This document shows positions 1 through 64,000 of a stretch of 64,000 nucleotides of DNA, one piece after another (the first letter of the stretch is position 1; every line of letters starts with the position of its first letter). Below the pieces are notes generated by a model, which did not search any database, had not been told where the DNA came from, and saw only the letters and a list, made by a program, of their open reading frames with translations. The position numbers and the translations under genes were made by a program. This DNA comes from Isoetes taiwanensis (Eukaryota > Streptophyta > Lycopodiopsida > Isoetales > Isoetaceae), in contig JAJEKV010000063.1 of NCBI GenBank assembly GCA_021234155.1, forward strand, positions 1,768,947 through 1,832,946, in the 5' to 3' direction.

Positions 1-13
1 GAATTCAATATAG

Positions 14-401
14 CCCGAGGATGATTCCTTGAAGAAAGTCCTGCACCAATGTGAACTCAAGCTAGTTGCATGGCTTAAGGTTTGAAGCTATTTTGTGCCC
101 ATTTTTAATATTTCAAAAATTTGTATAAGTTTGAGCATCTTGAATACTCTAATCTTTGTAGCGATAACGATCTTTGTAGCAACCATTTCTGCTCATTTCA
201 CTAGTTTGATTATCCAAAAGCCTATTATTTGAGCAGTCCATAAAAATTACGTTGAACACTATTAATATTTTCCTTTTCATTCAGGGATTGAAACAATGGC
301 TACTAGAGAAGAAAGCTGAAAAGACAGAGCAAGGAGAAGCTAACCTTAATCTTGAGGCATTGGCTAGTATCACTGAGGGAGTACGTGATATTAGTGAATA
401 A
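14..401 (+). CDS. 3' end of an unidentified host gene (two exons)
   Basis: I see two exon-like blocks with consistent splice signals. Bases 14-79 follow an AG acceptor and end AAG|GTTTGA. After a 205-bp intron ending in a pyrimidine-rich tract and CAG, bases 285-401 run to a TAA stop. The phases agree, giving an acidic/basic helical C-terminus that starts PEDDSLKKVLHQCELKLVAW and ends ITEGVRDISE. No family is recognised; the peptide looks like a coiled-coil or helical tail. The rest of the gene would lie left of the window. Alternative: chance reading through AT-rich intergenic DNA. The stop, acceptor and donor together make a real terminal exon moderately likely. Confidence 0.45.
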
Positions 402-655
402 AGTCCTTATTGTTTATGGATTGGATTGCAAAAGTAAAAATCTAGAGCAGATAAAAAAATGCCCTTGTGCAAGAGGTATTTTAGAAGATAGCTTGAATTG
501 AAACTAAAAGGTGTTATGTTTCTAAGGAAAATAGAAACTTGATAACCTTTTAAATCAATACCAGAATGCAAAAGATGCATGCTCATGTAATTAGTCCTTA
601 AAGGTAAAACTGGGGCTTTTGATAGTTTCTTAATTATTAACACAAAGTGATTATA

Positions 656-834
656 GGATAGAATAGAACATAACATAACAGAACAAAACAGAACAGAACA
701 GAACAGAAGAGAACAGAACAGAACAGAGGAGAAGAGAATAGAATAGAATAGAATAGAATAGAATAGAATAGAATAGAATAGAATAGAATAGAATAGAATA
801 GATTAGAATAGAATAGAATAGAATAGAATACGTT
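656..834 (-). repeat. Pentanucleotide tract (GAACA)n then (GAATA)n, likely a LINE-type tail
   Basis: A 180-bp pentamer tract moves from GAACA/GAAGA units to nearly pure GAATA units. On the minus strand it reads as an ATTCT-type tail preceded by GGACAAAAACG, close to the 3' end of the LINE whose tail lies at about 985. I infer a second, strongly 5'-truncated copy of the same LINE family, with the microsatellite as its tail. Confidence 0.55.
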
Positions 835-1172
835 TTTGTCCTTAAGACTAGAGGTCCTTAAGTCTTTGCTTTTCTTCGCTCCTTGGCCATGCGTATGAAC
901 ATCATTATCTTCAACTTTGAGTTATGTTTTGCAGGCTTTATTTGACCTCTCATGTGTATTACGAACCCTCATTTTTAATAATAAGAATGGAATAGAATAG
1001 AATGTATTTTTTTCGTCCACAAAAACCAATTGGCCTATGGGACCAAAATATAGAGAGCTGCAAGCATATTACTATGAGGATTAAAAACCCCCGCCCGAGG
1101 GGTTTTCAGGGGGAAATCCTTGGTAGTAATACGTGTACTGGTAGACTGCACAATAATATGATATAATACAAG

Positions 1173-1430
1173 TCAATACCATATCAAAGGACACAGCTGA
1201 GTCTGTGTATCCATTAACAAGCCCACAGAGGCTGTGTTCAATAGCACATGCAGCGGCTGGTCTGACAAAACTAACTCGACATACTGTGCCCAAGAATGAT
1301 CAAATGCAGGACAGGTCTGAAGGGTATGACATTCATCCTCAATGGAGCCCTGTTGGCAACACAAAGATCCTGTCCTTGCGGGCCTCTCGAGTCCGTAGGC
1401 CTGTCTCAGCTTGCGTTTCTTCATGGGTGA
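1173..1430 (-). pseudogene. LINE ORF C-terminal cysteine-rich segment
   Basis: An 83-residue open stretch has a Cys/His pattern (C-C then ECH then C) within SIEDECHTLQTCPAFDH, typical of the zinc-knuckle-like end of LINE ORF2 proteins. It is followed on the minus strand by a 3' UTR ending CCAATTGG, GTGGACG and the ATTCT tail. It is colinear with the RT amino-terminal piece at 2.5-3.4 kb but separated from it by the inverted block. Confidence 0.65.
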
Positions 1431-1455
1431 ATGGATATGCAGATAGTGGTATGAG

Positions 1456-2525
1456 CCTCGTAAAACCTGTACTACTGTTTTGTAGACTTTGCAAAAGCTT
1501 TTGACACTGTTCCTCGGGGCAAGCTGTGGGACAAATTGAGGAAGCTATGGACCCTTGTTGACTTACAAAATGCGATATACAGGGATTTGAGGCGTTGCTG
1601 AAGCTGTGGGCACCATTAGGACAACTTGGAGTACGCCAGGGTTGCTCCCACTCCCTGATGCTCTTCGGCCTATATATTGATAAGCTAGAAGATTGGCTTG
1701 CTGAATATGGGAGGGCAGGCGCTCAGCTCATGCACCACATAATTCGGCAACTTATATACACTAACAACGTGGATCTCTTGGCCTAGACTCCAGATGACAT
1801 GTAGCATTCACTGACATATGGGTTAACTTGCCCAAAATTATGGTACATTATATTTCATCCGTGCGTCAAGGCCTCTCTTCTTCACTTACCAGGCCCGAAT
1901 GTGGAGGTGGCTACGACCTACAAGTATTTGGGAATTGCATTTCCTACTACCACGCACTGGGACGCCTCCACAAGTTGAGCATCACAACGGGCTGGAAGGC
2001 ACTGTATGCTATCCAGAACAACAGTCACAAGGCAGAGTTATATGCTTGGGGTTACTCGTCACACCTGTTCAAGACCCTAGTCGAGCTTGTCCTCCTATAC
2101 GGGGCAATGATATCCCCTGCCATTTGGAAATGACCTGGAACAGGTACGGAAGGCCTTCTTAGCATGAGCAATTAGGGCAAAGTCCATGGTGCCATATCAG
2201 ATCCTGCTGCAGAAGATCGCTTTTTGCCCCTACAGAGGGTCGCACTAGACCATCACATCATTTACTTTCAGAAGGTAGTTGGTATGGATGACGCTCGTCT
2301 GTCCAATCTTACTTTAGCTATAGCACTGGGTCTATAGCGCCTCAAGGCCTGCTGGAGAGACAAGCAAGCTCAATAGTTCTCCCGATGGAATGTGCAGGCA
2401 CACAGGCGCATGGAGGTACAGATAGAAGGATCACGAACAGTTGAGGCAGTACCTTGATGCTTACTTCCTTAGCAAGGAAACTCTGGGATGCAGATGCTTT
2501 GGCACATGTCAAGATGGCACACTAT
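1456..2525 (+). pseudogene. LINE reverse transcriptase, central and C-terminal half (inverted block)
   Basis: This plus-strand block starts near NLYYCFVDFAKAFDTVPRG, the first catalytic-Asp region of RT. It continues through GVRQGC and FGLYIDKLEDWL to the degraded active site (LIYTNNVDLLA), then a thumb-like segment with WKALYAIQNNSHKAELYAWG and LVELVLLYG. It needs several frame changes and has internal stops. It supplies exactly the part missing between the two minus-strand LINE pieces, so I infer an inversion within one element. Two unrelated copies remain possible. Confidence 0.7.
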
Positions 2526-3400
2526 CAGCAGCAGGTCAATCACATGCTCATGCAGTTTCTGCTATTCTCAATCAGGGTTCTTAGAGTGAAAATGTGGTCG
2601 ATCGTGAAGTGTTTTAACCAAAACCAGCCTGTGTAAGAGCATGCACCTCTGCTTCCTCTGCCCACATCGTCAGTTGTTGCTCAAGGATTCTAGCCAACAA
2701 TTTTGAAAAGAGAGCTGACCATGATGGTGTGATAATTGACTGGGCAATTAGAATCACCGCCTTGTATATGGGAGCAACTCTACTAGTGGTCTGATGCAGG
2801 GGAAAGCCTCATTGCAATGCCTTATTCAATAATGCCGTCAGAACAGATACCATTGGATGCCTAGCCCACGTTAGGAGCTCTGTCTGCATGCCATCCAAAT
2901 CTATTGCCTTGCCACAAGCAATGCGCTATAAGCCCATTGTTACATCTGCCTCTATAATGACTAGTGCTAGGTCCATCTGTGGGGGTACTACCTCTCGACA
3001 CTCTAGTGGATCATAAAGCTACTGCAAGTACTATACCCACTGGTCCGAGGTGATGTTCCCTGCCAGTTGCAAAAGATTGTTCAATACCCTTCTCGAAAAT
3101 ATCCTGGGGTGACAATCTAGGAGATAAAACATCTGTGTCTGTTGTTCTGCAATGTATATGGTTTTCTTGCCATTGAGGAAGGCATAGTATTGACTGATGG
3201 CATGCGGACACAAAGCGATATCAATGACTCGTCAGAGCTAGTGTTTAAACTCCCATCAAACCATTGGTTGCGAGGGAAGGTGGTAGCTCCCAAGGGCCTA
3301 TGTGGACTGCCTCTCCCAAAGCAGCTGTCAGCAGCCGTCATAAATACTTGAATCAACTAGGCAGTCTACTGCTGCAGTGTGGAAAGCTGCAATATTCCCT
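2526..3400 (-). pseudogene. LINE reverse transcriptase, amino-terminal half
   Basis: On the minus strand the region translates in pieces to RT fingers motifs: SWSALFSKLLARILEQQL, AEEAEVHALTQAGF and TIDHIFTLRTLIEN. Upstream (towards 3400) lies a linker-like segment with MARKPYTLQNNRH. Frames are interrupted. It is the logical predecessor of the plus-strand RT block that begins on its left. Confidence 0.65.
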
Positions 3401-3475
3401 CCAGGTCATGCACAACCATCTGGGCATAATTCTATGCATGGTCATAGTCCAGAGAATATATCAAAATATAAAGGA

Positions 3476-3564
3476 GGGTAAAAGCACCTTGTGGTGTTCC
3501 AATTCGGCTGTCCCCCCTGTCCCCCCAAAATGTGGCGTTGCATCCACCACTTTTGTGGTATGAA
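3476..3564 (+). repeat. Left terminal inverted repeat of the giant DNA transposon
   Basis: Begins GGGTAAAAGCACCTTGTGGT directly after AGGA. An internal palindrome CCACCACTTTTGTGGT follows near 3554. The motif CCAAAATGTGGCGT at about 3531 recurs at the right end in direct, not inverted, orientation. Confidence 0.6.
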
Positions 3565-4679
3565 AGTGTAATTATGGCACCGCTCAGCTGCCGGTATTTA
3601 ACACTAGAGTCATCACATGATGGACCAGAAAAGGTATTTGCACTGTTCGCGTTAAAATTCACATAAAATCAGGGGTTCAATAATCAGTCAAACCCTTCTT
3701 ATATGTTAATATATGGCAGTCATGTTGCATGGGAAAAATACCTAAAAATCTATTGGTCCCCATTCATGAGAGTTACACTTAGGTAAACCCAAGGGGGTCA
3801 AGTCTGTTTCGCTACATGTTTAGATAAAGTAAAACTGTCTCGGCAAGACAATTTTTATGATTTTTTTTATTATTTTTGTATTTTTCTACACGAGTTAGAG
3901 AGTAAGACACAAAAAACTACACCTCAATCCGAGGTCTGAGAAGGGAGATAGGGTTGTTTGAACATGACAGGGTCAAAATTGCTGCTTGTCTTCTGTGAAC
4001 CAATACTGGTTTCCAGAAAGCTGTTTCCAAATCAAATCTCTAACTTTTGTAGGAAAATGAATTTTGACCCAAAATTTTGAATATAAGTATTAGACAACTT
4101 GCTTTATCTAAGAAAAATGTCCATTAGCCTTGATGATCAGGTTTTGATTTTCTTTTATTTTTTCAATTACAAGTGAATGATAACTTATGTCTATATAGGA
4201 GTAAAATGATTCAAAGTCATCCTCAAAAAAATCACATTATGAAAGGTTACCACGATATGGAATCACCCCAAAAACAAACACGTAAAAAAAGCATAGCGTT
4301 TGTTTTCAAGAAATCAAGAAAGGTTCGTATTACCTGAGACCATTACCGGTCCACCTTCTTTTTAAAATTAAGAACTCCCTCATGTTAATCAATTTCAGTT
4401 TCAATTGCGGGATATAAGCACCTCATGAGCTACTCTATTCATTAAAAATAATCAATGCTCCTGATTGAGGTTTAGCATAAACTTTCTAGTGTTCATTCCA
4501 AGTTATCTGTTAGAGTACGCGTTCCATGGATTTCATAAACCTATGTATTGAATGGTGAACTCAAAACTTGTATTTTTTATCTTCTCAAGTTGTGGAAGCA
4601 ATGCAAAAGAATGAAAAACAAATATAAAAAGCTAGAACTATGAAAAATAAAGATAGACTGCTATGTCTGTTTCCCATAA

Positions 4680-4745
4680 CCCGATTGGGTTCCGTGGACG
4701 TTAAAATTTTCTTTCTTCCTTCCTTCCTTCCTTCCTTCCTTCCAT
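4680..4745 (+). mobile_element. LINE/SINE 3'-end fragment with (TTCC)n tail
   Basis: CGATTGGGTTCCGTGGACG then TTAAAATTTTC runs into a (CTTC)n tract. The pre-tail segment is almost identical to the fragment at 54213 and resembles the 3' end of the LINE at about 1 kb, which has an ATTCT tail. I read it as a 5'-truncated insertion of one family with interchangeable simple-sequence tails. Confidence 0.55.
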
Positions 4746-5006
4746 TGCTGGTCCACATGGCTTATGATCATTCAAGAAGCCAGAACATCCTCATCTTAAT
4801 TAGTTGGTTGCTAAAATTGCATTATTTAATGGTAAAGTTGAAGCACAAGCAAACTGAACCTATATGAATCTCCACTCATCCTTCCAAAAATTATGTTAGA
4901 GAAGGTAGAAAATCACCATATCATTGTATAAGTGACAAATGAACAATAAATAAAATTGGTAATCATAATTAGAGAGATTTAATTCTATACCCAATTCGTT
5001 AATTGT

Positions 5007-5432
5007 GGACCATAATGGTCCATGCCCATTTAAATTCAAATCTTACATATAGTAGTATGTTATTTTTAACATGAAATTGGAGATCTATGTTGCCAATGAA
5101 GCTTGAACCCATAAAAATTATATTCTGACAAGCTAAAGTTACTATTATTATACCTAAAGTAGGAACTCTTAAGCAGCAAACACGTGTACTAAGTTTATGA
5201 TAGTAAAAAATAAGAAGATTTCATCGTGTGTTTTGCACTAAGACGATACAAACTATATTTTAAACTTCTATTAGATGTTTCGTCAATCATGAGTTGAAAA
5301 AGAATGCTATCTTGCTTTAAAATGTGGCACGCCTAAGTACAAACCAGAAATGGTCCATGTCTATTTTAAATCAAATCTTGTACATAATATGTTACTTTAA
5401 CATGAAATTCAAGATCTATGTTGCCAAGGAAG
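5007..5432 (+). repeat. Diverged direct repeat pair (5007-5104, 5348-5432)
   Basis: Both copies contain ATGGTCCATG, a CAAATCTT block, ACATGAAATT and AGATCTATGTTGCCAA in the same order, with scattered substitutions and small gaps. The spacing is about 340 bp. Nothing coding is associated. Confidence 0.6.
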
Positions 5433-7456
5433 GGTGACATTAATAAAAAAAATATTGCCTACCATAAAAGATGAGTTTTTTTGTATTATTACCTCAGCTA
5501 AACTCTAATTTTGTGTAGTGGCAACCACTTCTAAATGTAAAGAATACATGGTTATTCACCATATTTAAGTTCATAAAATTCTTTATTATGAATGTATAAG
5601 TGGAATGAATGGAGTGCATCATTTATTGCCCTTAGAAAGCTTATATGTGAGTTTAGTTAAACCACGTTAGTTCTATTTTTGTCCTGGATTCTGTATCGAA
5701 TCTTCTTTAGTGAAAATTGAGATCAACATGACTTATAGACACTTCAAAAAATTATTGGACTGTAGCTCTTAGAGTTGACAACTTATGGCCGCAAGTCTTA
5801 CGTCAAAACTTGTTATGGTAAAGGAGAAACAATTCACAACCTCAAACAGCTTTTTTGAGCTAAAAATGGTTTGACGACTTAGCAAAGAAACATGAAAACA
5901 TGCAAATCAACATGTTTTATCATAAAACGTCAATTACTTTCAATTTTAGAAACGTTTGGACCCCTTTATGCTAGAAAGTTTGAAGAATGCAGTTCTGGCC
6001 TGGCGTAAAAACTGCTGAATTCAATGAGGTTTGGGCAATCACCACAACATATCAGTAAATCTATTGGTCATGAAATTCTCCATGGCCATAAAGAATCGAG
6101 TGAAGATTCCAAAAGTGGTGTGAAATGGAAATTTCTCTTGTTAGATACCTGGGTTTAAGTGGCAGAGGGTATGCTGGACCAATTCTGGTGGATGAACCCA
6201 GAATAGTTCCAGTAACAACTCTAGTGTTAAGAATAGAGTCCCGCTCAGCTGTGGGGGAAATTCTAATTTCAAAAACTAAAATTCAAATTCAAATTCCTAT
6301 TCTTTGGCCCCTTCCTGTTCTTTGCCTATGCCCTGTTCTTTGGCTCCCTCCCTGCTGCGAGCTCCAATCCATTGTGGATATGGATGTCAATGAGGTAATC
6401 TGTACATAAACCGGCATTTCAGACAGGAGAAAACAAAGAAGAACCAAGGAACAAGAAATGTTGAAGAAAAGACGCCAGAGGAAAAGAAGAAGAGAAGAAA
6501 AATTGGAGCTTGCAGAATTGGCAGAAGGATCCGGTTCATCAAGAAGTCCAAGCAGTAAACGCCGTATTGTCCTTAATTTGCTAACGTCTTTCCATAAACA
6601 GACCAAAAGAATGGAGGATAGCACGAAGAAAGAAATTTTACTTGATTTTTTGAGGGATAAAACATTGGAAAAATTCATAGGTGAAGAATTAAAGGATTTG
6701 GAAGCCAAGAGCATCGTTATAACGAGCCTCACGGGACTCCATGCGGTATCAAACTCTCTACCAGCAATTTGCCCTAGCGACCAAGAATATTTGCCTTGCA
6801 ATAATACGTACCACGCCCGTGCAGATTCCGAAATAAGTGACAAAATCAGCCGGCGAGATCTTGGAAAGGTATTAGGTGTTCACCCAAGAAACACGCAAAA
6901 GGCAAAGAAAAAGAGGGAAGAGATCGATTACAATGGTGGGAAATGGGTTTCTTACAAGAGGGGCTAAAAGATTCGATGCAATTTCGGATGAACATATAGA
7001 AAAGATTCAAAAATTTTGGATTGAGAACACGAGTGTCTCCTAACACAAAGGATGTTAGAACTAGAAGATTGGAGAGAAATGTAAGAGAAGAACATCTGCC
7101 CACTATCCGGAGGAATCACAGGTTAGTTTATTTCTGTTATTCATGTTTTCTTAGTTATGGTGCTTAGTGTGGTGGTGCATGTGGTGGTTATTGTGTTGTA
7201 CATTGATTGTGGTGTACTGTATGCAGCATGTGAATTGTGTGTAGTTAACTCTAGTCTGAAATGCAATATTTAATGTTTGGAATATTATTAGAACATGGAG
7301 AATTGAGTACTCCTTTCTTTGGGTGTGTGTACAGTATAAAAATATTTGAGCTATAACTAACTGATCCTGAGATACGAATTTTTGTTGAATAAAGACAATT
7401 TTTTGTCAGATTCAAGGACAGCTCTGTTGGAAAGTATGATATATTAAAAAAAGGAT

Positions 7457-7506
7457 CTTACAAAATTTGGCTTTACAAAATTTGGCTTTACAAAATTTGG
7501 CTTTCT
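7457..7506 (+). repeat. Three tandem copies of a 17-bp unit
   Basis: The unit CAAAATTTGGCTTTACA is repeated three times in tandem without visible change in the first copies. Function unknown. Confidence 0.8.
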
Positions 7507-7539
7507 ATTGAAAGCTCTGTACCCGAGAACTAAATTTAC

Positions 7540-8090
7540 ATGCATGATCCTAAGCAACGGGGAAGTCTTTGGTATGGTGGTGTTTTTCGCACTAAAGCAT
7601 CTAAGCTGCTGCGGTCATCCCAATTTAACGGGATGAGGTTTGCGGTGCTTCCGCATCCCCCGGTGGTAAGTACGCAGTTACGCCAATAAAACCCCATTCT
7701 TGCGGGCGGAGCGGACAAGTGGCGAGAGAACAAATATACCGGTTGCCCTTGCAAAGACATGTAATATAAGGTGATGGACCTTGTCTAAGAGCTCTCTTCT
7801 GTCAATCGACTCCAAGCATAGCCATTGAAGGCCCGGCATCGATCATTTGTATGCCTTTAGGTTGGATTCGAAATCAGCAAAGAAGGTGGATTTAGGCATA
7901 TCCACCTTCAGAGATTGATCACGAGCCCTGTTTAACATGTGCCGAATGCCCTCCTCGCTCACCCTACAATAGCCGTAGTGATCTCTGAACATGGATCCTA
8001 CCATGTTGCCGGAATGAACTTCTTCGATTTGGCGCGAATTGGGAATGAAACGCCAAAAATCAGACGTAGGAACAGGATTTAGGACCCGGA
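7540..8090 (-). pseudogene. Unidentified coding-like fragment antisense to gene A
   Basis: On the minus strand a continuous sensible reading runs through FIPNSRQIEEVHSGNMVGSM, FRDHYGYCRVSEEGIRHMLN and LKVDMPKSTFFADFESNLKA. After a stop there is a 74-residue open stretch beginning MSLQGQPVYLFSRHLSAP. Base composition is richer in GC than the surrounding intron. I do not recognise the family. It may be a captured gene fragment. The later part could be chance. Confidence 0.3.
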
Positions 8091-8211
8091 TCCTTTTCTA
8101 ATGATTAGAAGAGGAATGTAATTATTATCGGGGGGGTGTGCAATTTGAAGTGTTTATGAGAGCGAGGCTAGACATGATTTTTTATGTCGGCGAAATAGGA
8201 TAAAAGTGATG

Positions 8212-8990
8212 TGATGTGATGTGTGGTGTCGTGATGGTGTGGTGTGGTGTGGTGTGGTGTGGGTTGCGTTATGTCCATGGTGTCATGTGGGTGTGTGCAT
8301 GTTAATGTATGATTCAATTTTATTTATTCTCCCCCCTCACCCCACCACACCCCATCTATCCCACCACCATAGACTACCACCACATCTTTGCGACCACCAT
8401 ATTACCACCACATGCACACACATCCCACCATATCCCACGCCACACCCCTCCACCACCACACTCCACCACCACCACATCACACCACAATCCCACAACACCA
8501 CACCACACCACCACCACTACACCCCCCCACCACACTCCACCACCACCACACTCCACCACACACCACCACGACCACCACACCCCACCACCGGACTCCACCA
8601 CACCACATCATAGCACCACACACCACTACACACACCACCACCACCCCCACCACCACACCACTCCACCACGCCCTCCACCACCACCACCCCCACCACCACC
8701 ACCACCCCCACCACCACACCACACCACACACCACTCCACCACACTCCACCACCACCCCCCACCACCACCCACACACCCTCCACCACCCCCCCACCACCAC
8801 AATCCACCACCACCACCTCCACCACCACTCCCACTCCCACCATTTGGTGTATGGTGTGTGGTGAATGGTATGATGTGTGGTGGGGTGTGTGTGGTAATGT
8901 ACTACGGCACTAAGGTGCTGCGTTAAGTGAATATGATGAGTGTGGGGCATGGTATGGTGCATGGTTTGGTGTGGTATACACATCCTAACG
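8212..8990 (+). repeat. (CCA)n / CCACC simple-sequence tract with GGTG arms
   Basis: A core from about 8335 to 8845 is almost purely C and A with occasional T (CCACCACACT-type units). It is flanked by short GGTGTG-rich arms at 8212-8300 and 8846-8985, so the region can fold back on itself. Open frames here translate to His/Thr/Pro or Trp/Val/Gly runs and are not genes. A matching tract lies in inverted orientation at 25.4-26.1 kb. Confidence 0.9.
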
Positions 8991-11171
8991 GTTTAGTGTT
9001 CATTTCATGCAGATGCTATTGTTCAAGAGGTTTACGGACCAACATCGAGAAATTAAGATTCGACTTGAGTTTTTGAGAAGCTAAAACCACGGTTTGTGGT
9101 GAAATTGAAGGACTTCAATAGTTCTTTGTTGCATTAAAAGCGTGAGGATGCAAATGCTAGTGGATGGACTCAATGGGATGAGAACCAAACATCCAAAGAA
9201 TTGCACTTGCACTGCGATGTTTGTAGATCACATGAACTTGGTCAATGCGGGGGCACACCGGCATAAAATTGCAAATCTGGGAAGCTTGTGGAGATCTATA
9301 TTGTGTCCAAAGAGTGAATTAGATGAGTTTCACAAGAAGGCGTGCATTCTTGGAAATTGTGAGTTGTGTGGAATCAAGAAGTTTCAGACTGTCCCATGGA
9401 AGGAAGTGGCGGTAGGAAAGTGAAATGGGAGTACATTGACTATGAAAAGACAAGCGTCTCGAGTTACGGTAGGAGGCCGACTCATCGGTACAATGAGGCG
9501 AGAACCCAAGGAGCTACGGATAAACTGAAAGAAGCGTCTAAAAATCTTTCCCTTTGCATAATTTCAGGTACCAATGGCGGGCAAAAGCGGTTTAAGGATC
9601 TTACGGAGAATCTCCCGGCAGATGCATGTCTCTCGGTAGTGGATTTTTGCGAGAGAACTATACATTCAAGGAACAAGAGGAGGTGCGGTCGATCTTATTT
9701 GGGTCAATAACAGATTACCATTTTGGTTCAAATAACATATCGGTATGACTCAATGGCGGATGAGATTATCAAGGAAACACATTACTATGTATCGGATGAT
9801 AGGGAACCACGATACTTTGTTCGGTGCAACAACGCTTCATGAAGCACCACAAATATCCGGGGCGAGAAAGGAAGGGTTCCAAGCGGACATTATGTGTTTT
9901 CGGATGGTGCGACATCTCAATTCAAGGCTTCTAGACCATTTTACTTTGTGGCTAGGTACACAAAGCGACGATGTCTATATGATGTGGAATTTTTTTGGTT
10001 CTAACCACGGGAAAGGTGAACACGATGGCAAAAAGCTTGAGTTGAAGAGATAGTTAAGACAAGCGCAATTAAAAATGGCTGACATAAAATTGGGTAATGC
10101 TCATGAAGTGGTAGAAGTTGCGAAGAGATGTTTACTTGTGGAACATCAGAGTGGATGAACACATCTGAAACCGAGAAGAGGAAGAATATAAAAAGGTTCT
10201 TTTGGGAAGTCAAGGTGGAGGATATAGATAGAAAGAAAGCATGGGGTGCAGAGAAAGGATTTTGGACACTAGGCGGATCCATTGTGTACATGCATTCAAT
10301 CCACGAATCTCTGTGTAGTTGCACACGAGGGAACTTTCATGCTTCTGCAGCTCTTGCTTGGATGGCATGTGGGGACGGTTGTGTGAACAAGCACTACGTG
10401 GATGATTGGAAACTTCAAGTTATTGTACCATCCTCCAATGTGCATGCGACATTGAGGACCGTAAATCAAGCATGTCCTTGTTCTCCTCCAATCCACGATG
10501 TTAGCGAGAGGCACTTAGAGTTGGTGATAATTTTGTTTGTCGTTGCTCGAAAGGGAATGATGAGGGGGTTGAATTTTGGATTACGATGTGCACAAAACCA
10601 AAATGGATAGTGGAGAAAGACTTCCAACTCAATGGAACATGGTACCTCGCCCGGTGATAGTGTCATAGAAGGTATGTATTACAAGAAGGGCGCAAGATCA
10701 ACCGTCGGCTATGATCTTTGCGATAAAGGCGCCTTAGGCATAGTATTCACAACAGGATCAGTGCAATCGGACTTCACATGCCACCAACTAAGCGTCAAAA
10801 GCAGGATTTGTATATAGGCTGGTTCCTTTAGATGAGGAGAAAATTTTTACGAGAATTACGAAGTTCTTTTTCGATGATGATGAAATGTAAAACCATTACG
10901 TAGTTTTGAGAACTCATGTGAAGTCTTGTGCTTCAAATTTGTGAAAATAAGTTTGTCTTGATTTCTTTTGAAGATTTGAATTCTTTGAAACACTTGATTC
11001 CTTTGTTTGTGAGATGAATTGAATATGAATTTTCATTGAAATGAATCGAGGTTACAATAACAATTATGTACATAAGAAAGATATCTGATGATTTAAGTGC
11101 GAGGTGACTCATGCACCTACATACTTCCCAATACATATGTTCCTCTCGGTTCGACTTTTTTGTTGCTTCTA

Positions 11172-11920
11172 ATCTTAAAACTTCAAGCATGAACACTCTA
11201 ACATCAACTATATCACAGTGCGAAATGTCCACAACCTGCAGTTAACCACACTTTGTCAATAATGAGTTTGGTTTGTCTGCTACATTTAAGTTGACTTACT
11301 AGATCGGGGCAACAATATATTCACTCTTTTTAAGTACCCCCTCACAAATTTGTGCAAAGCGAACATCTGGTGGGGGCCACATGAATGACCATCGGTTTGA
11401 AGAGGCGTTTCGGAAATTTTCACAACATCGAGGTTGTAAAGCTGAAATTATTGTGTCCAAGCAATTCGGGAACACGCACTCAAAGTTTGTTGTCATTGTG
11501 CCACAACAGCAAAATGCAATGAGCAAGCACTAACCTCTCAATATATGCTTACGCCATGCAAGCCCGAGCTATCGAAGTGATATATCCTGGTTTATATCTG
11601 CATGCGAGACACGCGTGGCTTACAATCGAAAACGAGGTCGGTGATGTCCATCACAAGCGAGGCAAAAACATGTGCGGCACTTATCGATTCACATGTTTCC
11701 TTATTGTTTTGTAACTATTTGTGTCCTTGGACAATGTCGAGTGAAAAAGAGGGTCAAAGAAATGAAAGGGATGGCTCATTCCTTAGAGAATCAAGTAGTA
11801 TTCCATGTATCTACAAACATATGCATATCATCTGGCACAATCCTGATGATCACAAATCAGATGAAAGTATCACCTTGAGAAGAGGAGGATCAATTGATCA
11901 TTGAACCACTGCGTATCAGC
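11172..11920 (-). pseudogene. Ulp1-like (C48) cysteine protease region of gene B
   Basis: On the minus strand the region shows WFNDQLILLF near 11900, resembling the W-L-N-D motif that opens Ulp1 domains. Near 11390 it shows PLQTDGHSCGPHQMFALHKF, with the Gln of the oxyanion hole and the catalytic Cys in the QxxxxxCG arrangement. A GTAAGT donor follows and an acceptor CTGCAG at about 11240 leads to VDISHCDIVDVRVFMLEVLR. The catalytic His segment is not clear and frames are interrupted. Ulp1-like proteases cleave SUMO-type modifiers and are known passengers of plant CACTA and Mutator-like transposons. Finding one beside a transposase gene supports the mobile-element reading. Confidence 0.55.
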
Positions 11921-12189
11921 TTCCAAAATTTTGATGTCGGTGGAGCTAATCCACGGCGGTTTCAGTTCCACTCGGCACCACTTCCGGATGTGTATTTGGC
12001 TTTAGATAGGGGACTGCGAAGCTCTATCATCTCTAGTTCTAAACACACACGAGAACATTTGCTCACAATCCATTCAAATATTTTAAATTGAAAAAGTACA
12101 ACACATATCATAGATTTTTTTTTACTTATATTGACTTTCAAAGAGTTTTACAAGATTCATTTATGAAAATACTTGTCGAGCATTTTCAT

Positions 12190-12830
12190 GCGATTCTTGT
12201 GACTCTTGAGAATCCCACATGTTCCACATTTGATGTTCCTTCACATAAGTGGCACACTTTTCGCGGCGCGAAGTCCCTCCGACCATGGTTTGAGTTGCTC
12301 CAAAAGGAAATTGGAATCCAACACCGCCTAGGGAGCAAAACTATTTGGACATATCATTTGTGTTAAATTTGGTTGGCGAGAACCCTTATATCTGTTGTCA
12401 TCTATCAACAATGTGTTTGTCACTGGTATCTCCAAAATTTCTGGTACACTTTGGGCCGGATCCTTAAGGAAAATTGGCTTATTAACCACTTTTAATTTTG
12501 TGTTGGTGCGGTCATCGATTCCAAATAAAAAAAAATCGCCCTTATATTCTGCAGCAACTTTCGTCAACAAGTCAACATTACTCTTAGCCATCTTTGGACC
12601 ACAATGCAATCTCAAATTTTGAAAAACACCATTCTAAGAACTCTTGAAATCCAGGCCTGGAAACTGCGAACTTTTGATGGTTCAATTTCTGGATGGTCAC
12701 TTCTGGCTCGGCCGATGCAGGGATCCTCTCTTTCAAGTCATAAAACTTGCCTAAAACCCCATTAAAATCCAGAACAATGAGAATTTCAGTTAACCTCTCG
12801 GTTTTTGTTGGTTGAGGTTAGCAGTCTGCA
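12190..12830 (-). pseudogene. FCP1/NIF-type HAD phosphatase-like domain of gene B
   Basis: Minus-strand reading gives ILIVLDFNGVLGK (DxDx-type motif I, here D-F-N), VSRPGFQEFLEWCFSKFEIA followed by LWS, then KPIFLKD and NTLLIDDNRYKGSRQPN. The last resembles the NTLLVDDSPYKALLNP block of plant FCP1-homology proteins, and a PWSEGLRAAKSV tail follows. These proteins are Asp-based serine phosphatases of the HAD fold. Here the second motif-I Asp is Asn, as in several plant FCP1-like proteins, so activity is uncertain. One stop and frame changes interrupt it. Confidence 0.65.
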
Positions 12831-13444
12831 TCTTGTCCAGGATCCGGGGTTTCTTTGTCAACTTCATCACCTGCATCCGCATTTGGCTCATATTCAGCAC
12901 CAAAACTTTTTTTCTGGTGAAGGACCCCGTACAGAATGAATCTCAAGGGAATTAATTTCCCCCTTTAAATCAGATGCACTAGGAATTTCTTCGTGATGGC
13001 TTCCAGTTGCAGTAGCATTTATCTCTGCAACATAATTGAAATGAGGAAGACCACATAAAAATACAAAAAACTAAATCATGTATACTTGATACGACTGCAT
13101 TCAGTTGACTATCCAAATTTCGTTTTGGAGTCTCCACGCCGTCAGAGCAGCTGGGATTGACTTAGGAGTATCAAATGGGGTGAATTCTAGGTACAACCGG
13201 GAGGTATCTTGCAGTCTCATAACTGATCGAGGCGTGGATAACTGTTGGATATCCTTGGTCTCAAATTTCTGCAATTCTGCAAACACTAAGTCAGTAGACC
13301 TGTGACAACATCAGTAAACATTAGTTAAGGCACTTGTTTGCAGCGAATCTATATTGTTTGCAGCGAACAATATCAAGCCTGGTGAGTTGACAACCATTCA
13401 AGAGGGTCACGCACCAGGCTTTTTACTCTCTTTTCGATGTTCCT

Positions 13445-14029
13445 TGTTTGGGGTCTGGGTTCGGGAACTCCTGGAAGACAGCCCTCTGTGAGGACCCGTG
13501 GATCTAACAGGAGAGTCCGGGGGACTATGTCACGCGGGATTTGCTGAAAGAGAAGAAAAAGAAGAGAACAGAACAAATGAGAGAAAGATGATAAGCTTCC
13601 TTGATATCAATGATGAAAATACATGAGCTCTCGCAATAGAGAGAAAACTGAAAGGAGACAAGACTCAAAACTCATCTAAAAAACTTGTGAGCTAACTCTA
13701 CTCATATATATAGTACAATGGCCTTGGGCCCAATATAGACACTCGATGGTGATCTGGGTTGGAGCTCACGGAAGGAGGCCGATTTGAGGAATGTTGGCGG
13801 TGCCTCTTGAAGTGCCTAGAATCACTTGTTGGCCGACGCGGGCGGTGGCGGGCCGTCACTTACTTGGCGGCGCCTCTTGTTAACGACCAAAGGCTTTATT
13901 TGCGTGGCTTCTTTGCTTAGTCTTCGCGGAGGCTTGGATGTCGACCCGTGGTTGGCCGAGGATCTTTGAGCTTGACCTGGTGCGGCGTATGCATGAATAG
14001 TCACATGCGGGGAGGCCGCGGGACTAACA
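13445..14029 (-). repeat. 3' LTR of the gypsy fossil
   Basis: 585 bp, homologous end to end with 23880-24456. It is bordered at 14030-14040 by a polypurine tract (TTTGGGGGGGAG on the minus strand) immediately before TGTTAG. Confidence 0.9.
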
Positions 14030-14059
14030 CTCCCCCCCAAAGCGACACTTTCGAGTGAA

Positions 14060-17000
14060 GAAAAAAGGAGGAAGCGTTTGGGCGGGGAAGCCATCGATCG
14101 AAAAGTGATCCTCCGGGGAGTGAGGGCGGGCACCATTATGGTGCTTGGCTGATGAGATCTTGGCGTGATTGAAGAGCTTGAGGTGTGTTTTGGCCAAAGG
14201 CAGGATCAGCATCAATAAGAAAAGCGAGGCGTACCATGTCTTCAAGTGCGGCGTGGGCGTACGAAGAAATGTACGACACTCCATGAGGAGAGAGCAGTCC
14301 GAAGGCCAAAGGCACCGACGGCATTTGGATTGCGATGAAAAATGGGGCGCTGCCGATTTAAGGAGCTTAGCAAAATGCATTTGAGGGCAGCGCAAAATCC
14401 TGCTTGAAGATGGGCGGAAGGATCGGGGTGAGGTGGAGGCGTTACGCAAGAAGGTGTTGAGACCATGAAGCGCATCCGCGGGCTATTTGCCAACCACGCT
14501 CATTAGCAATGTAGATCAATTGGTGGTGTTGTCGAGTAGCACCTTCTTCCCAATGTGATCGGCCGAACAAAGCGTGGATCCCAGGAGATCCGTCGAGATC
14601 GAGGTGGTGTCCGGCTGCATGACCATCCATGACCTTGGTCCAAAAAGGAAGGCGCCAATCGAAGTCGGGGAACACGGGGCGTGGAGGTGCATGAGGAAGC
14701 ATAGGGAGAAGGAACCATGCGTGGGCGTGGGTTGGCGATCTCCACTGATTGGCCGACAAGATCGGATCAAGTGCGACACCAGCGATCCCAAAGAAGCAGA
14801 GTTTGAGAGTTGGCAGGGGAGGGCTATCCCATCCGTGGGGACCGTCTTGCTATCCAACAGAGCCTGTAACTGATTGTAACCAGCGAGGTGCTGCATATAG
14901 ACTTGGGCATAGGGAAGATCTTCGGGATGTCCTAGATACTTCCTTATTTGTTGCAGCGCTTCCGCTTGCCAGAGAGATAAATGATTGGCAAGCTCAGGCA
15001 TGTACTCCTGATGAAAAGTTTGGGTCTGAGCAGGATCCGCAAGATATGGATTGTTATCCTGAAGCACCCATTGCGCAGTGGGGTCACCCTGAAAAAGCTG
15101 GCGTGGCCCATTGCCAAAGTTTTCCTGTGTATCACCCAGATAGAAATCATGAAAGATATAAGCCATGGGCTGAACCACGCGGAAAGTGAGAAAGTCTGGA
15201 TCGGCACAGTGTATGAGATCAAAGACAACAAGGGCACAGCACAACCCTTTGTCTTCAATGGAGAGTTCGGCCAAATCAGAGAAAAATCAGCAACGCCGGT
15301 GGGATATCCACGGGGCCATCACCGTGCCACTTTGAAAGGAAGAGGTGGCGTCGAGCAACCACATAATCATGATAGCGGGGAGGGAGGGAAGTCCACCGGC
15401 ATTGCGTGAAGAATTGAAGTCACGGGCGTCAAGTTTGGCTTGAGCCTCACCGCCAGAATCGAATAACTTTTGCGGTTGTTGTTCGAGATCACGGATCCGA
15501 TTGTCCCTTTCGAGTAGCAGGCGTGGTAGTCCACGGACCCGTTCGAGAAGGATTGACCTGGGAGGAAGATTTCCCGGTGTATTGAGGCGAAGCGGCAATC
15601 TCCAGCGTCATCTAATATTTTACATTTTACGCACCTCGGTAGGCTGATCTTGAAGAGAGGTGAGTGAGAGGAGGTGTAGAAAAGCTGAGCCGTCAAAGGA
15701 GGCGACTTGAGCGTCGGGCTGAAAGATTTTGAACTTGAGTGCTGAAATTTTCACCACGATTCAGTACAAGGCATTGAGTTTAGCAATATCTTAGATCCTT
15801 GGTATTTTCTCGGGAAGCTGACTTTGGACTTGTTGTGCTCCAATAGAGTCTGAATTTGGATTTGGGCTGAGCCCGCTTGATCTGCGAGTTGGCTGACTTG
15901 AGCTTGTGTACTCTTGAGATCGCATGAGCACGTAAGAGAGCTTCATGCTTGTCTTGAAGTTTGGCCTCAAAGTTGCAACAGGCGATTGCGGCTTGAAGGT
16001 CTTGGTGTCTGCGATCGGAGGCCTCGAGTGCCCGTTGAACCCGCTCATAAGAGCGTCTTGGGATTCTGTAACTTAAGAGCAGCGGCAGGCATCCTGGCGA
16101 TCTTGATACAACAAGCGGCGAGGGTGTTGTGGTGGTGGAACTGGGCTGTTGCCTGGTTTGGGAGGTTTGGGAAAAATGGTGTGAAGTGGATGGTGTAGCG
16201 GAGGAAGAGGCGGTGACATGAGTGTATTTGTGGTCATGACCGAGGGGGAAGATGGGCGTGATGTGCCAACTTGGTGATTGATTGGAAGGGAGCGGCCCGA
16301 GTGGAATTATGAGAATTTGGTGGTGTGGGAGGAAGTAATGGCGGATGAGGGCTTGAAAGTGCCCTCCCGCGTAAACTCGAGAAATGGAAGTGGTACAGAA
16401 GGCGGTCCATTTCTTGGAGAAAACGATAGAACATCATTTGGGGCCAATCTATGTGGTGTTTGGGTGTGTAGCGATGAGGACCAGGTTGTAGAAAGGCTTA
16501 TTGATATGGGTGTTCTTGATAGAATACCCAAGGAATTTCCGCATACAAAAATTTAACAAAGGTCTCGTGAGGCTTGTCGATATTGGTCGGGGCGATGGAC
16601 ATTGGCATGATAGCGAGGTGCACCAAACTCTGTGACATCAATATCCTGTATAGCAGACCATGATACACAAGGAGTGTGCAAGGGAATATGAAATACCTCA
16701 GAAATCAAATGTTGAGTCAATGAAATAGTGGTGCCATCGACCACAGTGGTGTAACCTTGCGGGCTGTTAACAATATTGGCGATGAACTGCTGCAACTGGG
16801 CAGGATTTGGAGCCGGAAGTTCCATTTGAGAGAATTCGTAAAGCTGGTGTCGTTCAGCGACTTCTTTACTGGGGCCAACAAGGGCTTCACGGAAAGTGGG
16901 CGTCAAGAAGGATACAGATGCAAAAAGGGCCGGATCCTTGGGAGCAGTAGCTTGAAGTGTAGAAAATCTTGGGGCAGCCATGGGAATGATTCTGAGAGCG

Positions 17001-17800
17001 AAAGAGATGCCAAAGGCGGAAGGCGAAAAGTCGAAACACGAGGAGGATGAAGGCGGAGAGGAACGAAAAAGGTTTGTTTTAGGGCGCAACCTGGGGGCTT
17101 AAGAGGTATGAAGAGTTGAAAGCGGGGAACCGATTGATGATGCAGTGTCAAAAGATGCGAAGAAGGGGATTGAGAGGCAAAAATTTGGCTAAGTCCCCAA
17201 AAACGTAAGGGAGAAGCAATGAACGGTGAGGATGAGACGTGAAAGAAAGATCGGATGTGACAGATGGCAAAGGACATCCATTAATGTTAACCAGGCGTGG
17301 AAAGAAGGAATGGCATTCAATCGCCGGGCAACTCGAAGTGGGATATCATTAAAAGGAATGTGTCGGAAGGTACCATGGCTAGATATGCGGCGGAGAACGA
17401 TTCTCCTTTTAGAAACGACCTTGCATTGCAAACACGTTGGCGATTTGTGTGATTGGTCCACGTCGACAAAGGAGGTCCTCGATTGGCTATATAAGGCGAA
17501 CCGAGAAACGAAGGCATCCGATGGCGCTTCGGTATGGCTGCTGGCGGCTTGAACGAAGATTGCACCATGCCCACTAAGCGTCGGAGTGGATCACTTGTAA
17601 GATGAATTGTGCGGATCTCTGGGCTGCCACAACCGCGGGCATTCGTGATGGACGGCTGGTGTCTTGGGATGGCTGAACATCCCACCAAGACCAGCGGGAT
17701 GGAGGTGGTTACGCGACGCGCTTGGGATCCAGGAGCGGAACCTCTACCATCTCCTCGCATCACCTGCGCTCCGAACCCAGGAGTAGAGGGTTTTTCCTCT
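14060..17800 (-). other. Extra sense-strand open-frame region between integrase and 3' LTR
   Basis: About 3.7 kb, with sense open frames of 252 residues (15274-14516, starting MAELSIEDKGLCC) and 178 residues (17089-16553, starting MRPKTNLFRSSPP and containing SFLTPTFREALVGPSKEVAE). Some plant gypsy lineages carry an additional ORF at this position. No membrane-protein or other named domain is recognised. Confidence 0.5.
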
Positions 17801-17979
17801 TAGGACTTAGTAGATAGGGCTCGAGCCCGTTTTTGTATATATAGGCGGTGCCCATAAGCGAAATAAATTTGGGGCTGCGCCCACATTTTGTAAAAAAAAT
17901 CTCCACTATAATATAATCTACACGCCTTTCTAGTCACTTTACGTGGTGTTTGATTCTTGAGCTGTCTACGTGTTGGGAT

Positions 17980-20900
17980 GTTCACTTTACGTTTGGATGA
18001 AATGCTTTGAGGCGAAAACCATTAACTAATGTAGGTAATGGAGTGCCATCTAATTTAATTGTGAGTTGGAAAACACTTGGTCTAACCACTTGAACAATTT
18101 GATAAGGGCCAAGCCAAGCGAAACTTGAGTTTACAGGAAAATTTTTGTACACGGAATCATAAAGAAGAACCAAATCTCCTTCTTTGAATGTTTTTGTCTT
18201 CAAGCGTTTGTCATGTAAAGATTTTTGCAAGCTGTTGTCCATGAAGAACACGAATATAAGCATCCCTTGAAGTTCATCCAACTGTTCTAATTGATAGACC
18301 CGTTCTTTGAGAGCATTTGGTGGATTATGAGCGTGCTTTGAAAAAGGAGTGTTGGAAGGATATATTCAAATGGCATGAGAGCTTCACGACCATAAACCAA
18401 TTTAAAAGGAGTGTGACCCGTAGCAATCTTGAAACAAGTATTGTAGGCCCAAAGAAACGAGGGAAGTTTTATACGCCAATCATGCGGGAAGCGTCACAAA
18501 TTTTCTTGAGAATGGTGACGAGTTTTGTTGGTGCTTTACGCCAACCCATTGCCTTGAGGATAGTAAGGTGTGCTCTTGTGATGATGTATCGGGGAGATAA
18601 TCCGTCGGCTCTTTGATAGTATGATTGATGAAATGAACACCACGGTCAGCGACCAGCTCAGGTGGGGCAGCGAATCGGCGTGATGATTTGTTGATAGAGG
18701 ACTCGCAGGTGCTTTGCGGCGGTGTTGTATGCGGAAGTGCACAAGCTTCCGCCCATTTGGTGGCGTGGTCGGTGAGAACGAGGAATGTATCGAACACGCG
18801 TGTGTATAGAGGATCTATAGGTCCCACAAAGTCCATTCCCATTTCTTTGAAGGGAAGTGGCGTGGCGGCCGGCGTCAAGGGAAGAGCGTCACGGGCGTGG
18901 GGCGCCCCACCCGGCAAAGCGTCACTGCGTCTTGGGCGTGGGCGTGAGCATCTTTAAAGAGCGTGGGCCAATAATACCCGTGAGAAGGATTTTTGCGTGC
19001 GTGGTGTCACCATGAAAATGACCACCACCAGAACCCTTGATGAGCTTCTCGAACAATGTGCGGAACTTCATGAGGTAGAACACGGCGTCGAAGGATGGTG
19101 TCCTTACCCTTTTGTAGAGATGTCCAGGCAACCATGGTGTAGTCCGCGGACCTCTCCGGAGAAATTGATGGCGGCGTGATTGTCGCTTGGGAGAGAGGCG
19201 TCTCATCTTACGGTGGAAGAGCACCCTGAGGAGGATGCTGCTGAAAATCATGAAACCAATGTGGTGTTGCCGTGACTAAAAGAGTTGAGCATCGGGGAAG
19301 GCGTCGAGACCCTGTTGCGGGGGATCATCCGTCGCGGATGCGTGAAAGATAATCCGGAACAACATGAGATTTGCGGCCTTATGAGCGATTTCAAAAGGAG
19401 CAAATTCTTGGAGAAGAAGGACAACGAGCAATGCGGCCCGTGGGCGTGGATTTGTTGATCAAATAGAGAAGTGCTTGGTGGTCCACAAAGAACTTGATTT
19501 GATTTGCCAAAAGGTAATGACGGGCGTTGGACCTGAGAAAATGAGACCCAAAGCTTCACGCTCAGGTGGCGAATAGTTCTTCAGTGAGTAATTGAGTTTT
19601 TTGGCGTAGCGATTTGGTTTATTATTAATGCGCATCATATTCTTGAGAAAGAACAGCTCCAATAGCAAGCGCCGGAGACATCGACATGAGCGTGAAAGGG
19701 CTTGTCCCATTGAGGAGGAACAAGAACCGGTGCACGAGTAAGCAAAAGCTTCATTTGTTGGAAAGCGACTTCAGCTGGGAATTCAAGCCCGGTGGATTAA
19801 ATCACCGTGAGTTTATGAATGGGATGCGCAATGGCTGCCGATCCGGTATGAAGGTGGAGTAATAATTGACCTTTCGGGGAAAGAGCGTGTCTCTTTGATA
19901 TTGGCTGGTGCTTGAGCTTTGAGCACACTGGCGATTTTGGCGAGGGTCGGTGGTGATTCCGCTTTGGCGACAACATGGCCTAACGGAACACGAAGTGGCT
20001 TAAAAGGTGCATTTTCGGGATTGAGACTAATGCTTAGGACTCATCACATTTCTGGAAGGCGAGTTCCAATTTATCCAAATGGTCAGCCATGGGCTGTAGG
20101 CGGAGAAGTCATCTTGAAAAATTTGCAAGAAGGGATTTTCCTTCATGAAATCATGAAAAGCGAGAGCATGATTCGTTGAAATGTTGAAGGAGAGTTGGAT
20201 AATCCAAAAGGAACCACCTTGTAGGCAAAAGTGCCCCACGGGTGGTGAAAGTGGTCTTGAGTTGATCAGATTCTTTGATGGAGATCGATTGTAGCGGAAA
20301 AACCATCCATAAAGGAGTACATCTCATGTCCGACCACTTCTTCGGAACTTGGTGCGTGAAGGGAAGTGGAAAATGATCACTTCCGTGGCACGATTGAGTT
20401 TCAGATAGTCTACACGGGCCGAATCTTACCATTGTGCTTAAGGGCAATGGCGATAGGGCTCACCCATTGAATGTTTGACCTCATAGATCAAACTGCGGCA
20501 AAGGAGTTTGTCAATTTCGCCTTGGCCGCGATCCGCGGTAGTCGGGTTGAGCACATCTTGTCGTTGCTACAGCGGTCGTGCATCGATTTGGTAGGAATGG
20601 TGAGTTCCCCAAGCTTTTGTTGATTCCCGAAGATCTTTGTAACTCCGGTGAAAATGTGTTTGAATTTTTTGAGCAGTGGCGGCCACTGATTACGATAAGG
20701 AGCCGAAAGGTTTGCGGACAATGCTTTGAGACGGGTTGATTGTTGCCAACATCCACAATCTCGACTTCGAGTGCGAATATGGGGTATGACTTGGTATCAC
20801 GGACAATGTGTGCGGGAGGTTGGAGCATAACAGGATCGTGGCACTGCGTGGTGAAAAAAGAGGTTGCTTTCGGTTTCATCTAGCGGTGGTTGCTTCATGG

Positions 20901-21600
20901 CGGCGTGTCAAAGCAGGAGTTGCAGGAGTGTCGACATCCGAAAAGTGATCAGCGTTGGATTCGATTGCAAGGAGCCGGGTAGGGGTCAAGCAAGGCAGCC
21001 GGCTGGTCACGATCAAGAGTCATTTCTCCCCAAGGATCGGCATATTGGGGTAGGATGATAGAAGCGCACAGCGCAGGTGGAGCCTGAACTTGATAAATAT
21101 CCCGAGCTTCTTGAGGAGAATCGATTAATCACGAGAGAGAGGGTTCGCATTGTCAATGAAATGATCCACTTTGTTTGCAAGTCCATGGTGGCATTGAGAT
21201 GACCATCTGTGATGACTAAGCGGTCCGTGGCCCGATAATGGATACTCTTTGCCCTGGCGGAGAAAAGGTCGCCTACCAGCATTTCATAGTCACACGGATC
21301 TTCGCCTGACTTTCCACACTCCAAATTCCATGGGAAGCGGAGATCACCTATGTTGATGTGAAGAATAGGTGTGGCGCCTTGAGGTCGCGTGATATGGCCA
21401 TTAGCCAATTTGATGTCATATGGGGCCACGAAAGAGTTGTGTGATGCCCATTTGTTGGCGGAGTTTATCCGTGATGAGATTGACCGCACTACCTCCATCG
21501 ATTTGAACATGGTTGACTTTCGATTTCCACCGTGGCATGTAGAGTGGGTGTAGAGGTAAATACGGCCCCAACTAAAAGCGGTTGGGAGTGGTAAGCTGGT
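17980..21600 (-). pseudogene. pol region (protease, RT, RNase H, integrase) of the gypsy fossil
   Basis: In order on the minus strand: a retropepsin-like stretch (about 21.5-21.0 kb, with DIKLANGHITRPQGATPILH), RT (about 20.8-19.9 kb), RNase H (about 19.75-19.3 kb), integrase core with MGMDFVGPIDP and DHATKWAEACALP (about 18.9-18.5 kb), and an integrase C-terminal domain (GDLVLLYDSVY, WLGPYQIVQVV; 18.28-17.98 kb). The domain order assigns it to Ty3/gypsy. Decayed. Confidence 0.85.
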
Positions 21601-21899
21601 CCTTGAGAGCGGGGAGTTTTAAAATAGTTGCCAAGCTTAAAGGAATTTTGATCTTGGCAAGCTCCTCTTGGAGTTCGAGAGGTACATGAGAAAAAGGATC
21701 TGCTTTGGTTCCACCAGTGCGGGGAGTCGTGGCGGGGAAGCGGCAACTTCTTTGAGTAAGTCAACCTGGGCTGCAATATTGGGATATGTCCGAGGCGTGG
21801 AGGTTGAGATGTTGAAGGGTATCTTGTCTTTGTTGAGCTCTAGTGGTGGCATGAACATTGGCCAATGTGCGGCCTTTGGCTTGCATGAGATTCAAAATG

Positions 21900-23750
21900 C
21901 TTTGGCGAACTTTGGGCATGACATTTGGCATGAGCTTTTCCAAGTCGGTGCAAAGTGAACCTTTTTTTTCGTCCCTCATGAGGAATGGTGTCAACCGCAA
22001 AGGCAAAGGTTGCGTGTCTTTCCGAATAATAGTCAAGGGGCGTGATGCCTTGGTCCGGCGTGAAACTAGACCAACCCAATTTGACTATGACGGGAGGATT
22101 AAGTGCTTGAAAAATTTCCTCTTGGGCTTGTTGATCCGGTGAGGTTGATTCTTTGGAGCTGGTTGATAGCGTGATTCGAGGCTCTTTGGGGCTTCTTAAG
22201 AACTGGTCAGCGGGCCTTGTTTGCCATTCGCGCAAGCCGAGTTGGTAAGCCCGTGAGGCGGACTGATGTGGTCCGATTTGTGCGTGAAGGCGGACTGAAC
22301 TTGTGGAAGTTGAGGACACCGTGGTGGTGGTATGACCCCATTCTTGGCAAAGTGATAACACCGAGCTTTAGAAGGATCAAAAGGAGGGCGTTGGTTGGAT
22401 CCCCTTGGTTGGTCATTCTGCGATAAAGTTGCGTGGGCTGCACCTGAAGAGGTGGCTGCTGATAGTGCGATTGTGGCTGAGGTGTGGTTTGTACTTGATA
22501 AACCATTTTGTTGCGGAACGGTGTGGGATGAGTGCGAGTGCACTCTTCCGTGGCATGATTGCACATGTTGCATCGCTTGCAATGAGGCGGGCCATTGGTG
22601 GAGTTGCACTCATTGGCCAAATGGCCTTGATATTTGCAAATATGGCACCAGATTTGACTGCGCTGTGGATTAGCGTGTTGAGGCTGAACAGCCGTTTGTG
22701 GAACCATGACGGGTGGAATGAACGGGAGCTCTTGAAGAGCCACGCCTCGGGAGGAAACATTGACGGAGTGATTGACAAGGTCGATAGCCTGCTCCAAAGT
22801 TTTGGGCCTTGGTATTGATCATGAGTCGAATAGCGGGGAGGAAGTCCTTGGAGAAACCGGACCAAAATCGGCTCGTGTAGGGTACTCCTTGAGCTTACTT
22901 AGCGAGAATGTGAAGTCGATCCCATAAAATCCCCGGCACTCTCGTGGGCTCTTGTTGAAGTTCATTGAGTTGCTTGAGATGAAGTTGATCATCATCCGTG
23001 GTCCCGTAATGAGACAGAAAAAGCGGTCGCATTTCAGACCAGATCTTGTTTCCAATGGCTTTTGTTGGACATGAGCCATTGATGAGGAGAGCCACGCGAT
23101 TGTGGTGGAAAAGATGTGGAATTTCGGTTGAGGTTGCGCGTGACCATTTAGGACAGCTAGAGCCTCAAATTCTTCCATGTGGGCCCGAGCACTTTGGTCT
23201 AACGGTTTGCCTTTCGTGTTCTTAGAAGGTGGGATAAGTCGATTTTAGAGTCCGAAAGGTAGATGTGAAAGTCTTTGGGCTGGACAGAACAGGATAGTGA
23301 GGATATTGAGGTTGAGGTGGATGTGGCATTGTGCCCGGCGGACCTCGATGAAGGGGTGATCGCGATTGAGAAACCGAAGTAGCCGAGCATTGGTTTTGAG
23401 ATCCGTAAGGTTTAAATGAGGGAAGAGTCGTGGGGAACGAGGGAAAGGATATATTCCCCGGTATAAAAGGAGACATGTGGACAGCCGTGCCCACCCGGGG
23501 AGATGATGGTTCTTGAAGGAAGAGGCGTATGGCCCCGAAGAATGATGGATGTAGGCATGTTCAGGGGTGTGTGAAAATCTTGTTGAGAAGGTTGAGGCGG
23601 ATAAGGCTCCCGATAGTGATGAGGGGACCGAGGTTGTGAGCAATGTTTTGCACGCTTTGGGGGGAATGGGGGCGAGGCCCCGACACGAGGGGTGGGGTGG
23701 CGGATCGAGCCCTCGGCCAAGATGGCCTCTATGTCATAAGCAGATCCATA
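21900..23750 (-). pseudogene. gag region of the gypsy fossil
   Basis: The region contains a tandem zinc-knuckle segment at about 22585-22700 (CHICKYQGHLANEC, then CKRCNMCNHATEEC), typical of nucleocapsid. The upstream part is Pro/Gln/His-rich, as in plant gypsy gag. Decayed. Confidence 0.75.
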
Positions 23751-23879
23751 CATGTCGAAACGGTTTCCGACGCCGATGGCGCCTCAAAGCGAGATGTTCT
23801 TCGGGGCGTGAAATTACTTTTGGAACATGGCGACGTATGAAGAATGTAGGAGAAAATCAGACCCGGCCGGCGGCGGCGG

Positions 23880-24456
23880 TGTTTTGGGGTGCGGGTTGGG
23901 AACTCTGGAAGACGACCCCTGTGAGGACCCGTGGATCTAACGGGGAGAGTCCAGGGGACTATGTCACGCGGGATTTCTTTGAAAAGAAGAAAAAGAAGAG
24001 AACAGAGAACAAAATGAGAGAAAGATGATAAGCTTCCTTGATATCAATGATGAAAATACATGAGCTCTAATAGAGAGAAAACCTGAAAGGAGACAAGACT
24101 CAAAACTCATCTAAAAACTTGTGAGCTAACTCTACTCATATATATAGTACAATGGCCTTGGGCCCAATATAGACACTGGTGATCTCGGTGCCGACTCACG
24201 GAAGGAGGCCGATTCTTGAGGAATGTTGGCGGTGCCTCTTGAAGTGCCTAGAATCACTTGGCCTTGGGCGGTGGCGGGCCGTCCACTTGTGCAGCGCGGC
24301 GCCTCTTGTTGATGACCAAAGGCTTTGGTTGCGTGGCTCTTTGCTTAGTCTTCGCGGGAGGCTTGGATGTCGACCCGTGGTTGGCCGAGGATCTTTGAGC
24401 TTGACACAGTGCGGCGTATGCATGAATAGTCCCGTACGGGGAGGCACAGACTAACA
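23880..24456 (-). repeat. 5' LTR of the gypsy fossil
   Basis: 577 bp, with the other copy at 13445-14029. It contains a TATATATA box near 24140 and an AATACATGAGCTC block. Read on the minus strand, it starts TGTTAGTCTG and ends CCCCAAAACA. A primer site just inside was not identified with certainty. Confidence 0.9.
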
Positions 24457-24470
24457 TTCTGTTTTATATA

Positions 24471-24525
24471 TATCTAAAGTGCCCCCTAAAATGAGCGGCG
24501 ATCTCATCCGGGGGCACTTTAGATA
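24471..24525. repeat. Perfect 16-bp inverted repeat hairpin
   Basis: TATCTAAAGTGCCCCC (24471-24486) pairs perfectly with 24510-24525. Inside the loop, ATGAG (24491-24495) pairs with CTCAT (24503-24507). It lies 14 bp from the edge of the gypsy 5' LTR, in gene B sequence. Confidence 0.85.
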
Positions 24526-25119
24526 CAATAAACAAGGACAAGCAAAAAGAGACTAGCCCAGCCCGGGATGGAAGAGACTAAGCGGGGATGAAAGAGACAC
24601 GAGTACAAGCATCGAGACTTCCCAAACCTTGCTTTCACCCCTCTTTGGACTTACTTGTGTCTATTGGTTCTTGTGGTACCACTTTCGAACACCAAAAGCC
24701 AAAAGCCATGTGTCTCGATCATAATGTGGTACAAGCGGGGGCGCAGCAGGTTCTAGAGTGTGCGCAAAACAAATTCAAAATCAATAGAGTCTTTAGGCGA
24801 GGTTTAGAGATGATAATATTTACCTCAAATGGTGTGATAGACATGGAATTTGATATGGTGGTGGTGCATTACGCTATCTGGCGGCAACATTTTACCCTCC
24901 CATTTCGGACAACGTCCACAAAATAGACAACCTTCATCACCCTCTTCTTACGCCTCGGGAAGCATTGGAAGTGCAGGATCTAAAGGAGTGTCATGACCAC
25001 TACTTTCGAAAAAAATCTCAAATCTTTGCATTTGAGGTAGCAGCCTCAGCGATAAGTCTTCACATGCCTTTAGCTCAATTTCAGGTTCTGTTAATTCCTT
25101 ATTTAATTGTTTCAGCCCG

Positions 25120-25375
25120 GGCAACTTTGTACCATTTAGCTCTTCATCCTTTAGTTAAACACAACCCGAACACCCTCCGCTTTTCGGATTTCTTTGTCAT
25201 GATTGATTGCCATCTGTGCAAATCAGCTCTAATTTCTGATGCTTTATGCTCCATCAACTCAATCTTTCTTTTGATATCATTTTTCCTATCCTCGTTTGCT
25301 TGCAATCGTTGCTTGCATCTATCAAACCTAGCTGATGTTGCAGCCAACCATTCCTTCACAAGTCGCCGCCAGTCG
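25120..25375 (-). pseudogene. Gene B coiled-coil exon
   Basis: An open stretch starts VKEWLAATSARFDRCKQRLQ and continues through DIKRKIELMEHKASEIRADL, with heptad-like spacing and many Lys/Glu/Arg residues. It is followed after a frame change by LNGTKLPGLKQLNKELTEPE. It lies between the large intron of gene B and the gypsy insertion. The exact exon borders are not resolved. Confidence 0.5.
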
Positions 25376-25439
25376 CAAAAAACAAAACACTACGTATATA
25401 TCGACCTCCTAATATAGTAAGCCCGCGTCGATGGAAAAC

Positions 25440-26095
25440 CACAATCACACACCACACAACACAAGGTAGTCTCTACACACCACCACATACCACACACCAC
25501 ACAACATCATTTTTAAGTACACACCACACAACACGTGTGTGTGGTGGGTGGTGGTGGTGGTGGTGGTGTGTGTGTGGTGGTGGTGGTGGTGGTGGTGTGT
25601 GGTGGTGGTGGTGGTGGTGTGTGTGGTGGTGGTGAGGTGTGGTGGTGGGGTTTGGTGGTGGTGGTGGTGGGGGTGTGTGGTGGTGGTGGAGTGTGGTGGT
25701 GGTGGAGTGTGGTGTGGGACATGGTGGAGTGTGGTGATGGGGTGTGGTGGTGGGGTGTGGTGTGGTGGGGTGTGGTGTGGTGATGGTGGGGAGTGTGGGG
25801 TGTGGTGGTGGGGTGTGGTGTGGTTGTGGTGGGTGTGGTGGTGGTGGATTGTGGTGTGGGACATGGTGGAGTCGATGGTGTGGTGTGGTGGTGGTGGAGT
25901 GGTGGTGGTGGTGGAGGGTGTAGTGGTGGTGGTGGAATGTGGTGGTGGTGGTGTGTGTGTGGTGGTGGTGGTGGTGGAGTGTGGTGGTGGTGTGTGGTGT
26001 GGGAGTGTGGCGGTGGGAGATGGTAGAGTGTAGTGGTGGGAGATCGTGGGGTGTGGTGTGGGACATGGTGGATGCCAACAACTCACCACCACACA
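25440..26095 (-). repeat. (CCA)n / GGT tract in the gene B intron
   Basis: About 650 bp of GGTGGT-type sequence on the plus strand, hence CCACCA on the coding strand of gene B. Short CACACC-rich arms occur at both ends. It mirrors the tract in gene A intron 1 at 8.2-9.0 kb. The long open frames here are low-complexity artefacts. Confidence 0.9.
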
Positions 26096-26310
26096 TATCT
26101 CATCTATCATTCTAGCATCCATTGCACAAATGCCCCACAGATGGCATCATAGAGACACAACATGACAATACAGCCAACATGATGCAAAATGGTAGTAGAC
26201 ATACCTGATTCTTGAAGTGGATTTGATGTTACCTTTTCTGTGTTGATAGAAACAACTAGATCAAGCTTGAGATTTTTTTCTGTTGTAACACAACTAATAA
26301 TTGAACATAC

Positions 26311-26870
26311 CTGCAATGGCATGTTTTGGTCTCAGAACATTGCTCTGCTTTTCTGTTTTGATTGTGAGTTCAGATTGAATGTGTGGTCTAGAGGAACCTG
26401 ATTTGGTTTTTTCCCTATCATCTTCATCATCCCTATCACTTTTACTATTTTCCTCCTCGTCAGGTTGGATTTGCCTATGCTTTCTCTTGGGTCTAGAAGA
26501 ACTGGCCTCTGCTTTCTCATCGGGAGTTTTATAATAATCCGAGAAGCTCTTCAATTAAATGCCTCCCCTTTATATGCGGATAATAAGCCTTTGTCCGGGT
26601 TTCGGGGAGCCATTCCGCCCCATGTATGTGGCTTCCCTGTAATTCTTTTGTAAATTTGCATGAACTCTTTGTATTGTTCATTGCTCCTGTACAAGAAAAC
26701 ATATGCCTTAATTTTTGCAGTTTGAACAAAACATTTGGGGGAAAATACCTGTAGCTAGATTTATTTGGAACTCTGTCACCCCAAAGCTTCTTTAGATCTT
26801 CGTGGGGCACAATCTCTTGTTTGAGGAGAGATTTCATCGTGTAACCAGTGGCGTTCAATTCTGACTCCAT
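26311..26870 (-). pseudogene. Gene B exons 1-2, amino-terminal region
   Basis: Exon 1 encodes MESELNATGYTMKSLLKQEI, then VPHEDLKKLWGDRVPNKSSY and stops at a GT donor (26748). A 62-bp intron ends CTTGTACAG. Exon 2 continues in frame with SNEQYKEFMQIYKRITGKPH and WGGMAPRNPDKGLLSAYKG. After a frameshift near 26550 there is KTPDEKAEASSSRPKRKHRQ, a Lys/Arg cluster resembling a nuclear signal, then a long Asp/Glu/Lys stretch ending at a GTATGT donor. No named domain is recognised. The splice sites and clean frame argue that this was once a real gene start. Confidence 0.6.
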
Positions 26871-27015
26871 TAGGGTTCAATCGGCAAGAAGTGGCAAAAA
26901 AACAGAGGAAGAGGTGATTCTTTCTTAATTCAAAAAGGTGGACAATGACGTGGCATAAAATTCAAAATAACCGACGCTCATTAATTCGCACTCCCGCAAT
27001 CTCCGCTTCGGTATG

Positions 27016-27099
27016 CACCACCCGATTCTACCACAAAGGTGGTGCCAAAATGTGGCGTCAAAATGCACGTTTTTGATACACCACAGCGTGCTTTTACCC
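27016..27099 (-). repeat. Right terminal inverted repeat of the giant DNA transposon
   Basis: Ends ...GCGTGCTTTTACCC at 27099, followed by AGGA. Its reverse complement begins GGGTAAAAGCACGCTGTGGT. It contains CCACAAAGGTGGTG near 27031 and CCAAAATGTGGCGTC near 27047. Confidence 0.6.
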
Positions 27100-27103
27100 A
27101 GGA

Positions 27104-28117
27104 ACAACAATGATTGAGAGTTCGGAACTCTCAAGAATTGAAATGGATATAAAACAAATATTCATGCAACAAAATTATGAGTTTCCTCTTTTTAAATTGG
27201 TGGGAGTTCGAATCAGTTCGCTATATATTTCACATGACTCAATATAAGGGCTTATTCATGCAAGATTGGGATGCTGGAATGTTAGCAATTCACAAGATGC
27301 TCACTGGCATGTTTAGGATCATAGGATAGGCATATATGATGGCCCAAGTTAGACGAGGCATGTCTCATCTCGAACATACACGAAAGTGCAGTTGCAGAGA
27401 GGATTTCAATCTTGCAATGTGTGAAAATTATTTGTTCATTTCATGCTACTTAAACAGATAATTAAAGATTAAAAAAAGAGAGGTTGCTAAAGATTCACCA
27501 CTAATTTATATGGAAGGTTGATTATGAGATTAAAGGACTACTTTCAAATTGGCAGGAGCTCGAATTGTGCATTCTGCATGTTCCAATACAAGGGCATATT
27601 CATGGGAGATCGGGGGGTTGAACAATAGGAGTTCACGAGATGCACATTAGCATGTTTAGGATTGCAGGATGGGCATATCTGATGGTCCAAGTTAGCTCAG
27701 GCGTCATGCTTCATTATGCACAAAAGTGTAGCTAAGTTTTTCTAGTCATCTCTTTTTAAATACATGCAAAATCTACCTCTTTTTATCTTTAAAAAAATGG
27801 GGATCTACTTATACTTTATTGAAAAAATAGGCAATTCTTCTAATGGTCACATAGGAGATACACTAAGGGGTCTTTATGTGGTAGCTAAAGGGTTCACTTT
27901 ATACAAGATAATGATTGTTCATTGTCCAATTTAATGATCAATTTACAAAAAATCATATAATGGGAATTATTCATAACCACTATGAAACTAACAGTCAATA
28001 AATGCTTTATTTCTACAAGAAATTTATCGGGTGGCCTTGGTTGCCGCAAACATTTCTTTTTGCAACGAAGTCTTAGTGCCAAAGATGTCTAGTTTGAGAG
28101 CTTTGTTGTGGTATAGA
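27104..28117 (+). other. Gene-free region with a 215-bp direct duplication
   Basis: Two diverged direct copies lie at about 27179-27400 and 27525-27740. They share TTGGYRGGAGYTCGAAT, CATGTTTAGGAT and GTCCAAGTTAG-like blocks. No coding or RNA gene was seen. Confidence 0.6.
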
Positions 28118-29690
28118 CCCTTTTTTTTTTTATGAACATAGACCTTTATTACTCAAAAGAATACAAAGAGTATATGGGGGACTCAAAATCCAGTGGAGAA
28201 GATGTCCACTCGAGCAACACTACCCACCACATACATAATACAGAAAAGCAGTGAATACATATCACCACGAGCACAACTGGCAATGAATAAGTCTGAATCT
28301 GAAGATATTGTTCCCAAATGATACGCTTGACGTCATCCTTTAAGAAAGAACACTTGTACGCCTTTACAATGCGACTACGAGCATCGCTAAGCACTTGCGT
28401 ATCTAAAAAGACCTGTCCCTTGAAGATGAGGAGATTCTATCTCTTCCAGATGGACCAGATGATCCAGGCGGATGCTAAATGGAGAGCCCTCTTTGCCAAC
28501 TTGTCCCAAGAACCACTGCCAAGCAAGTCGAACATGGTGACACAAGAAAAAGCAGTGTTCAATTGTCTCATTCCTCTGCATACAAAGAGGGCAGATCACA
28601 GAGACTTCTGGACGAAATCTATGAACAACAGTGTTTACCCACACGCATCTATGAATGATCTGCCACCATAAGATGATAGCTTAGGATGGAGCAATTTATC
28701 CCATACCCATCCCCAGACTACTTTCCGATGAGGCTCAGGGATAACTAAAGACCACTTTGGCGATGGAAGCAACACTTTAGGATGAAGCAGGACCAGATAC
28801 ATCGAGTGCACTAGGTGCTCCTCCTTAACACTGCCATGAACCACCCAGAGCTGGGAATCCACGTCTTGTGGATGTGGAGGAAGAGTAGCTACTTTTTCCC
28901 AAATGCCACGGTCCCAACGATGGAGGAGGAACTTCAATTTAAACTCATACCACGTCAACAATGTTGTCTTATTATACCATGCAGATACTGTGAGCACACC
29001 GACTGCTCGCCATCGACGCTATGTCAATGGATGGACAGAAGAGACCAGGGGACAATCCGCCTGGCTGTCACCCAAAGGGATCCACCAACAATTGGCTTAG
29101 GATCTGTGTGGGCCATCGGATGGAACTGAAATAAAGTGCGGACAGTCTCATAAGCAGCTAGCAATCCCTTGGGAAAGGAGGTGCATTAGGATATGGAGAA
29201 AGTGGATAGAATAATGCCCATGGGAGGAGTGGAATAATGGATGGAAATCCAAAGGAAATGCACATCTGTAAAGACTGGTGAATGAGACGCAGACCTGGAG
29301 AATTATCAGCATTATTTAGAGTCCGCCATATGAACTTAGAAATCAGCACCTTGCTCTGGTGAAGAAAGTAAATCATCTCCAGCCCCCCACAGAGTTTAGG
29401 CATAATGCACTTCGCCCAGCTAATTTTAACATCAGCTCCTTCTTCAGTGCCACCCCAGATAAAGCTCATGACAGTATGAACAATGAACTGCATCTTTGTC
29501 TGTGATGCCAACAAGGTGGATTCCATATAGATATGTGTACTACTCGAAACTGACTTTGCCACAGTTATGCGGCCAGCCATGGACAACTTAGCCGTGGACC
29601 ACCAGAACAAATGCCTTTCCAACCCCTTAATAATAGCATCCCAAGCACCTCCAGATGAGAGGTATACACCAACTGGAACACACTCACCCC
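28118..29690 (-). mobile_element. L1-type LINE, 3' part of ORF2, with poly(A)
   Basis: Minus-strand frames give LFWWSTAKLSMAGRITVAKS, FIWGGTEEGADVKISWAKCI, MPKLCGGLEMI and a terminal zinc-type block, VICPLCMQRNETIEHCFFLC. These are the standard C-terminal blocks of plant L1 ORF2. A poly(A) (T11 at 28121-28131 on the plus strand) ends the copy. It is 5'-truncated near 29.7 kb and interrupted by frame changes. No target duplication was found. Confidence 0.85.
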
Positions 29691-29749
29691 GGTTTTTGGT
29701 CCACTGTTGAAAACATCAGTTTTGGTAGGTCTACATGTCCTGTTTTCAA

Positions 29750-30375
29750 AGAATCCTACATGTGGATTTGTGAAGGTATGGTTTTGTTCGATAATGGTGT
29801 TCTTTTTTCAGTGGACTAAAACATCCAATGTTGTTTTGTAGTTTCTTCTATTGTGACATGTCATTTTATAATACAATCCACTGTAGGAAAGAGTACTTGA
29901 ATTTCTACATGTCTAATAATTCTATTGTCACATGTCTTTATAGATGTAGGAAAGAATATTTGATTCTCTACATGTCCTATACTTCCATTCACATGTCTTT
30001 ATAGTAGTAGGACAGAGTACTTTATTTGCTAAGGCATTGTAGGAAAGAATACATGAATTACGACATGTGTAATACTTCTATTGTCACATGTCTTTATAGA
30101 AGCTCGGAAAGAATACTTGATTCTCTACATGTCATATGCTTCCATGTCACATGTCTTTATAGTAGTAGGACAGAGTACTTTATTTGCTAAGGCATTGTAG
30201 GAAAGAATACATGAATTACGACATGTGTAATACTTCTATTCTCACATGTCTTTATAGAAGTAGGAAAGAGTACTTGATTCTCTACATGTCCTATCCTTCC
30301 ATATCGCGGGTCTTTATAGTGGTAGGGAAAGAGTACTTGATTTGCTACATGTGATGCACGTGCACGATCACATGT
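29750..30375 (+). repeat. Tandem repeat, about 80-bp monomer in a 160-bp higher-order unit
   Basis: Units share CACATGTCTTTATAGNAGTA, GGAAAGAGTACTTGATT and CTACATGTCCTATNCTTCCAT. Stretches at 30006 and 30166 are near-identical over more than 100 bp, giving a 160-bp period. Non-coding. Confidence 0.75.
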
Positions 30376-30451
30376 TCTTATACTAGTATTCCATGTAACA
30401 CAAGTTACTTCAACTACTTCAATTACTTAACACCTATTTTTTGCATAACGT

Positions 30452-31995
30452 GGGCACCAACATGCCAAGGTGGCTCTAACATGCCACCTAGGCTCAAACA
30501 TGCCAAGGTGGCTCCAACATGCCACCTAGGCTCCAACATGACAAAATGGCTCAAACATGCCACCTAGGCTCCAACGTGCTCAAACATGCCACGCAGCTCC
30601 AACATGCCACCTATGCTCCAACTTGCCAAGGTGGCTCAAATATGCCACGTGGGCTCCAACATGCCACCTAGGCTCCAACATTCCTAGGTGGCTCAAACAT
30701 GCCACATAGGCTCAAACATGCCATGCAGGCTCACTTAGGCTCCAACATGCCAAGGTGGCTCCAACATGCCACCTAGGCTCAAACATGCCAAGGTGGCTCA
30801 AACATGCCACCTAGGCTCCCAACATGCCACCTAGGCTCAAACATGCCAGGTGGCTCAAACATGCCAAGGTGGGCTCAAACATGCCACCTAGGCTCCAACA
30901 TGCCACCTAGGCTCAAACATGCCAAGGTGGCTCAAACATGCCACGTGGGCTCCACTATGCCACCTAGCCTCCAACATGCCAAGGTGGCTCACAACATGCC
31001 ACCTAGGCTTAAATATGCCAAGTTGGCTCAAACATGCCACCTAGGCTCCAACATGCCACCGTGGCTCTAACCTGCCACCTAGGCTCAAACATGCCACGTG
31101 GGCTCCAACATGCCACGTGCCAAGGTGGCTCCAACATGCCACCTAGGCTCCAACATGCTCAAACATGCCACGCTGGCTCTAACATGCCACCTATGCTCCA
31201 ACTTACCAAGGTGGCTCAAATATGCCACGTGGGCTCCAACATGCCAAGGTGGCTCAAGCATGCCACACATGCTCCAACATGCCACCTAGGCTCTAACATG
31301 GCAAGGTGGCTCAAACATGCCACGTGGTCTCCAACATGCCACCTAGGCTCCAACATGCCAAGGTGGCTCCAACATGCCAAGGTGGCTCAAACATGCCACC
31401 TAGGCTCCAACGTGCTCAAACATGCCAAGGTGGCTCAAACATGCCACGTGGGCTCCAACATGCCAAGGTGGCTCAAACATGCCACCTAGGCTCAAACATG
31501 CCAAGGTGGTTCCCACATGCCAAGGTGGCTCCAACATGCCACCTAGGCTCAAACATGCCAAGGTGGCTCAAACATGCCACCTAGGCTGCAACATGACAAA
31601 ATGGCTCAAACATGCCACCTAGGCTCCAACGTGCTCAAACATGCCACGCTGGCTCCAACATTCCACCTATGCTCCAACTTGCCAAGGTGGCTCAAATATG
31701 CCACGTGGGCTCCAACATGCCACCTAGGCTCCAACATTCCTAGGTGGCTCAAACATGCCATCTAGGCTCCAACATGCCACCCGGGCTCAAACATGCCCGT
31801 GGCTCAAACATGCCAAGGTGGGCTCAAACATGCCACCTAGGCTCCAACATGCCAAGGTGGCTCAAACATGCCACGTGGACTCCATAATGCCACGTGGGCT
31901 CCAACATGCCAAGGTGGCTCCAACATGCCATGCGGGCTCCAACATGCCAAGGTGGCTGGGGCATGCCACCTAGTCTCAAGCATGCCACCTAGGCA
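30452..31995 (+). repeat. 19-bp minisatellite array 1
   Basis: About 80 units alternate between two versions of a 19-mer: CAACATGCCACCTAGGCTC and AAACATGCCAAGGTGGCTC. Each core (GCCACCTAGGC, GCCAAGGTGGC) is close to self-complementary. Open frames such as MPPRLPTCHLGSNMP are by-products of the repeat. Confidence 0.95.
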
Positions 31996-32281
31996 CCCCA
32001 AGTGGTGACATGGCATGCCAAGTAAGCAAGGTCAAGTTTTGACTAGGCCAAAAAACCAAAGATGTCCATCTTTGGTCTTTTCATTGGGTGATGTTGGCAA
32101 ATTTTAGGTGACATGGCTAGATGATGGTGACATGGACCTTGGATGTCTTCGCAAAACACCGGCAGCACCTCGATGGCGGCCCCTTTCTTGTGAAGGGGAG
32201 TCTCCGAAAGGTAGATATGCTGGTGCATTTTTTTCTAGCGTATGTATGCAGCGTCATCTTTGCACATCCCGCCAAGATTTC
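31996..32281 (+). other. Spacer between minisatellite and 500-bp repeats
   Basis: No gene seen. The part from about 32165 resembles 33466-33600 (shared CTCCGAAAG, GGTGCATTTT and GCAGCGTCAT blocks), so it belongs to the longer repeat unit. Confidence 0.4.
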
Positions 32282-33950
32282 ACCTTTTTTCGAGACCCGG
32301 ATTTTTATCGTGCTTTTCTTTGTGTTTATGCTCAGGAAATTCATAACTAATGCATGGGGGGGGAAAAATCCTGGTTTTCAGCCAGCTGGCTTGCCAAGTG
32401 GCCCCGAGAGTATAGGAAAATCCCGGTATTTCCGGATGAGTTTTAGACCCTCGATTTTTTATTGGGATGGCCGCCGTTGGCCCTGACAAGGTTTAGACCA
32501 CGTTTTCAATTTTGGGGCATGGAGGAGGCCCCGGATTGGCGATCCGACCTCGCCGCGTCGTCCGGAACGGCGAAATTACCCTAGGGGACAAGTTCCACGG
32601 CGAGTTTTCCCAAGGGATCAATCACTTACCCCTCACTAGGAGGTATTCAGCATCCACCTCCATGCCAATTGACTACAAGTGTGTAGTAAACGACCTACTT
32701 TGGCGTTTCTTGGAGAGGGGGTGGTCTTCTGCCCACGAAACTTGGTCCCCTAGGTAATGGGGATGTTCCGGGTCCATTGGCGGAGCCAGTTCTCGGTTCC
32801 GAAGTGGGGGTCCAGCCCGTCTTGTGTTTATGCTCCAGAAATTCATAATTAATGCATGGGGCAGGGAAAAATCCTGGTTTTCAGCCAGCTGGCTTGCCAA
32901 GTGGCCCCGAGAGTATAGGAAAATCCCTGGTATTTCCGGATGAGTTTTAGACCCTCGATTTTTTATTGGGATGGCCACCGTTGGCCTTGACAGGGTTTAG
33001 ACCACGTTTTCGATTTTGGGGCATGGAGGAGGCCCCGGATTGGCGATCCGACCTCGCCACGTCGTCTGGAACGACCAAATTACCCTAGGGGACAAGTTCC
33101 ACGGCGAGTTTCCCCAGGGGATCAATCACTTACCCCTCACTAGGAGGTATTCAGCATCCACCTCCATGCCAATTGACTACAAGTGTGTAGTAAACGACCT
33201 ACTTTGGTGTTTCTTGGAGAGGGGTGGTCTTACGCCCACCTAAACTTGGTCCCCTAGGTAATGGGGATGTTCCGGGTCCATTGGCGGAGCCAGTTCTCGG
33301 TTCCGGAGTGGGGGTCCAGCCCGTCCTCAGCCCCCAGCTTGGATTAGCCTGCAAGAACAAGATACTTGGGGTTCACCCTGAGGCCCTGGTAGAAGATTGA
33401 AGTGACAATAGGAGCACTAGGACTGCTAGGTGGTATACATGTGACCACGGAGAAGAAAAGCTAGCTCCACCGCCAAGATGGGGACGTTACCAGGCCGGTG
33501 GCCTCCGAAAGGGGGTTGGCTCGGAAGCTTCGCCTCATGCCTCTCGCTTGTGCTTCTATTGGCCGGTGCATTTTCTCTTGCGTGTGCAGCGTCATGTTGC
33601 ATATCCTGCCAAGATTTCACCTTTTTTCGAGACCCGGATTTTTATCTGTGTTGTTTTTTGTGTTTATGCTCCGGAAATTCATAATTAATGCATGGGGCGG
33701 GGAAAAATCCTGATTTTCAGCCAGCTGGCTTGCCAAGTGGCCGCGAATGTACAGGAAAATCCCCGGTATTTTCGGGCGAGCTTTAGACCCTCGATTTTTG
33801 ATTGGGATGGCCACCGTTGGCCCTGACAGGGTTTAGACCACGTTTTCGATTTTGGGGCATGGAGGAGGCCCCGGATTGGCGATCCGACCTCTCCATGTCA
33901 TCTGGAACGCCGAAATTACCCTAGGGGACAAGTTCCACGACCCTCTTGAT
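32282..33950 (+). repeat. Tandem copies of a ~500-bp unit
   Basis: Two full copies start at about 32320 and 32820. A partial third lies at about 33655-33945, sharing TTTATGCTC, AATTCATAAYTAATGCATGG, GCCAGCTGGCTTGCCAAGTG and TTGGGGCATGGAGGAGGCCC. A separate spacer lies between copies two and three. No protein match was found. Confidence 0.85.
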
Positions 33951-33954
33951 CAGA

Positions 33955-34470
33955 GGAGCATCCCCAGAATGTAAATCCTACCAAACCCTAGGGTTTGGTA
34001 GGGTTTACATCTCGAGCGTCAAGACGGAGACTAACACATCCGAAACTTTGCATGGAGTTCTCGTGTATGCTCACGGGGACCATGCGGGAGATGGGGTCAA
34101 ATCCCCTTCGCGCGGCATGCTTTCGAACTCCCCTTCGGAAAGGGGCTTGTGAAGGGAGTCTCAAAAAGGTATGCCGCGAAGGGGAAATTTGGCTCTGTCT
34201 CCCGGTGCCATGAGGGTAATCCAGCACGGGTATTCCACGTCAGATCCTGGTCCCTCTTGTTCATAGGAGCATCCCCAGAATGTAAACCCTATCAAACCCT
34301 AGGGTTTGCTAGGGTTTACATCTCGAGCGTCAAGACGGAGACTCACACATCCGAAACTTTGCATGGAGTTCTCTGTGTATGCTCTGGGGACCATGCCCGG
34401 AGATGGGGTCGAATCCCCCTGCGCAGCATGCTTTTCCAGACTCCCCTTCACTGAAAAGGGTCGTTTTCTT
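33955..34470 (+). repeat. Duplicated ~313-bp unit with telomere-like palindromes
   Basis: Copies at about 33955 and 34268 each open with a palindrome (33969-34010 and 34280-34321) whose arms read ATGTAAAYCCTANCAAACCC, one mismatch per pair. The centres are head-to-head AAACCCT/AGGGTTT, matching the plant telomere unit. The shared downstream block includes TCTCGAGCGTCAAGACGGAG. Confidence 0.8.
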
Positions 34471-34727
34471 GGATAGCTAGGTGAGCCTTTGCTAACCACA
34501 TATCGCGAGCCATGGCAATCGAAATACTTGAGTTTGGATCTATTGGCCATCCGAATGATCCCAAAGCGCTTTTTAACTTCTTTGCAAAAGCGCTCTTGAC
34601 TTCTAATTGCCACACTGGGAGGAGGATAACTCCAAACCCCATTCTATCAGTTCCTATTGCTTCATGTTTTCAATTGCAGCTTCTCAACCATGTCCCAAGT
34701 GCAACCGACTAAGACTCGACCCCCATA

Positions 34728-34770
34728 ACGTAAACCCTTCAATAACCTAGCAACACACAGGGTTTACGTT
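34728..34770. repeat. Third hairpin, 11-bp arms
   Basis: AACGTAAACCC (34728-34738) pairs with GGGTTTACGTT (34760-34770). It is probably a diverged relative of the two telomere-like palindromes upstream. Confidence 0.7.
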
Positions 34771-34984
34771 TCGGAGGCTATATCCTAGTCAGATTCGACC
34801 AAAATCTTGCACAATGTCATCACGTAGAGGGAGGGTGTTGATGCCATAAGATGTGCCTTTAAAACCTTCCGGAGGCAGTTCGCCCCAAAGGTCCTCTCCC
34901 AAAGAACCTTGGCCATGGACGGGCAACTTTCCCACTCGAAGCGTGGAACCGACTTCACGCCAATGGACTCAAAACGTTGACATT

Positions 34985-35200
34985 ACCCTGGAGACCAAGT
35001 TTCGTGGGTAGAAGACTACCCCTTTTCCAAGAAGCGCCAAAGTAGCTCATGTCCAACATGTTTGTAGTCAATCTGGTCTAAGAGGTGGCTGCAGAATACT
35101 GCCATGTAGAGGGTTCGTATTTTTTTCGTTGCAAAAAATGACCGTTTAACTTGGTCCCTAGGGTAATTTCGCCGTTTAGGATGGCATGAAGTCGAATCTC
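34985..35200 (-). repeat. Inverted diverged copy of the 500-bp unit
   Basis: On the minus strand it carries TTGACTACAAACATGTTGGA, CTACTTTGGCGCTTCTTGGA and CCCACGAAACTTGG in the order seen at 32680-32750. It therefore places an inverted copy between the tandem units and minisatellite array 2. Confidence 0.7.
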
Positions 35201-35297
35201 TATTTTGAGCCTTTATGCTTTGCCCGAACGACAAAATGCCTCTACCAAAAGTTCCAAAGGTTATCATATTTCTTGCATGAAGTCCTATCATCATGCC

Positions 35298-36250
35298 CAC
35301 ATGGCATGTTTAAGCCACCTTGGCATTTTTGAGCCACCTTGGCATGTTGGAGCATAGGTGGCATGTTGGAGCCACCTTGGCATGTTTGAGCCACCTTGGC
35401 ATGTTCGGGGGAGCCTAGGTGGCATGTCCGCGCCTAGGTGGCATCACCTTGGCATGTTGGAGCCTAGGTGGCATCACATGCCAAGGTGGCTCAAACATGC
35501 CACATGGGCTACAACATGCCACCTAGGCTCCAATAACATGCCAATGTGGCTCCAACATGCCACCTAGGCTCAAACATGTCAAGGTGGCTCAAACATGCCA
35601 TCGAGGCCCCAACATGCCAAGGTGGCTCAAACATGCCACGTGGGCTCCAACATGCCACCTAGGCTCAAACATGCCACCTAGGCTCCAACATGCCACCTAG
35701 GCCCCAACATGCCAAGGTGGCTCAAACATGCCAAGGTGGCTCCAACATGCCACGTGGGCTCCAACATGCCAAGGTGGCTCAAACATGCCACGTAGGCTCC
35801 AACATGCCAAGGTGGCTCAAACATGCCGTGGGCTCCAACATGCCAAGGTGGCTCTAACATGCCACCTAGGCTCGAACATGCCAAGGTGGCTCAAATATGC
35901 CACCACGGGCTCACCTAGGCTCCAACATGTCAATTTGGTTCACCCACGCGGGCTCCAACGTGCCATCTAGGCTCCAACATGCCAAGGTGGCTCAAACATG
36001 CCACCTAGGCTCAAAAATGCCAAGGTGGTTCCAACATGCCATCTAGTGGCTCAAGCATGCCACCTAGGCTCAAGCACGCCACCCTAGGCACTCCCGCATG
36101 GCATGTTTGAGCACCTTGGGTGGCATGTTGGAGCCTAGGTGGCATGTTTCAACCACCTTAGCATGTTGGAGCCCACGCGGGTAGTTTGAGCCACCTTGGC
36201 ATGTTGGAGCCTAGGTGGCATGTTTGAGCCAGCGTGACATGGGCTAGTTT
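35298..36250. repeat. 19-bp minisatellite array 2 with orientation switches
   Basis: Same 19-mer family as array 1. Units run minus (35298 to about 35475), plus (about 35475-36090), then minus again (about 36095-36250). A few more minus-like units resume at 36511-36550 beyond a nested inverted-repeat element. Confidence 0.9.
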
Positions 36251-36259
36251 GAATAATCG

Positions 36260-36515
36260 CCCCCCCTCTTTGTAGTATCCGGCTGTGGCAAAACATTGAA
36301 GTAGATGTCCCCACACACCCCTCGAAAGCCTATCCGGGCCTTTGCCGCCGATTTAGTACGGTAAAAAAAAATACCAAAAATCTAGTACGGTTTGTCTTAT
36401 CTCATGGCGATGAAGTTGGGGGGTCGATAGGTTCAAAGGGGGGCGGATTAGTTCAATGGAGGGGGCTGGATAATACAAAGCTTTCGGGCCGGATATTATT
36501 ACAAAGAGAGGGGGC
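36260..36515. mobile_element. Small inverted-repeat element (MITE-like) inside the minisatellite
   Basis: Left end CCCCCCCTCTTTGTAGTATC then CGG; the reverse complement of the right end is GCCCCCTCTCTTTGTAATAA then TATCCGG. About 255 bp, no coding capacity, flanked on both sides by minisatellite sequence. It contains G-run repeats (GGGGGG spaced by about 25 bp) and an inner TAGTACGG pair. The target duplication is not resolvable in the repeat background. Confidence 0.55.
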
Positions 36516-36774
36516 ATGTTGGAGCCAACCGGGTAGCATGGTGAATCCTAGGGGCACAACATTTGAATTATAAAAATAAGATATGAATTAAACCATTAAA
36601 AATATTTCATTAATCAAGATGCATGTGGAGATCTTGATCCCGCCCTATTATGTTATTGGCCCTTAAAAACGGCGGTACGCGATTGATGACGCGATCAAGC
36701 GGCCAAGATGCTGATCCGGTCCTCTACCCTCATTGGCCCGCCTCGAGGTTCCTTGTGTTTTTCGTTTCCCTCCC

Positions 36775-36925
36775 TTGGCCATGGCGATGGCAGAGGTCCT
36801 AGGCTATGGCAATGCTCCCGCTTTGCATTGGCTATGGCGATGCTCCATGCATTGGCTATGGCGATGCTCTGGAGTTCTATGCTATGGCGATGGCGGAGCT
36901 CCTTGGCTATGGCAATGTGCCCCTC
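36775..36925 (+). repeat. Short tandem repeat of GGCTATGGCGATGCTCC type
   Basis: Six or so imperfect copies of (TT)GGCTATGGCRATG spaced by about 27-30 bp. Local open frames arise from the repeat. No gene recognised. Confidence 0.75.
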
Positions 36926-38945
36926 AGATCTTTCCTTTCTCTCCATTGGCTGTTTCCGATCTTTGGGTTATGGCTTGTAGCGACAGGCGTAGCCGCCTCG
37001 CTTCTTGGGGTTATGGCTTGCGGCGGCGGGGAAGGAGCCACAGAGATAGGTGGTAAAAACAACGGTTTTTGTGTGCGGGATAAATCCCACTCCACAGCTA
37101 AAAGCACGCCTTTTTTTGGGTCCGCCTCTCCGTCGTTATTGAATAGAGAGAGATCGGGTTCTACACCGCTCGATCTTTGCACGCAATTTTGCTTTCGCTG
37201 CCATTTTTTTCAGATCCAAAAGACCGGCTGATCTATTTCTCGGGTTATTCCGGTTTTCTCTTCATTTCAGATCAATAACAATGGAAATTGTTTTATTATC
37301 ATGTCGGATTTAAGGTTTTGAAGTGGCTAAGGCAAAGTGATTGCATTCACAATAGTTGATCAGTCAAAAAAGAACTCTCTTGGCCCGACTCATGCAAGTT
37401 CCCATCGCAATGGTATATTTACTCATTTTCATTCCTCGATTCTTCCTTTTCGTTTTCCCTTTGTTTTTCTTTTCGGATCAAAACACAAGGACTCATTTTC
37501 CCTTTTATTTTCTTTTCGGATCAACCACAAGCTTCTCCTCAACAAACCGCCGCAGCCTACGGATACATCTAAAGCTTGTCCGTCTAAAGGCAAAGAAGCT
37601 TGTTCTGTTTTAAAGGCAACGTAAGCTTGCCCGCCTAAATCCAAAGAAGCTTGTCCGTCCCGCCTGGCTGGTTTTCGGCTGAGCACTATTAACCCTAGAG
37701 CTAGCTAATTCAACCCGAGAGCAAATCCTAGAACCGGAGTATGCATATGCGGATGAAGCGGGAGTCGATTGCTTGCTTCTCTTCCACTACCGAGAAGAAT
37801 TTAAAGAGCTTGCAACCATACCGAAAAATCTGAAAAGGCGTGGTGAATGGTAATGGTGTTGCCTCTCCTGAAGCCCGGGGACATAGCATTGCGTGCTTGA
37901 ACCAAGAGGTTTGATCAAAGCCGATTAGCACATTGTGCTACATTGTATTTAATCTTAACCATTAATTCAATTGTTTTGGACCTTTACCATTGAATGTTTT
38001 AATCTAACGTTGAAATTTAGATTGCAATCTATTATTATGCGTGAATGAGAATCTAGATAACATTGTATATTATGCCTTATGGACTTTTTTGGGTTCGATT
38101 CCCAAAAAGGTTTTCCTTTTTTAAAATAAAAAGAGCAATATAAAGTTCATAATATATTAGCTTTTAAATTGTGGTCTATAGGAATTTTTTTTTTAATGTC
38201 TGCGACGTGTCAACATTTGATTTGTTAGAAGACATATTAAAAACAATACTTTGTTTTTTACGTGTGATAATAATGCTTTTTTATTTCAAAAGTATGCCAC
38301 GTGTCCATATTTGATTAGCAAGAATAATGTTTTTTTTAAAATATAAAATATGTGCGTGTTAATATCTCATTAGTTAAACAACCACATTAGAAACACATAT
38401 TTTTTCTACGTGTAATAATTTTATTTTTTCGTATGTCCTTATTTTAGGAAAACTATAGCTAGATTTCAATAACACATGTAGGGTTTTGTAAATTAAAAAA
38501 AGGCCATACGTGATTTTTTTTTTAATTTTGCAAAAACAACACTTGAAACAACATGTCCACATCGCGAAAAAGAACACTTGAAAACATCAATTTTCTATTT
38601 CCTATGTGTTTTTTTTCTTTGTAGTGTTTTATTTCTACTGTTGTAATTTAGTTTTTCAGGTGTAGTAAAATTAAAACCTACACGTGCTATTTTAAAGATA
38701 AACAACGTATGGTTCCGCCAAAAAACAACAGTGAAGGAAAAAAGTACACGTTGACAAAAATTCACAAAAACCATGTCAATTTTTTCTACGCGTGGATTTT
38801 TCTGCCAAGAGACCACTGTCTCTTTGTGCAAATCCGGATAAACAGGCCACGTGGACTTTTGGGGCCATTTTGGTGTTGTTTTTGGCATAAAACAACACTT
38901 CCGTACAACTAAAAAACAACTGTGGACCAAAAATTGGGGTCAGTG
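36926..38945 (+). other. Gene-free AT-rich region
   Basis: Nothing recognisable as a gene or RNA. It contains three imperfect copies of an AAGCTTGTCCGTCTAAAGGC-type unit at about 37570-37660 and many poly(T)/poly(A) runs from 38.1 to 38.9 kb. Confidence 0.5.
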
Positions 38946-41137
38946 TGGAATGCCCAGAAGCCTAGTTGCCTTCCCATGAGAAAGAACCTTCCATGGAAAT
39001 GCAACCACAAAAGATGGCACCATAGAGTCTAGGGCCCACCAGGCAGTACACTTTTGCCATCTCACAAAGATCCAGAAGCCAAAGAGAAACTGTCCAACAA
39101 GGAAATGGCATTCTGCAAATTCTGCTCATCAGCCATTACGAACAAGAAAGTTGCCCTTTATCAAACCATTTGATTATGATCCACCGGCCAAATCTGTCAA
39201 CTTGAGTAAATGACACTGCAATACTCCTCCTCCATGATGTAAGGACACCAACCTTTACCGAGTCTAAGGCTACCACAAGAACATTGTACTACCTATTGAT
39301 TACCGCAGCAACTTTGTAGGCATCATCTTTCTTGCATTTATGCTCTTGAAAACGTGTGAAGTCTGAGTCCCACCTAGCCAACGCCATGGACGACCTGCTC
39401 CTTTTAGTAGGGGAAGAGGCAACCCCCCGCACATTCTAGGAGATTAACTTCATTGATCAGGTGGATGTAGAAGATGCTCTAAGCCCATATCAACATGTAT
39501 ATGAGACTCAATATCCACTTGATGAGCCCAATGTAGCTGCGATGCTATTGGACACGTAGTAACATTGGTGAGGAGTGGTGGTTCAACAGGGTTAGGAGAC
39601 GCAGATGTAAAGGGCTGCTGTGCAAAGCTATTCCTCCTCCGTGCATCTTTTTTCATGCGAGCAATGGACCATTCTTCTTCAATGCACTCTTGCTTGTGTG
39701 CAATCATGTCCAGCCTTTCTTGCTGGTCAGAAGAAAGACAATTATCGGCTGCGGGGAGTGTGCCAATGGCTAGGGCAGAAGACGAAGAAGGGGTGACAGC
39801 AAGGACAGGTCCAGGAGCGGTTGGAGTAGGGATGGCAGCAGGAGAAGAATAAGTAGGGGAGACAGAAGCAAGAGGAGGGACAGGAATGGACGGTCTCTGC
39901 ACACGATAGGTAGAGAAGGCCTCAACATCAGGAAACATATTGGCAAGCTCTAGCCCGTTAAGCAAAGATATTTTATATTTAAAAAAGAGTGGACCACTTT
40001 TAACAACCACATACTTTGGGAGGGAAGCCTCAGCAAGAAGGGAAACACAAATACGAGGACTATTAGCAATAAAATGAGCAAGGTGCAACCCTAATCCATT
40101 GGCAATGGAGACCAAGAAGTCTGGAACCTGCAACTCAATTAGGAAGTTCTCAAATGCAAACCAGGAGGGTATACGGCGTACACCAGACTTATTAGGAAGA
40201 AAACTAGGGGCGTATACCTGATACAAAAGATAATGCCCCCACAAAGGATGCATGCCCCCACAAAGGATGCACTCCACATTCCACTAGTTTATCAACAGCA
40301 ATAGGCGACCTGAACATCACTAAGAAATAATTTTTTTGCTTATCCAAAACTTTCAAGGACTCATCGGAGGCAATCCCAACTTTTGCAGATGTTGCTTCAA
40401 CCAAAATCCAATCCTGGGAGATCAAGGAACTGGCCAGTGAAATGACACACCACCGCATAGGACACTATATTGTGTAGACTTTGCAAGTGGACGCTATGAT
40501 CTATCTCCACAACCGAGACACCAGCCTAAGTGAAGGCACTAAAACACACCTCTGCTTCATAGAACACGTTATCAGGAGACAGTTGAACATCCATTCGATC
40601 TTCACGACCCTGCATCTCTTTCATATATGCAGACACCTCTCTTTTGTTATTCTCCATCATAAGGGACACCACAATAGCAACACGAGCAGAACGCACACCA
40701 GATGTCATGTCTCGCTTAATCCAATCACTGAAGCGCGTTTGTGAGACTCGACCAACAGTGTTAGGAGCAGACCAGGGAGCGGAGGGAAGAGTAGGAGATG
40801 TTAAGAGGCCTGAAGAGGATGGGGGGCAAGAGATGAAGGAGTTGGGGCAGAGGTAGAGGGAGGAGGTAGAGAGGCAGAAGCAGAAGAAGTACATGCCATA
40901 GAGAGAGGAGGAAATTGCAAATTCATAAAGATAGGGGCATATGCGGTGGATTGAGACAAGAATTAGAAGGTAGCACTGGAGAGATCCAAAGAAATTCCAT
41001 ATCACTCGAATTTTGTTTTCAACATGGTATCTGCAGATTCCATACCATGCTCTTGAAGCAAGCAACAATGCATATCGGTGATGGTGACCATGGAGGCCGA
41101 AATGGACTGAAGCAGCAAGAAAACCACCTGATGCCAT
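38946..41137 (-). mobile_element. L1-type LINE, ORF1 and start of ORF2
   Basis: A 275-residue minus-strand frame (40277-39450) plus an upstream frame (40458-40204, with QKNYFLVMFRSPIAVDKLVE) resemble plant L1 ORF1: a DUF4283-like core (SIANGLGLHLAHFI, RICVSLLAEASLPKYVVVKS) then a Pro/Ser/Ala-rich tail. Below it, 39430-39050 reads as pieces of an endonuclease start (VLTSWRRSIAVSFTQVDRFG). Frames are broken. A 19-bp tandem duplication (TGCCCCCACAAAGGATGCA, about 40230-40268) splits the ORF1 reading. RT is absent. Confidence 0.6.
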
Positions 41138-41285
41138 ACTTCGTTGGAAAGCTCACTGCACATGCTTCCAACCACCAAGAAGCGCATGAAACTGACACCC
41201 TAAGAGGGAGATATCTCAGACTGAAGCAGCACCAAAACCCTAGCCTGTGGGCTGCGCCATCCAAAGGGCCTCCATTGTTGTTGGG

Positions 41286-41724
41286 TTTTTTTTTTTTGTA
41301 GGAACGACATAAGTATTATATTACATGTAAAGATACATAGTAATACAAAAATCCAGAGAAGATCTCTGATATAAGGCCATGACACAGTCAATTTGGCCTA
41401 TCACTCCATAAGGAGGAAAAGTCTTAATAGAAAACAACCACAGTTATATACTTAGGAAAAAGACTATAAATACGGGAGCTTCAAAATACTATAAAGTCTG
41501 CAAATTTCATATCTATAATTCGATTGCTGCATTACTGATCCAGGACCCCATCCAGGTTAATTATAGCAAACGCATCTCCTGTATGCAAAAACAACAGCTC
41601 ATCAAGTTCCGCAGGCCCATATATAGAGGAATCCAGGATGTGCAGTATCCATGAATCTCAAGCAGCCTCACAAATACCAAGCTTTTCTTCAAAGTACTGT
41701 TTGAGCTCAGATTTGAACTGCCAA
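41286..41724 (-). mobile_element. Probable truncated poly(A) retroposed sequence
   Basis: A T-run at 41286-41297 followed by AATAC/TATTA-rich sequence resembles the 3' end of a minus-strand LINE or retroposon, as at 28.12 kb. No coding signal. It ends where the second LTR element begins. Confidence 0.35.
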
Positions 41725-42596
41725 TGCTATGATGTGATTCAGCACCAAATAACGAGTATGATGGTGAATAGGGGTGGGGTCTTGTCTAGCGTGGCTACAG
41801 GACTCCTATAGTGTGCTATGCTTATAGCCGGCCACTGAGAGGCTGGGTATGGGTCTGACACTCCCTGGGTCCCAGGTGACGTGACTAATGCCTAGCCCTG
41901 GACTCGAACGGGCAGGTGAGCCATCCTTTAGATTTAGGGGAGTAAGTCGGGTATGGATGCGGGAGTCACTGATGTGGCACATGTTCTCTAGCACACCCAG
42001 GGATCCATCATGCTCGGGGAGGGGACGCCTCTCTGACCTGCCTCATCAAACCGGGGAGATGTAACCCGGAGTAGTTGCATAGGGTGATTCCCTGGGATTG
42101 CATCTCCGGAAGGCTACAATCATGCCATAGCATGTTTCAGCCTATCTGCAAAGTGTGTGCAGGAGGGGCAGATGGAGTGGACTACCCTAGCCATTGTTCT
42201 ATGCTAGCCAACGCCATGTTATACCTCTGTCTGTTGTTATCCGGAGGCCTTGACCGTCAGTCGACCCCCTTGAGTCTGAGCCTGGGGTAGAAGCCTTATT
42301 TATGGTGCATTTCCTTTGTTATGTTGGTATTTTGTTGTATTCGTATTGATGACGATGGGCCACTCTTCGTGATGATTGTTGCCAGGTGCTAACATGTACG
42401 TATGCTTCCGCTATATAGAATTCCCATAGAAGACGTGGGACGAATGACACCTCCGTGTCCTTCACCCAAACACTTGCCCATCACAAGTGGTCCGAGTCAG
42501 ACGGAGGGCCTGTCTATGGTGGAGTAGTCGCCATGGAAGAGGGGATTTCCCGTATTTATACGATGGGAGCATCGTATAGGTTCGGGGAGCGTCACA
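41725..42596 (+). repeat. 5' LTR portion of the second LTR element
   Basis: Matches 52897-53465, 57146-57217 and 62453-62687 once the two nested DNA transposons are set aside. It contains CGATGGGAGCATCGTATAGG near the 3' end and terminates GGGGAGCGTCACA. Confidence 0.85.
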
Positions 42597-42597
42597 A

Positions 42598-42609
42598 TGG
42601 TATCAGAGC
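42598..42609 (+). promoter_or_regulatory. Primer-binding site (initiator Met-tRNA)
   Basis: TGGTATCAGAGC, the complement of the 3' end of plant initiator Met-tRNA, begins one base after the LTR end. Confidence 0.9.
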
Positions 42610-43034
42610 ATGATCTTGGTAGACCAGATCATAGCACTGGCCATGTCTAACTCATTAGACGGTTTAGATAGTAGGGGACCTCCAATGAGTTTTGGCCTAA
42701 GTATGTGAGGAATGAGCAAGATAAAAATTAAAAAAATTCAAAATATTAAAATGAAGTTATGTTGCGTTTTCGGCAGAATGCAGTCCCTTTCTTCCAGAGG
42801 CCATAACTTTCTCTAGGAAACTCGGATTGTGGCAATTTTTATTACATTGCATCTGGAATACCCTAATTAGCTTAGGACACCTTTCAACCGAGTCAATAGC
42901 ATCACCAGATGGCACAAAACTCTAAATCGGCGCACTTGCCCAAACATCGATTTCTTTTTTGATTCTAAACTCAAAAAAATCCAAGTGTGCCAGTTTGACC
43001 GTTGACCCAAAAAGAAAAGGAGCTTTTTTTCTGC

Positions 43035-43268
43035 TTGTGTTTTAAACTTGCGCCCTCCTAATTCCAATGTTAGATCCTTACCACCATGCCAACTTTTCTT
43101 TTATGCAATATTTATTATTTTATATATTTGTTATACATATTGTGTGCTCTATTTCTAGACCAACTCTTTTTAAAAGAGAGAGGCATATAACGGGATTGAG
43201 CCCCCGACCTCCTGTGCCCAAGCCAACCCTTTTACCAATGGGCTAAGTCCTTTATCAAGAAATATAGT
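43035..43268 (-). repeat. Two tandem tRNA-like units with A and B box motifs
   Basis: On the minus strand the first unit has TAGCCCATTGG (A box) and GGGGCTCAATCCC (B box). The second has TGGCATGGTGG (A box) and a weaker B box, CAAGTTTAAAAC. The two units align along their length (shared AGGAGG before box B). Neither folds convincingly as a working tRNA. They lie antisense in the leader of the LTR element. Confidence 0.45.
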
Positions 43269-43269
43269 T

Positions 43270-46200
43270 GTTCTTGTTTTATTTATAATGGTTCTGTTTT
43301 CTATTTAAATTAGAAGACTGCCTTCCGTAGACCCATGGTGTGGTGGCAACAACTCCGCCGGACTTGCAATGGCAAGGTGCCCTCACCTCAAGGGTCATTA
43401 TTGGCCCCGGCAAATGGGTTCCCCGACCATAGTATCGCACATTCTCGATGCGGAATGGACGGCGACTCTTCTGAGCGAGATAGCATCTCCTAAGTAGGAT
43501 CCTAATCCGCTCTCCCCTTTGATAAATGTTCGCTCGCAGCAATACCCTAGCAGTACGGAATTCTCCAGTACTGATGTTTAAATATTTTTTCTCTAGTAGA
43601 TGCCTTAGTAGCAAAATTCTTTCAACCCTGCCTTCGTTTAATCTCTAGTACCTTCATCTGCTTTGAATACTATTTCATTCGACTTCACATATCAGGAGCT
43701 AAGTAGCACTATGAACCAACCATACCTAATGCTGTTTCTTTTAGTCTCTAAGCCTTGACCGCCTTACTTCTCAGAGAATAGACTTCTCTTGAGCCAACCA
43801 ACTAGACACTGCCATGCAGCAACCCTCTAGGGCTTGGGTTTGTAAATTGTACCATCACCCTTCATTACCTTCTTTATGTCACGACACATACTCTGTAATA
43901 TATAGTAATTGCTTGAGTTCGAACTTCCATAGCTATGTCAGCATCTCACTCGAATCTATCTAGAGCATAAACCTTGGTACCAGTTTGTACCACTCTTCAC
44001 CGCCTATATCCCAGTAATTATATACCTGCATCACATGCCTGTCAACTTGCGAGGGCCAAACCTCTTTTCAAGTTTTTCTACCCTAACACTTGAAGGTATG
44101 CCACCATTCTTGACTCATCAACACCTTCAAGAATACCTAAATTTGATTAGGGCAAACTCCTTCCAACCATTACTTTAGTGTCACAGGATCACTAAGTTCC
44201 ATGAATAATCTACCTATCTTAGGGAATTAGAACAATAGTCCCAAATGTTAGTACCAATCTGGCACCCTTCTACAGTGACTTCTTCTACTCTTAGGGTCCT
44301 TGTAAAATTATTGTTCGCCATGTTATCCTAGAAATTGAAATCCTTTTATCCGTAAGGCCCCTATTTAAGTCTTCAATGGTTTTTCAAAATCCCCTGCTGC
44401 CTTTCCACCCGGTAGCCCCATGTAATGAATAATAGTCTATTAATTTTGTCTTTTGCTTTGCTACCTTCTTGCGACTATCATTGATCTCCTTCACCCTGGC
44501 CTTGAAACATTTCTTACTTCCAATGCTGCTTATCACCTGTATGCTTGATATAATAATATATATAAATTCTTCGTCCGTAGGATCACTAATTAATCTAACC
44601 TTTCAGATCTTCTTTCATCCTCTTGTTATCTTCTAAATTACCGCTATATACTGTATGATCCATAAGAGTCTTTGTTCCAAGGTTACAATTAGGCACTCAA
44701 ATTCTTCTATGATTTTTACCCCACATATCATTGGAACCCTATGCTTAAGCACCCTCATAGATCTTTGAATTGTTGTTTCTTCCATTTTTATATACCGATG
44801 TCATGCCACTGTTGTGCCATCACAAGCAACTTGGCATCCGCATATACGCCACACTCATGCCCTGTTTTCAAGAGTGAACCTCTTAAGTGTCGTTGTTACC
44901 TGTACGTCATCTAATTCATCCCCAAAGTTGTACAGGTAATAACCCTCCCAACCAGGTGGCCTACCCATAGTGAATCATAGTTCTTTATTTTCATCTTCTT
45001 TAATATTTTCTCTACATCCCATTTGGAGGTGAGTCGTCCTCCGTAGGGTCGACCCATTTATTCCTTCAGATATCTTTTAACCCTCTTCTTGGCTTTTAAC
45101 CCACTATTATATGTCGTATGATACAATAGTCTCTGCCTTAAAGGTTGCATCTATATCTTTAAATTTCCCTGTATCTATTTAACCCGCATATCATTGGGGA
45201 TCATCATTTACCGTTGTTATCCACCTTAGAACTATTAGATATTATGTCCATCTGTGTTGTCGTGATGTTCTGATTTAGAGAGTGAGCCTTTGTGAAATTT
45301 GTAAGTTACCTAGACTCATCATGGCGCCTGCCTTGCATTTTCTAATTCTATCTAAACCCCCACGTCTGTTATTCTCTAGATAGTTAATTTCCTGCCACCC
45401 CGGCTTGCATTGATGTTCTAGCTCTAGACGTTTAAAATTATAACTCTATGTAACCCATTGACTTCGACTCTTCCATGTCCAAGCAGGCATCATGTTGGAT
45501 ATCTACCGTTCCATGTCTCCACAACCACATTTGATTTACATCAGATAACTGTTATTCGTCACCCAACCAGGAATTGTACTATCGTACTATTCAACCCCAT
45601 CATCTTGAGCTTTATTCTATTGCCCGTTGACATTTATCTCAAGTGCCAACTATAGCATTCTACCTTAACATGCAACAGATTGACTGTTGTTTGCACATTC
45701 CACGCATAATCCAGACACAATACTAGAGCTCCGCTCTAACGTAGCTAAAGTGTAAGCTTGGTAGTTCCTTGAAACAAAACCTATTGCCTATGTACCTTTA
45801 TAATGTCGCTGAGCCACCGACTTTCCAACTGGGCAGTGGCCAACTCTCTGTTGTAAATCTATATGCTGCCTACATTTTGAGAGGATCCTCAGCTACTTCA
45901 ACCATTCCTTTAGTGCCTTATGATACTTCAGTCGTATACATAAACTATGATACCAACCACGGAATTATGCCATAATTCTGAAGTTTACTACTCCAGATGA
46001 GGAGCTTTTCTAAAGGCTCCTTCAGCTAAATATTCTTTGTGTCCCTAATATCAACCATGCTTTGTCACAATTAACCTATTTTTTTTAAGTTATCATGTCA
46101 CCTTCAACTTTTGATCGGTTTCTCCTTGGCTCCCTCATAATGAGATGGAGGCATTAAACCCTCTCGATCTCATAGTAGAAAACCCCTATGACCGAACCTT

Positions 46201-48906
46201 CATTAGCAACCGCCATAGCGTTATCCAATTCTTTATCGTCTTAAGGGTCTTAAAGTCGCAATCTATCGGAGATGTGTACTTCAGAACCAGGGATCCTCGT
46301 TTCCCTACCTCGGGATTTAGCATTGCTTCCCCGAGAGTAAGGAAATTCTCATAATATATACACTACTGATTTGTATAATCCCATCCCATCTCATCTATAG
46401 ATCTCATCTTGCTCCTTATTGGGACTTGGAACTAGTATGTATTGCCCTCTTGTCAGTTATCCCTAAGGATATAATTGGCAAAGCCACCATCTTAATCTTC
46501 TTCCATTATTGGAAGGGATATTTCATACATCCTGCTATTTCCACACCCACTTGATACTCTCAGTTTATAACGCTGAATCAATTCATTGGCCTCTAGAACC
46601 TTTGAGTAGTTAAACTCCTATTATCTGTTATTTCCAGTTCGTTCCAACCATCGTCGGGATATGTTTTTGAATGTAATGTTGCCGTATATGCTAGACTTAC
46701 TTTGGCTATTTCCCTGACTTGAACATCTTTCATGTCCCTTAGTATGTTATACTTACCAAGGTCAGTCAACCCCAAACAATCGAGATAATTTGAATGCTTA
46801 TCTCTGGTACTTGTATAATACCTCCAGGTACAAGCATACCATTATGCTTATTTCTAACTTAATCATGTAACATTCCATTGGTCTTGCACGAATATCCTAC
46901 TATTTTCCTGTATGACATAAATCTGAATGTCACAGTCGACATCCTTAATATCATTACTAATGCAGTATTTGATATTACTTTCCAACATTCATGACCGCTA
47001 CCTTGTTATTATGTGATATAGTAACATGTGTGAACCAATCCTAAGTCTAGAATCACATGTCATTCTTGCACATAACCACATAGCGGTGTTCATACTTGCC
47101 TACCGTGTTGTATAATCCTCACTACCCACATGTTTAATACATGTGTCCTTCCATGTATACTCTTGTCGTAGCCTATAATTATAATCTGCACCCGTATAAC
47201 CATCTAGTGGATGATATTATCCACCATAATTCAACTTCGTGTTATATTGTACTATACATATAGTTTTAACACCACACTTTCCATAGTGTCTGATTCATAC
47301 ATAGAAAAAGAACCTAGTTCGACTTGATCCTCGAGTTCTAATCACAAATACCACAGTGAGAGATGCCACCCTAAGTTCCTACTGAACATACTTAACGTCT
47401 ACTCTAGGAACTCTTATCTTCATTATTTTCGTATACATATGGACGGTGCACTAAAAGTTCTATTATACACCCTTTCTTTTTTCTTGTTATGCCCTTAAAT
47501 ATGGTCCTCCTATGCATATACCAACGCGGAGCTACTCCTCGGGATACTCACATGATACCAAGTCCGGAGCACATTCTCCTTGGTAAGATGTTCATTCGAC
47601 ACCTACCGTGTATATACTCCAGACTTTGGGCTATTCAAAGCGTCCCTTCAAATTCTATATTCTATATTCTTCAAATTTTCTCTATTTGAAATGTTGTTTA
47701 CAACAACATTCAAGAACCTCTTGTCTCCCACTTGTCATGTAGGTACATTACTTGCCTTCCTAATGTATCATTAGTTGGAGTTCAACTTTCCTTCATAGTC
47801 GAGCTTCACCAAAGCTCCAACATACCTTGTAGCTTCCAGACGGTTGCATCTTCTAGTAGCAAGATAAGCATATCCACGTGGCTACGTGGTCATCTTACTC
47901 ATGCATACCCTTGCATCTTTATTGCACACCTCAGGAACATCAACCTCCTTACGAAACGCAATGTATGCGTAATTTTATAATCCGTAGTTTATGGATCCGC
48001 ATCCTCACATCACATTATTCTCTACCTTTTCACGAATCATACCTCGATTCAAGCAGCAATAGCTATAAAATATCGGGTCAACATTCTATACCTTCACCAC
48101 CATTGTCGAAACCTACACTTCTAAAGTGATCTCCCTTTCATAAGCTGGGTACTTATAATCCAGTTTCCACATTAATATGGTGCCGTTCTAACGTTGTCTA
48201 TGGCCAATCCTCATAATTATTAGGTCCAGTGATTCAATGCAATAACAAACATCGTCATACCAAATCTCTCGACTATCGATCTTAAATCAGGATACCTTAC
48301 CACTCCTCATATGTATCTGTGCAATCTAAATATAAGAATCTCTATATATGTTAATGTAAAGTATGATTAACGAAAAAAAACAATCTGGGTCAGGAAAGAT
48401 GCGAGATAGTCAAAAGAAGAAAAGTATGTCAACATATGGTGGAAAGAAAATATTGATATAATAACGTGTAGAGTGAATGCACTGTAAAATATAATAGAAT
48501 GAGAAATATAACTATGTATGTCTTATATACAAACTATTGAATGAATAATGAGAGTTATGAATAACAAATGATGAACAACATCTGTGTGTAATTAATCTTC
48601 AAGTAAACATGTAAAAATTTGAGACATGGTGCAATATTTATAATTGCATTAAACGATGGTATAAATGTGATGGGCATGTGATACAAAATTAAATTAGGGC
48701 CGACTGTGATAAAACAAACTGTAAAATGAAAGGAGAGTATACTAGACATATAGACAGAAGTTAATATGATTAGAATCAGTTGTAGTAAACAATGAGAGAA
48801 TTATATAAATATGTATTATATTAAAAGAAGAAACAGAGGTTGTTTATGTCTATGACTATGTATAATATATAATCAGCTGCATGTGTGTGAATAAACAAGG
48901 ATTTCT
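43270..48906 (+). other. Interior of the LTR element with no recognisable gene
   Basis: About 5.6 kb of pyrimidine-rich to AT-rich sequence with only short chance open frames on either strand. I found no RT, integrase or gag motif, RNA gene or strong repeat. A 110-residue minus frame (43614-43279) is not recognised. Confidence 0.5.
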
Positions 48907-49547
48907 AACTGCGTCAACAACGACGCCATCAACTCCAGTTTCGACGGAAGCAACATGTGCTACAATCACCAATCGATATCTCCTAAGTCTTAGATCCGGC
49001 AGGGATCATGCAGGCCAGCCTTCAGCTCATTTCATTCATCACTCTTCACTTCCAAACACCCAATCCGGCACATACATGCCATAACTGAGAGTAAAGTGGA
49101 TCGGGAGTTGTAGGAGAAATGAGACGGTTTGATATTGATATTGATTTTACAGGTGATCAGAAAGGATTTTCAGTCCTTTGGCAATCTGATTACTCTGATT
49201 TGGAACAAGAAGACCTACAAGGATTTTAAGTCCATTGCCAAGCCAGCCTTCTGTAGTTCTCGAGCAACTTAGCCGACTACAGCACGGGTGAACCTATAGC
49301 TATAGCCAAACCTTGTTTCTCTTCTATTCTATTATGTACAAATCATGCACAAAAGCAATGCAATCCTTTGTGCATAGAAGGAGAAGGATACAAATGCATA
49401 GGCCTAGTTGATATCCTTCGTCTTCCTCGAGATGGTTTGCTTGTTGAGTGGCAGCAATAATACGCTCCTCATCACCACTAATATGCTTGCTCGCGGTTTC
49501 ACTTCGCATGCAGAGAGATACAATAGCGATAGGTGGTTACTTCATTC

Positions 49548-49620
49548 GGATGTATGACTCAATTGGTAGAGCACTGGGCCCTTAACATAATGGTCGCAGG
49601 TTCAAGTCCCGCTATGCCCA
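49548..49620 (+). tRNA. trnK: Mitochondrial-type trnK-like sequence
   Basis: 73 nt resembling plant mitochondrial tRNA-Lys(UUU), with CAATTGGTAGAGC, GGTCGCAGGTTCAAGTCC and an acceptor 3' side TATGCCC. The anticodon loop reads CCCTTAA, so the anticodon is CTT and the invariant U33 is C. C-to-U editing would give a standard CUUUUAA loop. D-stem and acceptor mismatches (ACTC against GAGC; A3 against C) are not explained by pyrimidine editing, so this copy is probably decayed. Confidence 0.6.
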
Positions 49621-49710
49621 TCCATTCTTCTTTCTTTCTTTCTTTGTGAGCCTAGCCTGGCCTCCTCTCGCATTCCATTCATTCCGTCTCATTCTGGACT
49701 AGTTACGGAT

Positions 49711-49902
49711 AGGGGGACTCGAACCCCCACTCCCGCCCAAGATACGTGACCGATTAGGTCATTAGATCACATGACATTGCTTGCTTTCCCCTCTCCCTAG
49801 CCAGTTCGGTTAGGGGGACTCGAACCCCCACTCCCGCCCAAGATACGTGACCGATTAGGTCATTAGATCACATGACATTGCTTGCTTTCCCTCTCCCTAG
49901 CG
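49711..49902 (-). repeat. Two ~90-bp direct copies, period 101, with a tRNA-like T arm
   Basis: Each copy carries, on the minus strand, a perfect T arm (GGGGGTTCGAGTCCCCC) downstream of GACCTAATCGGTCAC. The rest does not fold into a complete cloverleaf that I can identify. They may be decayed tRNA-gene copies or only tRNA-like. Confidence 0.5.
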
Positions 49903-50023
49903 GTTCGGTTCGGGACTGTATTGCATGCGATTAGTTGCTGCGGGATGCCGGTCTTTGCTATGCTCGTATCCGTATGTGGTAATAAAGAAACAACGTCTTC
50001 GCTGGCGCGGGACAAAGAACACA

Positions 50024-50054
50024 TAAGCTAAGCTAAGCTAAGCTAAGCTAAGCT
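50024..50054 (+). repeat. (AAGCT)n pentamer run
   Basis: Six tandem AAGCT units within the mitochondrial insert. Confidence 0.9.
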
Positions 50055-50399
50055 CCTGTCTCATGCATGTTGGTTGCTACGGCTCGTACGTACTCCGTCG
50101 GCTTGCTTCTTATCCTTCTTCTTCCTCTCATTAATGTTAATGAAATGACTAGATGTGTGTGTTAACCTTCAGGCCTGCTCTACGCCTTCTAGCCTCTAGA
50201 TCGACCCGTATCCCTAATCGGTCCCTAGTTAGTCGGTCTACAGATCATGCATGGCCCCCACGCACGACCTCCCAGCACAGCCGAACACCAAATAGGATTC
50301 GAAGATAGATGCATGCCATGTGGCACCCACCCTTTCTTCTTTCTTCCTGCGGGGAGTCTTTCTTCCTGCGGGGGTGCCAAACATCGACGCGATGAGCAA

Positions 50400-50484
50400 C
50401 GGAAAGGGTGGGATTTGAACCCACGATACCCAAGGGTACGCATCCTTAGCAGGGATGTGCTTTCGGCCACTCAGCCACCTTTCC
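50400..50484 (-). tRNA. trnS: Mitochondrial-type tRNA-Ser (GCU)
   Basis: 85 nt with a 7-bp acceptor stem (GGAAAGG/CCTTTCC), D arm GGCTGAGTGGCCG, anticodon GCT, a long variable arm as expected for class II tRNA-Ser, and T arm GTGGGTTCAAATCCCAC. All stems look well paired. As a nuclear copy it is probably not expressed by organellar signals. Confidence 0.85.
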
Positions 50485-50762
50485 TTTGAACCTGATGTGT
50501 CGTGCGTGGCTCACGTATAAAATGATCCGAAGCAGCCCGTTAGTGGTTCAAAACACTCTTCCAGGATAACACTTCAGATAGATGATTCAAGTTAGTTCCA
50601 TCGCATCGTGGCGTGGAAAAGCAAATAGAGTAATGAGGTTCGACGAACCCAAAGACAAAGCATGGTGACCGGCATCTCTTGGTTCTCATCCTCCGATTCG
50701 GCTCGGCGCCAATCGAATACGTGAGTGAGAACAATTCAATAGGGCACGCACACGCAAGTGTC

Positions 50763-50834
50763 TGTCCCTTACGGGATTCGAACCCGTGTCTTCGACATGA
50801 AAAGACGATGTCCTAACCCCTAGACGAAAGGGAC
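50763..50834 (-). tRNA. trnE: Mitochondrial-type tRNA-Glu (UUC)
   Basis: 72 nt with acceptor GTCCCTT/AAGGGAC, anticodon loop CTTTTCA (anticodon TTC), and T arm CGGGTTCGAATCCCG. It matches the standard plant organellar trnE(UUC) structure. Confidence 0.85.
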
Positions 50835-51003
50835 TCTGGCTGGTATCGACTAGACTATAATGATATTCTATATAATAGAATATCTATCACGCATCTATAC
50901 ACCGATCGATATTAGAGGATCTTGATATCTATCTTGATATCTCTATATCTTTATTGTTATCTAGAGAGAATGTTATTGGTAATGTCTATAGATAGTAGTG
51001 TAT

Positions 51004-51075
51004 GCGGAAATAGCTCAACGGTGGAGCATAGCCTTGCCAAGGCTGAGGTTGAGGGTCCAAGTCCCTTTTTCCGCT
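51004..51075 (+). tRNA. trnG: Mitochondrial-type tRNA-Gly (GCC)
   Basis: 72 nt with acceptor GCGGAAA/TTTCCGC, anticodon stem-loop AGCCTTGCCAAGGCT (anticodon GCC), and T arm AGGGTCCAAGTCCCT. The T loop has TCC where TTC is expected; a C-to-U edit would restore it. It lies 108 bp upstream of nad7 on the same strand. Confidence 0.85.
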
Positions 51076-51183
51076 CGTCCGGTCACCGCCTTCTTTCTTA
51101 AGGCTTTGGTGTTTCTCAGTCCAGTCATAGAAACGTGGAGCAGACAGATGGTAGAGGTGAGCCCAGTGAAAAAAGAGATTAGA

Positions 51184-51398
51184 ATGGCTAAGGCTAAAAC
51201 CAAACGAATCGATAATTTTACTCCGAATTCTGGACCTCAACATCCTGCTGCTTATGGTGTTTCATGATCAGCCTCATAAATGGATGGAGAACTGGTGGAA
51301 CGTGCAGAACCACATATTGGATTACCCTACAGAGGCACAGACAAATCAATCGAGTATAAAACATATCTTTAAGCTTCACTTCATTCCGATTGTTTGGA
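51184..51398 (+). pseudogene. nad7: nad7 5' exon, mitochondrial complex I subunit, nuclear copy
   Basis: Starts MAKAKTKRIDNFT and continues with [20 protein letters not shown] and IEYKTYL, the amino-terminal end of NADH dehydrogenase subunit 7. In-frame TGA, TAA and TAA codons and many residue differences are almost all single pyrimidine transitions: TCA for Leu TTA, CCC for Leu CTC, TGA for Arg CGA, TAA for Gln CAA, TAC for His CAC, TGT for Arg CGT. This is the pattern of unedited mtDNA from a lineage with C-to-U and U-to-C editing. After GATTGTTTGGA similarity stops, probably at a group II intron. In the nucleus it would not be functional. Confidence 0.85.
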
Positions 51399-51597
51399 GG
51401 GCAACCGGTTAGGTCACCGAAGAAGTTTCTTTCCTTATTCATATAGCAGCGAAGAGACTATGCATCCCCGAGGCTGTTAAACGGGGACGTGAATGCAAGG
51501 GATCAATCATCCTGTCGTCCCCCTCTCCTTTTCGCTTGCACTTCTTCGTGGTGGGTGTGCCGAGGATCCAAAGCGACCGAAGCTGGGCAATATGAGC
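51399..51597 (+). other. Possible start of a nad7 group II intron
   Basis: Protein similarity ends close to a known land-plant nad7 intron position (after the FDRL codons) and the following GGGCAACCGGTTAGGTCACC is not coding for nad7. Intron domains were not identified, so this is only a positional inference. Confidence 0.3.
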
Positions 51598-51715
51598 AAC
51601 TGCACCAACAACGACGCCATCAACTCCAGTTTCGACGGAAGCAACATGTGCTACAATCACCAATCGATATCTCCTAAGTCTTAGATCCGGCAGGGATCAT
51701 GCAGGCCAGCCTTCA

Positions 51716-52263
51716 TGCAGAGGGATCGGGCTACATGCATTCTAGGGATGGGGATGTGTATATATAGGCATGATAGGATGCCTCCAGCTTCTTCTAAGGG
51801 CCATTACGGGCCCACGTTCTTGTTATGGTATATATATAGGGTCCACCGAGGACCAATGTTATGCCTGCTTAGGTAGTATATGTTCAGCGTCGCTTTTGAC
51901 AGATTATGGTCCTAAATTATGATCTCGTATGGTCTATATAGATATCTTTTATATCACCACCTAAGTCCGTTCAATCTTCCTTTAACTTTCCTTGTACTTA
52001 GCTATCTAATGCCAGTGCTGAGAAAAGCATAACTCCTTATGTTCCTTTCCACATAACGTTGTTCCATTAATTACTGTTCAACTTTCACTGAGTTATAAAT
52101 TGCACATTACGCATCATTTTAAACTTGATCACCTTGAACATGACAACTTCTGTGTGGCTTATAATTTCGCGTTGCCTCTTCAAGGTGGGGAGACTTGCCT
52201 CCAACATGTCATGTGTTGGCCTAGAGCAAGAATAGTCTTCATGCTGAGGACAACATCATTTTC
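51716..52263 (+). other. Right interior of the LTR element
   Basis: AT-rich, with GGTATATATATAGGGTCC motifs and a 79-residue chance frame near the end. The last 80 bp (TTCAAGGTGGGGAG repeated at about 52180 and 52262) lead into the polypurine tract. Confidence 0.4.
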
Positions 52264-52276
52264 AAGGTGGGGAGAA
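52264..52276 (+). promoter_or_regulatory. Polypurine tract of the second LTR element
   Basis: AAGGTGGGGAGAA lies directly before the LTR start TGTGACG, as required for plus-strand priming. Confidence 0.75.
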
Positions 52277-53967
52277 TGTGACGTTCCACATATTTATACG
52301 CCTTTTGGGTATAAATACATGACACGTCACTATGAATAATTAATGCTTAATCATTAATTATTAAGGTGGAAACCTAACCCTAAACCCTAATTTGATTTTA
52401 GGGCTTAACCTAATATTAAAAAGGCCTAAATATCAATTAATTAAGGATAACTAAGCTAGAACTGCCACCTGGCCCAAATTGATTGGGCAAGGTAGACCTG
52501 CCAACTTGGGACACCCAAATTGGGGCTTCCACCCCAATTTGCCCCAAATCAATTTGGGGGAATTGGTGGAGGAGAAGCTGCTGCTCACCTTGGTTCCAGC
52601 CATAAGGATGGAGAACCAGAGAGATAGCTATGATACCGGTTACTTTTAGCATAGCTTGTATTCTTTGACCCTTCTTTGAGTATATAGATGATTAGATTCT
52701 ATTCTGTGATCTGCTTATGATGATGATGATGGATGTTTGTATCTGATTCTGTTTTCTCTTTCTGTTCATCCCGTGTTCTATTGGATTATAAGGGCGGTAG
52801 AGACCTAAAGGCTATCTAGATTTAGTGATGCTCCTAGCTAGAACCCCTTAAATCCCATTAAATGCGGCCTGTGCACAAGAGCCCACCTGGCTGTGGATGC
52901 TATGATGTGATTCAGCACCAAATAACGAGTATGATGGTGAATCAGGGATGGGGTCTTGCCTAGCGTGACTACAAGACTCCTATAGTGTGCTAGGCTTATA
53001 GCTGATCACTGAGAGGGCCGGGTATGGGTCTGACACTCCCTGGGTCGCAGTGACGTGCCTAATGCCTATATGGATGCCCTGGACTCAAACGGGCAGGTGA
53101 GCTGGCCTTTAGATTTAGGGGAATAAGTCGGGTACGGATGGGGGGGTCACTGATGTGGCACCTGTTCTCTAGCACACCCAGGAATCCATCATGCTCGGGG
53201 AGGGGACGCCTCTCTGACCTGCCTCATCGGACCAGGGAGATGTAACCCAGAGTAGTTCCATAGGGTGATTCCGTGGGATTGCATCTCCGGAAGGCTACAA
53301 TCACGCCATAGCATATTTCAGCCTATCTGCAAAGTGTGCACAGGAGGGGCGGATGGAATGGACTACTCTAGCCATTGTTCTATACCAACCAACGCCATGT
53401 TATACCTCTGTCTGTTGTTATCTGGAGGCCTTGACCGTCAGTCGACCCCCTTGAGTCTGAGCCTGCACTACAAGAGGATGGGGGTATAGTGTCAACAATT
53501 GTGTCAAGAGGTAAATGTAATGACAATTTTGTGTCAAATGCTACTATCTTGACACAAAGTGCTCATGTTGTATCAAGAATGCGTCAAATCAGTAGTGTCA
53601 AATATTTCATCAAGGCAATGACCGTGTTTTTGTCAAATTTACATTGTAGTTTAATGTCAAATTTTTCATCTAAACAATGATATTTTTTTGTCAAATTTAC
53701 AATGCAATTTAGGCATATTATTACTACAACTTTTAAGCAATGTTATAACTAAGTTGTGTTAACCTTTTCTCAAGACTTATGAAACAATGTCATCAAATTT
53801 TGTATCTAGTATTTCAATGAAATTGTGTGGACCGCTAAAATAGAGGTTCTAAAAGTGGAAATGACAATATAATTGTATCCATGCTAAAGAGATAACGTTC
53901 AATACTAACACATAATTATCAATTAATATTTATCATAGCAGTAATAGTAATAGAATTAACATGTTAA

Positions 53968-55822
53968 TTAATCGTATGTAGACACATCAATCTGCTCCTT
54001 TAGATCATGCTCAATATCATCTATCTCATCATCGTCTAGATATAAATGAAGAGCCAAACCTCTAATTGCTTCTGAATGACCATGTGCATGTTCTGCCACT
54101 TCTTCATCTTCAATATAATCCTCATCATGAGTGCAGGGATGAATTGGCGAACTAAATGGAGATCGAAGCGCACAATTTGCTTCCATATCAACCTCATCTC
54201 TCATGACCTATTGGTCTTCGTGGACGTTAAAAAAACTATTCTATTCTATTCTATTCTATTCATTGGAAGTGTCGTTGGTGATGCTAGAAGAACATGTTCA
54301 TTAGCATCATCCTCAACAGGAATAAATCCACCTTCAAGATGACCTTCTATTGAATAAGTACCAACATCCTTTATGTTTAAAGAGCTTTCTGAAATTTCTC
54401 TTTCTTCAAATCTAAAAGCATCTTCTATATCATCTAGACTTGGCTCATCAACATCATCAGCAGTATCCGCAACACCTCCACCATCATTAACATCATCATC
54501 ACTGGAGAACTCTTCCATATTATTTTCAATTACAGAAAGATCGATTACACGTCGAGCCCTTGGTTGACAATGTACGATAATCCACCACTTTGTGTCATTA
54601 GAGTTCTCATGGATTGACTTGGAAAAACAAAAGGTTCTTTCATCTCAGCCAATACCTTTGAGGAATCTACTTTTGGAAATCCTGATGGATGACTCCTAAC
54701 TGTTCTGCCACGACCTCTGTATACAACTTTGAACCATCGTGCCTTCAAGACATTTATATGAAAGCTACGATAATCCAATTCAATGATATCTGTTAAGATG
54801 CCCATGTAATCAAGGTTACTTTCCAAAAGGTTGCGGTCCCTATTGCTAGACTGACTTTTCTGTTCAAATTGTGAGCTGATTCCTGAATCAAATGTGACCA
54901 TGTGTTTATCAACCGTGTTGATGCGAAAATGTTGGCCATAAGCCCACATTGAAGTGTAGAATCGCGCCTAGAACAAAATAACGATAATTAGAAATAATAT
55001 TACAAAAGGAATGAAACTTAGCATCAAATATTTACCTTCCTACTACAACCAAGGGCAATCTCATAATCCTCATCTCGAATAACTTGGCCACGATCTCTGG
55101 CTTCATCCATATGAGCCAACAACCATGTGCTATCCATAACATTTGGCAAAATAGATTGTCTTGACCTTCTCTGTGCATCTTCCTTAGCGCTTTCAAACAA
55201 GTCCCCTCCATGGTTGTAAACTCGCAGTATTATTAATCACAAATGTGCTTACAGCAAGAAGCATTTCATCACTCAGACTTCGTTCTACTCCATTACCCTG
55301 TAATACCTCTGATGTGATCTCTTCAGATTCTTCTTTCTCCCACAATTTAGGGCCAGCAGGATGACATGAGGTAGTGACATCATTTAGGTGGAACAATGTT
55401 TCCTGTACAAGATGCCCTGCTGCCATGCATCCCTCTGGTTTTGCCATTTGACGGACAAAGCCCTTGAGCACCTTCATATAGCGCTCTAGAAAAAACATCC
55501 ATCTACTAGGAGCAGGTCCAGCCAACCTTATCTCATTGGGGATATGCAATAGCAGATGCACCTGTGAGTGTAACTACATCATTAACAATATTTTTCATTG
55601 CTAAGAATATACATGATTACATAATATTTGCTTAATAGTTACCTGTAGATCAAAAAAGCTAGTGGGAAGTTCTTTTTCAATATCGCAAAGCAGCATAACC
55701 ACTTCCTCCTCCATATTTGATATCTCAGACACTTCGATTTCTTTGGAAGAGACCCACCTTGCAAATTTACCCAATCGATATATAATGCTTCTTACTTGTG
55801 GAGCGTAGGAAGCTTTTGAAGT
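53968..55822 (-). pseudogene. TNP2-like CACTA transposase, C-terminal part (DUF4218 and DUF4216 regions)
   Basis: Minus-strand exons: about 55822-55640 with IEVSEISNMEEEVVMLLCDI and EKELPTSFFDLQ; 55561-55193 with HLLLHIPNEIRLAGPAPSRW, MFFLERYMKVLKGFVRQMAK and PEGCMAAGHLVQE (DUF4218); 54949-54545 with INTVDKHMVTFDSGISSQFE and ILTDIIELDY (DUF4216). An acidic tail (54518-53968) follows, rich in Asp/Glu. Introns separate the blocks. The catalytic transposase core expected upstream is absent. A LINE/SINE tail fragment is inserted in the acidic tail. Confidence 0.85.
54205..54262 (+). mobile_element. Very short LINE/SINE 3'-end insertion with (ATTCT)n tail
   Basis: CCTATTGGTCTTCGTGGACG then TTAAAAAAACT and (ATTCT)n interrupts the acidic tail of the CACTA protein. 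The same pre-tail sequence is seen at 4680-4710. About 58 bp long, so almost all of the source element is missing. Confidence 0.6.
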
Positions 55823-55999
55823 CTGTAAAATATCATGGAGTATTTAGATCTCCTTTTGCAACCTGGAGGAAGTCTGAACTAGTCAGATTTACTGCTGTGT
55901 ATTCTCTGTTGTGCAGCATAATTTCATATTGTTTCTATATAAATAATGGGTACTTTTTATTTTGATTACCTTTCTTATCTCTAGTTTTGTAATATGCAG

Positions 56000-56315
56000 G
56001 AAGTATGCTATATTGACAGCGATTCAGACAAGGAAATGGTAAATATTTTCTTTCCTACTTAATATCACATTGCATAAAACTATTTGCTGAAAATTAATGT
56101 TTAACATTGTTGGCCATCTTCTCATTAAAATATTAAATGTGCCAATTAATGTCATATTTGTTGGCAGATTAGTTTTGTATAATAATGCGCTAGATTTCAA
56201 CATTGAATTAATTTCACCAACACTGATACAGGGAGAATGCAGTGGAGAGAAAAATGACGGTTCTGAAGGCACCTCTGGTGATCCACAAGATGGAGATAAT
56301 TTGGCCAATGAATAA
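56000..56315 (+). pseudogene. Two terminal exons of a possible second CACTA gene
   Basis: Exon 56000-56038 (after ATATGCAG, before GTAAAT) encodes EVCYIDSDSDKEM. Exon 56232-56315 (after TGATACAG) encodes GECSGEKNDGSEGTSGDPQD then GDNLANE and a stop. Phases match. The acidic C-terminus is unidentified. It may be the end of a TNPA-like accessory gene whose upstream part was lost when the element was deleted internally. Confidence 0.35.
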
Positions 56316-58484
56316 GATCAGATTGTCTTGAAGTATTACTCATGTTTTTTGAGTATTTGACCTTATGAGCATCTCATTTGTAGAAATTTTACTGCTATGA
56401 ATAAGAATATTTAACTTTCTGGTATATTTTGTCTCAATCTCGTGTACCTTGTCACAACGCACCGCAATAAGGAAATGTGATCTTGCTATTACACAAATTA
56501 TAATACAATTTCAAAAGAGTTATAATGGTTGACACTATTAACAAAGTGCTTTGTGGAGTGGTTCTTTTCTTGTCCTAAAACCTGATCATTTTTTTGTTAC
56601 TAGGTTGACATTTGCTTTGACAAAAAGCATGATGCACTAGTTGATGCAATATTTGGGGTAGGTTAGTCACAAGAGTTAATGCAATATTTAAATTGGGTAA
56701 ACCACAAGCTTGATGGCAGCTAATTAATGGTTGATGAAACATATATGCCATGGTTGTTATTATCTCATTACAAGTTTGATGAAGTTTTGCCTCAATATGT
56801 ACAATTACTTATTGCAATTGAGTTATAATATTGTTGAAAAAGTTGGTGATATTTGAATGTGATATTTGTTATAGTGCCCTTAGAACTATTGATGCTACCT
56901 TGAGACTAACTTGTTGCAATGATGTTGCAATTTCATTATAAAGGTGCCTCTGTGTCAGGAATTGCGGCAACTGAATGTGCCCCAATCTTGATATAACACT
57001 TGACGCCCGAGCGTCAACTTTGTGGCAAATGATCACGTCAGCTATAGTGTCAAAAATGTGACAACTTTTGGAGTCTAAGGAAATTGATTTGTGTCAAGAT
57101 TTTTGACGTTATACTAGACGTTATTGGTACATTTCTCTTGTAGTGCTGGGGTAGAAGCCTTATTTATAATGCATTTCTATTCGTATTGATGATGATGGGC
57201 CACCCTTCGTGGTGGTATCTTCTTTATTAAAATGAGAAGGCATTGGTATTTGTTCCTGGAACACCGTGTGCAGACGCATGCGTCGTTCCTTTCCCGATTG
57301 CGGCTATTTTTGGTAGACACAGCTTGCCGGCATTCAATGCCAGTTTGAACTGGTTTGAAAATACTGAATGGAAAAAAATTCGATGCATACTGTCTTTCCT
57401 CCTACGATTTCTCGGTTCTCACTGCCTGCAAGTTCCTTTTTCCCCTCTATCATCTTGACGCTAACTGGGTAGTGTGATTCTTGAGCTGGCGCCTAACTGG
57501 GTCGTGATTCTTGAGCTAGATCGTCAAGAGTGCGTAAGGTTGGGATTGTATAACACAGCAAGTTTTCTCTTACGGCATTCCATCTACAAGCAACACTGCC
57601 CATTTTTTCATTATGGCATTTCATCTGCAAGTAACACTTCACATTTTTTTCATTTGACTAACATAAACGTTGAACAGATTTTTCTCTTCCTTAATACTTG
57701 GTGATCCGTCAAAGAGTAGGCAACAAGGGGGGAGGCTTCTACGGATTAGAGCGTTGGTGCAGATTAGAGCAGCTGGCTTTTATTATGTAATAACATACGG
57801 TATGATCCATTATTCCCAAACAAATGCATTATTTTCAATTTGGTTGGATGCGTTTAGGGTGTTGTTGGTAACAGATGTCCAGCATCTCGATATTGCCCAA
57901 TAATAGTCCGGCCTTACCTTGTACATGGTTTTTTCTTCTGTTGGGCAAGTACCACCTCTAGAATTTTGGTTTTACCCAAATTCAATTTCGCTTTTTGCCA
58001 TCATTCTTTTGTTGTCTGGAACTTTTTTCCCATAAACTCATGGAAGCTGGTTGCATAAGCTTTTCTCTCAGGCTGCACATTATCTTTCTGCTGCACGGGC
58101 TTTTCTCCCAGTCTGCACACACTGTACAGGCTTTTCTCTTTTCAAATTTTTATCTACTCTTAGGGATTCCATGGCTTTGGCATTTCTTAGTGATGGCATC
58201 CACTGTTCTTGGTATACTTGCAGCATCCAATCTTGCAGTCTTGGTTAACAAGGTGCCATACAACAATTCTCTAATACTTCTAAGAGCGGTTCTGCAGTAA
58301 GAATTATTATCTTAAGCATGTAAACAATGGGGTTCTGACAAGGGGAAGAAATTGTGCAATGCACAGGTGAGCGCCTTTGAGTTGCCATTTGGTTGTACAA
58401 AGCAACCAAAGTTTTTCACTATTCATTGTTTTTTGATGCAACCCATGGTGGAATAGGATAAAGCGTGACCATTTTATCTCACAG

Positions 58485-58825
58485 ATAGGTGCTCATGCCA
58501 AGATAGGTGCTCATGCCAGATCTATTGGTAATCTCATGCTGGTAATTTCACGGCGGATCATGCAGGTAATCTCATTCACTATGTTTTTATTTTATCTTTG
58601 GCCATTTCTACCTCTTTCCCATTGTTTTGTTCTGTAGACTTGAGGATTGGCTATAGCCTCAAATGCTTTGTTTAAGGCCATAGCTTCATAGAAGAGGTTT
58701 ATTAGCGTGAAAAGCTTTTACAATACAGATATTGTAAATAGCTTCAACCTTTTCTGTTTCTTTGTTACAGGAGTTCGGCAAATCTGGGATATGGCATCAA
58801 GCAAGGCATTGAGTCCCATCAACAA
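58485..58825 (+). pseudogene. Exon-like pieces of a captured gene inside the Helitron
   Basis: 58485-58565 (after CTCACAG, before GTAATC) encodes 27 residues, IGAHAKIGAHARSIGNLMLV then ISRRIMQ, including a 17-bp tandem duplication. 58771-58825 (after TTGTTACAG, before GTAAGT) encodes EFGKSGIWHQARH then a stop in one phase, or an open reading in another. Helitrons commonly capture spliced gene fragments. No parent gene is recognised. Confidence 0.3.
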
Positions 58826-61800
58826 GTAAGTAAAACATAATAGTTTGCATTCCTTTTTGCTTCTTCTTGATGTTTTGCTTGAATCTTCTTGATTTTTGCT
58901 TCTACTTCATATTATTTGCTTTGCCAAATTCCATAACGCTTGGATTATTTTTATTGTAGGCATCGAGGCTATGTGTAGAGCGGGTATCTTACAGTTGTGG
59001 TACATGCAACCTCCTGCAAGCAAAATGAGTTTTTAAAGTTTTTATTTGGTTTACTTTTATCTTTTCCAATGTTTTAAGGGATAAGGTTGCTTACAAGGTT
59101 TAATTTTTTTCTTTTCCAATGTTTTAAGGGATATGATTGCTCACAAGTTGCACCACTTTACAAGCAAAACGAGTAAGGTGAATTTTTTTCTTAAGTTGTT
59201 AGCAATCTTAGTAAGAAATGTTTGATTGCCAGTCTTACCACTTTGCTATCTTTCATTTTTGTTTATTAATATTTTTATTCTGGTTTTCAGCTAATGAAGG
59301 TAATATGAATCAAACCAATGCTTAGTTTTTAACGACCTGTCAATGATATTAATTCAAGAACTGGATAACCCGGTGGATCGTCATTTGACAATCGTGAAGG
59401 TAATGTTTACTTTTTATAGGATTTATTTTGGTGCTATTGTTTCTTCAATCTGTAACCATTGTTCTCTTCTGAAATAACAAATGCAGCTCAAGATTTGGTA
59501 CAACTGTTGATACATTAGCTGATTATGCATGCCGGAAATTTGGCTTTTCAATGCCCAAATATGGCTCTGTTACATATTTTAGTCTCCATTTAACTGCAGT
59601 TGCATGCTATGTTCTCCATGAAAGCTAAGGAGGAGATTTTGATTGGTGCCATCACTTTGCATTCTTTTTAATACAGACCAAAGTGGTTACACATGGTGCA
59701 TTCATTTTTGTACGTGCTCCTTGCTCTGACTGCAATTAGAAAAATAGGCTTTCACTAACAACAAGGTCTGATAATGCACAGGTTTTGCACGGGTCAATCA
59801 CATAAGCATTTGCATGTTTATTGATATTTGCTTTTGCTAAGGAAGAAGTTCAACCAAAAGTGGAAAAGGTAAAACTACTCTACTTGTTTTCCATAAACGT
59901 TGAATTTGAGTCCTCTGCAAAGTAGCAAAACAAACAGCTACTCTGGCATCCACACATTTTTTCTATTTGGCTTTTGAAAAAATGTAGGAAAAAAAGCATC
60001 ATTGAAGATGTGCATCAAGGCATTTGCCCCTTTTTATTCCCAAAAGGCTCATATGAACAACATTGTTGCCTTCATTAATAGGAAGCCATCTACGTAAATA
60101 CCACAGCACAATAGCACAACCCCACAGACACATGACAACACCACAGTAAATAGAAGCGCCAGCATTAAGATCGTAAGATGCATAAGCAAGTAAAGATGAT
60201 ATCTATATAGTTGGCCTATTTTTCGCCTTCATAATTTTACATTGGATCCTAAAAATGCTGCACCATGTGTATCTAATAGCTTTGTTTATATTTCTCTCCA
60301 TTCGTTTCGATAATGCACATGCGCATTGTCAAATTGGAAGTATTGCAAATGCCAGGTTATTACCAGCTGCAAAGCAAATATTGCATATGCCAGGTCTTCA
60401 TGAGATGAGAACATTGTAGATAAGGTAAGAAAATTGTAGATGAGAACATTGTAGATGATGGATCATGCAGTTTTATTTGACAAGTAGGATTTCAGTGGAA
60501 TATGCTTAAGGTATTTGCATCATTTGTGATTTATGGTGTAGCTGTAGCAGAACTCGCAAAGGCATCTGAAATTACGAGAGCCACACATGTTTGCATTGTC
60601 AAGCTTTTAAAAGCTCTTAATTTGCAGTTTAAGTAGTCTCTTTAGTGGTTTTGAAATATTAGCTGTCCAAATATTGCTAGAATAGGGCAAGGTCTCTCAA
60701 GTGTTTCTGTACGTAGCACTCTAAATTAGCAAAGTGTGGAACCTACTTACATTAAATTGTGTCTTGGCACTACAAGAAAAACTAATGCATGTAGGAATGG
60801 TATATTTATACCCTAAATTAGATTTGTGCTACTTTGAAAGTATTGTAGTCCAATGTAGAAAAACAATATTGAAGGAGAATTGAGAACTTGCAGCTTGCAA
60901 CCACTAACTGTGGAAACATACGAAAGATGCATGTTATATACTAGAAAAAGTTTGGATGCTATAATGCTAAAATATTTTAAGTGTTGTCCATGCCCTATAT
61001 GATGTTATTTTGCTGCTGGGTATTTTAGTTATTCATTGCATGTTCATCGCATATCATGTATACATGTTGAATATGCACATTTGTCCAACCATTTGATTTA
61101 GTTATGACTTGCTTCTTATGTTCAGTTTAAATAATTTACACATCTTTTTCTGGAATGGGTGCAAAATGTATTAGCATTTTGCGAGTGGTCCACGTTATAA
61201 AAATGTTGTAGATCACTCACACCTCATTTTGGAGCACTTAGTGATGATCACAAATAATCAATTTTTTGCCATGGATTTCAAAGCATTGTTTAAATTATTC
61301 GACAGATTATATATTGCATTGTTTAAATAGGAGTACGTTAAATCTTGACCTTTTATATAAGATAGCTTAAACATTTTAGATATTACTTCCATGTAAGATT
61401 GTACATAGCAAAAAGTTGAATAAGTCCCCATTAAGGTTTGAAGCTAAAAGACAAAGGTGATATTAATAACCTACAATAAACCAAAAAGATTTTGTGGGTG
61501 AAGTGTATATTGAGGTTTCATTGAGTAAAGCTATAATTTGTAAAACTACTTAAATGTAGCATTTCTAAATAGATGCTATTTAGATAAATGCTATTCAACT
61601 TTTGTTTATATGTGTTATCTTTTTTGCTAAAGCTCGGCAATGAATTTTTTTGTGAAAGTCGATAGATAATTATTGTACATGGAAATTGGATGAAGCTCTC
61701 CATCTGCATGTTCAGCATATGTTGAAAGTGTCCTAGAGGTACATGCCCAAGGTTGCCAAGGTTTGTACTAAGCTATTCCTAAGCTTAGATATACATTTTT

Positions 61801-62420
61801 GTTTTTATCTTTGAATATCAAGGTTTATTTACTTTTCTACTTATTCAAGTAAGATTCATGTGAGCAATTCATCAATTACTATCGCACATGAAATGTACAT
61901 AATCAAATGCCTTCCTCCATGTGTATCTCTATACTTGGTAGAAACGTTGAGCATCCTTGGATACATGTCTTTTGGGTTTAGGATTTAGTTCAAATAATAG
62001 TCGACATTGATTTAGGGTTTAGGTTCAGGGTTGAAGGGTTTAAGATTTTGGGTTTTTTTAGGGGTTTCTTCAGGTTTTGGGTTCTAAGGGTTTGGGATTT
62101 ATGTAGTTTAGGTTATGGGGAGCAAACAAGATTGGATGGATTTGCTCAAACCAGGTGTCCCCTTTGATCGCGAGGTCAGAGTGTGCATCCAACTATTCCA
62201 GGGAATCATTTGAGCAATCCTGGGAAAAGCGCTTGCATCCCATAGATACTACATACAGAAGGAGATAGAAGATATCTCTTTATCTTTGTCGTTTAATCCC
62301 AAAATTCAAGAACATCGGATCTCTGGCCAGAGAATGTCCTCCCTTTGCCTTGATGAGGGGCAAGATAACAAAGGGGCTAAGGAACTCGATTACACTAACT
62401 ATTCAACACGTCCATGACTA
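58826..62420 (+). other. Rest of the Helitron interior
   Basis: AT-rich, no recognised gene. It includes a ~45-bp direct duplication at about 59055-59150 (CTTTTCCAATGTTTTAAGGG), an isolated CACTA-type end at 60769, and a run of GGTTTAGGGTT-like sequence near 61980-62110. Confidence 0.5.
60769..60800 (+). repeat. Isolated CACTA-type terminus
   Basis: CACTACAAGAAAAACTAATG has the canonical CACTACAAGAAAA start of CACTA transposons. No partner TAGTG end was found nearby, so it is either a relic or a coincidence. Confidence 0.4.
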
Positions 62421-62687
62421 ATGCCCGGCATCGCCGGGCACACGTTTCTAGTATTATTTATTTGTATTATTGCCAGGTGCTAACATGTATGTACGCCTCC
62501 GCTATATAGGATTCCCATAGAAGGCGTGGGATGAATGACACCTCCGTGTCCTTTACCCGGACACTTGCCCATCACAAGTGGTCCGAGTTAGACAGAGGGC
62601 CTTTCTATGGTGGAATAGTCGCCATGGAAGAGGGGATCTCCCATATTTATACGATGGGAGCATCGTATAGGTTCGGGGAGCGTCACA

Positions 62688-63510
62688 GTAGAGTTACTTG
62701 GAAAGATGTGTTCGAGTGAGCCATTTGGAAACGTCCATAAACCAAAGATATGTGCAAGGAATAGATAGGTCCACCATGTAACGATATGCAAAGAAATGGC
62801 ATGTGTACAGGCTGCTGATTGTTCAATATTCTAATATTTCCAGCATCTCTCGCTCAGCAAGTACAATTTAATATCCCTACTTGCCTTTTAGCTAACTCTA
62901 GCTTGGACACCGATTGTGAGCATATCTGCCTGTTGTGCATTTGTGGGAATATGCTTTACTTCTATTTCACCGTTTTCAACTTCGTTCCTTATGAAATGGT
63001 GGTATCTCTATGTGCTTCATCCTAGAGTGGCAAGTAGAATTCTCACCGCGTCACTACATCACTTTTATGATCAAAATAAGGTAGAATATCCTTGTTATCT
63101 GTGTGGCTTAGTTCACCATTCTGATGCCACCAAGGAGACTGCCATATACTTCGCTTTTGCACTTGACGTGGCTACACATTCTTGTTTTTTGCTTACCTAC
63201 ATTGGTTGCGTTTTCGATTTTACAAACATACCCATTGCTGTCAAGCCTGAACCCAGTTGGGCAGTGGACTTGTGCCCAAAGATCTATTTTTGTGATTACT
63301 TCAGTTATATTTGATAGAGTTGTTAAGCTTTGCAGGAAAGAAGACAATTCGCATCAATAAGATTAGTAAGAATTTTTTTTTTTTTTTATGTCTATATCAT
63401 TAGAGCCAAAGGTAGGAAGGTTGGATGCTTTGGCACAAGAATTTATAAATTGTAAATCGTATTATTCAAGACATTTAGCCCCTTAGGCATCTACGACAAA
63501 AGATTATAAG
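62688..63510 (+). other. Gene-free flank to the right of the LTR element
   Basis: Short overlapping open frames occur on both strands at 62.8-63.35 kb but none has a recognisable motif. Nothing else seen. Confidence 0.4.
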
Positions 63511-63514
63511 TCTA

Positions 63515-63760
63515 GTATACGCTCATTCTAGAGCACACACTAGTTCTTGCAACTATAGGTCTCGAGTTCGAGGCTGCCCAGAATCGCACTCTGAACTATT
63601 GGGTGTCAAAACCCACAGACGCCATGTAAAGTGGTTGGGGGCAAGGCCCTCTGAGCAATGTAGTGTGGAGTATGGTCACATGTCCAGTTGGATGCTGCCT
63701 AGTGGCATGACGTTAAAATACTATATATCTATCTATCTATCTATCTTTCCACACTTCTTA
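63515..63760 (+). mobile_element. tRNA-derived SINE with (TATC)n tail
   Basis: The head is tRNA-like: GCTCATTCTAGAGC (A-box/D-arm region), an anticodon-arm-like TAGTTCTTGCAACTA, and box B GGTCTCGAGTTCGAGGC. The unrelated body ends GCATGACGTTAAAATACTAT followed by a TATC tract. The GACGTTAAAA pre-tail matches the LINE-tail fragments at 4.7 and 54.2 kb, suggesting mobilisation by that LINE family. Confidence 0.6.
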
Positions 63761-64000
63761 CAAACTCACTTCTCTTTCTTTCTACACTTCTTACAAACTC
63801 AAACTATGAGCAGGAAGATCAAACAACTCCTTCAAGATAATGTAAATTCCTTGCTTGACTCTTATGTATTCATAAAAGTAACATTCTAGTAGAGCATGTC
63901 TTTTTTGTATTCAACTTTGGGTCTAAACAACCAAGATAAAATCTCTCTTTTCAGACTAACTCATCCATTCTACCAGTCTGAATATATAAAGTATGAAATG
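63761..64000 (+). other. Right edge, no gene
   Basis: Contains a 20-bp direct duplication (ACACTTCTTACAAACTCA at about 63752 and 63785). Otherwise nothing recognisable. Confidence 0.4.

Follow-up and report, generated by a model that had tools for sequence, protein, structure and literature searches.

CACTA elements carry several genes and subterminal repeats. Sola transposons combine a 4-bp target-site duplication with a DDD-type transposase, and their terminal repeats are described as 11 to 1124 bp long and variable in sequence (PMC10741241). Some Sola members exceed 15 kb, and the superfamily is known in the moss Physcomitrella (PMC10741241, PMC9033089). Ulp1 domains in MULEs and Vandal elements have been linked to anti-silencing VANC genes (PMC13317346).

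The locus compared here with these systems lies in the window, a stretch of 64,000 nucleotides from the lycophyte Isoetes taiwanensis to which all coordinates refer. Positions 3476-27099 very probably represent an inactivated copy of a cut-and-paste DNA transposon of about 10.0 kb that is present in many copies in this genome, a degree of confidence that applies to the whole best explanation, its inferred steps included. The span and its flanks hold the following features:

3472-3475, no strand: left target-site duplication, AGGA
3476-3497, + strand: left terminal inverted repeat, 22 bp
3527-3538, + strand: left subterminal motif AAAATGTGGCGT, in the same + orientation at both ends
3544-3560, + strand: subterminal inverted block CCACCACTTTTGTGGTA, a putative transposase-binding site
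3602-6226, no strand: nested element of 2,625 bp, foreign to the family, with ends CACTAGAGT...ACTCTAGTG and TTAA at 3598-3601 and 6227-6230
6423-7121, + strand: amino-terminal coding part of gene A, a basic region and the next segment, broken by frame changes
8405-8828, + strand: (CCA)n array in a presumed gene A intron, with an array at the same place in copies C973 and C907
9013-10870, + strand: catalytic part of gene A with VVDFxEN, FSDGxxSQFK and HGKGxxDG, disrupted by 8 or more frame changes between 9542 and 10050
11289-12006, - strand: Ulp1-like (peptidase C48) segment of gene B, with QTDGHSCG
12164-12817, - strand: FCP1/NIF-like domain of gene B, with DFNGV
13100-13310, - strand: further coding-like segment of gene B upstream of NIF, similar segments in C1055 and L146
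13445-24456, - strand: nested Ty3/gypsy LTR element of 11.0 kb, LTRs at 13445-14029 and 23880-24456, not part of the family
24860-25389, - strand: part of gene B or of a third gene, RING-like half-motif in L146, weak (best E 0.028)
25541-25999, - strand: second (CCA)n array, with an array at the same place in C973 and C907
26180-26869, - strand: first coding part of gene B, whose ATG (26869) lies some 230 bp inward of the right end
27029-27045, - strand: subterminal inverted block GCACCACCTTTGTGGTA
27047-27058, + strand: right subterminal motif AAAATGTGGCGT
27078-27099, - strand: right terminal inverted repeat, 22 bp
27100-27103, no strand: right target-site duplication, AGGA

The terminal inverted repeats (GGGTAAAAGCACCTTGTGGTGT at 3476-3497 on the + strand, GGGTAAAAGCACGCTGTGGTGT at 27078-27099 on the - strand) are identical at 20 of 22 bases, and AGGA flanks both (3472-3475 and 27100-27103). 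These termini and flanks had been pointed out in an earlier sequence-only reading of the locus, and they stand out in a scan of the window for inverted pairs (exact 8-base seeds, 22-mers with at least 20 matches, six tandem-array stretches masked), where the 3476/27099 pair is the only one of 203 inverted 22-mer pairs with equal 4-bp flanks. Ends of the family are of the GGGTAAAAGCAC... type. The window contains AAAATGTGGCG just two times, one in either end of the element. Between the ends, gene A (+, ~6.4-10.9 kb) and gene B (-, ~26.9-11.3 kb) converge, in agreement with the transposase-like gene and converging second gene of that reading. The inverted match of the ends also reaches deeper than the 22 bp first noticed, to the block CACCACyTTTGTGGTA, which lies inverted inside both ends.

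Two insertions are nested in this copy. The 2,625-bp element at 3602-6226 is missing from copies C973, C907, C943, C1055 and C208, and Pfam searches of it gave no match at E 0.01 (one frame per strand) and none that was credible at E 1 (six frames). The gypsy element has the target TTCTG, of which the left copy now reads TTCCT, and its LTRs have diverged by ~9% (K2P 0.086). The sequence-only reading missed the first of these insertions and put the pre-gypsy length at 12.6 kb; since the stretch 3602-6226 is nested as well, comparison with other copies gives ~10.0 kb instead, with a span of ~9,978 bp before both insertions. Eight frame changes are needed over 509 bp of the gene A core, and the window copy is therefore dead. 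Both genes are broken in it, and open frames are present in other genome copies.

The sequence-only reading had proposed a DNA transposon with 4-bp duplications, to be checked by a genome search with the element ends. Such a search returned 1125 candidate places for the left end and 761 for the right, of which the best 40 each were scored. With the left query (3472-3672), the 39 scored places other than the window (40 with it) matched at 96-97% over 135-139 bp, from query base 2-6 onward, query base 5 being the terminal base. With the right query (26903-27103), the 40 scored places, window included, matched at 99-100%. Among these best 40 × 40 ends, ten left-right pairs lie within 45 kb of each other, against 0.02 expected, all in element order and the window's own included; no pair within this distance has any other order. 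Exact 4-bp duplications were found in 14 of the 16 pairs whose flanks were read (AGGA, TGAT, TCTT, TGTA, TTAT, ATGT, TGGC, CGTT, TTAT, TTTT, TAAA, CTAA, CCCA, AGCT), the other two being C208 (TGTT/TATT) and C1110. The proposal is borne out by these further copies with paired ends and duplications, which a staggered cut of the target, with no fixed target sequence, would produce. Of the left ends that paired with none of the scored right ends, ten were taken; for six of these, a 1.5-kb slice 9.2-10.7 kb away held no equal-flank right end.

Copy C1028 (9,049 bp) combines exact ends on both sides with an AGCT duplication; its gene A frame is open over 526 aa, and its NIF frame is unaltered. Copies differ from one another by ~3-11% in substitutions, and gap columns between them are frequent. 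The between-copy differences lean weakly toward third codon positions (43 of 92, with 24 and 25 at the others), in copies that are not independent.

Gene A is the candidate DDD-type transposase moving these ends. Its product would bind the 22-bp terminal and the subterminal repeats, then excise the element and join it at the target. VDFxEN, FxDGxxSQFK and GKGxxDG, with three Asp, are invariant in an alignment of three gene A relatives. Homology between gene A and the intact 690-aa L065 protein rests on frame-tolerant alignment, because an ordinary tblastn search of the window with L065 reached no better than E 0.36. With frame changes allowed, the score was 91, against a mean of 39.3 in 60 shuffles (sd 3.9, maximum 53). 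The same comparison gave 95 for C973, 81 for C943, 148 for C1055 and 80 for C907, the last barely above its own control maximum of 75; copy C208 has no gene A. The amino-terminal part aligned locally with the amino end of L065 at a score of 48, a value without shuffle control. Genome matches to gene A numbered 97, from the 88 of 11,285 candidates that were scored, and two are stop-free over at least 474 residues.

Gene A matched no Pfam family, integrase models included, and sequence and profile searches of the PDB found no relative of it or of the gene B pieces, with only two matches, both at E ≥0.6. Two structure predictions had a mean pLDDT of 36 and 35, too low to use. Viral contigs held no relative of the gene A, gene B or L065 proteins or of the gene A alignment, and no match to the terminal pattern of the element. 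The HGKGxxDGxG pattern hit 61 loci in viral contigs, none of them a relative; its stricter form hit no locus there and four in genome contigs, one being a relative, L065 itself. By eye, the ends of L065 show no 4-bp duplication. On the reverse strand, a frame at 7.45-8.1 kb that falls within the presumed intron of gene A looks coding and has no credible match, and Pfam searches of further window and copy stretches found no additional domain.

Gene B, as predicted from its reading frames, very probably encoded one or more proteins with FCP1/NIF-like HAD and Ulp1-like cysteine protease domains, the confidence again being that of the whole explanation. It is oriented toward gene A and begins just inside the right end. 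The predicted product has an FCP1/NIF-like domain, matching the FCP1-like phosphatase of the sequence-only reading: PF03031 matches the unaltered window frame at E 7.6e-5 (22.9 bits, cut-off 21.8) and the unaltered C1028 frame at E 1.5e-15 (57.7 bits). A frame-by-frame scan of three sister copies found the domain in one (C1055; not C973 or C907). The canonical first motif of FCP1, DxDx, has two Asp; in the window, C973, C1055 and L146 this acidic motif reads DFNGV or DFNRV, with Asn at the place of the second Asp. The NIF part has 151 genome matches, from the 150 of 3,944 candidates that were scored, and the ten best are stop-free over 191 residues each.

A predicted Ulp1-like domain, less certain than the NIF domain, is well supported by motifs and by a hand-joined sequence. 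PF02902 gave E 0.051 on the window's own frame, below the curated cut-off, and E 0.013 on another window read-through; it rose above the cut-off only for a hand-joined multi-frame C1055 sequence (E 2.8e-5, 24.5 bits vs 20.7), and the unaltered frames of C973, C907, C1055 and C1028 gave no Pfam match to it. In C1055 and C1028 the motifs GHHW, FDSSG and QTDGHSCG can be read, spread over two frames. Of the Ulp1 protease of the sequence-only reading, motifs are seen, and its profile match in the window frame lies below the cut-off.

Co-location was counted after nine gene A matches, extra pieces of the same places, had been omitted, which left 88 of 97, and with 150 of 151 matches for gene B. A convergent gene B lies within 15 kb of gene A at 31 of the 88, with 0.24 expected, and no A-B pair within 15 kb has a non-convergent arrangement. 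The sequence-only reading had named ends that never occur together, or genes A and B in different elements, as evidence that would speak against it; the genome holds instead the ten end pairs and the 31 convergent gene pairs.

That the ends match by chance, and that the genes enclosed by them are unrelated debris of host or retroelement origin, is hardly credible. Decay of the window copy is severe, and two unrelated insertions are nested in it; yet paired copies at unrelated genome places, exactly duplicated in 14 of the 16 read, rule out chance pairing of the ends, and in C1028 both ends occur together with open frames for genes A and B. It is also very unlikely that the gene A frame changes are mostly sequencing errors in an intact window copy. 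The I. taiwanensis assembly is Nanopore-based, though polished (PMC8566536), and the frequent gap columns would fit such errors, but the copies differ by substitution as well, gene A has in-frame stops, and the insertions into this copy include a gypsy element with LTRs already ~9% apart. An inactivated copy of a mobile family remains the preferred reading. As to gene B, it is a serious possibility, though short of probable, that it is passenger cargo, a set of host FCP1-like and Ulp1-like fragments that a master element took up a single time and that has since been copied with it, playing no part in transposition. The second Asp of FCP1 is missing in the four copies read, as in a degenerate phosphatase. 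Plant transposons commonly capture genes, and Ulp1 capture in MULEs is on record (PMC13317346). Against this reading, gene B is convergent beside gene A in all 31 linked pairs, its NIF part runs without a stop in all ten of the best genome matches, and its start near the right end resembles that of an element gene. Gene B may tentatively be seen, instead, as an accessory gene kept by the element, which would shield the element itself or the transposase either through editing of SUMO-type tags or through blocking of silencing. The broader proposal, that lycophyte DDD transposons keep a functional fused SUMO-protease-like and FCP1-like accessory protein, perhaps with a RING-like part, which counters silencing or controls their own transposase via protein tags as an independent parallel to VANC and Kaonashi, is more speculative and rather doubtful.

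Judged from published Sola descriptions, gene A seems somewhat more at home in or near the Sola superfamily than elsewhere. The 4-bp duplication, exact in 14 of 16 pairs, is that of Sola, the 22-bp terminal repeats fall within the 11-1124-bp range given for Sola (PMC10741241), and the three Asp motifs invariant in the three-sequence alignment form a putative DDD pattern. Membership of a superfamily not yet described, distinct from Sola, is unlikely: no Pfam model covers gene A, and a literature search by layout rather than terminal sequence found no two-gene element of this layout in the portions of the sources covered, but the Sola description agrees with the 4-bp duplication, the shortness of the terminal repeats, the putative DDD pattern and the seed-free plant host (PMC10741241, PMC9033089). 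Other superfamilies were rejected: CACTA/EnSpm, with CACTA/CACTG termini and 3 bp against GGGTAAAA and 4 bp here; Mutator/MULE and hAT, with 7-12-bp and 8-bp duplications against 4 bp here (14 of the 16 pairs read); and Ginger, with TG...CA termini and a gypsy-type integrase, against GGG...CCC and no Pfam integrase match in gene A. The "separate, large lineage" of the sequence-only reading holds as a large cut-and-paste element and not as a new mobile mechanism; it may amount to a new Sola-like family and not a new superfamily, because a 4-bp duplication with a DDD transposase is what the Sola description already contains (PMC10741241). The element may be classed with known transposons, as a putative DDD element whose unusual part is the accessory gene. 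Although its ends are many-copy in this lycophyte genome, the candidate transposase has no Pfam match, and automated annotation would therefore probably miss the element.

The element resembles CACTA (En/Spm) transposons as a large plant element with short terminal repeats, but differs in its GGGTA ends and 4-bp duplications, against CACTA ends and 3-bp duplications (PMC10741241). Ulp1-carrying MULEs and Vandal elements (Kaonashi, KIU) are likewise plant DNA transposons with an Ulp1-like domain in an extra gene, whereas Kaonashi are non-TIR Mutator-like elements for which no FCP1-like domain is mentioned in the part of the source consulted (PMC13317346). Ulp1 motifs in another transposon lineage suggest that plant transposons may acquire such proteases repeatedly, for a reason. 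The Sola2-Fanzor chimeric elements of amoebozoa likewise combine a 4-bp duplication, a transposase and an unrelated second protein, but that protein is Fanzor1, a TnpB homologue, and the duplications are AT-rich (PMC3627910). With Sola itself the element shares the 4-bp duplication and terminal repeats in the same range, together with a putative DDD pattern, and it differs in carrying a further gene, in which an FCP1/NIF-like domain and Ulp1 motifs are found.

The transposon copy in the window is bounded by paired termini. Scanning the window with 8-base seeds, six tandem-array stretches being masked, gave 203 pairs of inverted 22-mers matching at 20 or more positions, and equal 4-bp flanks were found in one of them only. 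This pair, identical at 20 of 22 bases with AGGA outside each member, confirms the termini and flanks proposed by the sequence-only reading. Two further features of the ends had escaped that reading: an inverted block, CACCACyTTTGTGGTA, about 55-70 bp inward of each terminus, and AAAATGTGGCGT, present at both ends in the same orientation, the 11-bp core of which occurs exactly twice in the window. The termini and the insertions nested between them are as follows.

3476-3497, left terminal inverted repeat, GGGTAAAAGCAC(CT/GC)TGTGGTGT, read in the window
27078-27099, inverted, right terminal inverted repeat, GGGTAAAAGCAC(CT/GC)TGTGGTGT, read in the window
3602-6226, second nested element of 2,625 bp, ends CACTAGAGT...ACTCTAGTG, TTAA either side
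13445-24456, minus strand, gypsy LTR element, LTRs at 13445-14029 and 23880-24456

Both ends were searched for in the whole genome (1,658,258,908 bases, 1110 contigs), and 40 places were scored for each, the window included, from 1125 first-look candidates for the left end and 761 for the right; the 40 scored right ends match at 99-100%. Most matches start on the terminal base or only a few bases from it, which leaves the boundary of the element as first drawn. Pairing scored left ends with scored right ends no more than 45 kb away gave 10 pairs, counting that of the window; every one is in element order, against a chance expectation of about 0.02, and the two ends do occur together. Nine of the 10 are flanked by an exact 4-bp duplication, and the tenth (C208) is off by one base. 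Ten of the 30 partnerless left ends were examined for a right end in a single 1.5-kb slice 9.2-10.7 kb away, a sample biased against pairing and a slice so narrow that longer or truncated copies are missed. A right end with an exact duplication was present in four, in another (C1110) the right end carries 4 mismatches and the flanks differ, and the remaining five have no right end inside the slice. The copy C1028, reached through the putative transposase gene (gene A), has both ends exact with AGCT on each side. Overall, the anticipated further copies were found, with exact duplications in 14 of the 16 pairs read and no target sequence common to them, and a real transposon family is well supported.

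Comparison with these copies revealed that the window copy holds two foreign insertions. The gypsy element has LTRs with a K2P divergence of 0.086; its target, TTCTG, is intact in the right copy and reads TTCCT in the left. Reverse-transcriptase and RNase H matches inside it are weak and below cut-off. Downstream of its integrase-like stretch, sizeable additional open frames (16553-17098 and 14516-15286) matched no Pfam family at E 0.01. The insertion at 3602-6226, previously overlooked, is missing from five sister copies (C973, C907, C943, C1055 and C208); its CACTA-like ends and TTAA target make an odd combination. Without both insertions the element measures about 9,978 bp, matching copies of 9,934 and 10,013 bp, and the 12.6 kb earlier proposed as its length before the gypsy insertion is therefore too long.

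Gene A and the second gene (gene B) were located relative to each other, using 88 gene A matches (9 extra pieces among 97 were excluded) and the 150 gene B matches listed. Gene B lies within 15 kb of gene A in 31 of the 88, window included, against 0.24 expected by chance for any arrangement. In all 31 the two genes converge, B lying downstream of A, and no other arrangement occurs within 15 kb, which bears out the convergence first seen in the window. Within 25 kb of scored ends, gene B is on the inner side of 8 left ends (contrary to expectation at 1) and 8 right ends (contrary at 0). Gene A is on the inner side within 30 kb of 4 left and 5 right ends, the window in both, always on the expected strand. 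In C1028 everything fits into 9,049 bp: the two ends, gene A open over 526 aa and NIF in an open frame; this copy is without the stretch corresponding to window 11774-12163. Given the convergence, the co-location with ends and C1028, gene A, gene B and the GGGTA-type paired ends travel together; the two genes were not found divided between elements with different termini.

No Pfam or PDB entry matched gene A. A degenerate HGKGxxDGxG pattern search yielded one intact homologue, of 690 aa (L065, 990-3062); its contig, assigned to a bacterial MAG (isolate Cli_8) in a prokaryotic data set, probably represents eukaryotic contamination. Plain tblastn of this protein against the window gave only E 0.36. 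With frame changes allowed and no hand-made reading, the score was 91, where 60 shuffled proteins averaged 39.3 (sd 3.9) and reached at most 53; across 509 bp of its core, the window copy requires 8 frame changes. Sister copies scored 95 (C973), 80 (C907), 81 (C943) and 148 (C1055), and C208, which has no gene A, scored 37. Shuffle maxima over the five (20 shuffles each) were 44-75, so the C907 score barely exceeds its control. The genome holds at least 97 gene A matches (88 of 11,285 candidates scored), and two of those scored are stop-free over at least 474 residues. Aligned with the 690-aa homologue, these two conserve VDFxEN, VSDD, FxDGxxSQFK, GKGxxDG and KR, and we read gene A as a putative DDD transposase.

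For gene B, the FCP1-like part of the original proposal held in unaltered frames: the FCP1/NIF domain was matched in the window (E 7.6e-5, above cut-off), C1055 (E 9.2e-5) and C1028 (E 1.5e-15), and the scan that covered C1055 gave no match in C973 and C907. The first FCP1 motif has a second Asp; since Asn takes its place in the four copies read, phosphatase activity is doubtful. A Ulp1 domain is less certain than FCP1/NIF. Its motifs GHHW, FDSSG and QTDGHSCG, carrying His, Asp and Cys, are legible in C1055 and C1028 in two frames. The window gave Ulp1 at E 0.051, short of the cut-off; Pfam matched it in no unaltered frame of C973, C907, C1055 or C1028, and it passed the cut-off (E 2.8e-5) only for a C1055 sequence hand-joined from several frames, a favourable test. 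Further upstream, and also on that strand, a half-motif resembling RING (best E 0.028) is possibly a third domain of gene B, itself one gene or perhaps several. It reads CPFCGRC...CSHQYHIPC upstream of NIF in C1028, and is also seen at window 24860-25389 (minus strand).

In the mechanism proposed as most likely, the gene A protein would bind the terminal and subterminal repeats, then excise the element and insert it at a 4-bp staggered cut. Gene B begins just within the right end and stays with gene A. Gene B may be cargo, a reading held tentatively, or it may have an accessory role, which is conceivable at slightly lower confidence; the two are nearly level. A published parallel to gene B, through Ulp1, is found in the Kaonashi/VANC genes of Vandal MULEs, which are tied to silencing loss (PMC13317346).

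The window copy is dead, given its stops and nested insertions; some indels may be errors, since the assembly is Nanopore-based (PMC8566536). Five copies differ from one another by K2P 0.026-0.062 in their last kilobase, and four copies by 0.062-0.114 in the gene block. In four coding pieces, 43 of 92 differences fall at third codon positions (binomial P 0.008); as the copies share ancestry, this points only weakly to past selection. Elsewhere in the window, a 570-bp direct repeat of 91.6% identity (41724-42284 and 52897-53465) probably represents the LTRs of a second retroelement of about 11.7 kb. Two blocks of a single diverged tandem repeat family (30447-31997 and 35462-36089) lie about 3.5 kb apart, and the translation of an open frame at 29158-29715 (minus strand) seems to resemble the C-terminal part of a LINE reverse transcriptase.

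The second gene is unusual, and it is consistently linked to gene A. No paper joining transposon, FCP1 and Ulp1 was found: the collection searched, which included few subscription papers and apparently no Repbase Reports, contains none that mentions all three, and wider results, judged on title and abstract start, yielded none. Membership of CACTA, MULE, hAT and Ginger was rejected, a defining feature of each being absent. Sola elements are described as encoding a DDD transposase and duplicating 4 bp of target; their terminal repeats span 11-1124 bp, they mostly measure 2-9 kb with some above 15 kb, and they are present in Physcomitrella and rare in flowering plants (PMC10741241). The Isoetes element, compared by description, agrees with Sola on every point checked, being no more than consistent with it as to DDD, and the family is most likely Sola-like.
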